From contig NC_090698.1 of assembly GCF_040954835.1 (NCBI RefSeq), forward strand, positions 69,261,284 through 69,325,283: a DNA stretch of 64,000 nt, written 5' to 3'. This document shows, one piece after another, positions 1-64,000 of this stretch. The notes under the pieces are model-generated. The model did not search any database. It had not been told where the DNA came from and saw only the letters and a program-made list of their open reading frames with translations. Every line of letters begins with the position of its first letter. Positions within the stretch are counted from its first letter, which is position 1. The position numbers were made by a program, and so were the translations under genes. Origin of the DNA: Lepisosteus oculatus. Lineage: Eukaryota > Chordata > Actinopteri > Semionotiformes > Lepisosteidae.

Positions 1-141
1 TCCCTCAAAAAATATTTCCCTCTGAAGAGCCAGGAGAAATCTGCTGCAAGTGACTAAACGCACACTATGCGCCTGCAGGTGAAGTAAACACCTGTGTGTG
101 GATGAGATGAGGGACACAAGCTGTGGGGCAGAGCGTGGTAC

Positions 142-325
142 CTGAAGCGTGTATAGGGAGAGGTCCACCGCCTCCTTCTTCTCGTGGACCAGCACCGACT
201 CGTGGTCCTGAGCGTCCACCACGTCCAGCTCCCCCCGCCGCTCCTCCCCCCCGCGCAGCGGCCGCTTCCGCACGCACACCCGGATCCTCTCCGCCGCCAC
301 CCGCGCGGGGCCGCGGCCCCCCGCC
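142..325 (-). CDS. KIF24: KIF24 coding exon: start of kinesin motor domain
   Basis: The reverse strand reads ERIRVCVRKRPLRGGEE, then VLVHEKKEAVDLSLYTLQ. This matches the N-terminal edge of the KIF24 kinesin motor domain, whose first beta strand is IRVCVRKRPL. The exon has an AG acceptor (complement of 326-327) and a GT donor (complement of 140-141), and its phase joins exactly to the upstream exon ending at 756 (AG+G gives Arg). KIF24 is a kinesin-13-like microtubule depolymerase at the mother centriole that works with CP110 to restrain primary cilium formation; this is family knowledge. The P-loop and the rest of the motor lie beyond the left edge. The first 11 codons of the exon are Gly/Ala/Arg-rich and very GC-rich, and align poorly with human. 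Confidence 0.88.
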
Positions 326-755
326 CTGAGACACACACAGGCCTGAGGAAGAGCTCGACCGGACACCGCGGCTGTAAGTCGGAAGACACTAGCATCTTAA
401 CGGGTATGCCTGAAGGCAGAAGGCATGAAGGCAATTAGGCATTTAGGCCTAAAGCTAGTGTCCATAACAGTAACGGTTTTCCTTGGTATCCCGAGGTGTT
501 TGGGAAAAAGGCCTAGATTCCATGTGTGTGCCAGGGTCTTGCACCTTATCTTTAATTACGCGAACACTCACGTCAACAGGGATGCCTAAAGGCAGAAGAA
601 CGAGCATTAAAAACATTTCTGTAACAGAATGAGCGTAAAAAGTTATTTCTGTAATAACCTGTAACGGGAAGAGTGGATCAGGATGAATGTGCCAGTCTGC
701 TGTTATTACCACGACAAAAGGAAAAAAGGAGACAGGTCGGGGCGATTTTGGGTAC
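326..755 (-). other. KIF24 intron between the SAM and motor exons
   Basis: This intron has clean GT and AG ends. It holds two short direct repeats (near 396-423 and 574-596, both containing GCCT(G/A)AAGGCAGAAG) and a fragment at 459-548 that recurs in the upstream intron at 2868-2958. No coding signal is seen. Confidence 0.7.
459..548. repeat. Low-copy dispersed repeat, copy 1
   Basis: About 90 bp starting GTCCATAACAGTAACGG and containing GGGAAAAAGGCCTAGATTCC. It resembles 2868-2958 in the neighbouring intron, with small indels. The family was not recognised. Confidence 0.5.
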
Positions 756-1204
756 CTGGCAGAAGAGAGGGGTAACCCATAGTTGTACCCTTGGCTGTGT
801 GTGACTCTGTGCAAAGGGGTTCGCTCCTTCTTGGCTGGACACCTGAGGCTGTGTGGCACTCCTGCCTGCCCGGGCCTGCGTCTAGGTGCGACGCTGTCAG
901 CGTGGGTGCTGTGCCCAGAGGGGGTGCTGAAATCCAGCTGCCGGCGTGGGGTGCCCCGAGCTGGGAGAGAACCGTCTTCCTCCTCCTCCTCCTCAGCCCC
1001 CTGCCCGTCCTGCAGGGTTTTGACCAGCTGCACCAGGTGGAAGAGGCGGGTGCGGTCCTGCATGTGGTGCACTCCCAGCCGGGGGTAATCGCTCATGGTG
1101 AGGCGGGAGAGGTGGGCAGGCCTCCGCAGTCCGAGCGCGGTGAACTGGGGATAGTAGCGCTCTAGCCCTGCCTCGCACAGGCACTCATAGAGACAGGAAG
1201 CCAT
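756..1204 (-). CDS. KIF24: KIF24 first coding exon: N-terminal SAM domain
   Basis: Translation from the ATG at 1204-1202 gives MASCLYECLCEAGLERYYPQ followed by a SAM-like domain (about residues 1-65, with MSDYPRLGVHHMQDRTRLF). This is close to the human KIF24 N-terminus (MASWLYECLCEAELAQYYSHF). Further on, GYNYGLPLSSAR matches the human GYNYGIPHS segment just before the motor. The linker (about residues 70-130) carries an acidic Glu run and low-complexity sequence. The donor is GT at complement 754-755. This start is preferred over an in-frame ATG 11 codons upstream because MASxLYECLCEA is the conserved protein start. The upstream acceptor (CAG, complement 1232-1234) makes the whole exon 756-1231. 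Confidence 0.92.
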
Positions 1205-1231
1205 ATCTCTGTCCTCCGCCCCCAGAGCTCC
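1205..1231 (-). other. KIF24: KIF24 5' UTR part of the ATG exon
   Basis: This is the segment between the predicted splice acceptor (TGTGCAG, complement of 1232 onward) and the ATG. The acceptor follows a C/T-rich stretch on the reverse strand. Confidence 0.6.
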
Positions 1232-2867
1232 CTGCACACCAGGGGGAACAGGGCTGTGTTACTCCATACGCTTAAAAAAGAATATTCTAAACATACATGG
1301 TTTACTTCTACATGTTGTTTTAGTCACCCTTTAAAAAAACAATTTATTCACACAAAACTCTTGTAAAAACAGATTCAGTGGATAAAACAAAGAGCTCCAT
1401 AAATGATTTACCGTTTCATTTTATTTCAAAGAAGCAGTCGTCTCGCATAAGTAAGCTTTGGTGAGGAAATGAGAAGGGAGGCATGTTCAACATACTGTAT
1501 TTAGTTCTTCACTGAGCGGCTGCCAGACATTGTCCAATCCTATTTTAATTCCCCTCTACACCCCCTTGCGATCTATTGCAAGTAATTATTTTAAAGCAGA
1601 ATTTACAACAACTTTTCAGAATAAAGCTTTTAATACCTGTTAGCAATAAATAAAACATGTGTATAAACCTGTAAAATAGAATCACAATAATTGTGCAATA
1701 GTGAATAAAGAACTATAGAAAGGTATGACACTATCTTTATATATCTTTATAAGGAGTAAGGAATAGTCCCCTACTGGACAAATATATTTAGCAGAAATAT
1801 TCTTTACTGGCTGGGGGAATTTACAAACGTATGACCAGACTGTATCATACCAATGACAAAATTAATACTTCACATTGTTTACACCAGGTTGCTCAATACC
1901 CTGTAGATCACCGGTTACATATCTTGACGTGCTTTAAAGAACACTTGGCTGTATCATTTCTCCATATCACTTTAATGTCATTCCACTCTCAGGAACTAGA
2001 AAAACTAGTTTCATTACTACATATTCTTAATACTTATGATAACAGTTTTGATTTCCTGCAGGGCCTTTCATGACACGTCTTCACGAGGTGCAACACAATA
2101 AAACAAAGCCAAGACAAAAGGAATAGAGAGATGTATAAACAAATGAACACTGGAACTTAATCAGAACTAAATGCCAGCTAACAGGGTCAGGCTTCTGACA
2201 GGATCAGAAGGTGCTGATCAGCATGTAAGATCGGATACGGGCAGAGAGTCCGTTCCACAGCCCTGAAGAAACAATACAGAAAGCACAGTCCTCCTAGATT
2301 CCTAGGGCTTCGTTTTGGGAAACGAGTGAGGAGTTACATTCATGTAATTTCATTCGTTATGTTTAATGCTCAAAATGAAAACCACTTACGTGCAGTACTG
2401 TAGTTTTATTTTTCTCTCGCTCCGAGGGTCAGGTCCACATTCCAGTATGCTCTCTCATGAAAAGCCGCTGTCTAATGGTGTCCAGCACTGAAATTCAATC
2501 CCTACAACAGTAGGGAATATCTCAGGATAATTATAGATAATCCAGCGCAGCTGCAGTGCTGTATGGGACAGGTGAAGTATAAAATGTGAGGCAGAGCAGG
2601 GTGTAATGCACAGCTGAACGGGCACACTGCAACACTGAATGTCTCCCAGAAGATATACAGTAAATGAACAAGCCTCTCTTATACTAACAGAGACAACTAC
2701 GTACAGCATATAAACATACACCTATGATTCGCTTAAGGTAGAAACAATAGCGTGAGATTTTAAACCTCATCAAACCTTGCTGATCAATTTTTTTTCCCAT
2801 GGTCAGCATATGCGAGAAGGATGCTGAAATTACTGTGTTCCTAGACGTATCAACAATAAGGCGTAGC

Positions 2868-2958
2868 GTCCATAGCAGTAACAGTTTTTCCTTGAAGAGG
2901 AGAAATCCATCCTGAGATATTTAGGAAAAAGGCCTGCAGTCCATGTGCTGCCCGGGTC
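2868..2958. repeat. Low-copy dispersed repeat, copy 2
   Basis: Partner of 459-548, starting GCGTCCATAGCAGTAACAG and containing GGAAAAAGGCCTGCAGTCC. Both copies are in KIF24 introns in the same orientation. Confidence 0.5.
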
Positions 2959-3675
2959 TGCTTTAAAGACTTTTAAAGCCAGTGTTTTCTCCATATCCAT
3001 TTAATGGATGGATGAAATTTGAAAAGTAAAATCAAAATCTCCCAATCACCTCTGAGCTTTGCCTACGTACCTCATCCACCAGAAAAGAACATCTAGACTA
3101 TTTCTCCCCCTGCACATCAGCAGATACAGAAGTGCTTAAATTAGGATCATTGCAGCTGGAGCAGCCTACCAATATTACGTCCCTGAATTCCATGTTATTG
3201 TATTTGCGACTTCACTAAGGTAGGACACTTTATCCATTATAGCCCAGCTGCATAAATCTTGTACTGCCATGACAACCACATGCATGCTAACAATGTATTT
3301 GGGTGTGGTGGTACAATTTATAAGCTGCCGTACTCTCTTCAGGATCCCAAACTGAACATTGAGGAGCGCAGTCTCCCAATCAGTATGCAGTAAAGCTAGT
3401 AGCTCATCATCACGTGGGACTCCATCTCAAAGCTCTTTACGAGATGAAGTGGAAAAAGCCCTGTGCTCATTCTAGATGTTCTGGAGCCAAGGAGGCAGCT
3501 GTGACTGGGCTCCGTGGGGCCACTGTTGCAAAGCAGTACAAGCTGTACATCCGGGCCACACGCTTTGCACCCGATTCCACCCCATTACTCTTGCAGACCT
3601 GGGTGGCACAAAACACCCCAGCTCTGCTCAACACTGAACTCAGTGGGGTTCAAGCATAGCTGTCCCATTCCTGTC

Positions 3676-3900
3676 TTGGGCGGAGCTCTGTGGCTAAGGA
3701 TATCGACAGAGGAATCCTACTCTGTTGGGCCCCTGAGCAAGGCCCTTAACCCCAACTGCTCCAGGGGTGCTGTACAATGGCTGACCCTGCGCTCTGACCC
3801 CAAGCTTCTCTGTGTCTGTGTCTCCCTGGAGAAAAGCTGGGGTATGTGAAAAGATGAATTCCTAATGCAAGAAATTGTATGGGGCTAATAAAGAAACATT
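3676..3900 (+). mobile_element. tRNA-derived SINE, 5'-diverged copy
   Basis: It shares the diagnostic body of the fuller copy at 55768-56020: TCCTACTCTGTTGGGCCCCT, GAGCAAGGCCCTTAACCCC, CTGCTCCAGGGGTGC, then a CTTCTCTGTGTCTGTGTC-type tail. The tRNA-like head is poorly conserved here. A TTA microsatellite has grown directly at its 3' end. The GAGCAAGG-CCCTTAACCC core is typical of fish SINEs. Confidence 0.7.
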
Positions 3901-3901
3901 C

Positions 3902-3938
<37 letters not shown>
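3902..3938. repeat. (TTA)n microsatellite
   Basis: About 12 uninterrupted ATT/TTA triplets directly after the SINE tail. Confidence 0.95.
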
Positions 3939-4876
3939 GGAGCAGTCTGCAGGAACAGAGGACTGTGGGATCCCGGGACTTGGTCAGTGTGGCACCTTGC
4001 GGTGAGGGCACCTCCAGTCTACACAAGATCCATCACTCTTGGTCCTCCCAAAGCAGCCATCGGCTGGTGCCTGGTACTGGATTAGCAAGTGCAAAGCTTT
4101 GATTCACCACTAACCAGGACTTGGCTCCACTGATCTTGAGCTGACTTATTCCTGGCTCCAATGTACTGATGGTGCACTGTTCTCCTGGGGCTCTTGGAAA
4201 ACAGGGCATCTTGATTCATGTGAGCCTGTTCTTGATTTTCACCAGGCAGGACATTCAACACCTGACAACACTTGAACCTAATTCTTTCTCCAACTAATGA
4301 GGTGAATTAGTACTTATACAACAGCAAAAAGAGACTTGAATTGTGAATAAACAATAAATTGAATGATTCCCAAAAAAACATTTAATTAATATCCAAAAAC
4401 CTTATAGTGGGCTGGCGACTCTAAACTATAAAAAAAACGAACCGTCCCTCTGTAAGTCCTCTTAGACGGGATTGTTTACAACAAGAAAAAAAAAAGAAAA
4501 ACCCTAACCCTAACCCTTCCCCCCAAAAAAGACCACAAAGAACCTTTTATGACTTTCGCTTTCTTTGGAAGTTCGTTATTTGATGTCGCCTAAGAGGACC
4601 TCCTGGGCAAGAGGTGACGACTCGCAGTTGCTGTTACGTCTTTAGACTCACGACTTCTCGTAGCTCAAGACGTCCGTGGGTTTCAAACGGTATTGACATG
4701 CTAGATGGATGTGTAAAACGTTAGCAACAGATGTTAATACTCAGTGAGTATTAACGGTACCAGATCAAAGCCTAGCTAAATCACAATATGTATACTGTAT
4801 GTGCCCAGTAAGTGCTACACTGCTGCAACATGTGGCTGATGTTGTACTGCGGTTGTAGGACCGGAACAGAACTTAC

Positions 4877-5090
4877 CAGGTAGCACTAGGGGCTAAAGTT
4901 TCCCAAAACGGCGGCGCTCCCGACTCTCAGAGGGCAAGTTGTCCTGCTTGTGTTTTCGGCGCATCCCCCCCCGGCGGACGGGGTTGCGTGTGTACTGATG
5001 GATACACACACACTCCCCGACCCAGATTATCGCTCCCCTCCGCCTGTTCTCTCGGTGCGGCCGCCGTCTTTCTGCAAGAACCGTACCTGC
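4877..5090 (-). other. KIF24: Probable KIF24 non-coding first exon (5' end uncertain)
   Basis: On the reverse strand, a GC-rich segment ends at CTACCTG|GTAAGTTCTG, a near-ideal donor at 4875-4876. It would splice to the acceptor ahead of the KIF24 ATG exon. No cap site can be read; the upper bound is set by the promoter motifs at 5100-5215. This is inference from splice signals, CpG content and the head-to-head arrangement known for KIF24 and NUDT2. Confidence 0.4.
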
Positions 5091-5234
5091 GCTTCCCCGG
5101 TTTCCATGACAACAAAACGTCGCCTCCAACAGCCGGCGCCGGGCTCGCGCCCTCTGTCCCGCTTCCCCCCCCCCGCGAGGAGGAATGAGCCAATCGGGTG
5201 TCTTGATCATGGCAACGGAGGCGTGACGACACAG
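4900..5234 (-). promoter_or_regulatory. KIF24-side CpG-rich promoter with X-box motifs
   Basis: The block is rich in CpG (runs such as GCGGCCGCCG and CCGGCGCCGGGC). It holds a full RFX X-box-like palindrome at 5100-5113 (GTTTCCATGACAAC), a second site with a strong right half (GGCAAC, 5202-5215) and a CCAAT box at 5189-5193. X-boxes mark promoters of ciliary genes, which fits KIF24's centriole/cilium role. The block ends exactly where the 5S array begins. Confidence 0.6.
5100..5113. promoter_or_regulatory. RFX X-box motif
   Basis: GTTTCCATGACAAC fits the imperfect inverted repeat GTTNCC-AT-GRNAAC bound by RFX factors. It is the stronger of two candidates in this promoter. Confidence 0.6.
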
Positions 5235-5867
5235 GAACAATCGAACACGAGGGGAGGAGGCAGTACAGGAAGTGTGCTGTGTTACATCTGCGAGTAATGC
5301 AGCTTTAGGTGCCTTGGTTGTGTGTTGCTTCTGCAATAACTAACTCATTTCTGGCCTTCGCTTAGGTTAAGCATTGTTTCGTCAGTATTAACTTTACGTT
5401 TCTCAACACTAAATGTAGTGTTTGAAGTGTTACTACGCAGTATGGATGTTTTTTGATCTCTTAAACTCCAAAAATCTGTGCTGTATATTCTAAAAAAATA
5501 CTATTGGCAACACATTCAAAAGCCTGCTTTTGAAAGGACAATGCCTATTTATTTATCGTCTAATTGTAGTTAAACAGGCCGGACCCTCACAGATCAGGCT
5601 CTATTTTAGTTCTAATTCCCATTTCCAAACCTTCCATGAAAGACGTTAGACATACAGCTGCATAATTGCTTGGTTCAGTTGTATCAGCTGTTCTTTTTTC
5701 TATTTAAGCCAGAGTGAAACGGTGAAGGGAAAGAGAGCAGGGATGAAGGCAGTGAAGAGAGAGAAAGGGGGAAGGAGAGAAAAAACGCAAAGGAAAACAA
5801 GCCGCGTCGTAAAACAAGTGAGGGAGCGGTCCTCTCTATAAGAAGGGCGCCAGTGAACCCTGCTCTC
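5235..5867 (+). repeat. Left-edge partial A spacer
   Basis: It begins GAACAATCGAACACGAGG, inside the A-spacer sequence, and runs to gene 1. Compared with full A spacers it lacks about 340 bp between GGCCGGACCCT and CACAGATCAGG, and about 17 bp near 5334. It is more diverged than interior units, as expected at an array edge where homogenisation is weaker. Confidence 0.85.
5837..5842 (+). promoter_or_regulatory. TATA-like element of the 5S genes (gene 1 shown)
   Basis: TATAAG lies at -31 to -26 of gene 1 inside the conserved string CTCTCTATAAGAAGGGCGCC. The same string precedes all 17 genes at the same distance. Fish 5S spacers commonly carry such a TATA-like box about 28 bp upstream, which helps place Pol III initiation. 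Conservation extends to about -75 (GCCGCGTCGTAAAA) in both spacer classes. Confidence 0.75.
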
Positions 5868-5988
5868 GCTTACGGCCACACCACCCTGAACACGCCCGAT
5901 CTCGTCTGATCTCGGAAGCTAAGCAGGGTCGGGCCTGGTCAGTACTTGGATGGGAGACCGCCTGGGAATACCAGGTGCTGTAAGCTTT
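5868..5988 (+). rRNA. 5S rRNA gene 1
   Basis: This is the array consensus sequence. It starts GCTTACGGCCACACCACCC, carries the internal control region GCTAAGCAGGGTCGGGCCTG and TTGGATGGGAGACCGCC, and ends GGTGCTGTAAGCTTT followed by one more T (Pol III terminator). It is 121 nt, the usual vertebrate length. 5S RNA is transcribed by Pol III through TFIIIA and built into the large ribosomal subunit. Confidence 0.97.
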
Positions 5989-7379
5989 TACCAGCAGGAG
6001 GCGCTCTCTCATCCCCCTGTCCACACGTGCAGTCAGTGCGGCTCTGTCGTCTCCTTCTCTGTCAGCTGTGGGGAGACGTGGGTGCTTGTGTATTGGCGTG
6101 AGCGTCTTTTATTCTCATCATCAACCTTATATACTGTATACGTCGCCAGTTTTACAAGTCCGCAAAGGATCGAGTAAAGGTTTATCTATCGCCAGCTGAA
6201 AAGAGACCCAGTGCTTCGGCTGTGGAGACTTGTTCGGCTGGCGTTCTGTATCGAGGTCGTTTTTCTTCTCTTCAGTCGTTTTGTTTTCACCAAAGATGTA
6301 TATTTACCTGGCAAAGAATTTCGTGGTGTTGAAAAGACGCCCACTCGGAGAGAGTTGTGTGTGTGCGCCTTTAGAATGACCTGCATTGCTAGAAATAATA
6401 AGAACAACATAACCCGAGGGGAGGAGGCAGTACAGGAAGTGTGCTGTGTTACATCTGCGAGTAATGCAGCTTTAGGTGCCTTGGTTGTGTGTTGCTTCTG
6501 CAGTAAGCATAGGCAATATCTAACTCAGTTCTGGCCTTCGCTTAGGTTAAGCATTGTTTCGTCAGTATTAACTTTACGTTTCTCAACACTAAATGTAGTG
6601 TTTAAAGTGTTACTACGGATGTTTTTTGATCTCTTAAACTCCAAAAATCTGTGCTGTATATTCTAAAAAATACTATTGGCAACAAATTCAAAAGCCTGCT
6701 TTTGAAAGGACAATGCCTATTTATGTATCGTCTAATTGTAGTTAAACAGGCCGGACCCTACACCAGCCTGAGCCGTTATCGGAGTAGGTTCCTTTCGTCT
6801 TGCGCTCATTTCTCACACCTGAAGACGCCAAACGTTTCAATTTTAATTCTTTCTACTTTTAAGCGTGGAATTAGCCTCTACTTGGTCCTTTGCCTCTCTC
6901 GTGATGATAGAGCTCGAATCATTTTCTCTGAAAGCCGACCACCTGCAACTGAGAATAGCTTACTAGAAACTTTATCAAAAGCTGACATTTTATTTTCGGA
7001 TGGTATCTATTGCCGTTGCTTGTTCAGAGAAATTGAAGACGTTAGGCAAGACCTACCTTAACTAAATCCATGCCGCCTGTCCACTCGAATCCTATTGCCT
7101 CACAGATCAGGCTCTACTTTAGTTGTAATTTCCATTTCCAAACCTTCCATGAAAGACGTTAGACATACAGCTGCATAATTGCTTGGTTCAGTTGTATCAG
7201 CTGTTCTTTTTTCTATTTAAGCCAGAGTGAAACGGTGAAGGGAAAGAGAGCAGAGATGAAGGCAGTGAAGAGAGAGAAAGGGGGAAGGAGAAAAAAACGT
7301 AAAGGAAAAAAAGCCGCGTCGTAAAACAAGTGAGGGAGCGGTGCTCTCTATAAGAAGGGCGCCAGTGAGCTCTGCTCTC
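5989..7379 (+). repeat. 5S spacer 1, class A
   Basis: 1391 bp. It has the gene-3' flank (GCAGGAGGCGCTCTCTC), the shared module (GTCGCCAG to CGAGGTCGTTTT, about 6145-6265), an A-specific part (about 6266-7222) and the pre-gene segment with TATAAG. It reads TATACGTCGCCAG after the gene flank, which looks like the uninterrupted form of the site where class B has its insert. Confidence 0.9.
6820..6925 (+). mobile_element. Degenerate Penelope-type 3' tail in A spacer
   Basis: CACCTGAAGACGCCAAACG, then TTCTTTCTACTTTTAAGCG, TGGAATTA and CTCTACTTGGTCCTTTGC line up in order with the foldback element at 32439-32610 (CACCTGAAGA..GAAACGTT..TTCTTCTTTT..CAGCATGGAATAAACC..TTACTTGTTC). The hammerhead-like stem is deleted here. 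The same segment recurs in every full A spacer. The link to Penelope-like elements is inferred from the tail pattern; no reverse transcriptase is present. Confidence 0.5.
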
Positions 7380-7500
7380 GCTTACGGCCACACCACCCTG
7401 AACACGCCCGATCTCGTCTGATCTCGGAAGCTAAGCAGGGTCGGGCCTGGTCAGTACTTGGATGGGAGACCGCCTGGGAATACCAGGTGCTGTAAGCTTT
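7380..7500 (+). rRNA. 5S rRNA gene 2
   Basis: Identical to the array consensus over 121 nt, with the T-run terminator. It is preceded by TATAAG and GAGCTCTGCTCTC. Confidence 0.97.
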
Positions 7501-7650
7501 TACCAGCAGGAGGCGCTCTCTCATCCCCCTGTCCACACGTGCAGTCAGTGCGGCTCTGTCGTCTCCTTCTCTGTCAGCTGTGGGGAGACGTGGGTGCTTG
7601 TGTATTGGCGTGAGCGTCTTTTATTCTCATCATCAACCTTATATACTGTA

Positions 7651-8206
7651 GCCTGGCAAAGAATAATCAGCACAGGACACAAATATATTTCTGGGGTTCT
7701 TTATTTCTAGGTGAGTATGTGGTCTGATCTGTTCGTAGTTTAAAAGAAATAAAAAAAAACAAAAGAAATGACATATAATGATATTTTTATCTACCCAAAA
7801 TACGGTAGTGGCTCTGTCACGCAGCGCGTGCAGAAATAGGCCCTCACTGAGACCTGTATCACGGCAATGATCAGTATAAGACTTTCAATCGCATACACTT
7901 AACAAACGGTGCTTAACATAAGTCTCTGTAAAGAATGAAGGAACAGAAAATACAAGGAGCATGTGAAACCCATTACTTACAAACCAGTAAACAGATATTC
8001 CTACCCCCAGTAGATGTCTAGAAACTGGCTACGGCCTCAGTGCACTCGGTTAAAATCTAATATTCATCTTGCTCGTCTTGTCCCAATCCTATAAAATACC
8101 CCTTTATACTCATTTAGGGTGTACATAGGGAAACAACAGCGTATTTACCGTTACAACTCTCTGTAGTCATTCGGGTTCTTTTTAACGGTAACTCGCTGCT
8201 TCTTAG
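7651..8206 (-). other. Unidentified first half of the B insert
   Basis: Read on the reverse strand, the block beside the LINE encodes KKQRVTVKKNPNDYREL and a stop. About 480 bp of AT-rich sequence follows, then AATAAA near 7710 with a GT-rich stretch after it (TTTGTGTCCTGTGCTG). This looks like the 3' terminal exon and UTR of some gene, but I cannot name it. The same block is in all eight B spacers. Confidence 0.35.
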
Positions 8207-8698
8207 TCCCCGGAGGAATCTTTGGTGCATTTATTTGTGAGGTGTAGTTTTGTGAAACTGTTTTGGACGGATTTACAGAGTTTTGTTTGCAGGCAGTTAA
8301 AGGTTTTTTTTAGATTGAAGGATTTTGATATTTTATTGTATTGTTTAATAGAAAATTTGGAAAAAGAGCATTTATTTATAGTCAATTTATTAATCATTCT
8401 TGGTAAATTTCACATCCATAAATCCAAATGGTCCAATAATACTCCCCTTTTTAGTACTTTTGAGGTGGAGCTGAAACACTATTTAAATTCTATTAAAAAT
8501 GTGAGAATAAAGCACGGAAAACGTATAATATATGTAAAAAATACAATTGAATCATATAACTTACTTATTTCCTCTGGCGGTTAATTGTTTATTTTTCTGT
8601 TTGTTCTCTTGTACCCATTTTGATCCTCCGGTTGTATTTGTATTTGTAAATTCTTTATACGTTTAATAAAAAAATATTTTCAAAAAACAACATATATA
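8207..8698 (+). mobile_element. Tx1/L1-like LINE 3' end in spacer 2
   Basis: The forward frame reads EESLVHLFVRCSFVKLFW, later IILGKFHIHKSKWSNNTPLF and FEVELKHYLNSIKNVRIKHG. This pattern (HLFxxCxxVxxFW, then xxGKxxIHKxKWxNxxPxF) is the extreme C-terminus of Tx1/L1-group ORF2 proteins, after the reverse transcriptase. A short 3' UTR and an A-rich end (TTTAATAAAAAAATATTTTC) follow. The element is 5'-truncated. The Tx1 group is known for site-specific insertion into multicopy RNA genes. Confidence 0.7.
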
Positions 8699-9073
8699 GT
8701 CGCCAGTTTGACAAGTCCGCAGAGGATCGAGTAAAGGTTTATTTATCGCCCGCTGGAAGAAAAAAGACCCAGCGCTTCGGCTGGCGTTGTGGGAGTCGCG
8801 CTTTTCCGAAGTGTATCGAGGTCGTTTTCCACAGAGCTCAGATGTCAAAGCACAGCGGCAGCTCTCCAGCGATCAGCGGTCCTCTATAGCGCCCTTCCTC
8901 CCGCAGCTCCGTCCTCATTGGAAGGAAGAAAGAGTGAAATTAAAGAGCGGGGACGAGGGCAGTGAAGAGAGAAAGGGGGATGGAGAAAAAACGCAAATGA
9001 AAAAAAGCCGCGTCGTAAAACAAGTGAGGGAGCGGTGCTCTCTATAAGAAGGGCGCCAGTGAGCTCTGCTCTC

Positions 9074-9194
9074 GCTTACGGCCACACCACCCTGAACACG
9101 CCCGATCTCGTCTGATCTCGGAAGCTAAGCAGGGTCGGGCCTGGTCAGTACTTGGATGGGAGACCGCCTGGGAATACCAGGTGCTGTAAGCTTT
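9074..9194 (+). rRNA. 5S rRNA gene 3
   Basis: Array consensus, 121 nt, intact internal control region and terminator. It lies between two B spacers, the only B-B neighbour pair. Confidence 0.97.
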
Positions 9195-10763
9195 TACCAG
9201 CAGGAGGCGCTCTCTCATCCCCCTGTCCACACGTGCAGTCAGTGCGGCTCTGTCGTCTCCTTCTCTGTCAGCTGTGGGGAGACGTGGGTGCTTGTGTATT
9301 GGCGTGAGCGTCTTTTATTCTCATCATCAACCTTATATACTGTAGCCTGGCAAAGAATAATCAGCACAGGACACAAATATATTTCTGGGGTTCTTTATTT
9401 CTAGGTGAGTATGTGGTCTGATCTGTTCGTAGTTTAAAAGAAATAAAAAAAAACAAAAGAAATGACATATAATGATATTTTTATCTACCCAAAATACGGT
9501 AGTGGCTCTGTCACGCAGCGCGTGCAGAAATAGGCCCTCACTGAGACCTGTATCACGGCAATGATCAGTATAAGACTTTCAATCGCATACACTTAACAAA
9601 CGGTGCTTAACATAAGTCTCTGTAAAGAATGAAGGAACAGAAAATACAAGGAGCATGTGAAACCCATTACTTACAAACCAGTAAACAGATATTCCTACCC
9701 CCAGTAGATGTCTAGAAACTGGCTACGGCCTCAGTGCACTCGGTTAAAATCTAATATTCATCTTGCTCGTCTTGTCCCAATCCTATAAAATACCCCTTTA
9801 TACTCATTTAGGGTGTACATAGGGAAACAACAGCGTATTTACCGTTACAACTCTCTGTAGTCATTCGGGTTCTTTTTAACGGTAACTCGCTGCTTCTTAG
9901 TCCCCGGAGGAATCTTTGGTGCATTTATTTGTGAGGTGTAGTTTTGTGAAACTGTTTTGGACGGATTTACAGAGTTTTGTTTGCAGGCAGTTAAAGGTTT
10001 TTTTTAGATTGAAGGATTTTGATATTTTATTGTATTGTTTAATAGAAAATTTGGAAAAAGAGCATTTATTTATAGTCAATTTATTAATCATTCTTGGTAA
10101 ATTTCACATCCATAAATCCAAATGGTCCAATAATACTCCCCTTTTTAGTACTTTTGAGGTGGAGCTGAAACACTATTTAAATTATATTAAAAATGTGAGA
10201 ATAAAGCACGGAAAACGTATAATATATGTAAAATATAAACTTTAATCATATAACTTACTTATTACCTCTGGCGGTTAATTGTTTATTTTTCTGTTTGTTC
10301 TCTTGTACCCATTTTGATCCTCCGGTTGTATTTGTATTTGTAAATTCTTTATACGTTTAATAAAAAAATATTTTCAAAAAACAACATAGTCGCCAGTTTG
10401 ACAAGTCCGCAGAGGATCGAGTAAAGGTTTATTTATCGCCCGCTGGAAGAAAAAAGACCCAGCGCTTCGGCTGGCGTTGTGGGAGTCGCGCTTTTCCGAA
10501 GTGTATCGAGGTCGTTTTCCACAGAGCTCAGATGTCAAAGCACAGCGGCAGCTCTCCAGCGATCAGCGGTCCTCTATAGCGCCCTTCCTCCCGCAGCTCC
10601 GTCCTCATTGGAAGGAAGAAAGAGTGAAATTAAAGAGCGGGGACGAGGGCAGTGAAGAGAGAAAGGGGGATGGAGAAAAAACGCAAATGAAAAAAAGCCG
10701 CGTCGTAAAACAAGTGAGGGAGCGGTGCTCTCTATAAGAAGGGCGCCAGTGAGCTCTGCTCTC
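9195..10763 (+). repeat. 5S spacer 3, class B
   Basis: 1569 bp, nearly identical to spacer 2, so genes 2-3 form a recent B-B duplication. The clearest differences are around the LINE end (AAATATAAACTTTAATC for AAAAATACAATTGAATC) and in the length of the CATATATA junction. Confidence 0.9.
9901..10388 (+). mobile_element. Tx1/L1-like LINE 3' end in spacer 3
   Basis: Copy of the relic in spacer 2 with LNYIKN for LNSIKN. It spread with the spacer and is not an independent insertion. Confidence 0.7.
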
Positions 10764-10884
10764 GCTTACGGCCACACCACCCTGAACACGCCCGATCTCG
10801 TCTGATCTCGGAAGCTAAGCAGGGTCGGGCCTGGTCAGTACTTGGATGGGAGACCGCCTGGGAATACCGGGTGCTGTAAGCTTT
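10764..10884 (+). rRNA. 5S rRNA gene 4
   Basis: Consensus except A106G (ATACCGGG). The change restores the human-type base and is shared with genes 5, 11, 13, 14 and 17, so it is probably neutral. Confidence 0.96.
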
Positions 10885-12281
10885 TACCAGCAGGAGGCGC
10901 TCTCTCATCCCCCTGTCCACACGTGCAGTCAGTGCGGCTCTGTCGTCTCCTTCTCTGTCAGCTGTGGGGTGACGTGGGTGCTTGTGTATTGGCGTGAGCG
11001 TCTTTTATTCTCATCATCAACCTTATATACTGTATATGTTTATTACAAGTTTTACAAGTCCGCGAAGGATCGAGTAAAGGTTTATCTATCGCCAGCTGAA
11101 AGGAGACCCAGTCGAAGCGGCTGTGGAGACTTGTTCGGCTGGCGTTCTGTATCGAGGTCGTTTTTCTTCTTTTCAGTCGTTTTGTTTTCATCAAAGATGT
11201 ATATTTACCTGGCAAAGAATTTCGTGGTGTTGAAAAGACGCCCACTCGGAGAGAGCTGTGTGTGTGCGCCTTTAGAATGACCTGCATTGCTAGAAATAAT
11301 AAGAACAACATAACACGAGGGGAGGAGGCAGTACAGGAAGTGTGCTGTGTTACCTCTGCGAGTAATGCAGCTTTAGGTGCCTTGGTTGTGTGTTGCTTCT
11401 GCAGTAAGCATAGGCAATATCTAACTCAGTTCTGGCCTTCGCTTAGGTTAAGCATTGTTTCGTCAGTATTAACTTTACGTTTCTCAACACTAAATGTAGT
11501 GTTTAAAGTGTTACTACGGATGTTTTTTGATCTCTTAAACTCCAAAAATCTGTGCTGTATATTCTAAAAAATACTATTGGCAACAAATTCAAAAGCCTGC
11601 TTTTGAAAGGACAATGCCTATTTATGTATCGTCTAATTGTAGTTAAACAGGCCGGACCCTACACCAGCCTGAGCCGTTATCGGAGTAGGTTCCTTTCGTC
11701 TTGCGCTCATTTCTCACACCTGAAGACGCCAAACGTTTCAATTTTAATTCTTTCTACTTTTAAGCGTGGAATTAGCCTCTACTTGGTCCTTTGCCTCTCT
11801 CGTGATGATAGAGCTCGAATCATTTTCTCTGAAAGCCGACCACCTGCAACTGAGAATAGCTTACTAGAAACTTTATCAAAAGCTGACATTTTATTTTCGG
11901 ATGGTATCTATTGCCGTTGCTTGTTCAGAGAAATTGAAGACGTTAGGCAAGACCTACCTTAACTAAATCCATGCCGCCTGTCCACTCGAATCCTATTGCC
12001 TCACAGATCAGGCTCTATTTTAATTGTAATTTCCATTTCCAAACCTTCCATGAAAGACGTTAGACATACAGCTGCATAATTGCTTGGTTCAGTTGTATCA
12101 GCTGTTCTTTTTTCTATTTAAGCCAGAGTGAAACGGTGAAGGGAAAGAGAGCAGGGATGAAGGCAGTGAAGAGAGAGAAAGGGGGAAGGAGAGAAAAAAC
12201 GCAAAGGAAAACAAGCCGCGTCGTAAAACAAGTGAGGGAGCGGTCCTCTCTATAAGAAGGGCGCCAGTGAGCTCTGCTCTC
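10885..12281 (+). repeat. 5S spacer 4, class A
   Basis: 1397 bp. After TATACTGTA it has ATGTTTATTACAAG instead of the TACGTCGCCAG of spacer 1; most later A spacers share this. The Penelope-type tail relic is at about 11720-11825. Confidence 0.9.
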
Positions 12282-12402
12282 GCTTACGGCCACACCACCC
12301 TGAACACGCCCGATCTCGTCTGATCTCGGAAGCTAAGCAGGGTCGGGCCTGGTCAGTACTTGGATGGGAGACCGCCTGGGAATACCGGGTGCTGTAAGCT
12401 TT
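12282..12402 (+). rRNA. 5S rRNA gene 5
   Basis: Consensus with A106G only. The terminator run is intact. Confidence 0.96.
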
Positions 12403-13943
12403 TACCAGCAGGAGGCGCTCTCTCATCCCCCTGTCCACACGTGCAGTGCAGCTTTTTCGTCTCTCTGTCAGCTGTGGGGAGACGCGGGTGCTTGTGTATT
12501 GTCTGAGCGTGTTTTATTCTCATCATGAACCTTATATACTGTAGCCTGGCAAAGAATAATCAGCACAGGACACAAATATATTTATGGGGTTCTTTATTTC
12601 TAGGTGAGTATGTGGTCTGATCTGTTCTTAGTTAAAAAACAAAACAAAAATGACATATAATGATATTTTTATCTACCCAAAATACGGTAGTGGCTCTGTC
12701 ACGCAGCGCGTGCAGAAATAGGCCCTCACTGAGATCTGCATCACGGCAATGATCAGTATAAGACTTTCAATCGCATACACTTAACAAACGGTGCTAAACA
12801 TAAGTCTCTGTAAAGAATGAAGGAACAGAAAATACAAGGAGCATGTGAAACCCATTACTTACAAATCAGTAAACAGATATCCCCAGCCCGAGTAGATGTC
12901 TAGAAACTGGCTACGGCCTCAGTGCACTCGGTTAAAATCTAATATCCGTCTTGCTCGTCTTGTCCCAATCCTATAAAATACCCCTTTATACTCATTTAGG
13001 GTGTACATAGGGAAACAACACCGTATTTACCGTTACAACTCTCTGTAGTCATTCGGGTTCTTTTTAACGGTAACTCGCTGCTTCTTAGTCCCCGGAGGAA
13101 TCTTTGGTGCATTTATTTGTGAGGTGTAGTTTTGTGGAACTGTTTTGGACGGATTTACAGAGTTTTGTTTGCAGGCAGTTAAAGGTTTTTTTTTTAGATT
13201 GAAGGATTTTGCTATTTTATATTGTTTAATAGAAAATTTGGAAATATGTATAGTCAATTTATTAATCATTCTTGGTAAATTTCACATCCATAAATCCAAA
13301 TGGTCCAATAATACTCCCCTTTTTAGTACTTTTGAGGTGGAGCTGAAACACTATTTAAATTATATTAAAAATGTGAGAATAAAGCACGGAAAACGTATAA
13401 TATATGTAAAATATAAACTTTAATCATATAACTTACTTATTACCTCTGGCGGTTAATTGTTTATTTTTCTGTTTGTTCTCTTGTACCCATTTTGATCCTC
13501 CGGTTGTATTTGTATTTGTAAATTCTTTATACGTTTAATAAAAAAATATTTTCAAAAAACAACATAGTCGCCAGTTTGACAAGTCCGCAGAGGATCGAGT
13601 AAAGGTTTATTTATCGCCCGCTGGAAGAAAAAAGACCCAGCGCTTCGGCTGGCGTTGTGGGAGTCGCGCTTTTCCGAAGTGTATCGAGGTCGTTTTCCAC
13701 AGAGCTCAGATGTCAAAGCACAGCGGCAGCTCTCCAGCGACCAGCGGTCCTCTATAGCGCCCTTCCTCCCGCAGCTCCGTCCTCATCGGAAGGAAGAAAG
13801 AGTGAAATTAAAGAGCGGGGACGAGGGCAGTGAAGAGCGAGAAAGGGGGATGGAGAAAAAACGCAAAGGAAAAAAAGCAGCGTCGTAAAAGAAGTGAGGG
13901 AGCGGTGCTCTCTATAAGAAGGGCGCCAGTGAGCTCTGCTCTC
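12403..13943 (+). repeat. 5S spacer 5, class B
   Basis: 1541 bp. It belongs to a B subgroup with a shortened gene flank (GTGCAGTGCAGCTTTTTCG) and an internal loss in the LINE part (GGAAATATGTATAGTC), shared with spacer 10. Confidence 0.9.
13089..13566 (+). mobile_element. Tx1/L1-like LINE 3' end in spacer 5
   Basis: Same relic as spacer 2, with a longer T run and a small deletion before the IVNLLIILGKFHIHK segment. Confidence 0.65.
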
Positions 13944-14064
13944 GCTTACGGCCACACCACCCTGAACACGCCCGATCTCGTCTGATCTCGGAAGCTAAGC
14001 AGGGTCGGGCCTGGTCAGTACTTGGATGGGAGACCGCCTGGGAATACCAGGTGCTGAAAGCTTT
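13944..14064 (+). rRNA. 5S rRNA gene 6
   Basis: Consensus with T114A (CTGAAAGC), in helix I near the 3' end. The internal control region is intact. Confidence 0.95.
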
Positions 14065-15483
14065 TACCAGCAGGAGGCGCTCTCTCATCCCCCTGTCCAC
14101 ACGTGCAGTCAGTGCGGCTCTGTCGTCTCCTTCTCTGTCAGCTGTGGGGAGACGCGGGTGCTTGTGTATTGGCGTGAGCGTGTTTTATTCTCATCATCAA
14201 CCTTATATACTGTATATGTTTATTACAAGTTTTACAAGTCCGCAAAGGATCGAGTAAAGGTTTATCTATCGCCAGCTGAAAAGAGACCCAGCCGAAGCGG
14301 CTGTGGAGACTTGTTCGGCTGGCGTTCTGGGGGGAGTTGTATCGAGGTCGTTTTTCTTCTCTTCAGTCGTTTTGTTTTCACCAAAGATGTATATTTACCT
14401 GGCAGAGAATTTCGTGGTGTTGAAAAGACGCCCACTCGGAGAGAGTTGTGTGTGTGCGCCTTTAGAATGACCTGCATTGCTAGAAATAATAAGAACAACA
14501 TAACACGAGGGGAGGAGGCAGTACAGGAAGTGTGCTGTGTTACCTCTGCGAGTAATGCAGCTTTAGGTGCCTTGGTTGTGTGTTGCTTCTGCAGTAAGCA
14601 TAGGCAATATCGAACTCAGTTCTGGCCTTCGCTTAGGTTAAGCATTGTTTCGTCAGTATTAACTTTACGTTTCTCAACACTAAATGTAGTGTTTAAAGTG
14701 TTACTACGCAGTATGGATGTTTTTTGATCTCTTAAACTCCAAAAATGTGTGCTGTATATTCTAAAAAAATACTATTGGCAACAAATTCAAAAGCCTGCTT
14801 TTGAAAGGACAATGCCTATTTATTAAGCGTCTAATTGTAGTTAAACAGGCCGGACCCTACACCAGCCTGAGCCGTTATCGGAGTAGGTTTCTTTCGTCTT
14901 GCGCTCATTTCTCACACCTGAAGACGCCAAACGTTTCAATTTTAATTCTTTCTACTTTTAAGCGTGGAATTAACCTCTACTTGGTCCTTTGCCTCTCTCG
15001 TGATGATAGAGCTCGAATCATTTTCTCTGAAAGCCGACCACCTGCAACTGAGAATTAATAGCTTACTAGAAACCTTATCAAAAGCTGACATTTTATTCTC
15101 GGATGGTATCTATTGCCGTTGCTTGTTCAGAGAAATTGAAGACGTTAAGCAAGACCTACCTTGCCTAAATCCATGCCGCCTGTCCACTAGAATCCTATTG
15201 CCTCACAGATCAGGCTCTATTTTAGTTGTAATTTCCATTTCCAAACCTTCCATGAAAGACGTTAGACATACAGCTGCATAATTGCTTGGTTCAGTTGTAT
15301 CAGCTGTTCTTTTTTCTATTTAAGCCAGAGTGAAACGGTGAAGGGAAAGAGAGTTGGGATGAAGGCAGTGAAGAGAGAGAAAGGGGGAAGGAGAGAAAAA
15401 ACGCAAAGGAAAAAAAGCCGCGTCGTAAAAGAAGTGAAGGAGCGGTCCTCTCTATAAGAAGGGCGCCAGTGAGCTCTGCTCTC
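14065..15483 (+). repeat. 5S spacer 6, class A
   Basis: 1419 bp. It shares TTATTAAGCGTC and GAGAATTAATAGC with spacers 7 and 15, defining an A subgroup. An extra GGGGGGAGTTG-type insertion follows GGCGTTCT near 14330. Confidence 0.9.
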
Positions 15484-15604
15484 GCTTACGGCCACACCAC
15501 CCTGAACACGCCCGATCTCGTCTGATCTCGGAAGCTAAGCAGGGTCGGGCCTGGTCAGTACTTGGATGGGAGACCGCCTGGGAATACCAGGCGCTGTAAG
15601 CTTT
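15484..15604 (+). rRNA. 5S rRNA gene 7
   Basis: Consensus with T109C (GGCGCTG). It sits between two A spacers, the only A-A neighbour pair. Confidence 0.95.
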
Positions 15605-16912
15605 TACCAGCAGGAGGCGCTTTTTATTCTCATCATCAACCTTATATACTGTATATGTTTATTACCAGTTTTTACAAGTCCGCAAAGGATCAAGTAAAGG
15701 TTTATCTATCGCCAGCTGAAAAGAGACCCAGTTGAAGCGGCTGTGGAGACTTGTTCGGCTGGCGTTCTGTATCGAGGTCGTTTTTCTTCTCTTCAGTCGT
15801 TTTGTTTTCACCAAAGATGTTTATTTACCTGGCAGGGAATTTCGTGGTGTTGAAAAGATGCCCACTCGGAGAGAGTTGTGTGTGTGCGCCTTTAGAATGA
15901 CCTGCATTGCTAGAAATAATAAGAACAACCGAACACGAGGGGAGGAGGCAGTACAGGAAGTGTGCTGTGTTACATCTGCGAGTAATGCAGCTTTAGGTGC
16001 CTTGGTTGTGTGTTGCTTCTGCAGTAAGCATAGGCAATATCGAACTCAGTTCTGGCCTTCGCTTAGGTTAAGCATTGTTTCGTCAGTATTAACTTTACGT
16101 TTCTCAACACTAAATGTAGTGTTTAAAGTGTTACTACGCAGTATGGATGTTTTTTGATCTCTTAAACTCCAAAAATGTGTGCTGTATATTCTAAAAAAAT
16201 ACTATTGGCAACAAATTCAAAAGCCTGCTTTTGAAAGGACAATGCCTATTTATTAAGCGTCTAATTGTAGTTAAACAGGCCGGACCCTACACCAGCCTGA
16301 GCCGTTATCGGAGTAGGTTTCTTTCGTCTTGCGCTCATTTCTCACACCTGAAGACGCCAAACGTTTCAATTTTAATTCTTTCTACTTTTAAGCGTGGAAT
16401 TAACCTCTACTTGGTCCTTTGCCTCTCTCGTGATGATAGAGCTCGAATCATTTTCTCTGAAAGCCGACCACCTGCAACTGAGAATTAATAGCTTACTAGA
16501 AACCTTATCAAAAGCTGACATTTTATTCTCGGATGGTATCTATTGCCGTTGCTTGTTCAGAGAAATTGAAGACGTTAAGCAAGACCTACCTTGCCTAAAT
16601 CCATGCCGCCTGTCCACTAGAATCCTATTGCCTCACAGATCAGGCTCTATTTTAGTTGTAATTTCCATTTCCAAACCTTCCATGAAAGACGTTAGACATA
16701 CAGCTGCATAATTGCTTGGTTCAGTTGTATCAGCTGTTCTTTTTTCTATTTAAGCCAGAGTGAAACAGTGAAGGGAAAGAGAGCAGAGATGAAGGCAGTG
16801 AAGAGAGAGAAAGGGGGAAGGAGAAAAAAACGCAAAGGAAAACAAGCCGCGTCGTAAAAGAAGTGAAGGAGCGGTCCTCTCTATAAGAAGGGCGCCAGTG
16901 AGCTCTGCTCTC
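15605..16912 (+). repeat. 5S spacer 7, class A with shortened gene flank
   Basis: 1308 bp. About 110 bp is missing right after the gene, where GCAGGAGGCGC runs straight into TTTTTATTCTCATC. The deletion ends are at GGCGC and a CGTCTTTTATT-like string. The remainder is nearly identical to spacer 6. Confidence 0.9.
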
Positions 16913-17033
16913 GCTTACGGCCACACCACCCTGAACACGCCCGATCTCGTCTGATCTCGGAAGCTAAGCAGGGTCGGGCCTGGTCAGTACTTGGATGGGA
17001 GACCGCCTGGGAATACCAGGTGCTGTAAGCTTT
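16913..17033 (+). rRNA. 5S rRNA gene 8
   Basis: Array consensus over 121 nt, with intact control region and terminator. Confidence 0.97.
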
Positions 17034-18557
17034 TACCAGCAGGAGGCGCTCTCTCATCCCCCTGTCCACACGTGCAGTCAGTGCGGCTCTGTCGTCTCCT
17101 TCTCTGTCAGCTGTGGGGAGACGCGGGTGCTTGTGTATTGTCTGAGCGTGTTTTATTCTCATCATCAACCTTATATACTGTAGCCTGGCAAAGAATAATC
17201 AGCACAGGACACACCTATATTTCTGGGGTTCTTTATTTCTAGGTGAGTATGTGGTCTGATCTGTTCTTAGTTAAAAAACAAAACAAAAATGACATATAAT
17301 GATATTTTTATCTACCCAAAATACGGTAGTGGCTCTGTCACGCAGCGCGTGCAGAAATAGGCCCTCACTGAGACCTGTATCACGGCAATGATCAGTATAA
17401 GACTTACAATCGCATACACTTAACAAACGGTGCTAAACATAAGTCTCTGTAAAGAATGAAGGAACAGAAAATACAAGGAGCATGTGAAACCCATTACTTA
17501 CAAATTAGTAAAGAGATATTCCTACCCCCAGTAGATGTCTAGAAACTGGCTACGGCCTCAGTGCACTCGGTTAAAATCTAATATCCATCTTGCTCGTCTT
17601 GTCCCAATCCTATAAAATACCCCTTTATACTCATTTAGGGTGTACATAGGGAAACAACAGCGTATTTACCGTTACAACTCTCTGTAGTCATTCGGGTTCT
17701 TTTTAACGGTAACTCGCTGCTTCTTAGTCCCCAGAGGAATCTTTGGTGCATTTATTTGTGAGGTGTAGTTTTGTGGAACTGTTTTGGACGGATTTACAGA
17801 GTTTTGTTTGCAGGCAGTTAAAGGTTTTTTTTAGATTGAAGGATTTTGCTATTTTATTGTATTGTTTAATAGAAAATTTGGAAAAAGAGCATTTATTTAT
17901 AGTCAATTTATTAATCATTCTTGGTAAATTTCACATCCATAAATCCAAATGGTCCAATAATACTCCCCTTTTTAGTACTTTTGAGGTGGAGCTGAAACAC
18001 TATTTAAATTCTATTAAAAATGTGAGAATAAAGCACGGAAAACATATAATATATGTAAAATATAAACTTTAATCATATAACTTACTTATTACCTCTGGCG
18101 GTTAATTGTTTATTTTTCTGTTTGTTCTCTTGTACCCATTTTGATCCTCCGGTTGTATTTGTATTTGTAAATTCTTTATACGTTTAATAAAAAAATATTT
18201 TCAAAAAACAACATATATAGTCGCCAGTTTGACAAGTCCGCAGAGGATCGAGTAAAGGTTTATTTATCGCCAGCTGGAAGAAAAAAGACCCAGCGCTTCG
18301 GCTGGCGTTGTGGGAGTCGCGCTTTTCCGAAGTGTATCGAGGTCGTTTTCCACAGAGCTCAGATGTCAAAGCACAGCGGCAGCTCTCCACAGCGGTCCTC
18401 ATTGGAAGGAAGAAAGAGTGAAATTAAAGAGCGGGGACGAGGGCAGTGAAGAGAGAAAGGGGGATGGAGAAAAAACACAAAGGAAAAAAAGCAGCTTCGT
18501 AAAACAAGTGAGGGAGCGGTGCTCTCTATAAGAAGGGCGCCAGTGAGCTCTGTTCTC
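17034..18557 (+). repeat. 5S spacer 8, class B
   Basis: 1524 bp. About 40 bp is lost in the GC-rich B segment (CAGCTCTCCACAGCGGTCC), where other B spacers have AGCGATCAGCGGTCCTCTATAGC. Confidence 0.9.
17728..18219 (+). mobile_element. Tx1/L1-like LINE 3' end in spacer 8
   Basis: The relic has FVELFW for FVKLFW, a variant shared with spacers 12, 14 and 16. It is full length relative to spacer 2. Confidence 0.7.
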
Positions 18558-18678
18558 GCTTACGGCCACACCACCCTGAACACGCCCGATCTCGTCTGAT
18601 CTCGGAAGCTAAGCAGGGTCGGGCCTGGTCAGTACTTGGATGGGAGACCGCCTGGGAATACCAGGTGCTGTAAGCTTT
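18558..18678 (+). rRNA. 5S rRNA gene 9
   Basis: Array consensus. The upstream flank has TGTTCTC for TGCTCTC immediately before the gene. Confidence 0.97.
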
Positions 18679-20075
18679 TACCAGCAGGAGGCGCTCTCTC
18701 ATCCCCCTGTTCACACGTGCAGTCAGTGCGGCTCTGTCGTCTCCTTCTCTGTCAGCTGTGGGGAGACGCGGGTGCTTGTGTATTGGCGTGAGCGTCTTTT
18801 ATTCTCATCATCAACCTTATATACTGTATATGTTTATTACAAGTTTTACAAGTCCGCAAAGGATCGAGTAAAGGTTTATCTATCGCCAGCTGAAAGGAGA
18901 CCCAGTCGAAGCGGCTGTGGAGACTTGTTCGGCTGGCGTTCTGTATCGAGGTCGTTTTTCTTCTTTTCAGTCGTTTTGTTTTCATCAAAGATGTATATTT
19001 ACCTGGCAAAGAATTTCGTGGTGTTGAAAAGACGCCCACTCGGAGAGAGCTGTGTGTGTTAGCCTTTAGAATGACCTGCATTGCTAGAAATAATAAGAAC
19101 AACATAACACGAGGGGAGGAGGCAGTACAGGAAGTGTGCTGTGTTACATCTGCGAGTAATGCAGCTTTAGGTGCCTTGGTTGTGTGTTGCTTCTGCAGTA
19201 AGCATAGGCAACATCTAACTCAGTTCTGGCCTTCGCTTAGGTTAAGCATTGTTTCGTCAGTATTAACTTTACGTTTCTCAACACTAAATGTAGTGTTTAA
19301 AGTGTTACTACGGATGTTTTTTGATCTCTTAAACTCCAAAAATCTGTGCTGTATATTCTAAAAAATACTATTGGCAACAAATTCAAAAGCCTGCTTTTGA
19401 AAGGACAATGCCTATTTATGTATCGTCTAATTGTAGTTAAACAGGCCGGACCCTACACCAGCCTGAGCCGTTATCGGAGTAGGTTCCTTTCGTCTTGCGC
19501 TCATTTCTCACACCTGAAGACGCCAAACGTTTCAATTTTAATTCTTTCTACTTTTAAGCGTGGAATTAGCCTCTACTTGGTCCTTTGCCTCTCTCGTGAT
19601 GATAGAGCTCGAATCATTTTCTCTGAAAGCCGACCACCTGCAACTGAGAATAGCTTACTAGAAACTTTATCAAAAGCTGACATTTTATTTTCGGATGGTA
19701 TCTATTGCCGTTGCTTGTTCAGAGAAATTGAAGACGTTAGGCAAGACCTACCTTAACTAAATCCATGCCGCCTGTCCACTAGAATCCTATTGCCTCACAG
19801 ATCAGGCTCTATTTTAATTGTAATTTCCATTTCCAAACCTTCCATGAAAGACGTTAGACATACAGCTGCATAATTGCTTGGTTCAGTTGTATCAGCTGTT
19901 CTTTTTTCTATTTAAGCCAGAGTGAAACGGTGAAGGGAAAGAGAGCAGGGATGAAGGCAGTGAAGAGAGAGAAAGGGGGAAGGAGAGAAAAAACGCAGAG
20001 GAAAACAAGCCGCGTCGTAAAACAAGTGAGGGAGCGGTCCTCTCTATAAGAAGGGCGCCAGTGAGCTCTGCTCTC
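18679..20075 (+). repeat. 5S spacer 9, class A
   Basis: 1397 bp. It shares GTGTGTTAGCCTTTAG and GGCAACATCTAACT with spacer 13 and with no others, which marks a duplicated or converted tract. Confidence 0.9.
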
Positions 20076-20196
20076 GCTTACGGCCACACCACCCTGAACA
20101 CGCCCGATCTCGTCTGATCTCGGAAGCTAAGCAGGGTCGGGCCTGGTCAGTACTTGGATGGGAGACCGCCTGGGAATACCAGGTGCTGTAAGCTTT
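20076..20196 (+). rRNA. 5S rRNA gene 10
   Basis: Array consensus over 121 nt with T-run terminator. Confidence 0.97.
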
Positions 20197-21744
20197 TACC
20201 AGCAGGAGGCGCTCTCTCATCCCCCCTGTCCACACGTGCAGTGCAGCTTTTTCGTCTCTCTGTCAGCTGTGGGGAGACGCGGGTGCTTGTGTATTGTCTG
20301 AGCGTGTTTTATTCTCATCATGAACCTTATATACTGTAGCCTGGCAAAGAATAATCAGCACAGGACACAAATATATTTCTGGGGTTCTTTATTTCTAGGT
20401 GAGTATGTGGTCTGATCTGTTCTTAGTTAAAAAACAAAACAAAAATGACATATAATGATATTTTTATCTACCCAAAATACGGTAGTGGCTCTGTCACGCA
20501 GCGCGTGCAGAAATAGGCCCTCACTGAGACCTGTATCACGGCAATGATCAGTATAAGACTTTCAATCGCATACACTTAACAAATGGTGCTAAACATAAGT
20601 CTCTGTAAAGAATGAAGGAACAGAAAATACAAGGAGCATGTGAAACCCATTACTTACAAATCAGTAAACAGATATCCCCAGCCCGAGTAGATGTCTAGAA
20701 ACTGGCTACGGCCTCAGTGCACTCGGTTAAAATCTAATATCCATCTTGTTCGTCTTGTCCCAATCCTATAAAATACCCCTTTATACTCATTTAGGGTGTA
20801 CATAGGGAAACAACAGCGTATTTACCGTTACAACTCTCTGTAGTCATTCGGGTTCTTTTTAACGGTAACTCGCTGCTTCTTAGTCCCCGGAGGAATCTTT
20901 GGTGCATTTATTTGTGAGGTGTAGTTTTGTGAAACTGTTTTGGACGGATTTACAGAGTTTTGTTTGCAGGCAGTTAAAGGTTTTTTTTTTTAGATTGAAG
21001 GATTTTGCTATTTTATTGTATTGTTTAATAGAAAATTTGGAAATATGTATAGTCAATTTATTAATCATTCTTGGTAAATTTCACATCCATAAATCCAAAT
21101 GGTCCAATAATACTCCCCTTTTTAGTACTTTTGAGGTGGAGCTGAAACACTATTTAAATTCTATTAAAAATGTGAGAATAAAGCACGGAAAACGTATAAT
21201 ATATGTAAAATATAAACTTTAATCATATAACTTACTTATTACCTCTGGCGGTTAATTGTTTATTTTTCTGTTTGTTCTCTTGTACCCATTTTGATCCTCC
21301 GGTTGTATTTGTATTTGTAAATTCTTTATACGTTTAATAAAAAAATATTTTCAAAAAACAACATATATAGTCGCCAGTTTGACAAGTCCGCAGAGGATCG
21401 AGTAAAGGTTTATTTATCGCCCGCTGGAAGAAAAAAGACCCAGCGCTTCGGCTGGCGTTGTGGGAGTCGCGCTTTTCCGAAGTGTATCGAGGTCGTTTTC
21501 CACAGAGCTCAGATGTCAAAGCACAGCGGCAGCTCTCCAGCGATCAGCGGTCCTCTATAGCGCCCTTCCTCCCGCAGCTCCGTCCTCATCGGAAGGAAGA
21601 AAGAGTGAAATTAAAGAGCGGGGACGAGGGCAGTGAAGAGAGAAAGGGGGATGGAGAAAAAACGCAAAGGAAAACAAGCCGCGTCGTAAAACAAGTGAGG
21701 GAGCGGTGCTCTCTATAAGAAGGGCGCCAGTGAGCTCTGCTCTC
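20197..21744 (+). repeat. 5S spacer 10, class B
   Basis: 1548 bp. Same B subgroup as spacer 5 in its first part. Its last ~400 bp match spacer 16, so it is a mosaic. Confidence 0.9.
20884..21369 (+). mobile_element. Tx1/L1-like LINE 3' end in spacer 10
   Basis: The relic has a long T run and the same internal shortening as the copy in spacer 5. Confidence 0.65.
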
Positions 21745-21865
21745 GCTTACGGCCACACCACCCTGAACACGCCCGATCTCGTCTGATCTCGGAAGCTCAG
21801 CAGGTTCGGGCTTGGTCAGTACTTGGATGGGAGACCGCCTGGGAATACCGGGTGCTGTAAGCTTT
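21745..21865 (+). rRNA. 5S rRNA gene 11, variant control region
   Basis: It differs from consensus at A54C, G61T and C68T (GCTCAGCAGGTTCGGGCTTG), plus A106G. Positions 54 and 61 fall in the A box and 68 in the intermediate element of the internal control region, as numbered for Xenopus 5S. Gene 17 carries the same set. It could be a weakly transcribed variant or a pseudogene; TATA and terminator are intact. Confidence 0.85.
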
Positions 21866-23260
21866 TACCAGCAGGAGGCGCTCTCTCATCCCCCTGTCCA
21901 CACGTGCAGTCAGTGCGGCGCTGTCGTCTCCTTCTCTGTCAGCTGTGGGGAGACGCGGGTGCTTGTGTATTGGCGTGAGCGTCTTTTATTCTCATCATCA
22001 ACCTTATATACTGTATATGTTTATTACAAGTTTTACAAGTCCGCAAAGGATCGAGTAAAGGTTTATCTATCGCCAGCTGAAAAGAGACCCAGCCGAAGGT
22101 GCTGTGGAGACTTGTTCGGCTGGCGTTCTGTATCGAGGTCGTTTTTCTTCTCTTCAGTCGTTTTGTTTTCATCAAAGATGTATATTTACCTGGCAGGGAA
22201 TTTCGTGGTGTTGAAAAGACGCCCACTCGGAGAGAGCTGTGTGTGTGCGCCTTTAGAATGACCTGCATTGCTAGAAATAATAAGAACAACATAACACGAG
22301 GGGAGGAGGCAGTACAGGAAGTGTGCTGTGTTACATCTGCGAGTAATGCAGCTTTAGGTGCCTTGGTTGTGTGTTGCTTCTGCAGTAAGCATAGGCAATA
22401 TCGAACTCTGTTCTGGCCTTCGCTTAGGTTAAGCATTGTTTCGTCAGTATTAACTTTACGTTTCTCAACACTAAATGTAGTGTTTAAAGTGTTACTACGG
22501 ATGTTTTTTGATCTCTTAAACTCCAAAAATCTGTGCTGTATATTCTAAAAAATACTATTGGCAACAAATTCAAAAGCCTGCTTTTGAAAGGACAATGCCT
22601 ATTTATGTATCGTCTAATTGTAGTTAAACAGGCCGGACCCTACACCAGCCTGAGCCGTTATCGGAGTAGGTTCCTTTCGTCTTGCGCTCATTTCTCACAC
22701 CTGAAGACGCCAAACGTTTCAATTTTAATTCTTTCTACTTTTAAGCGTGGAATTAACCTCTACTTGGTCCTTTGCCTCTCTCGTGATGATAGAGCTCGAA
22801 TCATTTTCTCTGAAAGCCGACCACCTGCAACTGAGAATAGCTTACTAGAAACTTTATCAAAAGCTGACATTTTATTTTCGGATGGTATCTATTGCCGTTG
22901 CTTGTTCAGAGAAATTGAAGACGTTAGGCAAGACCTACCTTAACTAAATCCATGCCGCCTGTCCACTCGAATCCTATTGCCTCACAGATCAGGCTCTATT
23001 TTAGTTGTAATTTCCATTTCCAAACCTTCCATGAAAGACGTTAGACATACAGCTGCATAATTGCTTGGTTCAGTTGTATCAGCTGTTCTTTTTTCTATTT
23101 AAGCCAGAGTGAAACGGTGAAGGGAAAGAGAGCAGGGATGAAGGCAGTGAAGAGAGAAAGGGGGAAGGAGAGAAAAAACGCAGAGGAAAACAAGCCGCGT
23201 CGTAAAACAAGTGAGGGAGCGGTGCTCTCTATAAGAAGGGCGCCAGTGAACCCTGCTCTC
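21866..23260 (+). repeat. 5S spacer 11, class A
   Basis: 1395 bp. GCCGAAGGTGCTGTGG near 22092 is shared only with the truncated spacer 17, so the gene 11 and gene 17 neighbourhoods are copies of each other. Confidence 0.9.
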
Positions 23261-23381
23261 GCTTACGGCCACACCACCCTGAACACGCCCGATCTCGTCT
23301 GATCTCGGAAGCTAAGCAGGGTCGGGCCTGGTCAGTACTTGGATGGGAGACCGCCTGGGAATACCAGGTGCTGTAAGCTTT
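23261..23381 (+). rRNA. 5S rRNA gene 12
   Basis: Array consensus. The upstream flank reads GTGAACCCTGCTCTC, as in gene 1. Confidence 0.97.
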
Positions 23382-24934
23382 TACCAGCAGGAGGCGCTCT
23401 CTCATCCCCCTGTCCACACGTGCAGTGCAGCTTTTTCGTCTCTCTGTCAGCTGTGGGGAGATGCGGGTGCTTGTGTATTGTCTGAGCGTGTTTTATTCTC
23501 ATCATGAACCTTATATACTGTAGCCTGGCAAAGAATAATCAGCACAGGACACAAATATATTTATGGGGTTCTTTATTTCTAGGTGAGTATGTGGTCTGAT
23601 CTGTTCTTAGTTAAAAAACAAAACAAAAATGACATATAATGATATTTTTATCTACCCAAAATACGGTAGTGGCTCTGTCACGCAGCGCGTGCAGAAATAG
23701 GCCCTCACTGAGACCTGTATCACGGCAATGATCAGTATAAGACTTTCAATCGCATACACTTAACAAACGGTGCTAAACATAAGTCTCTGTAAAGAATGAA
23801 GGAACAGAAAATACAAGGAGCATGTGAAACCCATTACTTACAAATTAGTAAACAGATATTCCTACCCCCAGTAGATGTCTAGAAACTGGCTACGGCCTCA
23901 GTGCACTCGGTTAAAATCTAATATCCATCTTGCTCGTCTTGTCCCAATCCTATAAAATACCCCTTTATACTAATTTAGGGTGTACATAGGGAAACAACAG
24001 CGTATTTACCGTTACAACTCTCTGTAGTCATTCGGGTTCTTTTTAACGGGAACTCGCTGCTTCTTAGTCCCCAGAGGAATCTTTGGTGCATTTATTTGTG
24101 AGGTGTAGTTTTGTGGAACTGTTTTGGACGGATTTACAGAGTTTTGTTTGCAGGCAGTTAAAGGTTTTTTTTAGATTGAAGGATTTTGATATTTTATTGT
24201 ATTGTTTAATAGAAAATTTGGAAAAAGAGCATTTATTTATAGTCAATTTATTAATCATTCTTGGTAAATTTCACATCCATAAATCCAAATGGTCCAATAA
24301 TACTCCCCTTTTTAGTACTTTTGAGGTGGAGCTGAAACACTATTTAAATTCTATTAAAAATGTGAGAATAAAGCACGGAAAACGTATAATATATGTAAAA
24401 TATAAACTTTAATCATATAACTTACTTATTACCTCTGGCGGTTAATTGTTTATTTTTCTGTTTGTTCTCTTGTACCCATTTTGATCCTCCGGTTGTATTT
24501 GTATTTGTAAATTCTTTATACGTTTAATAAAAAAATATTTTCAAAAAACAACATATATAGTCGCCAGTTTGACAAGTCCGCAGAGGATCGAGTAAAGGTT
24601 TATTTATCGCCCGCTGGAAGAAAAAAGACCCAGCGCTTCGGCTGGCGTTGTGGGAGTCGCGCTTTTCCGAAGTGTATCGAGGTCGTTTTCCACAGAGCTC
24701 AGATGTCGAAGCACAGCGGCAGCTCTCCAGCGATCAGCGGTCCTCTATAGCGCCCTTCCTCCCGCAGCTCCGTCCTCATCGGAAGGAAGAAAGAGTGAAA
24801 TTAAAGAGCGGGGACGAGGGCAGTGAAGAGAGAAAGGGGGATGGAGAAAAAACGCAAAGGAAAACAAGCAGCGTCGTAAAACAAGTGAGGGAGCGGTGCT
24901 CTCTATAAGAAGGGCGCCAGTGAGCTCTGCTCTC
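23382..24934 (+). repeat. 5S spacer 12, class B
   Basis: 1553 bp. It has the short gene flank of spacers 5 and 10 but the full-length LINE part of spacers 8, 14 and 16. Confidence 0.9.
24068..24559 (+). mobile_element. Tx1/L1-like LINE 3' end in spacer 12
   Basis: FVELFW variant of the relic, ending in the same A-rich tail and CATATATA junction. Confidence 0.7.
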
Positions 24935-25055
24935 GCTTACGGCCACACCACCCTGAACACGCCCGATCTCGTCTGATCTCGGAAGCTAATCAGGGTCGGA
25001 CCTGGTCAGTACTTGGATGGGAGACCGCCTGGGAATACCGGGTGCTGTAAGCTTT
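24935..25055 (+). rRNA. 5S rRNA gene 13, variant control region
   Basis: It differs at G56T and G66A (GCTAATCAGGGTCGGACCTG), both within or next to the A box of the internal control region, plus A106G. It is possibly less active; everything else is intact. Confidence 0.88.
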
Positions 25056-26451
25056 TACCAGCAGGAGGCGCTCTCTCATCCCCCTGTCCACACGTGCAGT
25101 CAGTGCGGCTCTGTCGTCTCCTTCTCTGTCAGCTGTGGGGAGACGCGGGTGCTTGTGTATTGGCGTGAGCGTCTTTTATTCTCATCATCAACCTTATATA
25201 CTGTATATGTTTATTACAAGTTTTATAAGTCCGCAAAGGATCGAGTAAAGGTTTATCTATCGCCAGCTGAAAAGAGACCCAGTGCTTCGGCTGTGGAGAC
25301 TTGTTCGGCTGGCGTTCTGTATCGAGGTCGTTTTTCTTCTCTTCAGTCGTTTTGCTTTCACCAAAGATGTATATTTACCTGGCAAAGAATTTCGTGGTGT
25401 TGAAAAGACGCCCACTCGGAGAGAGCTGTGTGTGTTAGCCTTTAGAATGACCTGCATTGCTAGAAATAATAAGAACAACATAACACGAGGGGAGGAGGCA
25501 GTACAGGAAGTGTGCTGTGTTACATCTGCGAGTAATGCAGCTTTAGGTGCCTTGGTTGTGTGTTGCTTCTGCAGTAAGCATAGGCAACATCTAACTCAGT
25601 TCTGGCCTTCGCTTAGGTTAAGCATTGTTTCGTCAGTATTAACTTTACGTTTCTCAACACTAAATGTAGTGTTTAAAGTGTTACTACGGATGTTTTTTGA
25701 TCTCTTAAACTCCAAAAATCTGTGCTGTATATTCTAAAAAATACTATTGGCAACAAATTCAAAAGCCTGCTTTTGAAAGGACAATGCCTATTTATGTATC
25801 GTCTAATTGTAGTTAAACAGGCCGGACCCTACACCAGCCTGAGCCGTTATCGGAGTAGGTTCCTTTCGTCTTGCGCTCATTTCTCACACCTGAAGACGCC
25901 AAACGTTTCAATTTTAATTCTTTCTACTTTTAAGCGTGGAATTAGCCTCTACTTGGTCCTTTGCCTCTCTCGTGATGATAGAGCTCGAATCATTTTCTCT
26001 GAAAGCCGACCACCTGCAACTGAGAATAGCTTACTAGAAACTTTATCAAAAGCTGACATTTTATTTTCGGATGGTATCTATTGCCGTTGCTTGTTCAGAG
26101 AAATTGAAGACGTTAGGCAAGACCTACCTTAACTAAATCCATGCCGCCTGTCCACTAGAATCCTATTGCCTCACAGATCAGGCTCTATTTTAATTGTAAT
26201 TTCCATTTCCAAACCTTCCATGAAAGACGTTAGACATACAGCTGCATAATTGCTTGGTTCAGTTGTATCAGCTGTTCTTTTTTCTATTTAAGCCAGAGTG
26301 AAACGGTGAAGGGAAAGAGAGCAGGGATGAAGGCAGTGAAGAGAGAGAAAGGGGGAAGGAGAGAAAAAACGCAGAGGAAAACAAGCCGCGTCGTAAAAGA
26401 AGTGAGGGAGCGGTCCTCTCTATAAGAAGGGCGCCAGTGAGCTCTGCTCTC
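25056..26451 (+). repeat. 5S spacer 13, class A
   Basis: 1396 bp. A mosaic: GTGCTTCGGCTG near 25281 as in spacer 1, then the GTGTGTTAGCC tract of spacer 9. Confidence 0.9.
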
Positions 26452-26572
26452 GCTTACGGCCACACCACCCTGAACACGCCCGATCTCGTCTGATCTCGGA
26501 AGCTAAGCAGGGTCGGGCCTGGTCAGTACTTGGATGGGAGACCGCCTGGGAATACCGGGTGCTGTAAGCTTT
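26452..26572 (+). rRNA. 5S rRNA gene 14
   Basis: Consensus with A106G only. Confidence 0.96.
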
Positions 26573-28145
26573 TACCAGCAGGAGGCGCTCTCTCATCCCC
26601 CTGTCCACACGTGCAGTCAGTGCGGCTCTGTCGTCTCCTTCTCTGTCAGCTGTGGGGAGACGCGGGTGCTTGTGTATTGGCGTGAGCGTCTTTTATTCTC
26701 ATCATGAACCTTATATACTGTAGCCTGGCAAAGAATAATCAGCACAGGACACAAATATATTTCTGGGGTTCTTTATTTCTAGGTGAGTATGTGGTCTGAT
26801 CTGTTCTTAGTTCAAAAGAAATAAAAAAAAACAAAAGAAATGACATATAATGATATTTTTATCTACCCAAAATACGGTAGTGGCTCTGTCACGCAGCGCG
26901 TGCAGAAATAGGCCCTCACTGAGATCTGTATCACGGCAATGATCAGTATAAGACTTTCAATCGCATACACTTAACAAACGGTGCTAAACATAAGTCTCTG
27001 TAAAGAATGAAGGAACAGAAAATACAAGGAGCATGTGAAACCCATTACTTACAAATCCGTAAACAGATATTCCTACCCCCAGTAGATGTCTAGAAACTGG
27101 CTACGGCCTCAGTGCACTCGGTTAAAATCTAATATCCATCTTGTTCGTCTTGTCCCAATCCTATAAAATACCCCTTTATACTCATTTAGGGTGTACATAG
27201 GGAAACAACAGCGTATTTACCGTTACAACTCTCTGTAGTCATTCGGGTTCTTTTTAACGGTAACTCGCTGCTTCTTAGTCCCCAGAGGAATCTTTGGTGC
27301 ATTTATTTGTGAGGTGTAGTTTTGTGGAACTGTTTTGGACGGATTTACAGAGTTTTGTTTGCAGGCAGTTAAAGGTGTTTTTAAGATTGAAGGATTTTGA
27401 TATTTTATTGTATTGTTTAATAGAAAATTTGGAAAAAGAGCATTTATTTATAGTCAATTTATTAATCATTCTTGGTAAATTTCACATCCATAAATCCAAA
27501 TGGTCCAATAATACTCCCCTTTTTAGTACTTTTGAGGTGGAGCTGAAACACTATTTAAATTCTATTAAAAATGTGAGAATAAAGCACGGAAAACGTATAA
27601 TATATGTAAAAAATACAATTGAATCATATAACTTACTTATTACCTCTGGCGGTTAATTGTTTATTTTTCTGTTTGTTCTCTTGTACCCATTTTGATCCTC
27701 CGGTTGTATTTGTATTTGTAAATTCTTTATACGTTTAATAAAAAAATATTTTCAAAAAACAACATATATAGTCGCCAGTTTGACAAGTCCGCAGAGGATC
27801 GAGTAAAGGTTTATTTATCGCCCGCTGGAAGAAAAAAGACCCAGCGCTTCGGCTGGCGTTGTGGGAGTCGCGCTTTTCCGAAGTGTATCGAGGTCGTTTT
27901 CCACAGCGCTCAGATGTCGAAGCACAGCGGCAGCTCTCCAGCGACCAGCGGTCCTCTATAGCGCCCTTCCTCCCGCAGCTCCGTCCTCATTGGAAGGAAG
28001 AAAGAGTGAAATTAAAGAGCGGGGACGAGGGCAGTGAAGAGAGAAAGGGGGATGGAGAAAAAACGCAAAGGAAAACAAGCCGCGTCGTAAAACAAGTGAG
28101 GGAGCGGTGCTCTCTATAAGAAGGGCGCCAGTGAACTCTGCTCTC
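26573..28145 (+). repeat. 5S spacer 14, class B
   Basis: 1573 bp. It has the long gene flank and the AAATACAATTGAATC end of the LINE part, as in spacer 2. Confidence 0.9.
27279..27770 (+). mobile_element. Tx1/L1-like LINE 3' end in spacer 14
   Basis: The relic has LKVFLRLKD (GTGTTTTTAAG) where others have LKVFFRLKD. Otherwise it is as in spacer 2. Confidence 0.7.
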
Positions 28146-28266
28146 GCTTACGGCCACACCACCCTGAACACGCCCGATCTCGTCTGATCTCGGAAGCTAA
28201 GCAGGGTCGGGCCTGGTCAGTACTTGGATGGGAGACCGCCTGGGAATACCAGGTGCTGGAAGCTTT
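28146..28266 (+). rRNA. 5S rRNA gene 15
   Basis: Consensus with T114G (CTGGAAGC), shared with gene 16. Confidence 0.95.
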
Positions 28267-29430
28267 TACCAGCAGGAGGCGCTCTCTCATCCCCCTGTCC
28301 ACACGTGCAGTCAGTGCGGCTCTGTCGTCTCCTTCTCTGTCAGCTGTGGGGAGACGCGGGTGCTTGTGTATTGGCGTGAGCGTCTTTTATTCTCATCATG
28401 AACCTTATATACTGTAGCCTGGCAAAGAATAATCAGCACAGGACACAAATATATTTTGTGGAGGAGGCAGTACAGGAAGTGTGCTGTTACATCTGCGATT
28501 AATGCAGCTTTAGGTGCCTTGGTTGTGTGTTGCTTCTGCAGTAAGCATAGGCAATATCGAACTAATTTCTGGCCTTCGCTTAGGTTAAGCATTGTTTCGT
28601 CAGTATTAACTTTACGTTTCTCAACACTAAATGTAGTGTTTGAAGTGTTACTACGCAGTATGAATGTTTTTTGATCTCTTAAACTCCACAAATCTGTGCT
28701 GTATATTCTAAAAAAATACTATTGGCAACAAATTCAAAAGCCTGCTTTTGAAAGGACAATGCCTATTTATTAAGCGTCTAATTGTAGTTAAACAGGCCGG
28801 ACCCTACACCAGCCTGAGCCGTTATCGGAGTAGGTTCCTTTCGTCTTGCGCTCATTTCTCAGACCTGAAGACGCCAAACGTTTCAATTTAATTCTTTCTA
28901 CTTTTAAGCGTGGAATTAACCTCTACTTGGTCCTTTGCCTCTCTCGTGATGATAGAGCTCGAATCATTTTCTCTGAAAGCCGACCACCTGCAACTGAGAA
29001 TTAATAGCTTACTAGAAACTTTATCAAAAGCTGACATTTTATTCTCGGATGGTATCTATTGCCGTTGCTTGTTCAGAGAAATTGAAGACGTTAAGCAAGA
29101 CCTACCTTGCCTAAATCAATGCCGCCTGTCCACTAGAATCCTATTGCCTCACAGATCAGGCTCTATTTTAGTTGTAATTTCCATTTCCAAACCTTCCATG
29201 AAAGACGTTAGACATAGAGCTGCATAATTGCTTGGTTCAGTTGTATCAGCTGTTCTTTTTTCTATTTAAGCAAGAGTGAAACAGTGAAGGGAAAGAGAGC
29301 AGGGATGAAGGCAGTGAAGAGAGAGAAAGGGGGAAGGAGAGAAAAAAACGCAAAGGAAAAAAAGCAGCGTCGTAAAACAAGTGAGGGAGCGGTGCTCTCT
29401 ATAAGAAGGGCGCCAGTGAGCTCTGCTCTC
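28267..29430 (+). repeat. 5S spacer 15, B/A chimera
   Basis: 1164 bp, the shortest complete spacer. It starts as class B (GCCTGGCAAAGAATAATC, ACAAATATATTT near 28455) and switches abruptly at about 28457 to class A (GTGGAGGAGGCAGTACAGG). The shared module and the first part of the A-specific sequence are therefore skipped. From there it follows the spacer 6/7 subgroup. Confidence 0.88.
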
Positions 29431-29551
29431 GCTTACGGCCACACCACCCTGAACACGCCCGATCTCGTCTGATCTCGGAAGCTAAGCATGGTCGGGCCTG
29501 GTCAGTACTTGGATGGGAGACCGCCTGGGAATACCAGGTGCTGGAAGCTTT
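29431..29551 (+). rRNA. 5S rRNA gene 16, variant
   Basis: It differs at G59T (GCTAAGCATGGTCGG), in the A box, and at T114G. Promoter strength may be reduced; the terminator is intact. Confidence 0.9.
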
Positions 29552-31113
29552 TACCAGCAGGAGGCGCTCTCTCATCCCCCTGTCCACACGTGCAGTCAGT
29601 GCGGCTCTGTCGTCTCCTTCTCTGTCAGCTGTGGGGAGACGCGGGTGCTTGTGTATTGTCGTGAGCGTGTTTTATTCTCATCATGAACCTTATATACTGT
29701 AGCCTGGTAAAGAATAATCAGCACAGGGCACAAATATATTTCTGGGGTTCTTTATTTCTAGGTGAGTATGTGGTCTGATCTGTTCTTAGTTAAAAAACAA
29801 AACAAAAATGACATATAATGATATTTTTATCTACCCAAAATACGGTAGTGGCTCTGTCACGCAGCGCGTGCAGAAATAGGCCCTCACTGAGACCTGCATC
29901 ACGGCAATGATCAGTATAAGACTTACAATCGCATACACTTAACAAACGGTGCTAAACATAAGTCTCTGTAAAGAATGAAGGAACAGAAAATACAAGGAGC
30001 ATGTGAAACCCATTACTTACAAACCAGTAAACAGATATTCCTACCCCCAGTAGATGTCTAGAAACTGGCTACGGCCTCAGTGCACTCGGTTAAAATCTAA
30101 TATCCATCTTGCTCGTCTTGTCCCAATCCTATAAAATACCCCTTTATACTCATTTAGGGTGTACATAGGGAAACAACAGCGTATTTACCGTTACAACTCT
30201 CTGTAGTCATTCGGGTTCTTTTTAACGGTAACTCGCTGCTTCTTAGTCCCCAGAGGAATCTTTGGTGCATTTATTTGTGAGGTGTAGTTTTGTGGAACTG
30301 TTTTGGACGGATTTACAGAGTTTTGTTTGCAGGCAGTTAAAGGTTTTTTTTAGATGGAAGGATTTTGATATTTTATTGTATTGTTTAATAGAAAATTTGG
30401 AAAAAGAGCATTTATTTATAGTCAATTTATTAATCATTCTTGGTAAATTTCACATCCATAAATCCAAATGGTCCAATAATACTCCCCTTTTTAGTACTTT
30501 TGAGGTGGAGCTGAAACACTATTTAAATTCTATTAAAAATGTGAGAATAAAGCACGGAAAACGTATAATATATGTAAAATATAAACTTTAATCATATAAC
30601 TTACTTATTACCTCTGGCGGTTAATTGTTTATTTTTCTGTTTGTTCTCTTGTACCCATTTTGATCCTCCGGTTGTATTTGTATTTGTAAATTCTTTATAC
30701 GTTTAATAAAAAAATATTTTCAAAAAACAACATATATAGTCGCCAGTTTGACAAGTCCGCAGAGGATCGAGTAAAGGTTTATTTATCGCCCGCTGGAAGA
30801 AAAAAGACCCAGCGCTTCGGCTGGCGTTGTGGGAGTCGCGCTTTTCCGAAGTGTATCGAGGTCGTTTTCCACAGAGCTCAGATGTCAAAGCACAGCGGCA
30901 GCTCTCCAGCGATCAGCGGTCCTCTATAGCGCCCTTCCTCCCGCAGCTCCGTCCTCATCGGAAGGAAGAAAGAGTGAAATTAAAGAGCGGGGACGAGGGC
31001 AGTGAAGAGAGAAAGGGGGATGGAGAAAAAACGCAAAGGAAAACAAGCCGCGTCGTAAAACAAGTGAGGGAGCGGTGCTCTCTATAAGAAGGGCGCCAGT
31101 GAGCTCTGCTCTC
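29552..31113 (+). repeat. 5S spacer 16, class B
   Basis: 1562 bp. Its last ~400 bp match spacer 10 closely; its first part resembles spacers 8 and 12. Confidence 0.9.
30247..30738 (+). mobile_element. Tx1/L1-like LINE 3' end in spacer 16
   Basis: FVELFW variant with FRWKD for FRLKD. It ends in the same A-rich tail. Confidence 0.7.
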
Positions 31114-31234
31114 GCTTACGGCCACACCACCCTGAACACGCCCGATCTCGTCTGATCTCGGAAGCTCAGCAGGTTCGGGCTTGGTCAGTACTTGGATGGG
31201 AGACCGCCTGGGAATACCGGGTGCTGTAAGCTTT
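31114..31234 (+). rRNA. 5S rRNA gene 17, variant control region
   Basis: It carries the same A54C, G61T, C68T and A106G set as gene 11. It is the last gene of the array. Confidence 0.85.
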
Positions 31235-31653
31235 TACCAGCAGGAGGCGCTCTCTCATCCCCCTGTCCACACGTGCAGTCAGTGCGGCGCTGTCGTCTCC
31301 TTCTCTGTCAGCTGTGGGGAGACGCGGGTGCTTGTGTATTGGCGTGAGCGTCTTTTATTCTCATCATCAACCTTATATACTGTATATGTTTATTACAAGT
31401 TTTACAAGTCCGCAAAGGATCGAGTAAAGGTTTATCTATCGCCAGCTGAAAAGAGACCCAGCCGAAGGTGCTGTGGAGACTTGTTCGGCTGGCGTTCTGT
31501 ATCGAGGTCGTTTTTCTTCTCTTCAGTCGTTTTGTTTTCATCAAAGATGTATATTTACCTGGCAGGGAATTTCGTGGTGTTGAAAAGACGCCCACTCGGA
31601 GAGAGTTGTGTGTGTGCGCCTTTAGAATGACCTGCATTGCTAGAAATAATAAG
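31235..31653 (+). repeat. Right-edge truncated A spacer
   Basis: It follows spacer 11 almost base for base to CTAGAAATAATAAG and then stops. In a full A spacer the next bases are AACAAC(A/C), which is where the left edge of the array begins. Confidence 0.9.
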
Positions 31654-31754
31654 TAAATCTGGGCTCCAGATCCTTGCCTACTCGATTCTATATGAGAAGC
31701 AGGGAGGAAACTAAACGATGAGCCCGGGTATCGCTTTCTTATCATCTCCTGTAT

Positions 31755-32102
31755 TTCCAGCTACTATTCCCAGCATACCAGAGCGCAAAGGCAACGGGAA
31801 TTGTGCGCTGCCACGCAATCACCGCTGAAATATCAAGATCCTCAGCATCGCACCCGCTACCCGCTGACGTCCACAGAGTACAGAGTGGGACGACGCATTT
31901 GAGTGGGAGCATATTTACTTATGGCCTGCGTAAGGTGTCTCGCTTCTGCAAGGAAGACGGATTTTTCACTGTTAGAGCTCACAGTGGGCTGAGAACGAAA
32001 GCCTCTGTAATGTTTCTATACTATTGATCACGCCCGCTGAATTGACACGGAGGACTCCCAACACCTGATCGGCGCGGCAGCTGCACTCGGTCCTCCTGGA
32101 CG
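31755..32102 (+). promoter_or_regulatory. NUDT2-side promoter
   Basis: CTACTATTCCCAGCATAC at 31761-31778 resembles the ZNF143/Staf element (ACTACAATTCCCAGMATGC). A half X-box GGCAAC is at 31790-31795 and a CRE-like TGACGTCC at 31865-31872. ZNF143 sites are frequent in bidirectional housekeeping promoters. No TATA box is seen. The transcription start was not determined. Confidence 0.5.
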
Positions 32103-32438
32103 GTAGGTGGCGGCAGTGTGTGGCAGCGGCGGACACTGCCTTGTGTCGTGGGGAGTTGGGTACTTCCTTGCACATTAGGCGTTTTTTAAAAATGACAGGC
32201 GTGAGTTAGACCTTCACCCAAGCCTGCATATGTTTTCAACCCCGTAGAAAAGCGTTCACTTAGGCGTACTTTATGTAATTGGACGACTTGTCTTTGAGGA
32301 TTGAGGGGGCTGTCCCGTTTCTCTCCCCAGAGCCCGTCTTGGCGGATCAGGAAGAGAACAGGCAGCAGGGGCTGGCGTGGAGACGGCGTGCGAGTGAGAT
32401 AGTGTGAAAGCACACATCAAGTTTTTAACTATAAAGTT

Positions 32439-32610
32439 CAGGTGGGTGGCTGCGTCAGCATGCAAAGGAACAAGTAATAGGTTTATTCCATGCTGAAAAA
32501 AAGAAGAAAGAGAACACAACCTGTGTTCCACCTGAAGAAGGCTCCACGGCCGAAACGTTGTGTTCTCTTTCTTCTTTTTTTCAGCATGGAATAAACCTCT
32601 TACTTGTTCT
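32439..32610. mobile_element. Foldback retroelement tail with hammerhead-like core
   Basis: Two 53-bp arms (32468-32520 and 32557-32609) are inverted copies with one or two mismatches. They surround a short loop containing CCTGAAGAAGGCTCCACGGC followed by CGAAACG. The insert is flanked by a direct repeat of about 14 bp (TTTAACTATAAAGT, ending at 32438 and repeated from 32611), a target-site duplication. CTGAAGA, a GGC/GCC stem and GAAAC recall the hammerhead core known from Penelope-like elements, with one extra A before the stem. A single-arm relative lies at 49236-49302. Confidence 0.65.
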
Positions 32611-34148
32611 TTTAACTATAAAGTCAACTTGAGCGTTTTGTTTTTAAACCGATCGCCCACCGCAGGTGAAGAAAGGAGGCAGGCTCTGTAGGGCTTTCCT
32701 GAATGTAGTTGATCCAGGCACATTGCGCGCAGGTCGGGGGGACGACGAGTGACAGAGTAAGCATTAAAAACAAATCTTATTTTACCGAAGGGACTTCACG
32801 TGGAAATTAAAAAAATAAATCCTAACCCCTTTTCCGGGAGGATGAACTAGTATAAGGCAGGAAAGGAAAGGACGGCTTTCTTGTGTTAGGCTCAAGGGTT
32901 TGAATGAGTACAAAATATTTTTTTCCCCATGAAGTGTCGGCGGAAAGACCATTTGTTTTGATGCAAGAAATGCACAAAATGTATAGCATATGAGAATGAA
33001 CGGTTGTGCCAATGTGTGACAATGCCCGAAAGAGATCGTTTATCCCTGCGGTTCTGAAATCCATTCTGAAGATCTGCTCTCGGGTCTGATCGATTTCGGG
33101 CGGCACCTGTTCCACGGGAAAGACGTTTTCGTCTCCCGCATGGACATAATGTGCCTTCTCTGAAGAAAAACACTTTGTATGTTCTTTTCTGCGATGACCC
33201 TTAAGATGGGGTTAGTCCCTTATACACTAAAATGTTTGGCTTTGCAGTAACTCGATCAGTTCGCAGAATCCAGACTTGATTGCGACTGCATTTCGCCGAC
33301 TGCTGATGAGTGTTTCCTGATCGGAACTTTCCTGCTTCCTGTCATGTGAATATATCCATTTGCTGAAGACAAATTGGGAATTTAAATCATGGCGTGGCAA
33401 AAAAAAAAAGCACAACTATTTTAATTAGATTGCATTTTTCATGCTCTGTCTTACTTATTGGTGACGATGAAGCAACGTCAGCTCTCGTAAGGTTTTAATG
33501 TCAAGTTAAGGCTCGGTATTATTTTTCACTTCTGGGCGAGCTTCAGAGAAGGGCTAAGGCATTCCTGTGGCCGAAACAGACGAGCATCTACCCGAGCTGA
33601 CTGACATGACCAGGGCCCTGTTGTTTAGAATGTCGTTATCGTAACTACGTCGTAAAAGCCTTTTCCAGCTGGGTGATCCTTCTGAAAAATCTTTTGAAAA
33701 TCTATTTTTTTTTTTAATGAATGGTTAATTATGCAATAATGTTACTGTAGGGATATATTTGTACACCACCACAGTATAGAATGATTTCCCCTCGCAGTTA
33801 AACCAAGGAAGAGCTACAACTCTAAGAAGAAAGTCAAAGCTACACAGCACAGAGCAAAGTGTTTGTCTTTATGTATCGAATATCCAATATACACTTGAAT
33901 TGTGGTGATTATGTATTCCCTACACTGAATGTACTTTCTATAGAATTCTTCCAGAAGTTGTAGTCATCACAGGTGCAGTGTCCCAGTCTGCTTTTATCTT
34001 GAAATGACAGAGATCAGTTCAGGTTGCATTCCAGCAGGTTCTGGTGTCGGTGCGTGGGGGACAGCTGTACGGTCCCCTTGCCGAGATGCCTCGGGGAAAG
34101 TCGGGGCAGATGTGGGGAGGTGCTCCTGTGTTCTCAGTCTTCCTGTGA

Positions 34149-34310
<162 letters not shown>

Positions 34311-34324
34311 TAACACGGGAGCTC

Positions 34325-34510
34325 GTTTCGAACCAGGAACAGGAGGCGCTTCTTTACCCAAAGGGTGGTGGGGGTGTGGAACGAGATACCCGGCCTGTGC
34401 CTTTGCTTCTTGCAAGGAAACAGCTGGATGAGATTCTTGGATCAATTAACTACTAACTTCCAAACAGCCTCGATGGGCCGAATGGCCTCCTCTCCTTGTG
34501 TTTGTAACCT
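34325..34510 (+). mobile_element. CR1/L2-like LINE 3' end
   Basis: CTTTACCCAAAGGGTGG, GGGGTGTGGAACGAG, CTGGATGAGATTCTTGG and CGATGGGCCGAATGGCC correspond to the C-terminal WNxLP..FKxRLDEILG end of a CR1/L2-type ORF2 plus a short UTR ending TTTGTAACC. Relatives in this window are at 55088-55190, 58505-58935 and 63735-63955. Confidence 0.65.
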
Positions 34511-34774
34511 CACAGGAAAATGGATAATCCTCCCTTGTTTTAGCTGTTGGCTGTTACCTGTAACATAAGCCAGAGCTGCATGGACGTTTGAGAAAGTTTC
34601 TCTTTCTCCCTTACGCCTGCCTCCTGTGGCCTCCTCTATCTCCCTCTCAGCTCCCCTCTTCCCTGCTCTCATGCTTACCTGCACTTCCTCTTCCAGGTAT
34701 ACGCTGGGCTTCTCGTTCTCTGGTTTTGCTCGCTCTGCCTGTCCTCCTTCTGCTTTCCTGCACTCTGTTCTCCA

Positions 34775-35302
34775 GCACTGACACTCGCACTGAAACTGAC
34801 GCACTGACACTGACATGCACCAACATCCCCTTACACACACACTGACACAGTGATACGCACACTGACGCCCTGACAAACGCTGACACAGTGATATGCACAC
34901 CGACGCACTCATATGCACACTGACAGTGATACGCACACTGATACACACACTGACACAGTAATAAGCACACTGACACAGAGTTACACACTGATACAAACAC
35001 CGACACACACACCGACGCACGGACACACACACCGACGCACGGACACACACACCAACACAGTGATACACACACTGACGCACTGATACGCACACTAACACAG
35101 TGATACGCACGCTGACACACACTAACACAGTGATTCACACACCGACGCACTGATACGCACACTAACACAGTGATACGGACACTAACACAGTGATACGCAC
35201 ACTGACACACACTAACACAGTGATTCACACACCGACGCACTGTTACGCACACTAACACAGTGATTCACACACCTAGGCACTGACACGCACACTGACACTG
35301 CG
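34775..35302. repeat. CACTGACAC-type minisatellite in NUDT2 intron
   Basis: Degenerate tandem units built on CACTGA(C/T)(A/G)CACA. Several 40-50 bp higher-order blocks recur (for example TGATACGCACACTAACACAG). The array gives long open frames on the reverse strand that are repeat artefacts. Confidence 0.9.
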
Positions 35303-35356
35303 GGGCACATCCGTGCTCCCCTGCCTCACCGCCCGGTCCCGCTCTCTGCCTCTCAG

Positions 35357-35676
35357 GCCACGTGGACCCCGGAGAAGACGACATGACCGCGGCCCTGCGG
35401 GAGACGGAGGAGGAGGCGGGCCTGGGCCCGGCCCAGCTCCGGCTGGTGGACGGGTACCGGAGGGAGCTGCGCTACGAGGTGCGGGGGCGGGCCAAGACGG
35501 TGGTGTACTGGCTGGCGGAGCTGCGGGACCCTGGCGCCGCCGTGCGGCTCTCGCGGGAGCACCAGGATTACCGCTGGCTGGGTCTGGAGCAGGCCTGCGG
35601 GCTGGCGGGGCACACCGACATGCAGGACGCCCTGAGGGCCGCTCATCACTTCCTCAGCACTGCCGCACAGCAGTGA
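35357..35676 (+). CDS. NUDT2: NUDT2 coding exon 2 with Nudix box
   Basis: The exon begins GC CAC GTG, completing the split Gly, and encodes HVDPGEDDMTAALRETEEE, AGL, then the RELRY..KTVVYWLAELRD and HQDYRWLGLEQA segments of NUDT2. It stops at TGA 35674-35676. The Nudix box G-x5-E-x7-REUxEExGU is complete, with all metal-binding glutamates present. The total protein is 146 residues against 147 in human. The exon is very GC-rich in third positions and lies between two related minisatellites. Confidence 0.97.
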
Positions 35677-35713
35677 CGCACGCTGACGCACACTGACGCA
35701 CATTGTCACACAC

Positions 35714-36400
35714 TTCTGCAGCACTGACGCACACTGACACACACTGTCACACACTTCTGCAGCAATGAAGCACACTGACTCTCACTGTCACACACTTCTG
35801 CAGCACTGACGCACGCTGACTCTCACTGTCACACACTTCTGCAGCACTGACGCACACTGACTCTCACTGTCGCACACTTCTGCAGCACTGACGCACACTG
35901 ACTCTCACTGTCACACACTTCTGCAGCACTGACGCACGCTGACTCTCACTGTCACACACTTCTGCAGCACTGACGCACACTGCAGCACTGACGCACACTG
36001 ACTCTCACTGTCACACACTTCTGCAGCACTGACGCACACTGCAGCACTGACGCACACTGACTCTCACTGTCACACACTTCTGCAGCACTGACGCACACTG
36101 TCTGACACCGACACACATCACTGATGCACTGTTGCACACTGGCACACACTGACTCACACTGGAACACTTTCACACTGTTGCAGACCAACACACAGCACTA
36201 ACGCATCAACTCCCACTGACACACAGCACTGATGCACTGTTGCACACTGTGACACATACTGGCAAACACTTTCACACTGTTGCAGACCAACACACAGCAC
36301 TAACGCATCGACTCCCGCTGACGGACGCACACTGACAAACGAATGCACTGGCACACATCGACGCACAGCACTAACTCACTGCCTCACACCGACACACTGA
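35714..36400. repeat. 41-bp minisatellite in NUDT2 3' UTR
   Basis: The regular unit is TTCTGCAGCACTGACGCACA followed by CTGACTCTCACTGTCACACAC. Units start at 35714, 35755, 35796, 35837, 35878, 35919 and 35960, then lengthen by about 17 bp through an extra GCAGCACTGACGCACACT. From about 36100 it decays into CACTGACAC-type sequence like that of the intron. Confidence 0.92.
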
Positions 36401-36613
36401 GGAGCACTGATGTTCACAAATACAGAGATCTCACACAGTAGCAAGACAGATACTCAGCACTGATTCTCACACATGTGGGGGTCAAGGTACAGCTCAGAGA
36501 TGTGCTGCTTTTTATTGTTTTTTGTTTCTAAAATAGTTACTTGATCTGTATTTAGCAATCATAGCGATATTTCTCTGTATTCTTCCCCAGTGAAAATGAG
36601 AGATAATATAACC

Positions 36614-36619
36614 AATAAA
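36614..36619 (+). terminator. Candidate NUDT2 poly(A) signal
   Basis: AATAAA, about 940 bp after the NUDT2 stop and the first good candidate after the minisatellite. Confidence 0.45.
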
Positions 36620-36640
36620 GGCAGCTCCCTGCCCATGGGT

Positions 36641-39600
36641 CTTTACTCAGATCATTAATGAGCTCTGCTGTCTCGTGTGGACAGAGATGGACACTCTCCA
36701 GTGAAAGACTGTTTCCTAGTCCTGATCTTGGAGCAACCTCATGCCTCCCGGTTTTTGTCCCATCTCATCTCTTGTTCTGTTAAAATTATTAACCACATCC
36801 ACCATTTCCAGAAAGGTGGCCAAAGGATAGCCTCACTTTGGTTTGAAATTGTTGTTCTCCCAGATCCGCTGGAATGCAATGCTTGGAAAGGTTTTTTTTG
36901 TCTCCTAAATTTGTTTTTATTACAGCTGGATTTTGTCCAGTTTTGTATGGAAAATGGATGGTGGGAAAAGAGTCTTTTTACAATTATGTTCAAACCTAAA
37001 ATCATCCTGGAAAAGCTGTACATTTAAGGAGTTTGAACATGTTCAGCAGGTCAGGCAGCAGGAACCCCATCTAGTTACTGCTGAAGATCCCCATATGTAA
37101 CTGAACAACTCTTAACACAATTTCACTCCAGTCTGAAAACCTTTTTTTTTTTAGTTGACAAAGATTTTGGTCACTTTCACAGCTTATGTAAATGGTCACT
37201 TTTTATATCTGTGCCATAACTCTGACCTAAATTGTGTTTTTTGATGGACATTTTTGCTTAATTTCCCAAATGTAACAGTGCAGAAAATCCCAGGTGTGCC
37301 CACCTGTTATTCTAATGGGGAGTAGTGTTAGAAATCACAGAAGACCGAGACAACACGGCTGGTAACAATACAGCATCCTTTATTTCACATTTGTTATTAA
37401 TCAGTAAATAGATGCAGAGAGACCAAAATAAAACCTACATGGAGAAAGAAGGGGGCTGGGAATTTGGGTCCTACAGAAAAAGGGGTAATGCAAAAGAAAC
37501 TATACCAACCAGGGGAAAAAAAAAAAGACAAAACTTGTGAATTTCAGATCAAGACACATTAAGAACACTTTAAATGCAGTGTTTTCAGTAGGCATATTGT
37601 TTAATTATTCAGAAGTTCAGACGCCCATGTTAACTTCTGCTAAAACCTTTTTTACTTCCCTAACAAACCGATTTCAATGAATTAGCTTCCTCACACCATG
37701 AGATGATTTGGAAAAGATGGTGAAGATTAAGAAGGGGAATGGGAGTCTGAGTTTTAAGACTGAGTCAGTCATGCTGCACTGACTCAGTGAATGCTGTGCC
37801 ATCACTGCATAGAGGCTGAGGAATGGGCTCTGGGGATGCAAGTCCTCACCAAGCCCAGTGGGGAACTGACAGCTGGCACTTTCAGCATTAAGGATTACTG
37901 TGCATTCATCATGTGGTGCCTGGAATACTGTGGCGGAGCATCTCTAGGGTTGAGCCCAGCAACCTCCTGTCAACTGGAACTACGTGTGCCAGGACTGTGA
38001 TTGGACTGGGCCACAGGTCAAGAAGACACTCGAGTGCCTTCAGGGTTTTTCATTCATGTCAAAGACACAGTGGCTGAAGTAGATCATCTGAACCGAGTTA
38101 AGCAGAAAGCTTGATAAAAAAAAGAGGTCACTCTACTCTCTGATTACCTCAAAACACGTGGTTATGACACACAAATGCAGTGGCTCACAAGTCTGAAATA
38201 TGAACACACAAGTGCGGCACAGAGGTGGTGACAAAATCAAGACCCGACACTTCCCCCCACAACACACAGTGTTGCAACATCCCTGCCCCATCTGAGGCTC
38301 TTAATCCTGCCAGGGCTGAGCCAGAGGTGCCCAGATGTGACGCTGCAGCCCTATTAAAACCCTGCTCCCCTCAGGACTGCAGAACCCCCTCGTCATCAAT
38401 TCAGATGAATCATTTCTTGCAATCTACACAGTGCAGTACTCTTCATTTCTTCAGGTCTTACGCCCCTGTGATATACATTTCAACCTTCTGTACTCACCCG
38501 GTGAAACGTGATGCACTCTGTAACATAACTGCATCCCAACCAGATGGTATTTCAGTACTTTCTTTCAGCTGTATGATTTCGTTTTCTAGGCAGTTCACAT
38601 TAAGAGTCTCGATCTTTGTAAAGTGCTAAATAAAAACCAAACATTTCTCTTCAGTATTTACTTGTAAAGCCTTGCTGACTAAGAGCCTGTGCAGTGAGGG
38701 AGTGCTGTTCTGAGCCCAACTTGATGAGAACACCCTGCTAGGGGGGGAAAGGCAGGAGCTTTTGAACTGTGCAGATCCTCTTCCTCATCTCTGAATAACT
38801 GCTTTGCTACATGCACTTTGTGTACGAAGGAAATCTGTATTCTGCTGAATGAAACTGGTGCAGACTACCATAATCAGCCTTCTAGAGTAAGCAATAATTT
38901 AGATCTGCAGCACAGTGCAACATGGAACAAGCCTGAATTTAAAGCAGTTTTTAATTCCTAGCCTGAAATCTTCTGCCCATTAATATGCCTGTATAATACT
39001 GGCTATGCTGATGTACCAGTTGTTCTGCAAGGGTGCCCAACTCCTGAGCACAACAGAATCTGGGTCTATTGGTTTTAATTTCCACCTAAGCTCCTACTGA
39101 GTGCAAAAAACTGGTCTAGTATAGAGCAACTGAACACCTTTCCAGTGGCTGATTTAGAGATAACCACCTGATCTGCAATAAACAAATTTGAGAAAGTACG
39201 GTGTCTTTTTGATAATGCCAAGAACTTTCCTTGATCAGGATTAAAAGATTGAAAATGAAATGTAAAAAAAAAAACATGGATGCAACTACCATTCTCCAAA
39301 CACAAGGTGGTCTTGAATGCCAACATCTCAGTGGGGCACAGAACACTGCAACTCACCACACTCCTACAGCGTGTGTCACACCCTCTTCGGGGTTTTAATG
39401 TGAAACAAATCCTTACCCAAATCAAACCTTAACAGGGTTAGAGAACAGTTTGCTGGTGCTGTGGCCTCACTCCTTTAAGTAAGGCGTTCAGTATCGAAAG
39501 GTGCAGTTAGCTTTGAAATCGCCTTCAAAAGTGCAACACTCACTGTTCACCTCTGAAAGGTAGACGTCAGTGTCTCTGTAGTCAAGAGGGCTCCCACAGT

Positions 39601-41640
39601 AAGGCACAAAGCTTGTGCACTTGTCCCGAAAACCGACAGCTAACCCAGCACTGTGCAGCATCAGTGGTCGGGGCTCTCCCATTATCAGACTGCTTCCATC
39701 CATCAGTCTGGCACACACCCCTGCCTAATGATCAGGGGTTACCTGGGAGACACTGAAAATAGTGCCTATAACACACAGCCCGTTATCTGGTCTTCTTTTC
39801 TGCACAATGCCCACCAAACACAAAATACCCCGGCAGAAAGTCTCTCCAGGTGCACAACACTGTTTGAGGCAGCACTCAAACCGACATCAGCAGGGCTCTG
39901 TGTGATGATTATTGCATTTGTGACTTTAGGGTGATTTAGCTGAATTTGCCCTTTTGTTTTACAGTGTTTTAGGATCACTGGGGCCAAAGAGTGTCCTTAT
40001 TCACTAAGTGGGCAACACTGGATCCGACATTCAGTTTTGATTAATTCAACAGCACTTCTTTACTAGGCGATTAATTCCGCCCCCTTTGAAATCACTGCAA
40101 TTTAACACTGATTTTGTGTCAAAACATATGGTTGCAATACAATGCAGTAAAAATAAATATTTTCTTAAGTGTGCATCAAAGAGAATGAGCAATAAAGAAC
40201 ACCAAGCAGTTTGTTTTCTTTCTTTCAACTTTTATCTTGCCAAAGCCTTTTAAATAACTCTAAAAAAAAACCCAGTGTCAGTGGAGCAGCGTAACTCCAG
40301 TTGCTGACACACTGATAACACCACAAATGCTGCATGGGCACAGAGTATGGACACATGCTATGAAACTTCAGTCTCTTTCAGCACTCTAGTAGTTTTAACC
40401 AAGTCAAATAAGGGATCTGAACAATCCAATACTCATTTTCCTTTGGACTGAGGACACACCACGGGTGGCAAAGTTGTGTTGATTGTAACCAAACCCTAAT
40501 TTAGAAATCGCTCCACCATCATTTGCCACTCTAATTCAACGGGTGAAGCAGCTTCTCACTTGTCTATGTGATCTGCTGTGCAATCAGGCTGCTGGCACCT
40601 CATGCCCAAGTGGGCCCTGCTCTTTAAGGGGTGGATGAGGTGGATCCTTTCCTATATGCGAGACACTTTGGGGACCTTGGTGATAACAAGCACTGTATAA
40701 ATGCAATTAATTAATGCAGTTAAGTATTAAATGTAGACAGCAGGCCCTGTTTGCAATCTGACATCCATCACACTGCCGGGTTTAGAAGCATTGTGCTCAA
40801 TCAAACAAGATTAATCAGTTCACCTCTTAACTCTGAGGATTCAATAAGCAACCTCCCAAAATAAAAGAGCCTCATTGGGCTAACAGGCTGGTTTCCACTG
40901 CTCTTATTTCTTATGACATGTCACACTGCAGAAAACACAAATTAAAACTTCTAACAACATCTGTTTTGTTTTCTTCTTGAAACTGAACCAACGTTTGAAG
41001 AAAGTCAACTTTCAAACTGCAGAAGTTGTGTCTTTGTCCAGACCTTTCTCTCTGGGCAGATGCAAAGTGTTGTTCGGGGTATTTCAACCCCAGTTATCAT
41101 CTTCAGGTTAGGCTGGTCGAAAAAGGAGCTGCTGAAGCTTTACAATTCGGTGATAATCCTGTGAAGGGTAAGTGCAAAGGACTGGAGAAGATACTGCTGC
41201 TTCGACTTTAAAGGTTTTTACCCCTATGCATTTCCTGTTAGCAGCAGCGGTCTGCCCAGCCCACTCCTCTGCTGGATGGCAGTGACTCTATGCTGATATA
41301 AGTACCTGCCCACCTCTGTCAGCTGAGCAGCCTGTGCAGCCCTGCCTTCACAAACCAGTACAGCAGCGTCCGTCTGTGGTGAGCAAATTTGCCTTATCCT
41401 TGCAGGTAAATCAGCAGTCTTCGTCTTTTCTCTCTTTTACAACCAGGGTGAAGCAGGGCAGCTCTATTTTTTACACCCTTCAAGTCTGTGTTTTTCTTCC
41501 TCAGAATTATAAGTTGTTTTTTTTTCCATTTTTTAATTTTACGGAGCTGGACAGAACGATGTGACAGCTGCTGCTTTGTACCAGATGATTCTTAACCCCC
41601 CCCCACAAAAAAAGCCAAATAAATCAAACGCATTAATTCA
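36641..41640. other. Intergenic, no gene recognised
   Basis: AT-rich sequence between the convergent genes NUDT2 and UBE2R2. A reverse-strand AATAAA (complement of 37379-37384) could end a minus-strand transcript. A LINE/SINE-like tail (GCACTGTATAAATGCAATTA) is near 40695. No open frame resembles a known protein. Confidence 0.5.
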
Positions 41641-41644
41641 GTGA

Positions 41645-42165
41645 TTAAACCCAGACATGCGGTCATGGTTTCCCAGTGGGAAGTTCTGGGACGTCTGCAC
41701 ACCTGCAAACCGCATCCCAGTCCCTGTTGAGAGCACGGAGATCAACAACACTGCGGTTCAGGACACTGTCTGGGCGCATGCAGGCGCGGTCCTAACCCAC
41801 AATGGCTTCCGGAACTACAACCGCTCCGCCAGGCGAATGGGCTCCGCAGTGGAACCTCTTTCCCCGGGAGCTCGCAGCCAGACTCCTGCGGGGCTGACGG
41901 CACCGAGTAAGCCGCAGTCTGAAGAAGTCCCGTTCCGCTTCCAGCCCAGCTCGGCGCCGCGGGAGCGTCCGAGGCGTCTGTGCGGCGCGGTGAGGCGGGC
42001 AGGCCGAGGGGCCCTGCACACGCGTTCCGGATCGTTCGCCCCCTCTCGCCAGCCTGAACCGATTACTGTCCTTTCTCGCCCGTCTGGCATTTCACATGGA
42101 GGGGCGGAGGGGGGGGGGGCTGGCGAGAGAGAGGGCGTGGAAGAGGGGAGGGGGTCCAGGAGGGT
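41645..42165. promoter_or_regulatory. CpG-rich block without an assigned gene
   Basis: It is much richer in GC and CpG than its surroundings (CGGCGCCGCGGGAGCGTCCG near 41953). It has an ETS/YY1-like string (ACAATGGCTTCCGGAACTAC) near 41800. It ends in a G/A-rich tract. It lies downstream of UBE2R2, and no coding exon was recognised beside it. Confidence 0.4.
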
Positions 42166-44235
42166 TTCTTTTTTTTTAAAAGAGGAATGAATGAGGGAGG
42201 GAAATATGAAATATGAAAAACGCATATTCCAACTTGACAGTCCCAAAAAAGCGACAAAGTTCGCTCCGATTTATATATCCATATCCTCTACTGCCTTACC
42301 CACCTAGCCTCAGTCACCTGTATTTATTCAATTGACTTTTCAGAGACTATTTAACCTCACCACCAGCACCCTCGGTCTCAGGTCTCGGCCCCTGTCCTGA
42401 GCAGCCCTCCTCCGAGTGGACACACGACTGCTGACCCGTCTGAAACTCAACTCAACTCCACACCCTTGCTTTCCAGCTCTCTGCTCCAGCTACAACGAGC
42501 TTGTCCATGCGGGTGTAATAATTATATTTTCACTGACGAGGCTCATTGGCAGTTTGGACTAAAACTGCAGACAGCTTGCACAGGGAACTGTGGGAGACCG
42601 CATGGTCCCCATCTGCTAAGGGCTGTGTCAGCAGGAAGGGGAATGCTGGGAATGATGGGGAGGGCTGTTCGGTGCTCAGTCGGGATTTGAGGTAAGCTCC
42701 CCCTCTCTCCCACTACCGTCTGGCCTGTGCCGAGGTACAACTGGAACCCTTCCAGGTCTCCCTCCACATTGCATATCGATGAGGTGAGTTATCTCTCTGC
42801 ATCTTCATGTTCTTTGCTCGTCTCATCAGTGACAGTAATATCCACACACTCAAGTGATGAGTGCAGAGTCGGAGGAACATTCATTTGAAATTAGCAGGCA
42901 TTTTGAAAACAAGCATGTTTCTAATCCTGCAGAGTTGACTGAGAACATTTGTTCCACTCTTCTGAAGGAAAAGAACACATTTTACAGATGTATTACAAGC
43001 TGCTACTGGGACGTTCTACTGCACTTTTACGAAACCTCATTTGTCCCAGTTATAAAACCTTTAACGAGTACCCCTTCTGACGAGTCTGATCTGTAAAAAA
43101 ATCCAAATATTTCAGTAGCTGTCTCACTGAAGTATCACTGCTGACAGTCTAGATCAACGGCTTCTAACCCCTTCCTCCAGTGTTTTTGTTATGATCATGA
43201 TATTGGCTCCACTCTGAAATTAGTTGTTCACACTAAATGTGTATAGTGCACAATGATACAACTATCCACTATTAGAAGTGCTTGCAGTAACACTAATAAC
43301 AAAAATCATCATCAGACCTCCCCCTTTAACAGAAACACTGACCTTTAATATATGCAGAGCCAAAGCAGCTACTGTACTATAACATGAGAGAAGGTAAATA
43401 CTAACACTTTAAAGGGGTGATTTCTCTCTGTCCCAATCACTGGCTGATCGTTGTGAGGACTGTTCAGGCTCATCGGAAACTGAGAACAGAGGTATGGCGG
43501 GAGTCTCGGGAAGCACCTGGCACAAGACAGAGGTCTGCGGCCAGAGACAGTAATCCTGTCTCACAGAAACGAAACACAAATAAAATCCAAACCTCTCCCC
43601 ATGTGGTAAGAGAAAACCCTGGGTCTATTCGCAAGGAGTGGAAACAAAGAGGGGGGAAAGCAGAAGGAAAAGGGCAGAGGGGGAGGGAGGAGAGGAAAGA
43701 GGAGTTGTGGGGGTTTTTGATCAAGGGTTGAGGTTGCCTTGTTTTCTTAAAGTTCCATTTCAGCACACAAGAGGACTTCTTGGTTTTTGGTTGTGTTGGG
43801 GGGGAGGGTGTGTGTGTGTGTGTAAAGGCAGACAGGCAAGCTAGACAGGCTTGAGCAGGGTGCTGCTGGGGCTGCAGTCACAACATCTTATTCTGGGAGT
43901 CTTTGTGACAGAGACACGCACAGGCATTCCTGAGGGGTGGGGAACAGGAGCAGGAGGTGCTGTCAGAACTGAGCACCGTACAGACACACAGAGGAAGGAA
44001 AGACAGGCGACCAAGACGCTGTGCGTTTAGTCTTGGACAGAACAAAGGAAGGTAAGGACAAGCGGACAGAGTTTCTCGGGGCTGGGCTGCAGCGGAAATG
44101 GAGGACAGGGGTCCGAGACAGAAAAGGTTTCACTGCATGTGGCGTGTGTGTGTGGTGGGGGGTGGGTGGGGGGGTGACAGGATCGGAGAGGGTGGGAATG
44201 GAGGGGTATCTGTCGGGCGAGGAAAGATGGTGAGG
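42166..44235 (-). other. Region below the UBE2R2 stop; probable 3' UTR
   Basis: UBE2R2 transcripts in other vertebrates have long 3' UTRs, so much of this may be transcribed on the minus strand. A reverse AATAAA (complement of 42323-42328) is one possible end. A GT microsatellite lies at 43809-43824. No coding signal was found. Confidence 0.4.
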
Positions 44236-44476
44236 TCAGGACTCCTCATTGCCGGAATCTTCATCATCATAGCAATCGCCCTCGCCCGCCTCGCCTGCTT
44301 CAGCCTCCTCCTCCTCTTCCTCCTCCTCCATGTCATCGTCGTACAGGTCATCGTACAGCAGGTCGGAGCTGCTGTCGTGGGAAGGCACTTTGGTCTGGAT
44401 GCAGTACTCAGCCAGCGTGGTGGGCACCTTCACTCCATCCTTCTCTGCCTCCGCCTTCGTGGCCAGAACCTGTTTT
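44236..44476 (-). CDS. UBE2R2: UBE2R2 last coding exon: acidic tail
   Basis: The reverse strand reads KQVLATKAEAEKDGVKVPT, LAEYCIQTKVPS, SSDLLYDDLYDDDM, an acidic run and DCYDDEDSGNEES stop. The SGNEES ending identifies UBE2R2 rather than CDC34/UBE2R1. The acceptor is CAG|A (complement of 44477-44478), and the split Arg codon is completed as AG+A. The acidic tail lets this E2 bind the cullin-RING canyon. The segment between LYDDD and DCYDD is about 18 residues against about 11 in human, expanded with Glu/Ala/Gly. Confidence 0.95.
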
Positions 44477-45328
44477 CTGTGTGTGGGGAAAAGAATGACT
44501 GTCACCGGAGAGAACACGATGCCACCTAGAGACCAAGACAGAAAGCCTGGGAGTGGTCAGCACATAGGTGATAGAGGTCTAAGGAAATATCCAGTGGCGT
44601 CCGGGTACATAGAGTTCTGACACAAGGTGGTGACAAAAGTCCGGGACAGCCCTAGCAGGATGGCAGGAAGTGCTATGCAGTAAGGGCCTTTCCGACACTG
44701 TGGACAATACAGATCTATTGTTAATTTTCTGAAAAGGAGGTGTGCTCAACTCATCGTCACTGGTGAAATCTTGCAGGTTACACACCTGGCCTGTTCTTAT
44801 ATGTATTCTAAGCTACAATACACTGTCCACAGTCTGTAAGCACAGTGTTACAATGCACACAGTGGGTACTGTCTGGTGCAATGTGCACTCTACAGTGTGG
44901 GCGATCAGTGTGGCAGTGTGTGTCAGTGCAGATTGTACTCTACAGTGTGGGGGATCAGTGTGGCAGTGTGTGTCAGTGCAGATTGTACTCTACAGTGTGG
45001 GGGATCAGTGTGGCAGTGTGTGTCAGTGCAGACTGTACTCTACAGTGTGGGCGATCAGTGTGGCAGTGTGTGTCAGTGCAGATTGTACTCTACAGTGTGG
45101 GGGATCAGTGTGGCAGTGTGTGTCAGTGCAGATTGTACTCTACAGTGTGGGGGATCAGTGTGGCAGTGTGTGTCTGTACAGATTGTACTCTACAGTGTGG
45201 GGGATCAGTGTGGCAGTGTGTGTCAGTGCAGATTGTACTCTACAGTGTGGGGGATCAGTGTGGCAGTGTGTGTCAGTGCAGACTGTACTCTACAGTGTGG
45301 GCGATCAGTGTCACAGTGCTTACGGTAC
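44477..45328 (-). other. UBE2R2: UBE2R2 intron 4
   Basis: 852-bp GT-AG intron. More than half is a 50-bp-unit minisatellite that begins about 15 bp after the donor. Confidence 0.9.
44889..45315. repeat. 50-bp minisatellite in UBE2R2 intron 4
   Basis: About 8.5 highly uniform units. TACAGTGTGG begins units at 44891, 44941, 44991, 45041, 45091, 45141, 45191, 45241 and 45291. Each continues GGGATCAGTGTGGCAGTGTG, TGTCAGTGCA, GATTGTACTC. Since 50 is not a multiple of 3 and no unit contains a stop, all three plus frames stay open through the array without coding significance. Confidence 0.97.
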
Positions 45329-45463
45329 CTGATGATCTCAGCATACTCCTTGTCCTTGCCCTTGCTGTCCCTCCACTTACGGAACATGACAGAGGCATCT
45401 ACATTGGCTGGGGAGAAGGTGTTGGGCTCGTTCAGCAGGGAGATCACACTCAGCAGGATGGTC
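45329..45463 (-). CDS. UBE2R2: UBE2R2 coding exon 4
   Basis: The reverse strand encodes TILLSVISLLNEPNTFSPAN, VDASVMFRKWRDSKGKDKEY and AEII with split Arg codons at both ends. It is identical to human UBE2R2 in these stretches. It has 135 nt, acceptor TATAG|G (complement of 45464-45465) and donor CAG|GTACCG. It covers the end of the UBC fold. Confidence 0.97.
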
Positions 45464-48007
45464 CTATACAGAAGTACACATCAGCATGAAACACAAGGGC
45501 TCACACATTTGTAGTCCTGTTTTTGTGCCTCATTCCATTTCTACTCACTATTTGAAATGTAATATTATATAACCAGTCATTCAAATTCAAAAGTCATTAA
45601 CACTATAAAGAGGTTACTTCCTTCCTGCATTACATTATTACCTAAGGTTGAGTAACTACCATTGTAGCAACATTTACTCAAAGGTTTTACAAACCCCATC
45701 CAACCGTCACATACAATGTCAAGACCACCCCCAGAGCAATGCAGAAATCACCACAAACTCACAATAAAACACGAGCTCAGCTACCCATGCACAACACACC
45801 ATGTCAGTATAACAGTATGCGGAGAGGATTTGGATAGCTGCCAGTTCTTATCTATGTAATTGTTGTGACTTGGGGGCATATGAATTTCAGCTGAGGTTAG
45901 CATTGTTGCAGTTCCAGATTGATTACCTTATTCGCAGGGTTTGGAACATGGGTTTCATTTGGCAGTATTTACGTAGTTATCCTTGGGCTGGGAGACAAGT
46001 GAACATGGAGGAAGATTCTGACGTTGAATAGGAGTCCTTATAATTGACATAACTGCAAATCATTAAGACAGCCTTTTTAAAGAATAAACATTCTAATTAG
46101 GTCATTAACAATTGTGGTCCTCCACAGGCACGGACCATAGCACAAATACAAGGAGAAGAGGAATAGAGAGAACAGGCATCAGCCTCCTCTTCCTCTCCAC
46201 CAAAGCTATAGCATGAGATAGAGCTCCTCTTTCCAATCAAACTTGATTCCAGATTCAGTCAAGGTCATCTCAACGGTAAAAAGAATACAGAACATTGAGC
46301 TTAATTATAGACAAGAGCTTGCTGTATTATTTACTTTGACATTCCGATATCCGGTATTGTGGAATCCCTAGGATAAATCTCTCTCCTATTTTAGTGGTGT
46401 CGAGGTCGGACGGGGAAAGTGGGAGCGTCCATGTTTTAGAGCGGAAGATTTAGTCCTGGTTAGGCAAGTTCTTTCTGTCTGGCCCGTGAGGGTGTTTGTG
46501 GCGTTCAGTTTACAAGAGTAGAATTCTTGATTTTCTTTACCTACAGAAGGCAAGAACCTGAAACTGACCGATTGTATATATCTTTCTACAGTCTAACCAT
46601 TGTGTGAGTTGTACAGTTGTGTTGACTTGTCTAGCTTTGGCTTTTTAGCTGTGCCAGAGACTAAAAACACACGTGCCACACAGAGCTTTTTAACCTCTGA
46701 CTTGACAGGGTGAAATTATTAATCTTCAATATGACCTTTTATAGCAAGTTGGTGTTAGAACCCGAACACCTCTGCTGAGTCCTCTTTCAGGGGTTTCATA
46801 CTAGAATCTCCAGGACGTCAGTGTCTTCTCTGCATGTTAAACTCAGAAGTCAATTAAACAACCTAATTATGGTCTTATTTAGACACCTTTTTCATAAGGT
46901 CAACTGCTACTGTACCTACATTGATAGTGCAGGTGAGACAGATTTCAATTGGCCAGTTAAAATAAGTTTGGAATAGAGAGCTTGGGTGCAACAATAGCCA
47001 GTAGACCCAGCTCTCCCGAAATTGTTTTAAAGCTGTTGATTCAATGGGAAACATAAAGTACTTCTTTTTGTAGGTTGCAGCTCTCAAAGAGAGCCCTCTG
47101 GCAGCTGCCTGATGAACGTGCAGAGAGCCTCTCTTTCTCGTGCCTCTCGTCAGTCAATGAATCCAGCCCAGGCAATAAACTACACAGGTGTGGACAGCAG
47201 GTCCACCCCCTTCTAACCTGATCTCATCAGAACGCAGAAATCAAACATGGTACTAAGAGCAGTGATGGGACAAGAGACCTCCAAGGGAAACCAGGTTTCT
47301 GCGGTCAAGGATTTCCGAGCACCAGGAGTTGGCACTTTTCCATCTAGCCTAGAATTCCCAGGTAAAACTCTGGGATGTTCAAGAGGGAACCAGCTCTGCG
47401 GGTGGCTCTGCCCTTTGGATAACGGATTAGAAATCAGTCCTGACTGACAGTGAAAGACTTCATGGCACTGGTGGAACGAACAGGGGCACTAACCCCCCAC
47501 GTCCTGGCCTACTTCTACTCTGGTCTTCCACAGACAAGTCTACCTAAATTGCCTCCTGAATTCAAAATACTGAAGCGGTTTTTCTCTTCTCCACCTGACC
47601 TGCTCTGTAGATTGTTGGTCGACCGGGGAGCTCATGACTGGCTGGACAACACCTAGACATCAGTAAGTGTGGTATGGTAATAAAAAAAAAGAGACTTATT
47701 AAAAAAAAAAAAGTCTGTTCGGGGATGCAGATTTCTTCCTCTCATCCTCTGTATACATGGTTTTCTTGGAGTTTTGGACAGCACAGTACATACAGTATCA
47801 CACTGTTAATTACTCGCCCCAGCACCGCACTCCACACTGCTGCATACTGTACGTACTGCACGCTTTCAGCACTCGATTTAAAGCCTCCTGCAAAGCCTCG
47901 TGTACAAGCTCTTTTGTTCTGATTCTGACTCTCCCTGCCCACGCCTTCACCACCCCTCCCCCCTCCTCCTGTCCGCGACGAGCCCCCACCACCGGAGCCG
48001 TGTTTAC
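45464..48007 (-). other. UBE2R2: UBE2R2 intron 3
   Basis: 2544 bp with normal splice ends. Nothing coding or clearly mobile was recognised. Confidence 0.85.
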
Positions 48008-48105
48008 CTGACGTTCTGCGTGGGGTTCCACCTCTCGGAGGGCAGCTCTCCGCTCTGGGGGTCATCCACGGGGGGGTGCAGGATGGAGATGCACACATCG
48101 CCATT
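48008..48105 (-). CDS. UBE2R2: UBE2R2 coding exon 3 with the active-site Cys
   Basis: It encodes NGDVCISILHPPVDDPQSGE, LPSERWNPTQNV and part of Arg, as in human. The Cys in NGDVCISILHPP is the ubiquitin-thioester cysteine, and the following PPVDDPQSGELPSERW is the acidic-loop insertion typical of the CDC34/UBE2R group, needed for Lys48 chain building with SCF ligases. It has 98 nt, acceptor CCCAG|AATGGC and donor GTCAG|GTAAAC. Confidence 0.98.
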
Positions 48106-48520
48106 CTGGGGCAATAAAACACAGGGCCCGCAGGCGAGGCGACCAGAATGAACTCCCATTCACCGGTGTACCTCTCGTTCTCATGACATGTAAAAGCAGG
48201 GTGTAGGCAAGGAATAGTTATGACTCACACACTGCATATTTTGAATAAAAAAAAGCCCTAGCTACTGTTCTGAGTGTAACATGACAAACTATTATAATTA
48301 TTACCATAATTACAGCTGAACCACTCTGGCCACTAGCCTACACAGCCCCCTGCCTCTTCCCCAGGCTCTCAGATTTCCCTCCCCTCTCGCTGTCGGGTCT
48401 AATCAGAAACCCCCCAGATCTAAACAAAAACCCACTCTACTATCTTCTCTTTCCCTGTCTCTCGCTTCCAGACCCTTTCTCTCAGGCCTCTGCTGAGCCC
48501 CAGAAGCCAGTGCTTCTTAC
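48106..48520 (-). other. UBE2R2: UBE2R2 intron 2
   Basis: 415 bp with GT-AG ends. Pyrimidine-rich on the plus strand and otherwise featureless. Confidence 0.9.
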
Positions 48521-48607
48521 CTCGTAGATGTTTGGGTGCCACATCTTGGTGAGGAACCTGAAGGTGGGAGGTGAGTAGGGGTAATCTATCGGAAACTTGA
48601 TGTGAGC
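48521..48607 (-). CDS. UBE2R2: UBE2R2 coding exon 2
   Basis: It encodes AHIKFPIDYPYSPPTFRFLT and KMWHPNIYE, 29 codons identical to human UBE2R2. It includes the HPN motif that shapes the E2 active site just before the catalytic Cys exon. Acceptor ATGCAG|GCTCAC, donor GAG|GTAAGA. Confidence 0.98.
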
Positions 48608-49235
48608 CTGCATAAAGACAAGAGAGAGAAGGAAGGGAAAGAGACAGGGGTGAGAATGGAAGAGCATGTCTCTTTCCACTGGGTTTTCAAGTACCAAAGA
48701 GAAGAGCGTTAATTCATGTTAGACCTGCTTTTCCTACAATTAAAATTCCAATCCAATTAAAACCAAAATCTTTGCTTCTCTCCCTCTGGCAGACTGCAAT
48801 AACTCCAGTTCTTTAAGAATGAAAAAAAAAACAGTTTTGTGGTCCTGAAACAGCCAGGAGAGCAATGGGCATGTACAGAAAATAATGTACAATAAGCACT
48901 GGGAGACCATTTCAGGGAACATGTCAGAGCTGTGAGGATCAAAGATCTCTCCAAACCCATAGTTTCCTATTTCACCACTAACGGCCAGGATCATACTGAT
49001 CTCTCTGCCTGTGTCCTCACAGAGAAACTGTAGAATTCCAGACAGACATCCGAAACCGAAATCATCCTGAAACCAGGATCGCACCTTCCCCCTTATCTCA
49101 GCCACAGACTCATCTCCTCCTAATCTTCTCGATTCATTAGCAGGTTTTGACTTCTCCCTGAGTGTCGATACTCCTGCTCCCTGTCTTTTGTTCTCCCATG
49201 CTTCACTATCTGCTGACATCCCCCTCTCCCTCACG

Positions 49236-49302
49236 CCTGAAGAAGGCTCCACAGCCGGAACGTTCCCTTCTTTTCCTTCCAGCACGGAATAAATATACAA
49301 AG
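49236..49302 (+). mobile_element. Single-arm Penelope-type tail relic
   Basis: CCTGAAGAAGGCTCCACAGC, CGGAACGTTCCCTTC and CCAGCACGGAATAAATATAC match the right half of the 32.5 kb foldback element. The hammerhead-like 3' core reads GGAAC instead of GAAAC. Confidence 0.55.
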
Positions 49303-50639
49303 TTCAATAACGACATCCAAGAAAGAAGCAGCAGTGGGGTACCCAGAGCTCAATTAGAAGGGCGAACAGCATTCCCCTTTTACCAAATCCTTTCCCACTC
49401 ATAACAGGAAGAGTTCTCATTCGTCAAGTAAAGCGTCCAGAAATCACCCTCCTAAAGACACATTTCCCAGACACACAAATCTTAAACCTTCTTAGGTCCA
49501 TAACAGCTGGAGGACCACAGATGCAGACATACGCCAAAACCTTACATTGTACAAGGAAATCAGAAGGCCAAAGAGCAAAAGAAAGACTACAATAATGGGG
49601 GACTCAAATCTCCATCACACTGATGATAAAATGTGTATGGAAAATAACAGACAATTTGGAAAGAAAGAAGGTAACCAATGAGTTTATATTAATAATAATT
49701 GATAACGTCCTTCTAAGCTAAAGTGTCAAGACAATAATAAAAATAACTGTACTGAATTCTTATAAACAAAGGGTGACAGAAGTGAGAATTCGACTGGGGG
49801 ATTGTAACAAATAACTGGCAGTGTTTCCCAACTGTGCACATAAAGCCTAAATTATGATTTCAGAAAGAAAATGTTCAGCGACAATTTAAGAGGAATAGAC
49901 GAGGGTGACAGGAATAACAAATATGGAATTAAAAGGCAATGGATGTTTACAGACAGAAAAGTAGAATACAATTTCTCTGGCTAGAGGTACAGCGAAAACC
50001 CAACCCAACAGGAAAGAAATCCGTCTTGGAGGAAGAGGCCTATTGTATATACGGGGAGGACACAGGCAGAGGAGGCGTGTGAGGATGTTTGAGGATCTTC
50101 TACTCTCTACAGCTCCTGACACACAGACGACGTTCTGGACACGGCAGGACAGTGGAAACGTGCATCCGTGTTACTGAGGGAGATGCAGCCAGACTCCAAC
50201 TGTGCAACGCTCCATGTCATCCATCTCTGCATGTGGACGACAGGCAGCACTCGCCCGGCCTGGTACGTGCTGACTCGCTGTTTACCCTGTGCAGCCTAGC
50301 TGTGTGTCAGCACAGCCTCGAGTCCGGCCCCACAGAGGAAAGACAGAGGCTGCCTGCATATGGGAGCTCTGCAGGGAGGGGAATAATGGTGCTCATGAGA
50401 AAAGCACGCAGTGAGCAGACCAGGGCACTCACTCACCACATTCTGTGTGAGACAGCAGCAAACGCCAAAAGAGAAAAAGAGAGTGAGAAAAAGACAAGTT
50501 AGAAAGATACGAAGACAGCAGGTGCAGCATTCATCCCTCAGAGCTAAATATAGCAGGATCTCTGTGGGGGGGTCTGCAGTCTGGAGATCAGGACACAGCA
50601 CGCTGACAGCGAGAGAAAAGAGGTAGCGTACGACTTGAG

Positions 50640-51391
50640 AGGCAGTGTGGTTTTAGATTAGAGATTGGTTAGATCGGAGACTGGGAACGGGAGGCAGGGT
50701 GGTCTTGTGTTACAGATGAGAGGCTGGGAACGGGAGGCAGGGTGGTCTTGTGTTACAGATGAGAGGCTGGGAACGGGAGGCAGGGTGGTTACAGATTAGA
50801 GGCTGGGAACGGGAGGCAGTGTGGTCTTGTGTTACAGATGAGAGGCTGGGAACGGGAGGCAGGGTGGTTACAGATTAGAGGCTGGGAACGGGAGGCAGTG
50901 TGGTCTTGTGTTACAGATTAGAGGCTGGGAATGGGAGGCAGTGCAGTCCTGTGTTACAGATGAGATGCTGGAAATGGGAGGCAGTGTGGTCTTGTGTTAC
51001 AGATGAGATGCTGGAAATGGGAGGCAGTGTGGTCTTGTGTTACAGATTAGAGGCTGGGAATGGGAGGCAGAGCAGTCCTGTGTTACAGATTAGAGGCTGG
51101 GAATGGGAGGCAGAGCAGTCCTGTGTTACAGATTAGAGGCTGGGAATGGGAGGCAGTGTGGACTTGTGTTACAGATGAGAGGCTGGGAATGGGAGGCAGT
51201 GTGGTTACAGATGAGAGGCTGGGAATGGGAGGCAGTGTGGTTACAGATGAGAGGCTGGGAATGGGAGGCAGGGTGGTTACAGATTAGAGGCTGGGAATGG
51301 GAGGCAGTGTGGTCCTGTGTTACAGATTAGAGGCTGGGAATGGGAGGCAGTGTGGTCCTGTGTTACAGATGAGAGGCTGGGAACGGGAGGT
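50640..51391. repeat. 43-bp minisatellite in UBE2R2 intron 1
   Basis: The unit is AGGCTGGGAATGGGAGGCAG followed by TGTGGTCCTGTGTTACAGATTAG. Several units are shortened by about 7 bp (GTGGTTACAGATGAG). There are about 18 units, with early ones having GGGAACGGGAGG and later ones GGGAATGGGAGG. Confidence 0.93.
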
Positions 51392-52566
51392 ATATTTTTT
51401 CTGATGGGTACGATGGGAAAAGGAGTGTTTGCATTCATTGCGAGGAGCCAAATGAAGTGGTAACAAAATCCACAGTAGAGCAACAGCAGCAAGAAATCCA
51501 GTACCTGGATCAGAACTGAGATCGGCATGAGAACCAATAAGGAAACAGGGCCGTCTGAGCCAAGCCAACACTTGTGCACAACACTAAAAACTCTGAAAAG
51601 CAGATGAGGTTTCCATCCCAACAAAAAGATTCCGGATTCCCACAATAACATCAGCAGACGTACTTCTGAGAATTATACTTCTTTTAAAGCCTAGTGTGCT
51701 TGGGAAGCCTCCCCATGCTTTTTAACGGTATATCTCTTCCAGCAATCTGAAGTTATGTTCAATATTTATGAACATCTTTAGAATGAATGCTCAGTTCTAC
51801 AGATCCTGCGGCAACCACCAGTCTGTACAGAGAGTACATTAATTTTAGAAGAAAAGAAAATCACAGAAAAGGGCAGATTCGTTTCAACAGCTCTCTTTGA
51901 AATTAACACAGTCATTAAGAAATAAAAACGGCCTCATTTAGTAAGGGGTTGTCAGACTCCAGTTCTGGTTATCCGCATGATCTCTCTATCTTCTGCATCT
52001 TCACCTCACGGCTACTTTTAAACCTTCTATTCAATTAGATAGCCGTGTCCGTTCTGCACGGTGTTCGTGGAGATCCTTGGCACTGGAAACAGCAAGGCTC
52101 CACCTTGAACGCCGAGACCTGGCCAGTCGCTCGGGCCGGGACTGAGGAAAGTGATCCCCGGACATGAGGATTCACTCCCCACTGCCAGGACGGGGTTCAG
52201 ATTCCTCAGCCCAGAACGCCAGCGCATGATTCCCCACACTCCCAACGCCCCAGCCTGGCTCTGAACGCAGGCCAGGGTCCTCCACACTGAAAACTGAATG
52301 TCTTTTGAGTGTAAAGATCTAGGGGGGAGATAGAGACGCGCTGCTGCAGAATCCCACACTCCGTTCTGCTTCTGTTCTGACTTACTCCTCTGGGTCAGCA
52401 GCCACAGACGGCTTGGTATGCCTCCCAGCACCTACTCAGCTTAGCTTGCCAAGACGGGGTTTGTGACTTGCTTTAAAACTAGAGATGTAGTGAGAACAGG
52501 GTGAGAAAATGGACCTATGACGCGAGTGGGATGGGACTGCCTTAGAGAGAAATACTGGCGCTGCAC

Positions 52567-52600
52567 GGGAGAGAGAGAAAAAGAGAGAGAGAGAGAGAGC
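52567..52600. repeat. (GA)n microsatellite
   Basis: GAGAGAGAGAAAAAGAGAGA and following GA dinucleotides. Confidence 0.85.
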
Positions 52601-53236
52601 GCGCCAAATGAGAAAGAGATTGAGGAGGGGGGCTCAATCACCTGGACGACTCATGACAGGAGTCGGGTATAAGCAGTACAGTCTGTACAAGAAAAAGCCC
52701 GCAGTGAACAAAGCAAACACGGACAAACCGCAGCCCAGAGCGAGGCAGAAAGAGAAAGAGAGAGAGAGAAGTCTGGGCACAGGCCGTTCTGTACAAAGCC
52801 ACCTCCATCCTCTCCACTGTGCAAAACGGTTACCCTTCCTTGAGGATGGAGACGAGCACTGGGCTCAAAGGAAAGGTATACACAAATACACACAGCCGAT
52901 CGCTTTCATTAATCTCCTGCCACCCAGGGCCCCTCTTTCTCTCTAGATTCACTCCTAAAATACAATCTGTCCGTGGCTTCTCTTCTTGTCAGGAGTTCTC
53001 AGAGCAGGTACCGGAGAGAACCAGCGCCGACGAAGGCAACGACACTGGAAAGGTTATATAAGAGAGGGGTCAGGAGTCCAGAACCCCAGTCGCTACCCCC
53101 CAGGGTCTCTGGCCACTGCCAGCTCTCGTTTTAAAGGCACGCACTTCTTTGAATGTCTCCCTTCCACAACCGGAGAATCTGGGAGGAACTGTGTCAAAAC
53201 ACTTCTGAAATGCTATCATGCTACTCTGTATACAAG

Positions 53237-53345
53237 ACCTATCTCTTCTAAAGTATTGGAGGCTATACCCTAGAATCCTGTTGCCATGTAGAGAAGCCTC
53301 AAGTTTAGTTCCAATTCCCATAACCTTACATATAATAAAAAGGTT
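53237..53345 (+). repeat. Dispersed relative of the 5S A spacer
   Basis: ACCTAT..CTAAAG, AGAATCCTGTTGCC, TTTAGTTCCAATTCCCAT and CCTTACAT follow the order of the A-spacer string AGAATCCTATTGCC, TTTAGTTGTAATTTCCATTT, CCTTCCAT near 7088-7155. So this part of the spacer belongs to a dispersed repeat family. Confidence 0.5.
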
Positions 53346-55087
53346 ATTCATCTTTATAAGGTATAAATACCTTCATAAGGTATATTCATCTTTACTTACT
53401 TGTTTCAGTTCTGTTGCCCTGTTTTTGGACGGGTGGCTTTTTCTTCATTAGCCATTTGCCAGTCAGGGGGTATCACCCCTGCCCTGAGGGACTGTTGGAG
53501 GCTATCGGGTAAAGTTAGTGCTTAACAACTCTTGATCACTTCGATACAATTCATAACATGCCATTAGTACCCGGAGATTTGTTTATCTTGCGTGGCTCTC
53601 GTACGTATAACATGTCCGCTTCTTCTCCGCAGATCAAAGTCAGCGCATGTATTTATCTACAGGGATATAGTCCAGTCTATAAAGATGCAATGAGAAGGCA
53701 GCTTGATCGGGCCTGTTTCAGCCAGGCTCACTGGCTCAGAGCAGATCAATAGGTCTTGTCAGGAGTGCTCAAGCTGCGCAGAGCAGGTCTCTGGGTGGAG
53801 CTCTGCTGTATTACAGCGCTGATATTGTTATCTAAGGTCTACAGGGAGGCTGCTGCAGTGCCAGGGCTGTTCCACTACAGAACTGTGTAAAACAGCTCCA
53901 GCTCCAAACAAGTACAGGTCTACAGATAAACACACACCGTCTCGCACTCTGACTGGACAGGCTGAGGACTGCAGGGAATCAAAACATTCACTGGGAAACT
54001 AGGGGGAAGACGATGAAACTCCATTGCAAGCAGTTAGATGCATTTTAGGCTTTTATAAAGTACAGAACATTATATGACCCAACATATAGTAATTGAAAGC
54101 TGTTATTCTATTTGGAGCAAAAACAGTATGCAGCTTAATGAAGTTCGTGCTTTTCTGCTTATTCAGGACAATTAGCCTGAGATTCAAATGTCACTTAATG
54201 GGATTCAATATGCAATACTGATGTCCCTGTACAACTGCAAATTATTTCGGAACAGCCAGGGGAAAGATGACAAACTTCCATGCTTTCTCCATCCGATGGG
54301 CAGCGCTGCCCACACTGCCAGTGTCCTCGTTTCCAGTCCCTCAGCTCCCGGGCCGGAGGACATCAGGACACAAGGGAGATGACGGATGGGCCAGAGGCTC
54401 TCGCCCGTGGGCCAGCCAAGCACCGCGATGAGCGGAGGAAAGAGAGAGGCCAGGAGAACATCAGAGCACCCGAAGGCAGTCCGAGGAGTGTCCCGCTAAC
54501 TCCGCTGTACAGAAGATTCTATAGTTTAAAGGACTCGCGCTGCCCGGCTCTGTCATTCACAGCCGCCGATTCAAAAGAGAAAATAAGAGGGGAGAGGGAG
54601 AGACGGAGGAGACGAGGCCAGAGTGGGGAGAGAGATGCAACAGTGGTGAGCAGATACAGGGGTAACAAGGCAGAGAAACGGAGTGGGAGAGAGAAAAGGG
54701 CAGACAAGACTACATGACATTTATAGGCCTCTGAGCCTCTTTCAGAATGGAGTGAAGAAGACCTGCGTCTCAGTACTCGGATGAACTGTACAGCAGGATC
54801 ACGCGGGGGTCTGGCCGAGCAGCTCCTCCCTCTCAAGGCTCAAGGCTGGGTACGCAGGCACTGCGAGAAAACTGGCTTTGGCCATCTCTGCCAGCAACAG
54901 GAAGAGTTCAGCAGCAGTGCAGAAATGAGGAAGTGACTGGAACGCAGTAAATATTACTGTGTTCTCATCCCTCCCACGTGTGTTTTCATGAAAGGCAGAA
55001 AACAGGTTTCATCCACCTTCCTTGTACAGAGTTCCTAAACAGCAGGAACAGGGGGAGCTGATCCCAGGGGTCTGGACACAAATCCCA

Positions 55088-55190
55088 GGTTACAAACGAG
55101 AAGAGGCCGCTCAGTTCCTCAGTTTCTTGGAAGACGTCAGGGTACCTGCTCCAACAACACTTGGGCAGCTTGATTCACACTCCCACCAGC
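55088..55190 (-). mobile_element. CR1/L2-like LINE 3' end fragment
   Basis: The reverse strand reads GTGGGAGTGTGAATCAAGCT, GCAGGTACCCTGACGTCTTC, CAAGAAACTG and GGCCTCTTCTCGTTTGTAAC. This aligns with the WNKLP..TLASFKK region and TTTGTAACC end of the family seen at 34.4 kb. Confidence 0.55.
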
Positions 55191-55767
55191 TCTTCAAGTT
55201 AAATTAGAAAGAAACAAATCAAAACGGTCCATCAGACAAAAGCTCCAAACTGAACTACATGACACGATTATAATTCAACGGGAGCCCTTCAAAACCTGAA
55301 ATATTATAAATGATCAGAAAACCTACACAAATAAATATTTCTTTCACAGAGCAAAGATTTCCTCTCCTTCGTAGGAGACAAGTACTCAGTCACCAGCAAG
55401 ACCCTTATCAGACATGATGTGCTACACGGACTGGTCATGTGTGCGTTTATCTCGGCTGCATGTGACGAAGCACCGACAAGCGTGCGAGGTTCAGGAAAAG
55501 GTACAGAATCAAGGCAGAAAGTAACACATGACCGCAGAGCAGCGTCAAACCTCTCTGTCTGGAGAGAAAAAAGCCAGCCGACCCCCACTACCAAATCCAG
55601 AGACTCGGGGGTGTCCCGTCTATATACCAAACAATGAGGAAAAAAATAAGCTAAAAAAAATCAATGGAAACAAAGACACTATACGAATTAACTAATGATG
55701 TCGTTATTTCATTTCACGTGCATGTGGATGTGGATGGAATTTTTATTCAGTTTTATGCATTACCATT

Positions 55768-56020
55768 CGGCTAAGGATCTGCCCTGTGGCTGGAAGGTTG
55801 ACGGTTCGTATCCCGCGGCCGGCAGAGCAATCCTACTCTGTTGGGCCCCTGAGCAAGGCCCTTAACCCCCACTGCTCCAGGGGTGCCATATAAACGGCTG
55901 ACCCTGTGCTCTGACCCCCAGCTTCTCTCCCTGTCTGTGTATCTCATGGAGAGCAAGTTGGAGTATGCAAAAAGACAAATTCCTGATACAAGAAACTGTA
56001 TATGGCCAACAAAGTGATCT
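55768..56020 (+). mobile_element. tRNA-derived SINE, near-complete copy
   Basis: The head has a Pol III A-box-like GGCTAAGGATC and a B box GGTTCGTATCC. The body (TTGGGCCCCTGAGCAAGGCC, CTTAACCCCCACTGCTCC) and tail (ATGGCCAACAAAGTGATC) follow. Same family as 3676-3900. Confidence 0.75.
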
Positions 56021-57339
56021 TAAGAGGTCAAATGCACTAGCAGGGCACAGTAAAAGCTGGATCGGGTGGTATCTGTCGCTCCTATCAGTACTCACACTGC
56101 TGACTGCACAGCCCTCCTAATGTGCCAGTTGCTGGCCTCTACTCAAGGGCTGCAGGGGCAAACGCTCCACACTCAGCTTTCAGAGGAGGTCAGCGTCTGG
56201 TCAGGACAGGGCCAGAGGGGTGATGCCTCCCCTGTTTCAAGGCGAAACAGAGGCAGGGCCGACAGGAATGCCAAGGCTTGTGGATAATGGCAAACCAAAT
56301 AATTCGTGCTGGACAGCGTGGGGCTTGAATGTAGGTACATGGCGGCATTTCAGCTAAATGTGAGGAAGGAGAAAGAAAAAAAGACAAAAGAAAAGACACA
56401 GGGAGAAAAGACGTTCAAATCCTATGACTGGTGTGAGATTTTGTCCAGGGGAAGGGTACGAACATTGTAATGGCTCTGGTACAAATATATCATCCCTTTA
56501 AATATTTCTACAACCCAAATCTTAAAAAAAAAAAAACATCCACCTCTTATATGGGTAAATGGGTACAGGATGATGAAAAACCCCAAGTTTCTCTGAATAA
56601 AACATTAGCTTTCAGTTAAGTTAGAAAGTACATAAAGTACAATAACATACTGTATAAGACAGGCCTACAAACATTGTGCTGTACTCAGGGGTGGAGAGTA
56701 ACAGCGCTACATAATCAAATTTAAAACATTTGTTAACCACATTCTGATTACATGAACCTAAGGCGACGTAATCAGATCACCTTTATAGGTAATTACAACG
56801 ATTTACGCAGGAGGTTGGCGTTTTGCTGTATGAATATAAGGGATATAATAAACAGTGTCATATGACACACTGCCTATTGTAATGGTTTATGCACCAAGCA
56901 CCAGCACCTACAATCTGGCTGCTGGCACTGCACCAGAGTCCACCAGAGTCCTGTTTTTCAGGACTGTTAATTCACACATGGGAAAGGGACAACAAACATA
57001 TCAAAGTACAGCACGTACTCTGCTTGTCACCGCAAAGCTAGTTTCAGAAAGCATTTTCAAGTAAGGGCTGACAAAAATCATAGCATGCGTGTATTTCAAA
57101 TGGGAATAAAAGTCATATGAAATGCATTCTAGGGAAACGACAATAGGGGTTTTGTGAAGATTTCATTTACAGCTTTGTAGACTACAAATGCAGTCTTATA
57201 GGTTTATCTTATTCATTATATATAATACAATAAACAAACAGTGGGATTTTTTACTGCTTAATTGAAGCTGTATCAAATCAAAGCGTACGTTCACGCACTT
57301 GGCTCCGCTGGCTGTGTGCCGAGTTAAGGCCTCGGTCCC

Positions 57340-57665
57340 GAGACTTCACATCGTACAGCAGGAGACCCGCCTTTTCACTGGGATACTCTTCCTGAGCACC
57401 TCAAACACACACCCTCTGCTGAAGCTCTTAAATCTCACCTTAAAGCCTACTTGACAGCCTTTAATTCTTAACCTGCTTCGGAGTTAGAATTTCACATTAC
57501 GACGTTTTGTACTACTACTACTATTAATAATAATAATAATACCACCACCTTTTTTAGCTCGTTACACATTTCTTACGTGTATAATTTATGTCAAGTATCT
57601 TGAGAATGCCCTGGATTTAAGGACTCTATATAAAACATGATATTATCCAGTATATGACTGAGCGA
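57340..57665 (+). mobile_element. LINE 3' end of a second family
   Basis: A forward frame reads WDTLPEHLKHTPSAEALKSH, then LKAYLTAFNS stop. This is the usual C-terminus of CR1/L2/Rex-type ORF2 proteins (WNxLPxxLRxAxSxxxFKxxLKTxL). It is followed by an ATAATAATAATA run and a GGACTCTATATAAAA tail. Confidence 0.6.
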
Positions 57666-58504
57666 TGAGACGGAGGTGAGATCTAAGCAGGTAGCTTCCC
57701 TGTTACTGCTGTTATCCCACCTGTCATTCGAAAGTACCTCACTTCTTCAACTTCGCTCCGTGCTTCTGCATTTGATAAGTCTGCAGTGAGCAATTTTATT
57801 TCAAAAACAATTTGATTAATTTTATTCTCCGGAGAAAAACCGTGGTCTACTGCATACATTTGGCGAATTTAATTCACGGGAACAAACACCGGATTCTCTT
57901 TAATGAAACATAACAGTCTTGCATACTCTTGTCTGTTGCATAAAACATTGCCTTCTCCTCTGCTGTTCTTTACATTTTGAAATGCAGGCTAAATGTAATT
58001 GAGAAATGCTGACATGAAGTAAAGCAGCAGAACAATTGACAGACGACTGACGGGAACAAGCGATGAGTAATGAATTGCTGTTTAAAAGTCACCCTCCCAA
58101 CCCTGGGCTGTGCAAAACAACTAGAACTTGCTTTCTGCACCCTTGAAAACAGCTCCCCTCCTCCCTGAGGGTGTGGAGAAAGACGTGGTGCGGTAGCCAG
58201 GGAACAGAAAAGGCGTGATGGTGCCCAGCGCCTCCCGCTCCAGGGCCTGGCAGCATGCGCCGTGTCCGTGCCAGGACTGGGGCAGAGGGTACGGCCTTCC
58301 TCTCCGTCTTTCAACGCAGAGGGGGGGTGGCACAGCCCTGCCCCGTAGGAAGTCAGCCGGCAATGAGGCAGGAGCACAACCAGCGGTGCACTTTTCCAGA
58401 TTGCGTTTCCACGCAAAACGAAGGCTATCACAGAACAGCCAGCTTGTGACAGTTTCTCTCTCTCCCTCTCCCCCCCATACCGGTGCTGTCGAGGCTAGCG
58501 GTCG

Positions 58505-58935
58505 ACTTGGACTTCAGAACGTAAGAAGACGACAAGCAAGAGCAGGCCATCCATCCCATCTAGCTTGTCCGGCTGCTAGCAGCTAATTTCATCCTGCGAT
58601 TCCATCCAACCGTTCCTAAAGAAGCCAGGATATCCGTTTCAACGGGGCTGGATAGCTTGGTCCATATTCCCACAACTCTTAAGAGTAGAAAGACTTGCGT
58701 CCTGTGGTTCTTGTCTGACTGTCAGGTCTGAACAAGTCCGGGGTGTGGACTGTGAAGTAGTGTAACAGGTTGTCTCCTAGTCTTCTCCGTTCAAGACTTA
58801 ACAGATTCAGTGCTTTTACCCTCTTAGTGCAGGACAGTCTGTCAAGCATGGGAAAGCAACTGGCTGCTCGTCTCTGGACTGATTCCAGAGTGGCTATATC
58901 TTTTGTTGTACCACGGTGACTAGAACTGTACACAG
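58505..58935 (-). mobile_element. CR1/L2-like LINE 3' end, longest copy
   Basis: A reverse frame reads DIATLESVQRRAASCFPMLD, LSCTKRVKALNLLSLERRRL and GDNLLHYFTVHTPDLF. This is the LExVQRRA..RLxxLxLxSLxxRRxxGDL segment that follows the reverse transcriptase in CR1/L2-type LINEs. The WNKLP-like end and GATGGCCTGCTCTTGCTTG tail follow toward 58505. Confidence 0.7.
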
Positions 58936-61364
58936 TACTCTAAACAACACCTTCCTGTTGTTGACTGTGTGTGTAAGTGTGTTTCTGTGCGGGGGCAGGC
59001 TGTGCTTTTGAGCACTCTCGAGGACTGGCATAAACACGACAAAGCCCAGTACTGAGCCAAGCGAGAGCTCTTCACACAACTTGGGGCCCCACTTGAGAAT
59101 GGGAGGGAACAGATAATGGCTTCTGCCAGCATCCTAACCTACTTGGGAAGTCGCGTGCCTGTTTTCAGTAAAAAAAAGTACAGGTTTCAGAGTTGTTCTC
59201 TGCCTCAGAACCAAGGACAGTTTTCCTAAATGGAGTACGAGGAGTATTTACTGAACAGTTCCTAACTCTACTATGGTTATTAAATTGTGGGGGCCTATGA
59301 CGACTTTATCCTTTTCTGATTTTTTATTTATATTTCCTATTTATTAGCAGTTTTTATTTAAAAATACATGCACGAAAGGAAGACAGGCGTTTTTTTCCTT
59401 TTGGTAATATAATGGGGTAGGAGAAAGCAAGTAGTCTTAAAACTACAGAAAAGCAAAAACTGAAAAAAGAAACAGTTTGAATAGTATTGCACTGAACATT
59501 ACAACGAACTGAAGAAAAAAAGAAGCTGCTGTACTCACTTTGGTGATGGATTTCAAATGATTTCTTTATCCCAGTGGATTAACAGGTTTCTTGATCACCA
59601 GTGCTAACTGCTGCCAGTAATTGATCTACTTGCTTATTCAGGTGTTTTTTTGGTGCTGCACACAGGACTTGGTTTCAAAAATGCCCCAGTATTGAGGTTC
59701 TCACTCCTGGCCCTGGGTATCCCCTGTCTTCTGTTTTTTTTCTTAATTTGAATAAAGCCAATTCTTTTCCACAGAATTATACCATGAGGTAACTTTAAAA
59801 ACTTGCTTTCCGCTCCACAAAAGCTGACTGTGCTTCAGTATAAACCCGGAGCTAAAGAGTGCGTTTCAAGATGGCCATCATTCAGGGTGTGAACTAAAGC
59901 AGAGGGAAAAACACTGACTCACTGGGGCAGAGTCTGATACAGTGGCCTTCTGGCCTGTGGACAAGTCTGATATAGTGTCATTGCCACCTGCATCTGTTTA
60001 TCATCAATTGATCATCCAGTTACGATCAGTCAGAAAAAAGGTAGCAAGTTCTACAATGAGCTAGCTGAGGAGAGACTACATAAAGTCCTGTGTGCTTAAG
60101 GCATGGGAAACCACATACTTTTTTAAACCAACAACTAAGTGCAGAAAAAAGTCTAAACCAGCAAGCAGATCAGTTAAAGACACTATTTATACCTGGAATA
60201 TAGGGCCCAGTTGGAGAAGAAACCAGCAGATGCAGGGGTCAGAAACAGTATTGACAAATACTGCTTTAACCCACCAAACACCTAGCATCCTGTGCCTCTC
60301 CTGTGATACAGCACTGGAACAACACAGTTGTGTCCTGCCTTCCTAAGATCCTTTTTTTTTTTACAGACGACCTGACAATTGCACCATAATTTTTAGATCG
60401 AATAGCATGTTTTTTATTCGTCCAACTCAGAAATGCCAAGGACGGCTCCAACTTCTGTTTTCGCTCTGTAAGTAACACAGGCACCTCCGGCAGCACAGCA
60501 GTCCTGCACACAAGGTATCCCATTTCTCCCATACTGTCTCCTTTTACTTCACTGAGTCAGGTGAGAGAGATCTATACATAATTCTATTGAGCAGCGTGGA
60601 AGAGGCACAGATTCTCGACCACGTTTTACAGCTAAACCACAAGAAGCGTCACATGGGATTGGATCAATCTGCCCTTCCTGCTCAGTCTGCTATCCCTCCA
60701 CTTCCTGAGGGATCTCAAGAGACTGGTCCTCAATGACTTGATGCGTCGCCCGTCTCAGAACCGTTTAGTGAATAAATGCATCTCGGCTGTTTCCACCTGT
60801 GACCCCGCACCTCTGCTGCACTGCAGAGCTCAGCGGCTTCCCCTGCAATGACTTCACACGGCAGCACCACTGCAGACGCTAAATGCCTAAACGTCTTCTC
60901 CTCAAATCTTCCAGGCACAGCATCTTCTACCGGAGCACCGTGTCGTTTTAGCATGACCTCCCCGTGATTCCAGTTTTAAAACCAAAAGTGTAAACTAAAC
61001 AAAAAAAAGTTAAGTGTCATTTTCAAGTCATAAATGAGACTATTGATTCCTCCCAGATGGGCTAGTTCTCCACTTGAGAAAAGCCTTTTGTGCTTTTATA
61101 AGCGATGTGCTCTGAACTGTAACTGCCAGCGCCACAGGGGTTCGGCTTCTGCGAGACGCTGCTCAGGCAGTGACTGCTTGTCGGGCTGAACTGCTGATTT
61201 GAGAGGAGGGGTAAATGAGGCGCAGGCTTGGCGCGGTGCTCGGCTGGCATCGTGCCCCTTCGGGCCCGGACCTCAGAGATACGCCAAGGTCTGAAGAGAG
61301 CAGGAGGAGCTGATGTGAACCTGGCAGGCCTCAAACAATACGAGAAAGGCGTGCGCACACTACA

Positions 61365-61383
61365 ACACACACACACACACACC
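61365..61383. repeat. (CA)n microsatellite
   Basis: Nine or so CA dinucleotides. Confidence 0.85.
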
Positions 61384-62338
61384 CCTTGCAGCAACACAGA
61401 CACCTCCAGTGCCTCTTTGAAAAAGCCTACAGAGGTCCAAAGAGCAGCATCTGCTTGTGTCCATCTGTCTGCACACTTCAACTGGTCTGAACCATTAACT
61501 ACACCTCCACTCCACCTGAGCCCCAGAGTTCATCCCACTGTTATCTCAAATGAAATCTAGACCATCTCCTGTGTGATCAAGAAAAACATTCTTTTCAAAT
61601 AGAGAACATGCCTCCGGAACTGTGCGCACTCACTGATCGGAGCGAATCCCCTAAATGGACAACAGGGTCGGTCTCTCTCAGAGCCCAACAAGAGTCGTTC
61701 CAGTACTATTTTCTTCAGGGTGTTCATCGGACCCAGACCAAGTAAATCCAATAGTAGCTCATCCTTTAGATCTACTCCACAGGCATTATCTAACAGAAGA
61801 ACATCGTCTTGTCAACTTGAAACCCTGCATAACAGCCTCCCTTAACCTGTTTGAACTTGTAGCAGAACAGTATTCCACATTCTGCACGGGGGCTTACTTC
61901 AGGAAACTAGGACTGTAAGGCTTCTGTGTTGATCTCACAAGACAAGATCATGTTGTGATTTTTTCCTATAAACAGAACTACATATGTAGGGTGACTTGAC
62001 CAGCCACGATGAGCACAACAACCAGGAGAGTGGGGGCTGCATCACTCTATGGCTGCGGTTTTCCTGCTCCACCGCAGCTCCGGGTGCAGGGTGGGGCAGG
62101 CTGTGGTGAATGGGAGCTGTGCACTCTGGGCAAGACCGAATACTAAACTACCGACATAAGAAAGAGAAGCAACATGTTCTAATGGGTCTGGCCAGTACCC
62201 CGACCTCAATCCCATTCACTGCTATAGGAGACCTAGAGAATGTGCAGTTCTGATTGCTGAAGACAGGGATATCTCCTCAAGAGAGAGTTTAAGTGCTTAG
62301 AGGTGCAACTGCTGCTAATGCAGTCAAAGTCTTGTCCT

Positions 62339-62341
<3 letters not shown>

Positions 62342-62376
<35 letters not shown>
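62342..62376. repeat. (AAT)n microsatellite
   Basis: About 11 uninterrupted triplets, immediately before a dispersed repeat end. Confidence 0.95.
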
Positions 62377-62520
62377 TGCTTACACTTATATAGCGCTTTT
62401 CTGGACACTCCACTCAAAGCGCTTTACAGGTAATGGGGTCTCCCCTCCACCACCACCAATATGCAGCATCCACCTATAGATATAGAAACCTGGGTATAGA
62501 AACCTGGGAGGGGAGTACCA
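62377..62520. mobile_element. Dispersed fish repeat (TATATAGCGCTTTTCTGG family)
   Basis: ACTTATATAGCGCTTTTCTG, CACTCAAAGCGCTTTACAGG and CTCCACCACCACCAATATGC form a motif series I associate with abundant dispersed repeats in ray-finned fishes. The copy starts at the AAT run and degrades after ATCCACCT. The class (SINE or LINE 3' end) is not settled. Confidence 0.5.
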
Positions 62521-62584
62521 CTGAGGGGGGATGGAGGGGTTGGGTGAGGACTTTTCGCGTTTGAGTTTTGCATCGAATTTCATT

Positions 62585-62863
62585 ATGTCGGGGAAGAAAT
62601 GCAAAAACGCGCTGACAAAAAGAGAAGCCTATGGCGCCGTAGCATCCCTGCATGTCCGTTTCCTGGAGAAGGCCAACAGGTTTTCACTTCAGCTTCGTGA
62701 AGTGCCAATGCCTCTGCTCTATGCTGTGCTGTGTGCCAAGTGTGTGAGCAAACACGCGTTTCTCTGGGGGCGGGGGGGCGGGGGGTTACGTGGGGCGTGG
62801 GTTTCTACCACCCCTACCTCCACCCCCCTTCCCAGAATGCAGCATTTGCAGGCCAATCAATAA
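62585..62863 (+). other. Unrecognised open frame MSGKKCKNALTKREAYGAV
   Basis: An ATG in a short CpG-rich stretch opens a frame reading MSGKKCKNALTKREAYGAV, ASLHVRFLEKANRFSLQLRE, then low-complexity Gly/Trp sequence. No family was recognised. The first 55 codons look protein-like in composition but the end is repeat-like, so it may be chance or a first exon. Confidence 0.2.
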
Positions 62864-63275
62864 TTCAGAGGCGCTATTAATATTCCGACAGCACCGCTTT
62901 CTTCCGGCTCCTCCGAGCTCTGCACGTGCTGCACCGTGCTCACAGCTCTGTGGGGAACAGCCCTGCCTCCACGGCCACAGAGAGCACGCGCCCCGGACAC
63001 CGCTGGCCGCAGACGGATGGGAAACAGAACGAAGCGAGTGTGAAAAGACCAATAAAAAAAGAGAGGGGGAAAAAAAAAAAAAAGAGAAATCCTCTGCTCT
63101 TCCCTGCGCTCTGCCAAGTCGACCCAGGGGATGCCATATATATCCCTGACAGAGCTATAAATAGGAGCAGGCTTGTTTGATTCACACTGGGAAGCGGCAG
63201 CCACAGAGCGAGGGGAAATCTGGTGTTGTCCGCGCCACTTCAGACACTCCGCCATCGCTCACACTGCCCGGGTAA
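62830..63275 (+). promoter_or_regulatory. Promoter-like block with TATA/MEF2 motif
   Basis: It contains CCAAT (62853-62857), an E box CACGTG (62924-62929), GC-rich sequence, and CTATAAATAG at 63154-63163, which fits both a TATA box and the MEF2 consensus. About 110 bp further on, CCCGG|GTAAAC could be a donor of a non-coding first exon on the plus strand. No gene downstream was recognised in the remaining 700 bp. Confidence 0.35.
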
Positions 63276-63734
63276 ACGGAGCTTAACCTTCTCATCCAGT
63301 TCTCTCACCCCCGTACACGCCGGGTTAAAAACCTATTGCTGTTTACTGTTTTTACCTATCCTGTGTCACGCTGCATTTGGCACCAGTCTTTACTTGCCAG
63401 GCACAACTGCACTGTTTCCTGTCCATTCTGTCTATCAAGAGAGAATCTTCACTACAAGAGCACTGTATCTGGACAATCACACCCTCTACATCACTGCCCC
63501 AAAGCACAGCATCTTTAATCCAAACTCTTCTTATTGACAGCTTCTGAAACATTGAGAAGGCTCTTTTAGCTTCTGGTAGCTCATCGAGTCTAGAAATACA
63601 ATGAACAACCAGTGGAAACCAGAGATCCACAGCATAGCTTGAATCGCACACTGTATTTGCAGATATCAAATTATTTCCTGTCCTCTGCTTGACCAGAGGA
63701 ACATTAGCTGTCAGTAGTGGAAGGCGGCACCGAA

Positions 63735-63955
63735 TTTCAGGAAATAGAAACAGGAAGTGCATAAAGCATGTCTTTACCCAGATGGGGGCGGGAGTATGGA
63801 ACAAGCTGCTCTGTCGTATTGTTGAAGCCTATCCCCTGATTTCTTTGGAGAAACGGCCGGATGAGATCCTCCGGTTAATTATAAAACTACTAAACGGACT
63901 CCATGGGCCCAATGGCCTCCCCCTTGTTTGTAACCATTCTTATATTCTTGTACAG
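63735..63955 (+). mobile_element. CR1/L2-like LINE 3' end
   Basis: GGGGCGGGAGTATGGAACAA, GAGAAACGGCCGGATGAGAT, CATGGGCCCAATGGCC and TTTGTAACCATTCTTATATT match the family at 34.4, 55.1 and 58.5 kb. The CTTATATTCTTGTA end is the usual terminus of this repeat. Confidence 0.65.
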
Positions 63956-64000
63956 ACAGCCTGGACATCTCAAAATGTTTAACCCTAGCATCCCCGAGTA

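Follow-up and report, generated by a model that had tools for sequence, protein, structure and literature searches.

A 5S rDNA array between the 5′ ends of KIF24 and NUDT2 in the gar Lepisosteus oculatus, and its possible bearing on two Pol II promoters

Arrays of Pol III genes may insulate, repress or ignore the promoters that lie beside them, a question that has been asked artificially with transgenes and for which the gar genome offers a natural case. Here, a 5S rDNA array stands between two Pol II genes, one for a ciliary kinesin (KIF24) and the other for an Ap4A hydrolase (NUDT2), and it may be asked how the array came to be there and what it does to its neighbours. The placement of the array between the 5′ ends of KIF24 (minus strand) and NUDT2 (plus strand), noted in a first-pass annotation of the window (the whole 64-kb stretch of DNA analysed), is borne out by cmscan, blastn and PDB/Pfam matches. 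A literature search with the term ‘5S rDNA’, in a collection that mostly leaves out subscription journals, found no paper joining it with KIF24 or NUDT2.

A cmscan search of the whole window returned 17 5S_rRNA matches at or above the gathering score, all full length and all on the plus strand, from 5868 to 31232, and no other family reached that score. The limits of the array were set by blastn of one A-type and one B-type unit against the window, giving a span of 26,419 bp:

5235 to 31653, plus strand: 5S rDNA array of 17 genes, mostly alternating between A units of about 1.5 kb and B units of about 1.7 kb
5868 to 5986, plus strand: first 5S rRNA gene, 111.9 bits
31114 to 31232, plus strand: last 5S rRNA gene, with four substitutions common to the gene at 21745

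All 17 genes have TATAAG upstream and TTTT at their end, and the positions that vary within them are 54, 56, 59, 61, 66, 68, 106, 109 and 114. Box C, which we take to be positions 80-97, is unchanged in every gene, and changes in box A or IE, whose positions are likewise assumed, are found in 4 of the 17 (at 21745, 24935, 29431 and 31114). Most of the genes look transcribable by Pol III as judged from their sequence, and the 5S locus between KIF24 and NUDT2 is apparently functional. The units differ from one another by 0.2-3.7%, a divergence that cannot be used to date the array because homogenisation resets it. A vertebrate-type 5S core, sought by exact match, was absent from microbial genome contigs and from viral contigs, a result that is uninformative on fishes; the same applies to the lack of a blastn match for the 5S gene and its downstream block in plasmids, that collection being microbial. 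The B spacers also contain a LINE-like frame (8207-8584) that presumably resembles the tail of an L1/Tx1-type ORF2; this identity is not claimed, as Pfam gave two weak unrelated matches (E 0.13 and 0.43). Mutsu, a 5S-targeting element (PMC11202950), was considered for this frame.

The two flanking genes are arranged head to head around the array, with the following pieces:

142 to 300, minus strand: KIF24 exon, start of the kinesin-13 motor (PDB KIF2/KIF2A, best match, E 3e-7; KIF2C, E 1e-6)
845 to 1204, minus strand: KIF24 first coding exon with SAM domain, ATG at 1204, inner end provisional (Pfam SAM_1, E 1.1e-5, 26.2 bits, cut-off 23)
4877 to 5234, minus strand: KIF24 promoter half and non-coding exon 1, both predicted, with X-box, half X-box and CCAAT; donor GTAAGT, placed by eye, starts at 4876
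31654 to 32102, plus strand: NUDT2 promoter half and non-coding exon 1, likewise predicted, with ZNF143-like, CRE-like and half X-box core motifs; donor, placed by eye, starts at 32103
34182 to 34302, plus strand: NUDT2 first coding exon, open frame, splice adjusted by eye
35357 to 35676, plus strand: NUDT2 last coding exon, open frame, splice adjusted by eye

The left gene is assigned to KIF24 because its SAM_1 and kinesin-13 motor matches together give what we take to be the KIF24 layout, a SAM domain and a kinesin-13 motor; the 53-residue translation of 142-300 (minus) matched no Pfam family. By protein match the right gene is NUDT2, its 146-residue product matching asymmetrical bis(5′-nucleosyl)-tetraphosphatase chains (PDB 3u53, E 5.6e-53). 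Beyond it, at 44236-44556 on the minus strand, lies a frame that presumably resembles FAM219A; a Pfam search with it gave nothing, and it is not used as evidence.

The predicted exon-1 donors of the two genes are 27.2 kb apart with the array and 807 bp apart without it, and each array edge lies within about 0.4 kb of the predicted donor of its neighbour. Taking these donors, the present distance of 27.2 kb exceeds the separation of about 1 kb between start sites by which divergent promoters are recognized. The human KIF24 and NUDT2 genes are presumably head to head with a small gap. In an account of a duplication at human 9p13.3 the genes listed are UBAP1, KIF24, NUDT2, KIAA1161 and C9orf24 (PMC5048446), with KIF24 next to NUDT2, so that the two are close neighbours in human. 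The geometry in gar fits insertion of the array into a compact divergent gap, since only 807 bp of non-array DNA is present, some promoter-like motifs occur on both sides and the edges are in one unit phase. The proposal that a Pol III array had split a shared promoter is therefore partly supported: the residual gap, flank motifs, edge phase and human neighbours agree with it, but insertion is not separated from growth in place out of a few copies, or from an ancestral location lost in tetrapods. That the promoter was once shared is suggested by distance and motifs.

Both edges of the array coincide with position A540 of the A-type unit, with an offset of 0-9 bp by blastn. No word of 6-12 bases is common to the 66-base stretches at the two edges, and thus no target-site duplication was found. 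Edges in one unit phase with no flanking duplication fit growth by whole units or an insertion at a single point. The reading of the spacers as copies of the flanking promoters was rejected, as blastn of one A and one B unit gave no match (E up to 1e-5) in the window outside the array. The edge phase also argues weakly against misassembly, in which a 5S array from elsewhere would have been joined between KIF24 and NUDT2. Long near-identical repeats are error-prone in assembly, but the window is without any N, the units (at the divergence given above) carry unique deletions and include one chimeric unit, and the chance that a random misjoin would place both joins at one unit position is at most about 1 in 80 (19/1518); we regard a misassembly as very improbable. 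It has also to be considered that the 5S locus is ancestral here in fishes, so that the compact human arrangement would be derived by loss and the array would never have split anything. Single-phase edges, residual DNA of less than 1 kb and the flank motifs fit a late insertion instead, and an old array might be expected to gather unrelated DNA at its edges; an ancestral location is accordingly held to be unlikely.

The motifs at the flanks were sought as assumed consensus strings, and their counts in the window were compared with the mean of four Markov sequences. On the left there is an X-box at 5100 with one mismatch (2 in the window at up to two mismatches, 0.75 expected), a half X-box at 5207 (1 against 0.25) and a CCAAT at 5188 (4 against 7.5). 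On the right a ZNF143-like motif at 31760 has three mismatches (1 against 0), followed by a CGTTGCC, the half X-box core, at 31790 (3 against 4.5) and a CRE-like motif at 31865 (18 against 34). The X-boxes and the ZNF143-like motif, which exceed the Markov mean, are the better matches, whereas CCAAT, CGTTGCC and CRE-like strings are at or below chance. The chance-level strings would agree with an array that sits in ordinary intergenic space between already separate promoters, its position having no regulatory consequence, and the human 5S array, located on chromosome 1, also adjoins a gene, RHOU (PMC5865718). This reading seems rather unlikely, as two promoters and two predicted first exons have to fit into the remaining 807 bp, which gives little room except for adjoining promoters.

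The explanation that we consider probable, though with modest confidence, is that a 5S locus arose in or was inserted into a compact KIF24-NUDT2 gap, expanded there, and now spaces, and probably insulates, two promoters. A founding 5S segment would have entered a divergent promoter gap of less than 1 kb, as a circle or a small insertion, and unequal exchange would then have enlarged it there until the promoter halves lay 27 kb apart. KIF24, as a ciliary gene, would retain the RFX/CCAAT-type half and NUDT2 the ZNF143/CRE-type half. The array would most likely separate the two Pol II promoters by distance and by a CTCF-like site at each Pol III terminator.

Such a site is a new observation here. 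When scored with an assumed matrix, a strong CTCF-like motif starts at the terminator of all 17 5S genes in one orientation, and is compared below with the best such sequence outside the array:

5988 to 6006, plus strand: CTCF-like motif of the first 5S gene, at its terminator, with an equivalent site at all 17 genes, the last at 31234-31252
32097 to 32115, plus strand: highest-scoring CTCF-like sequence beyond the array, at the donor predicted for NUDT2 exon 1; 17.08 bits, p 9.2e-7

The array motif has p 1.2e-7 per position with this assumed matrix, in a test made after the motif had been noticed. None of 40 Markov sequences, each of 64 kb, contained a score of 19.9 or more, and a Markov sequence of that length yields 0.125 scores of at least 17. 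The 17 sites are one homogenised motif and not 17 independent ones. They give a possible boundary role of the array a concrete basis in sequence, and loops anchored by 17 sites in the same direction would be expected to extend towards NUDT2, leaving KIF24 shielded. It is a tentative possibility that Pol III genes and CTCF-like sites, all of the latter pointing towards NUDT2, together form a composite boundary that has replaced a shared promoter, serving as a one-sided loop anchor, with KIF24 and NUDT2 regulated apart and a strength that varies with 5S copy number. 5S arrays vary in copy number, and where every copy brings an insulator-like site into such a gap, the dosage of ribosomal genes would be coupled to the separation of KIF24 and NUDT2. 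The observation also raises the question of whether 5S genes in general are followed by CTCF-like sites.

The array might instead be repressive, moving the locus to the rim of the nucleolus and lowering the expression of both genes. In mouse cells, a 119-bp 5S sequence raised nucleolar association and lowered the expression of a linked reporter, to 4.68 versus 8.09 units (PMC3261910); this effect on a Pol II reporter predicts repression rather than neutral insulation and counts against the explanation preferred above. The 5S arrays of pike are heavily methylated (PMC5437419). However, over its 26.4 kb the gar array has a CpG o/e of 0.83 and a TpG o/e of 0.97, so that CpG is kept without an excess of TpG, which speaks for the preferred explanation and is not what DNA methylated over a long time would show, and open frames are kept in both KIF24 pieces and both NUDT2 exons; repression is judged quite improbable. 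The CpG o/e is 0.43 for 36-64 kb, 0.98 for 4871-5234 and 0.69-0.90 in the 4.8 kb to the right of the array, and CpG richness is thus not confined to the array, a point against the preferred explanation, as are the box A or IE changes in 4 of the 17 genes.

The gar locus can be compared with several known systems. As in other vertebrates, the 5S genes are clustered, their small copy number resembles the somatic type of zebrafish (PMC5513064), and a protein gene adjoins the array as RHOU does in human (PMC5865718); the gar array differs in having on either side the 5′ end of one of two divergent genes, within about 0.4 kb of each edge by the predicted donors, and in units that mostly alternate two spacer types. 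The human 1q23.3 tRNA tandem repeat likewise consists of Pol III genes, in CTCF-bound units for which a boundary has been proposed (PMC4041453), whereas the gar array has 5S instead of tRNA genes, units of about 1.5-1.7 rather than 7.3 kb, and the CTCF-like motif directly at the terminator. In the mouse-cell transgenes, too, 5S DNA was set next to a Pol II promoter (PMC3261910), yet the gar array is natural and CpG-rich, with fixed gene neighbours and CTCF-like sites. Higher-order 5S arrays of Esox share the mixture of spacer variants within one array, but those of pike comprise more than 20,000 copies that are (peri)centromeric and heavily methylated (PMC5437419), in contrast to the 17 copies that lie in gar between two protein genes.

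The genes bordering the 5S array were identified from the following features.

142-300, minus strand: start of a kinesin-13 motor (KIF2A chain E 3e-7, KIF2C E 1e-6)
845-1204, minus strand: SAM domain (E 1.1e-5), with an ATG at 1204
4876 (intron start), minus strand: likely donor of KIF24 non-coding exon 1, predicted by eye (CTG/GTAAGT)
32103, plus strand: likely donor of NUDT2 exon 1, predicted by eye
34182-34302 and 35357-35676, plus strand: NUDT2 coding exons, product matching Ap4A hydrolase

The combination of a SAM domain with a kinesin-13 motor is taken here to be the domain layout of KIF24; the short 142-300 piece matched no Pfam family. The protein of the two plus-strand exons is identified as NUDT2 by its match to asymmetrical Ap4A hydrolase chains in the PDB (E 5.6e-53). 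Short tandem repeats are dense in the NUDT2 intron and on its 3′ side (34838-36322), and TpG o/e is 1.91 across 34181-36450. Further along, a minus-strand frame at 44236-44556, with no Pfam match, presumably resembles FAM219A, and minisatellites lie at 44887-45318 (50-base units) and 50677-51390 (43-base units). In human, KIF24 and NUDT2 are assumed to lie head to head with a gap of a few hundred bases. A 185 kb human duplication at 9p13.3 is reported to include UBAP1, KIF24, NUDT2, KIAA1161 and C9orf24 together (PMC5048446). No paper describing 5S rDNA at KIF24/NUDT2 was found in a search drawn largely from outside subscription journals.

A cmscan of the whole window against Rfam bears out the first-pass annotation of a 5S array between the two genes, in that 17 matches reach the gathering score, every one of them to 5S_rRNA, full length and on the plus strand, the first starting at 5868 and the last ending at 31232. 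Start-to-start distances range from 1285 to 1694 bp and mostly take values of about 1.5 and 1.7 kb in turn, corresponding to two spacer types, A and B. When one A unit (10764) is compared with one B unit (7380), they share the 5S gene plus 152 bases 3′ of it (99.3% identity over 271 bases), 134 bases 5′ of the gene (91.8%) and a more divergent segment some 120 bases long (74%), and the remainder does not align. The B spacers contain about 1 kb without alignment to A, including an open frame (8207-8584 and its equivalents in other B units) that ends in an A-rich stretch and presumably resembles the tail of an L1/Tx1-type LINE; Pfam gave no confirmation of a LINE identity for this frame.

Read from the alignment, the unit order after each gene is A B B A B A A B A B A B A B C B, followed by a terminal half A. 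The C unit (28146-29430) aligns as a chimera, B-like at its start and A-like in the remainder, and is on this comparison evidence of exchange between the two types. Identity, with gaps ignored, is 97.3-99.3% among seven A units and 97.7-99.6% among eight B units. The terminal half A matches the unit at 21745, which lies 9.4 kb away, with 99.81% identity and the other six A units with 96.3-98.0%, so exchange operates across the array. The 5S copy number here could be collapsed.

The two edges of the array fall at nearly the same phase of the repeat. Position 540 of unit A aligns at 5235 on the left and at 31653 on the right; the left edge is unambiguous from 5244, and because extension back to 5235 requires three mismatches the phase offset is 0-9 bp. 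By our arithmetic, random ends would match this well with a chance of about 19/1518 or less. Edges in phase would be the expected outcome of tandem growth of a segment and, equally, of the integration of a circle linearised at a single position. No words of 6-12 bases common to both flanks were found. The first unit is partial, lacking positions 898-1235 of unit A, and its left part is less similar to unit A than its right part (91.8% versus 98.2% identity), which makes the outermost part a more diverged edge copy. By eye, ACAGGAAGTG lies beside the edge sequence in the A spacers (edge region 5244-5280). With the array removed, the predicted exon 1 donors are 807 bp apart (358 + 449).

The proposal that promoter-like sequence adjoins both edges holds in part. 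Motifs were scored with consensus strings, and expected counts are means of four Markov sequences. The left flank carries an X-box at 5100 with one mismatch (window total 2 at up to two mismatches, 0.75 expected), a half X-box at 5207 (1 versus 0.25), a CCAAT box at 5188 (4 versus 7.5), and YY1-like and SP1-like strings; the right flank carries a ZNF143-like site at 31760 with three mismatches (1 versus 0), a CGTTGCC core at 31790 (3 versus 4.5) and a CRE-like site at 31865 (18 versus 34). Since CRE-like, CCAAT and CGTTGCC strings are rarer than chance across the window, the weight falls on the X-boxes and the ZNF143-like site. NRF1-like and ETS-like strings were found in neither flank; the window holds 15 ETS-like strings against 3.5 expected. 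The A spacers might contain captured intergenic promoter DNA.

CpG richness is seen beside the array, with o/e 0.98 immediately left and 0.90 immediately right, and extends beyond it (0.90, 0.77 and 0.69 in three stretches from 31,654 to 36,450). Over the array itself CpG o/e is 0.83 and TpG 0.97, against 0.43 and 1.21 for 36,451-64,000. Judged by dinucleotide content, this level is not like the footprint of long germline methylation; it could alternatively be explained by recent origin or homogenisation.

Most 5S copies look fit for transcription by Pol III. The positions of the control regions within the gene (box A, IE and box C) are assumed. Nine positions vary; box C is unchanged in 17/17, and five of the nine (54, 56, 59, 61 and 68) fall within box A or IE, affecting 4/17 genes.

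Each of the 17 genes is followed, on the plus strand, by the window's top CTCF-like sequence in a scan with a CTCF count matrix: TTACCAGCAGGAGGCGCTC occurs in 16 copies plus one one-base variant. In the first gene the motif begins at 5988, one base past the annotated 5S end (5986), and overlaps the T-run, its core CCAGCAGG starting one base after that run. All 19 positions are identical in 16 copies, the exception being the copy at 15484-15653, which has lost about 100 bases from the motif's end onward but keeps the core intact. The exact per-position probability is 1.2e-7, and 19.9 bits was reached by 0/40 Markov sequences of 64 kb (highest 19.07), statistics computed once the motif had been noticed. 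The plain core pattern, with at most one mismatch, has 17 sites in the window, all at 5S copies, against 0-2 per Markov sequence (12 sequences). Because the units are homogenised, these count as one repeated motif and not as 17 independent sites. The best site outside the array, at 32097-32115 on the NUDT2 side, points the same way and scores 17.08 bits (p 9.2e-7); 17 bits or more is expected 0.125 times per Markov sequence. Under the convergent rule for CTCF site orientation and cohesin, sites so oriented would block cohesin arriving from the NUDT2 side. A CTCF site behind 5S genes went unreported in the titles and opening abstract lines among the matches listed for CTCF or insulators with 5S rDNA, and CTCF-like sites at 5S terminators appear to be a new observation.

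The array now stands between two predicted Pol II promoters, its edges less than 0.5 kb from the predicted exon 1 donor on either side. It might silence its neighbours, as 5S transgenes in mouse cells are reported to lower the expression of a reporter linked to them (PMC3261910); insulation by distance and CTCF seems likelier than silencing. Among known systems, heavy methylation has been reported for pike 5S (PMC5437419), whereas the array here is CpG-retaining by o/e. For a tandem repeat that joins Pol III genes with CTCF, as the insulating reading would have it, the nearest precedent found comes from human, in the tRNA repeat at 1q23.3 (PMC4041453).
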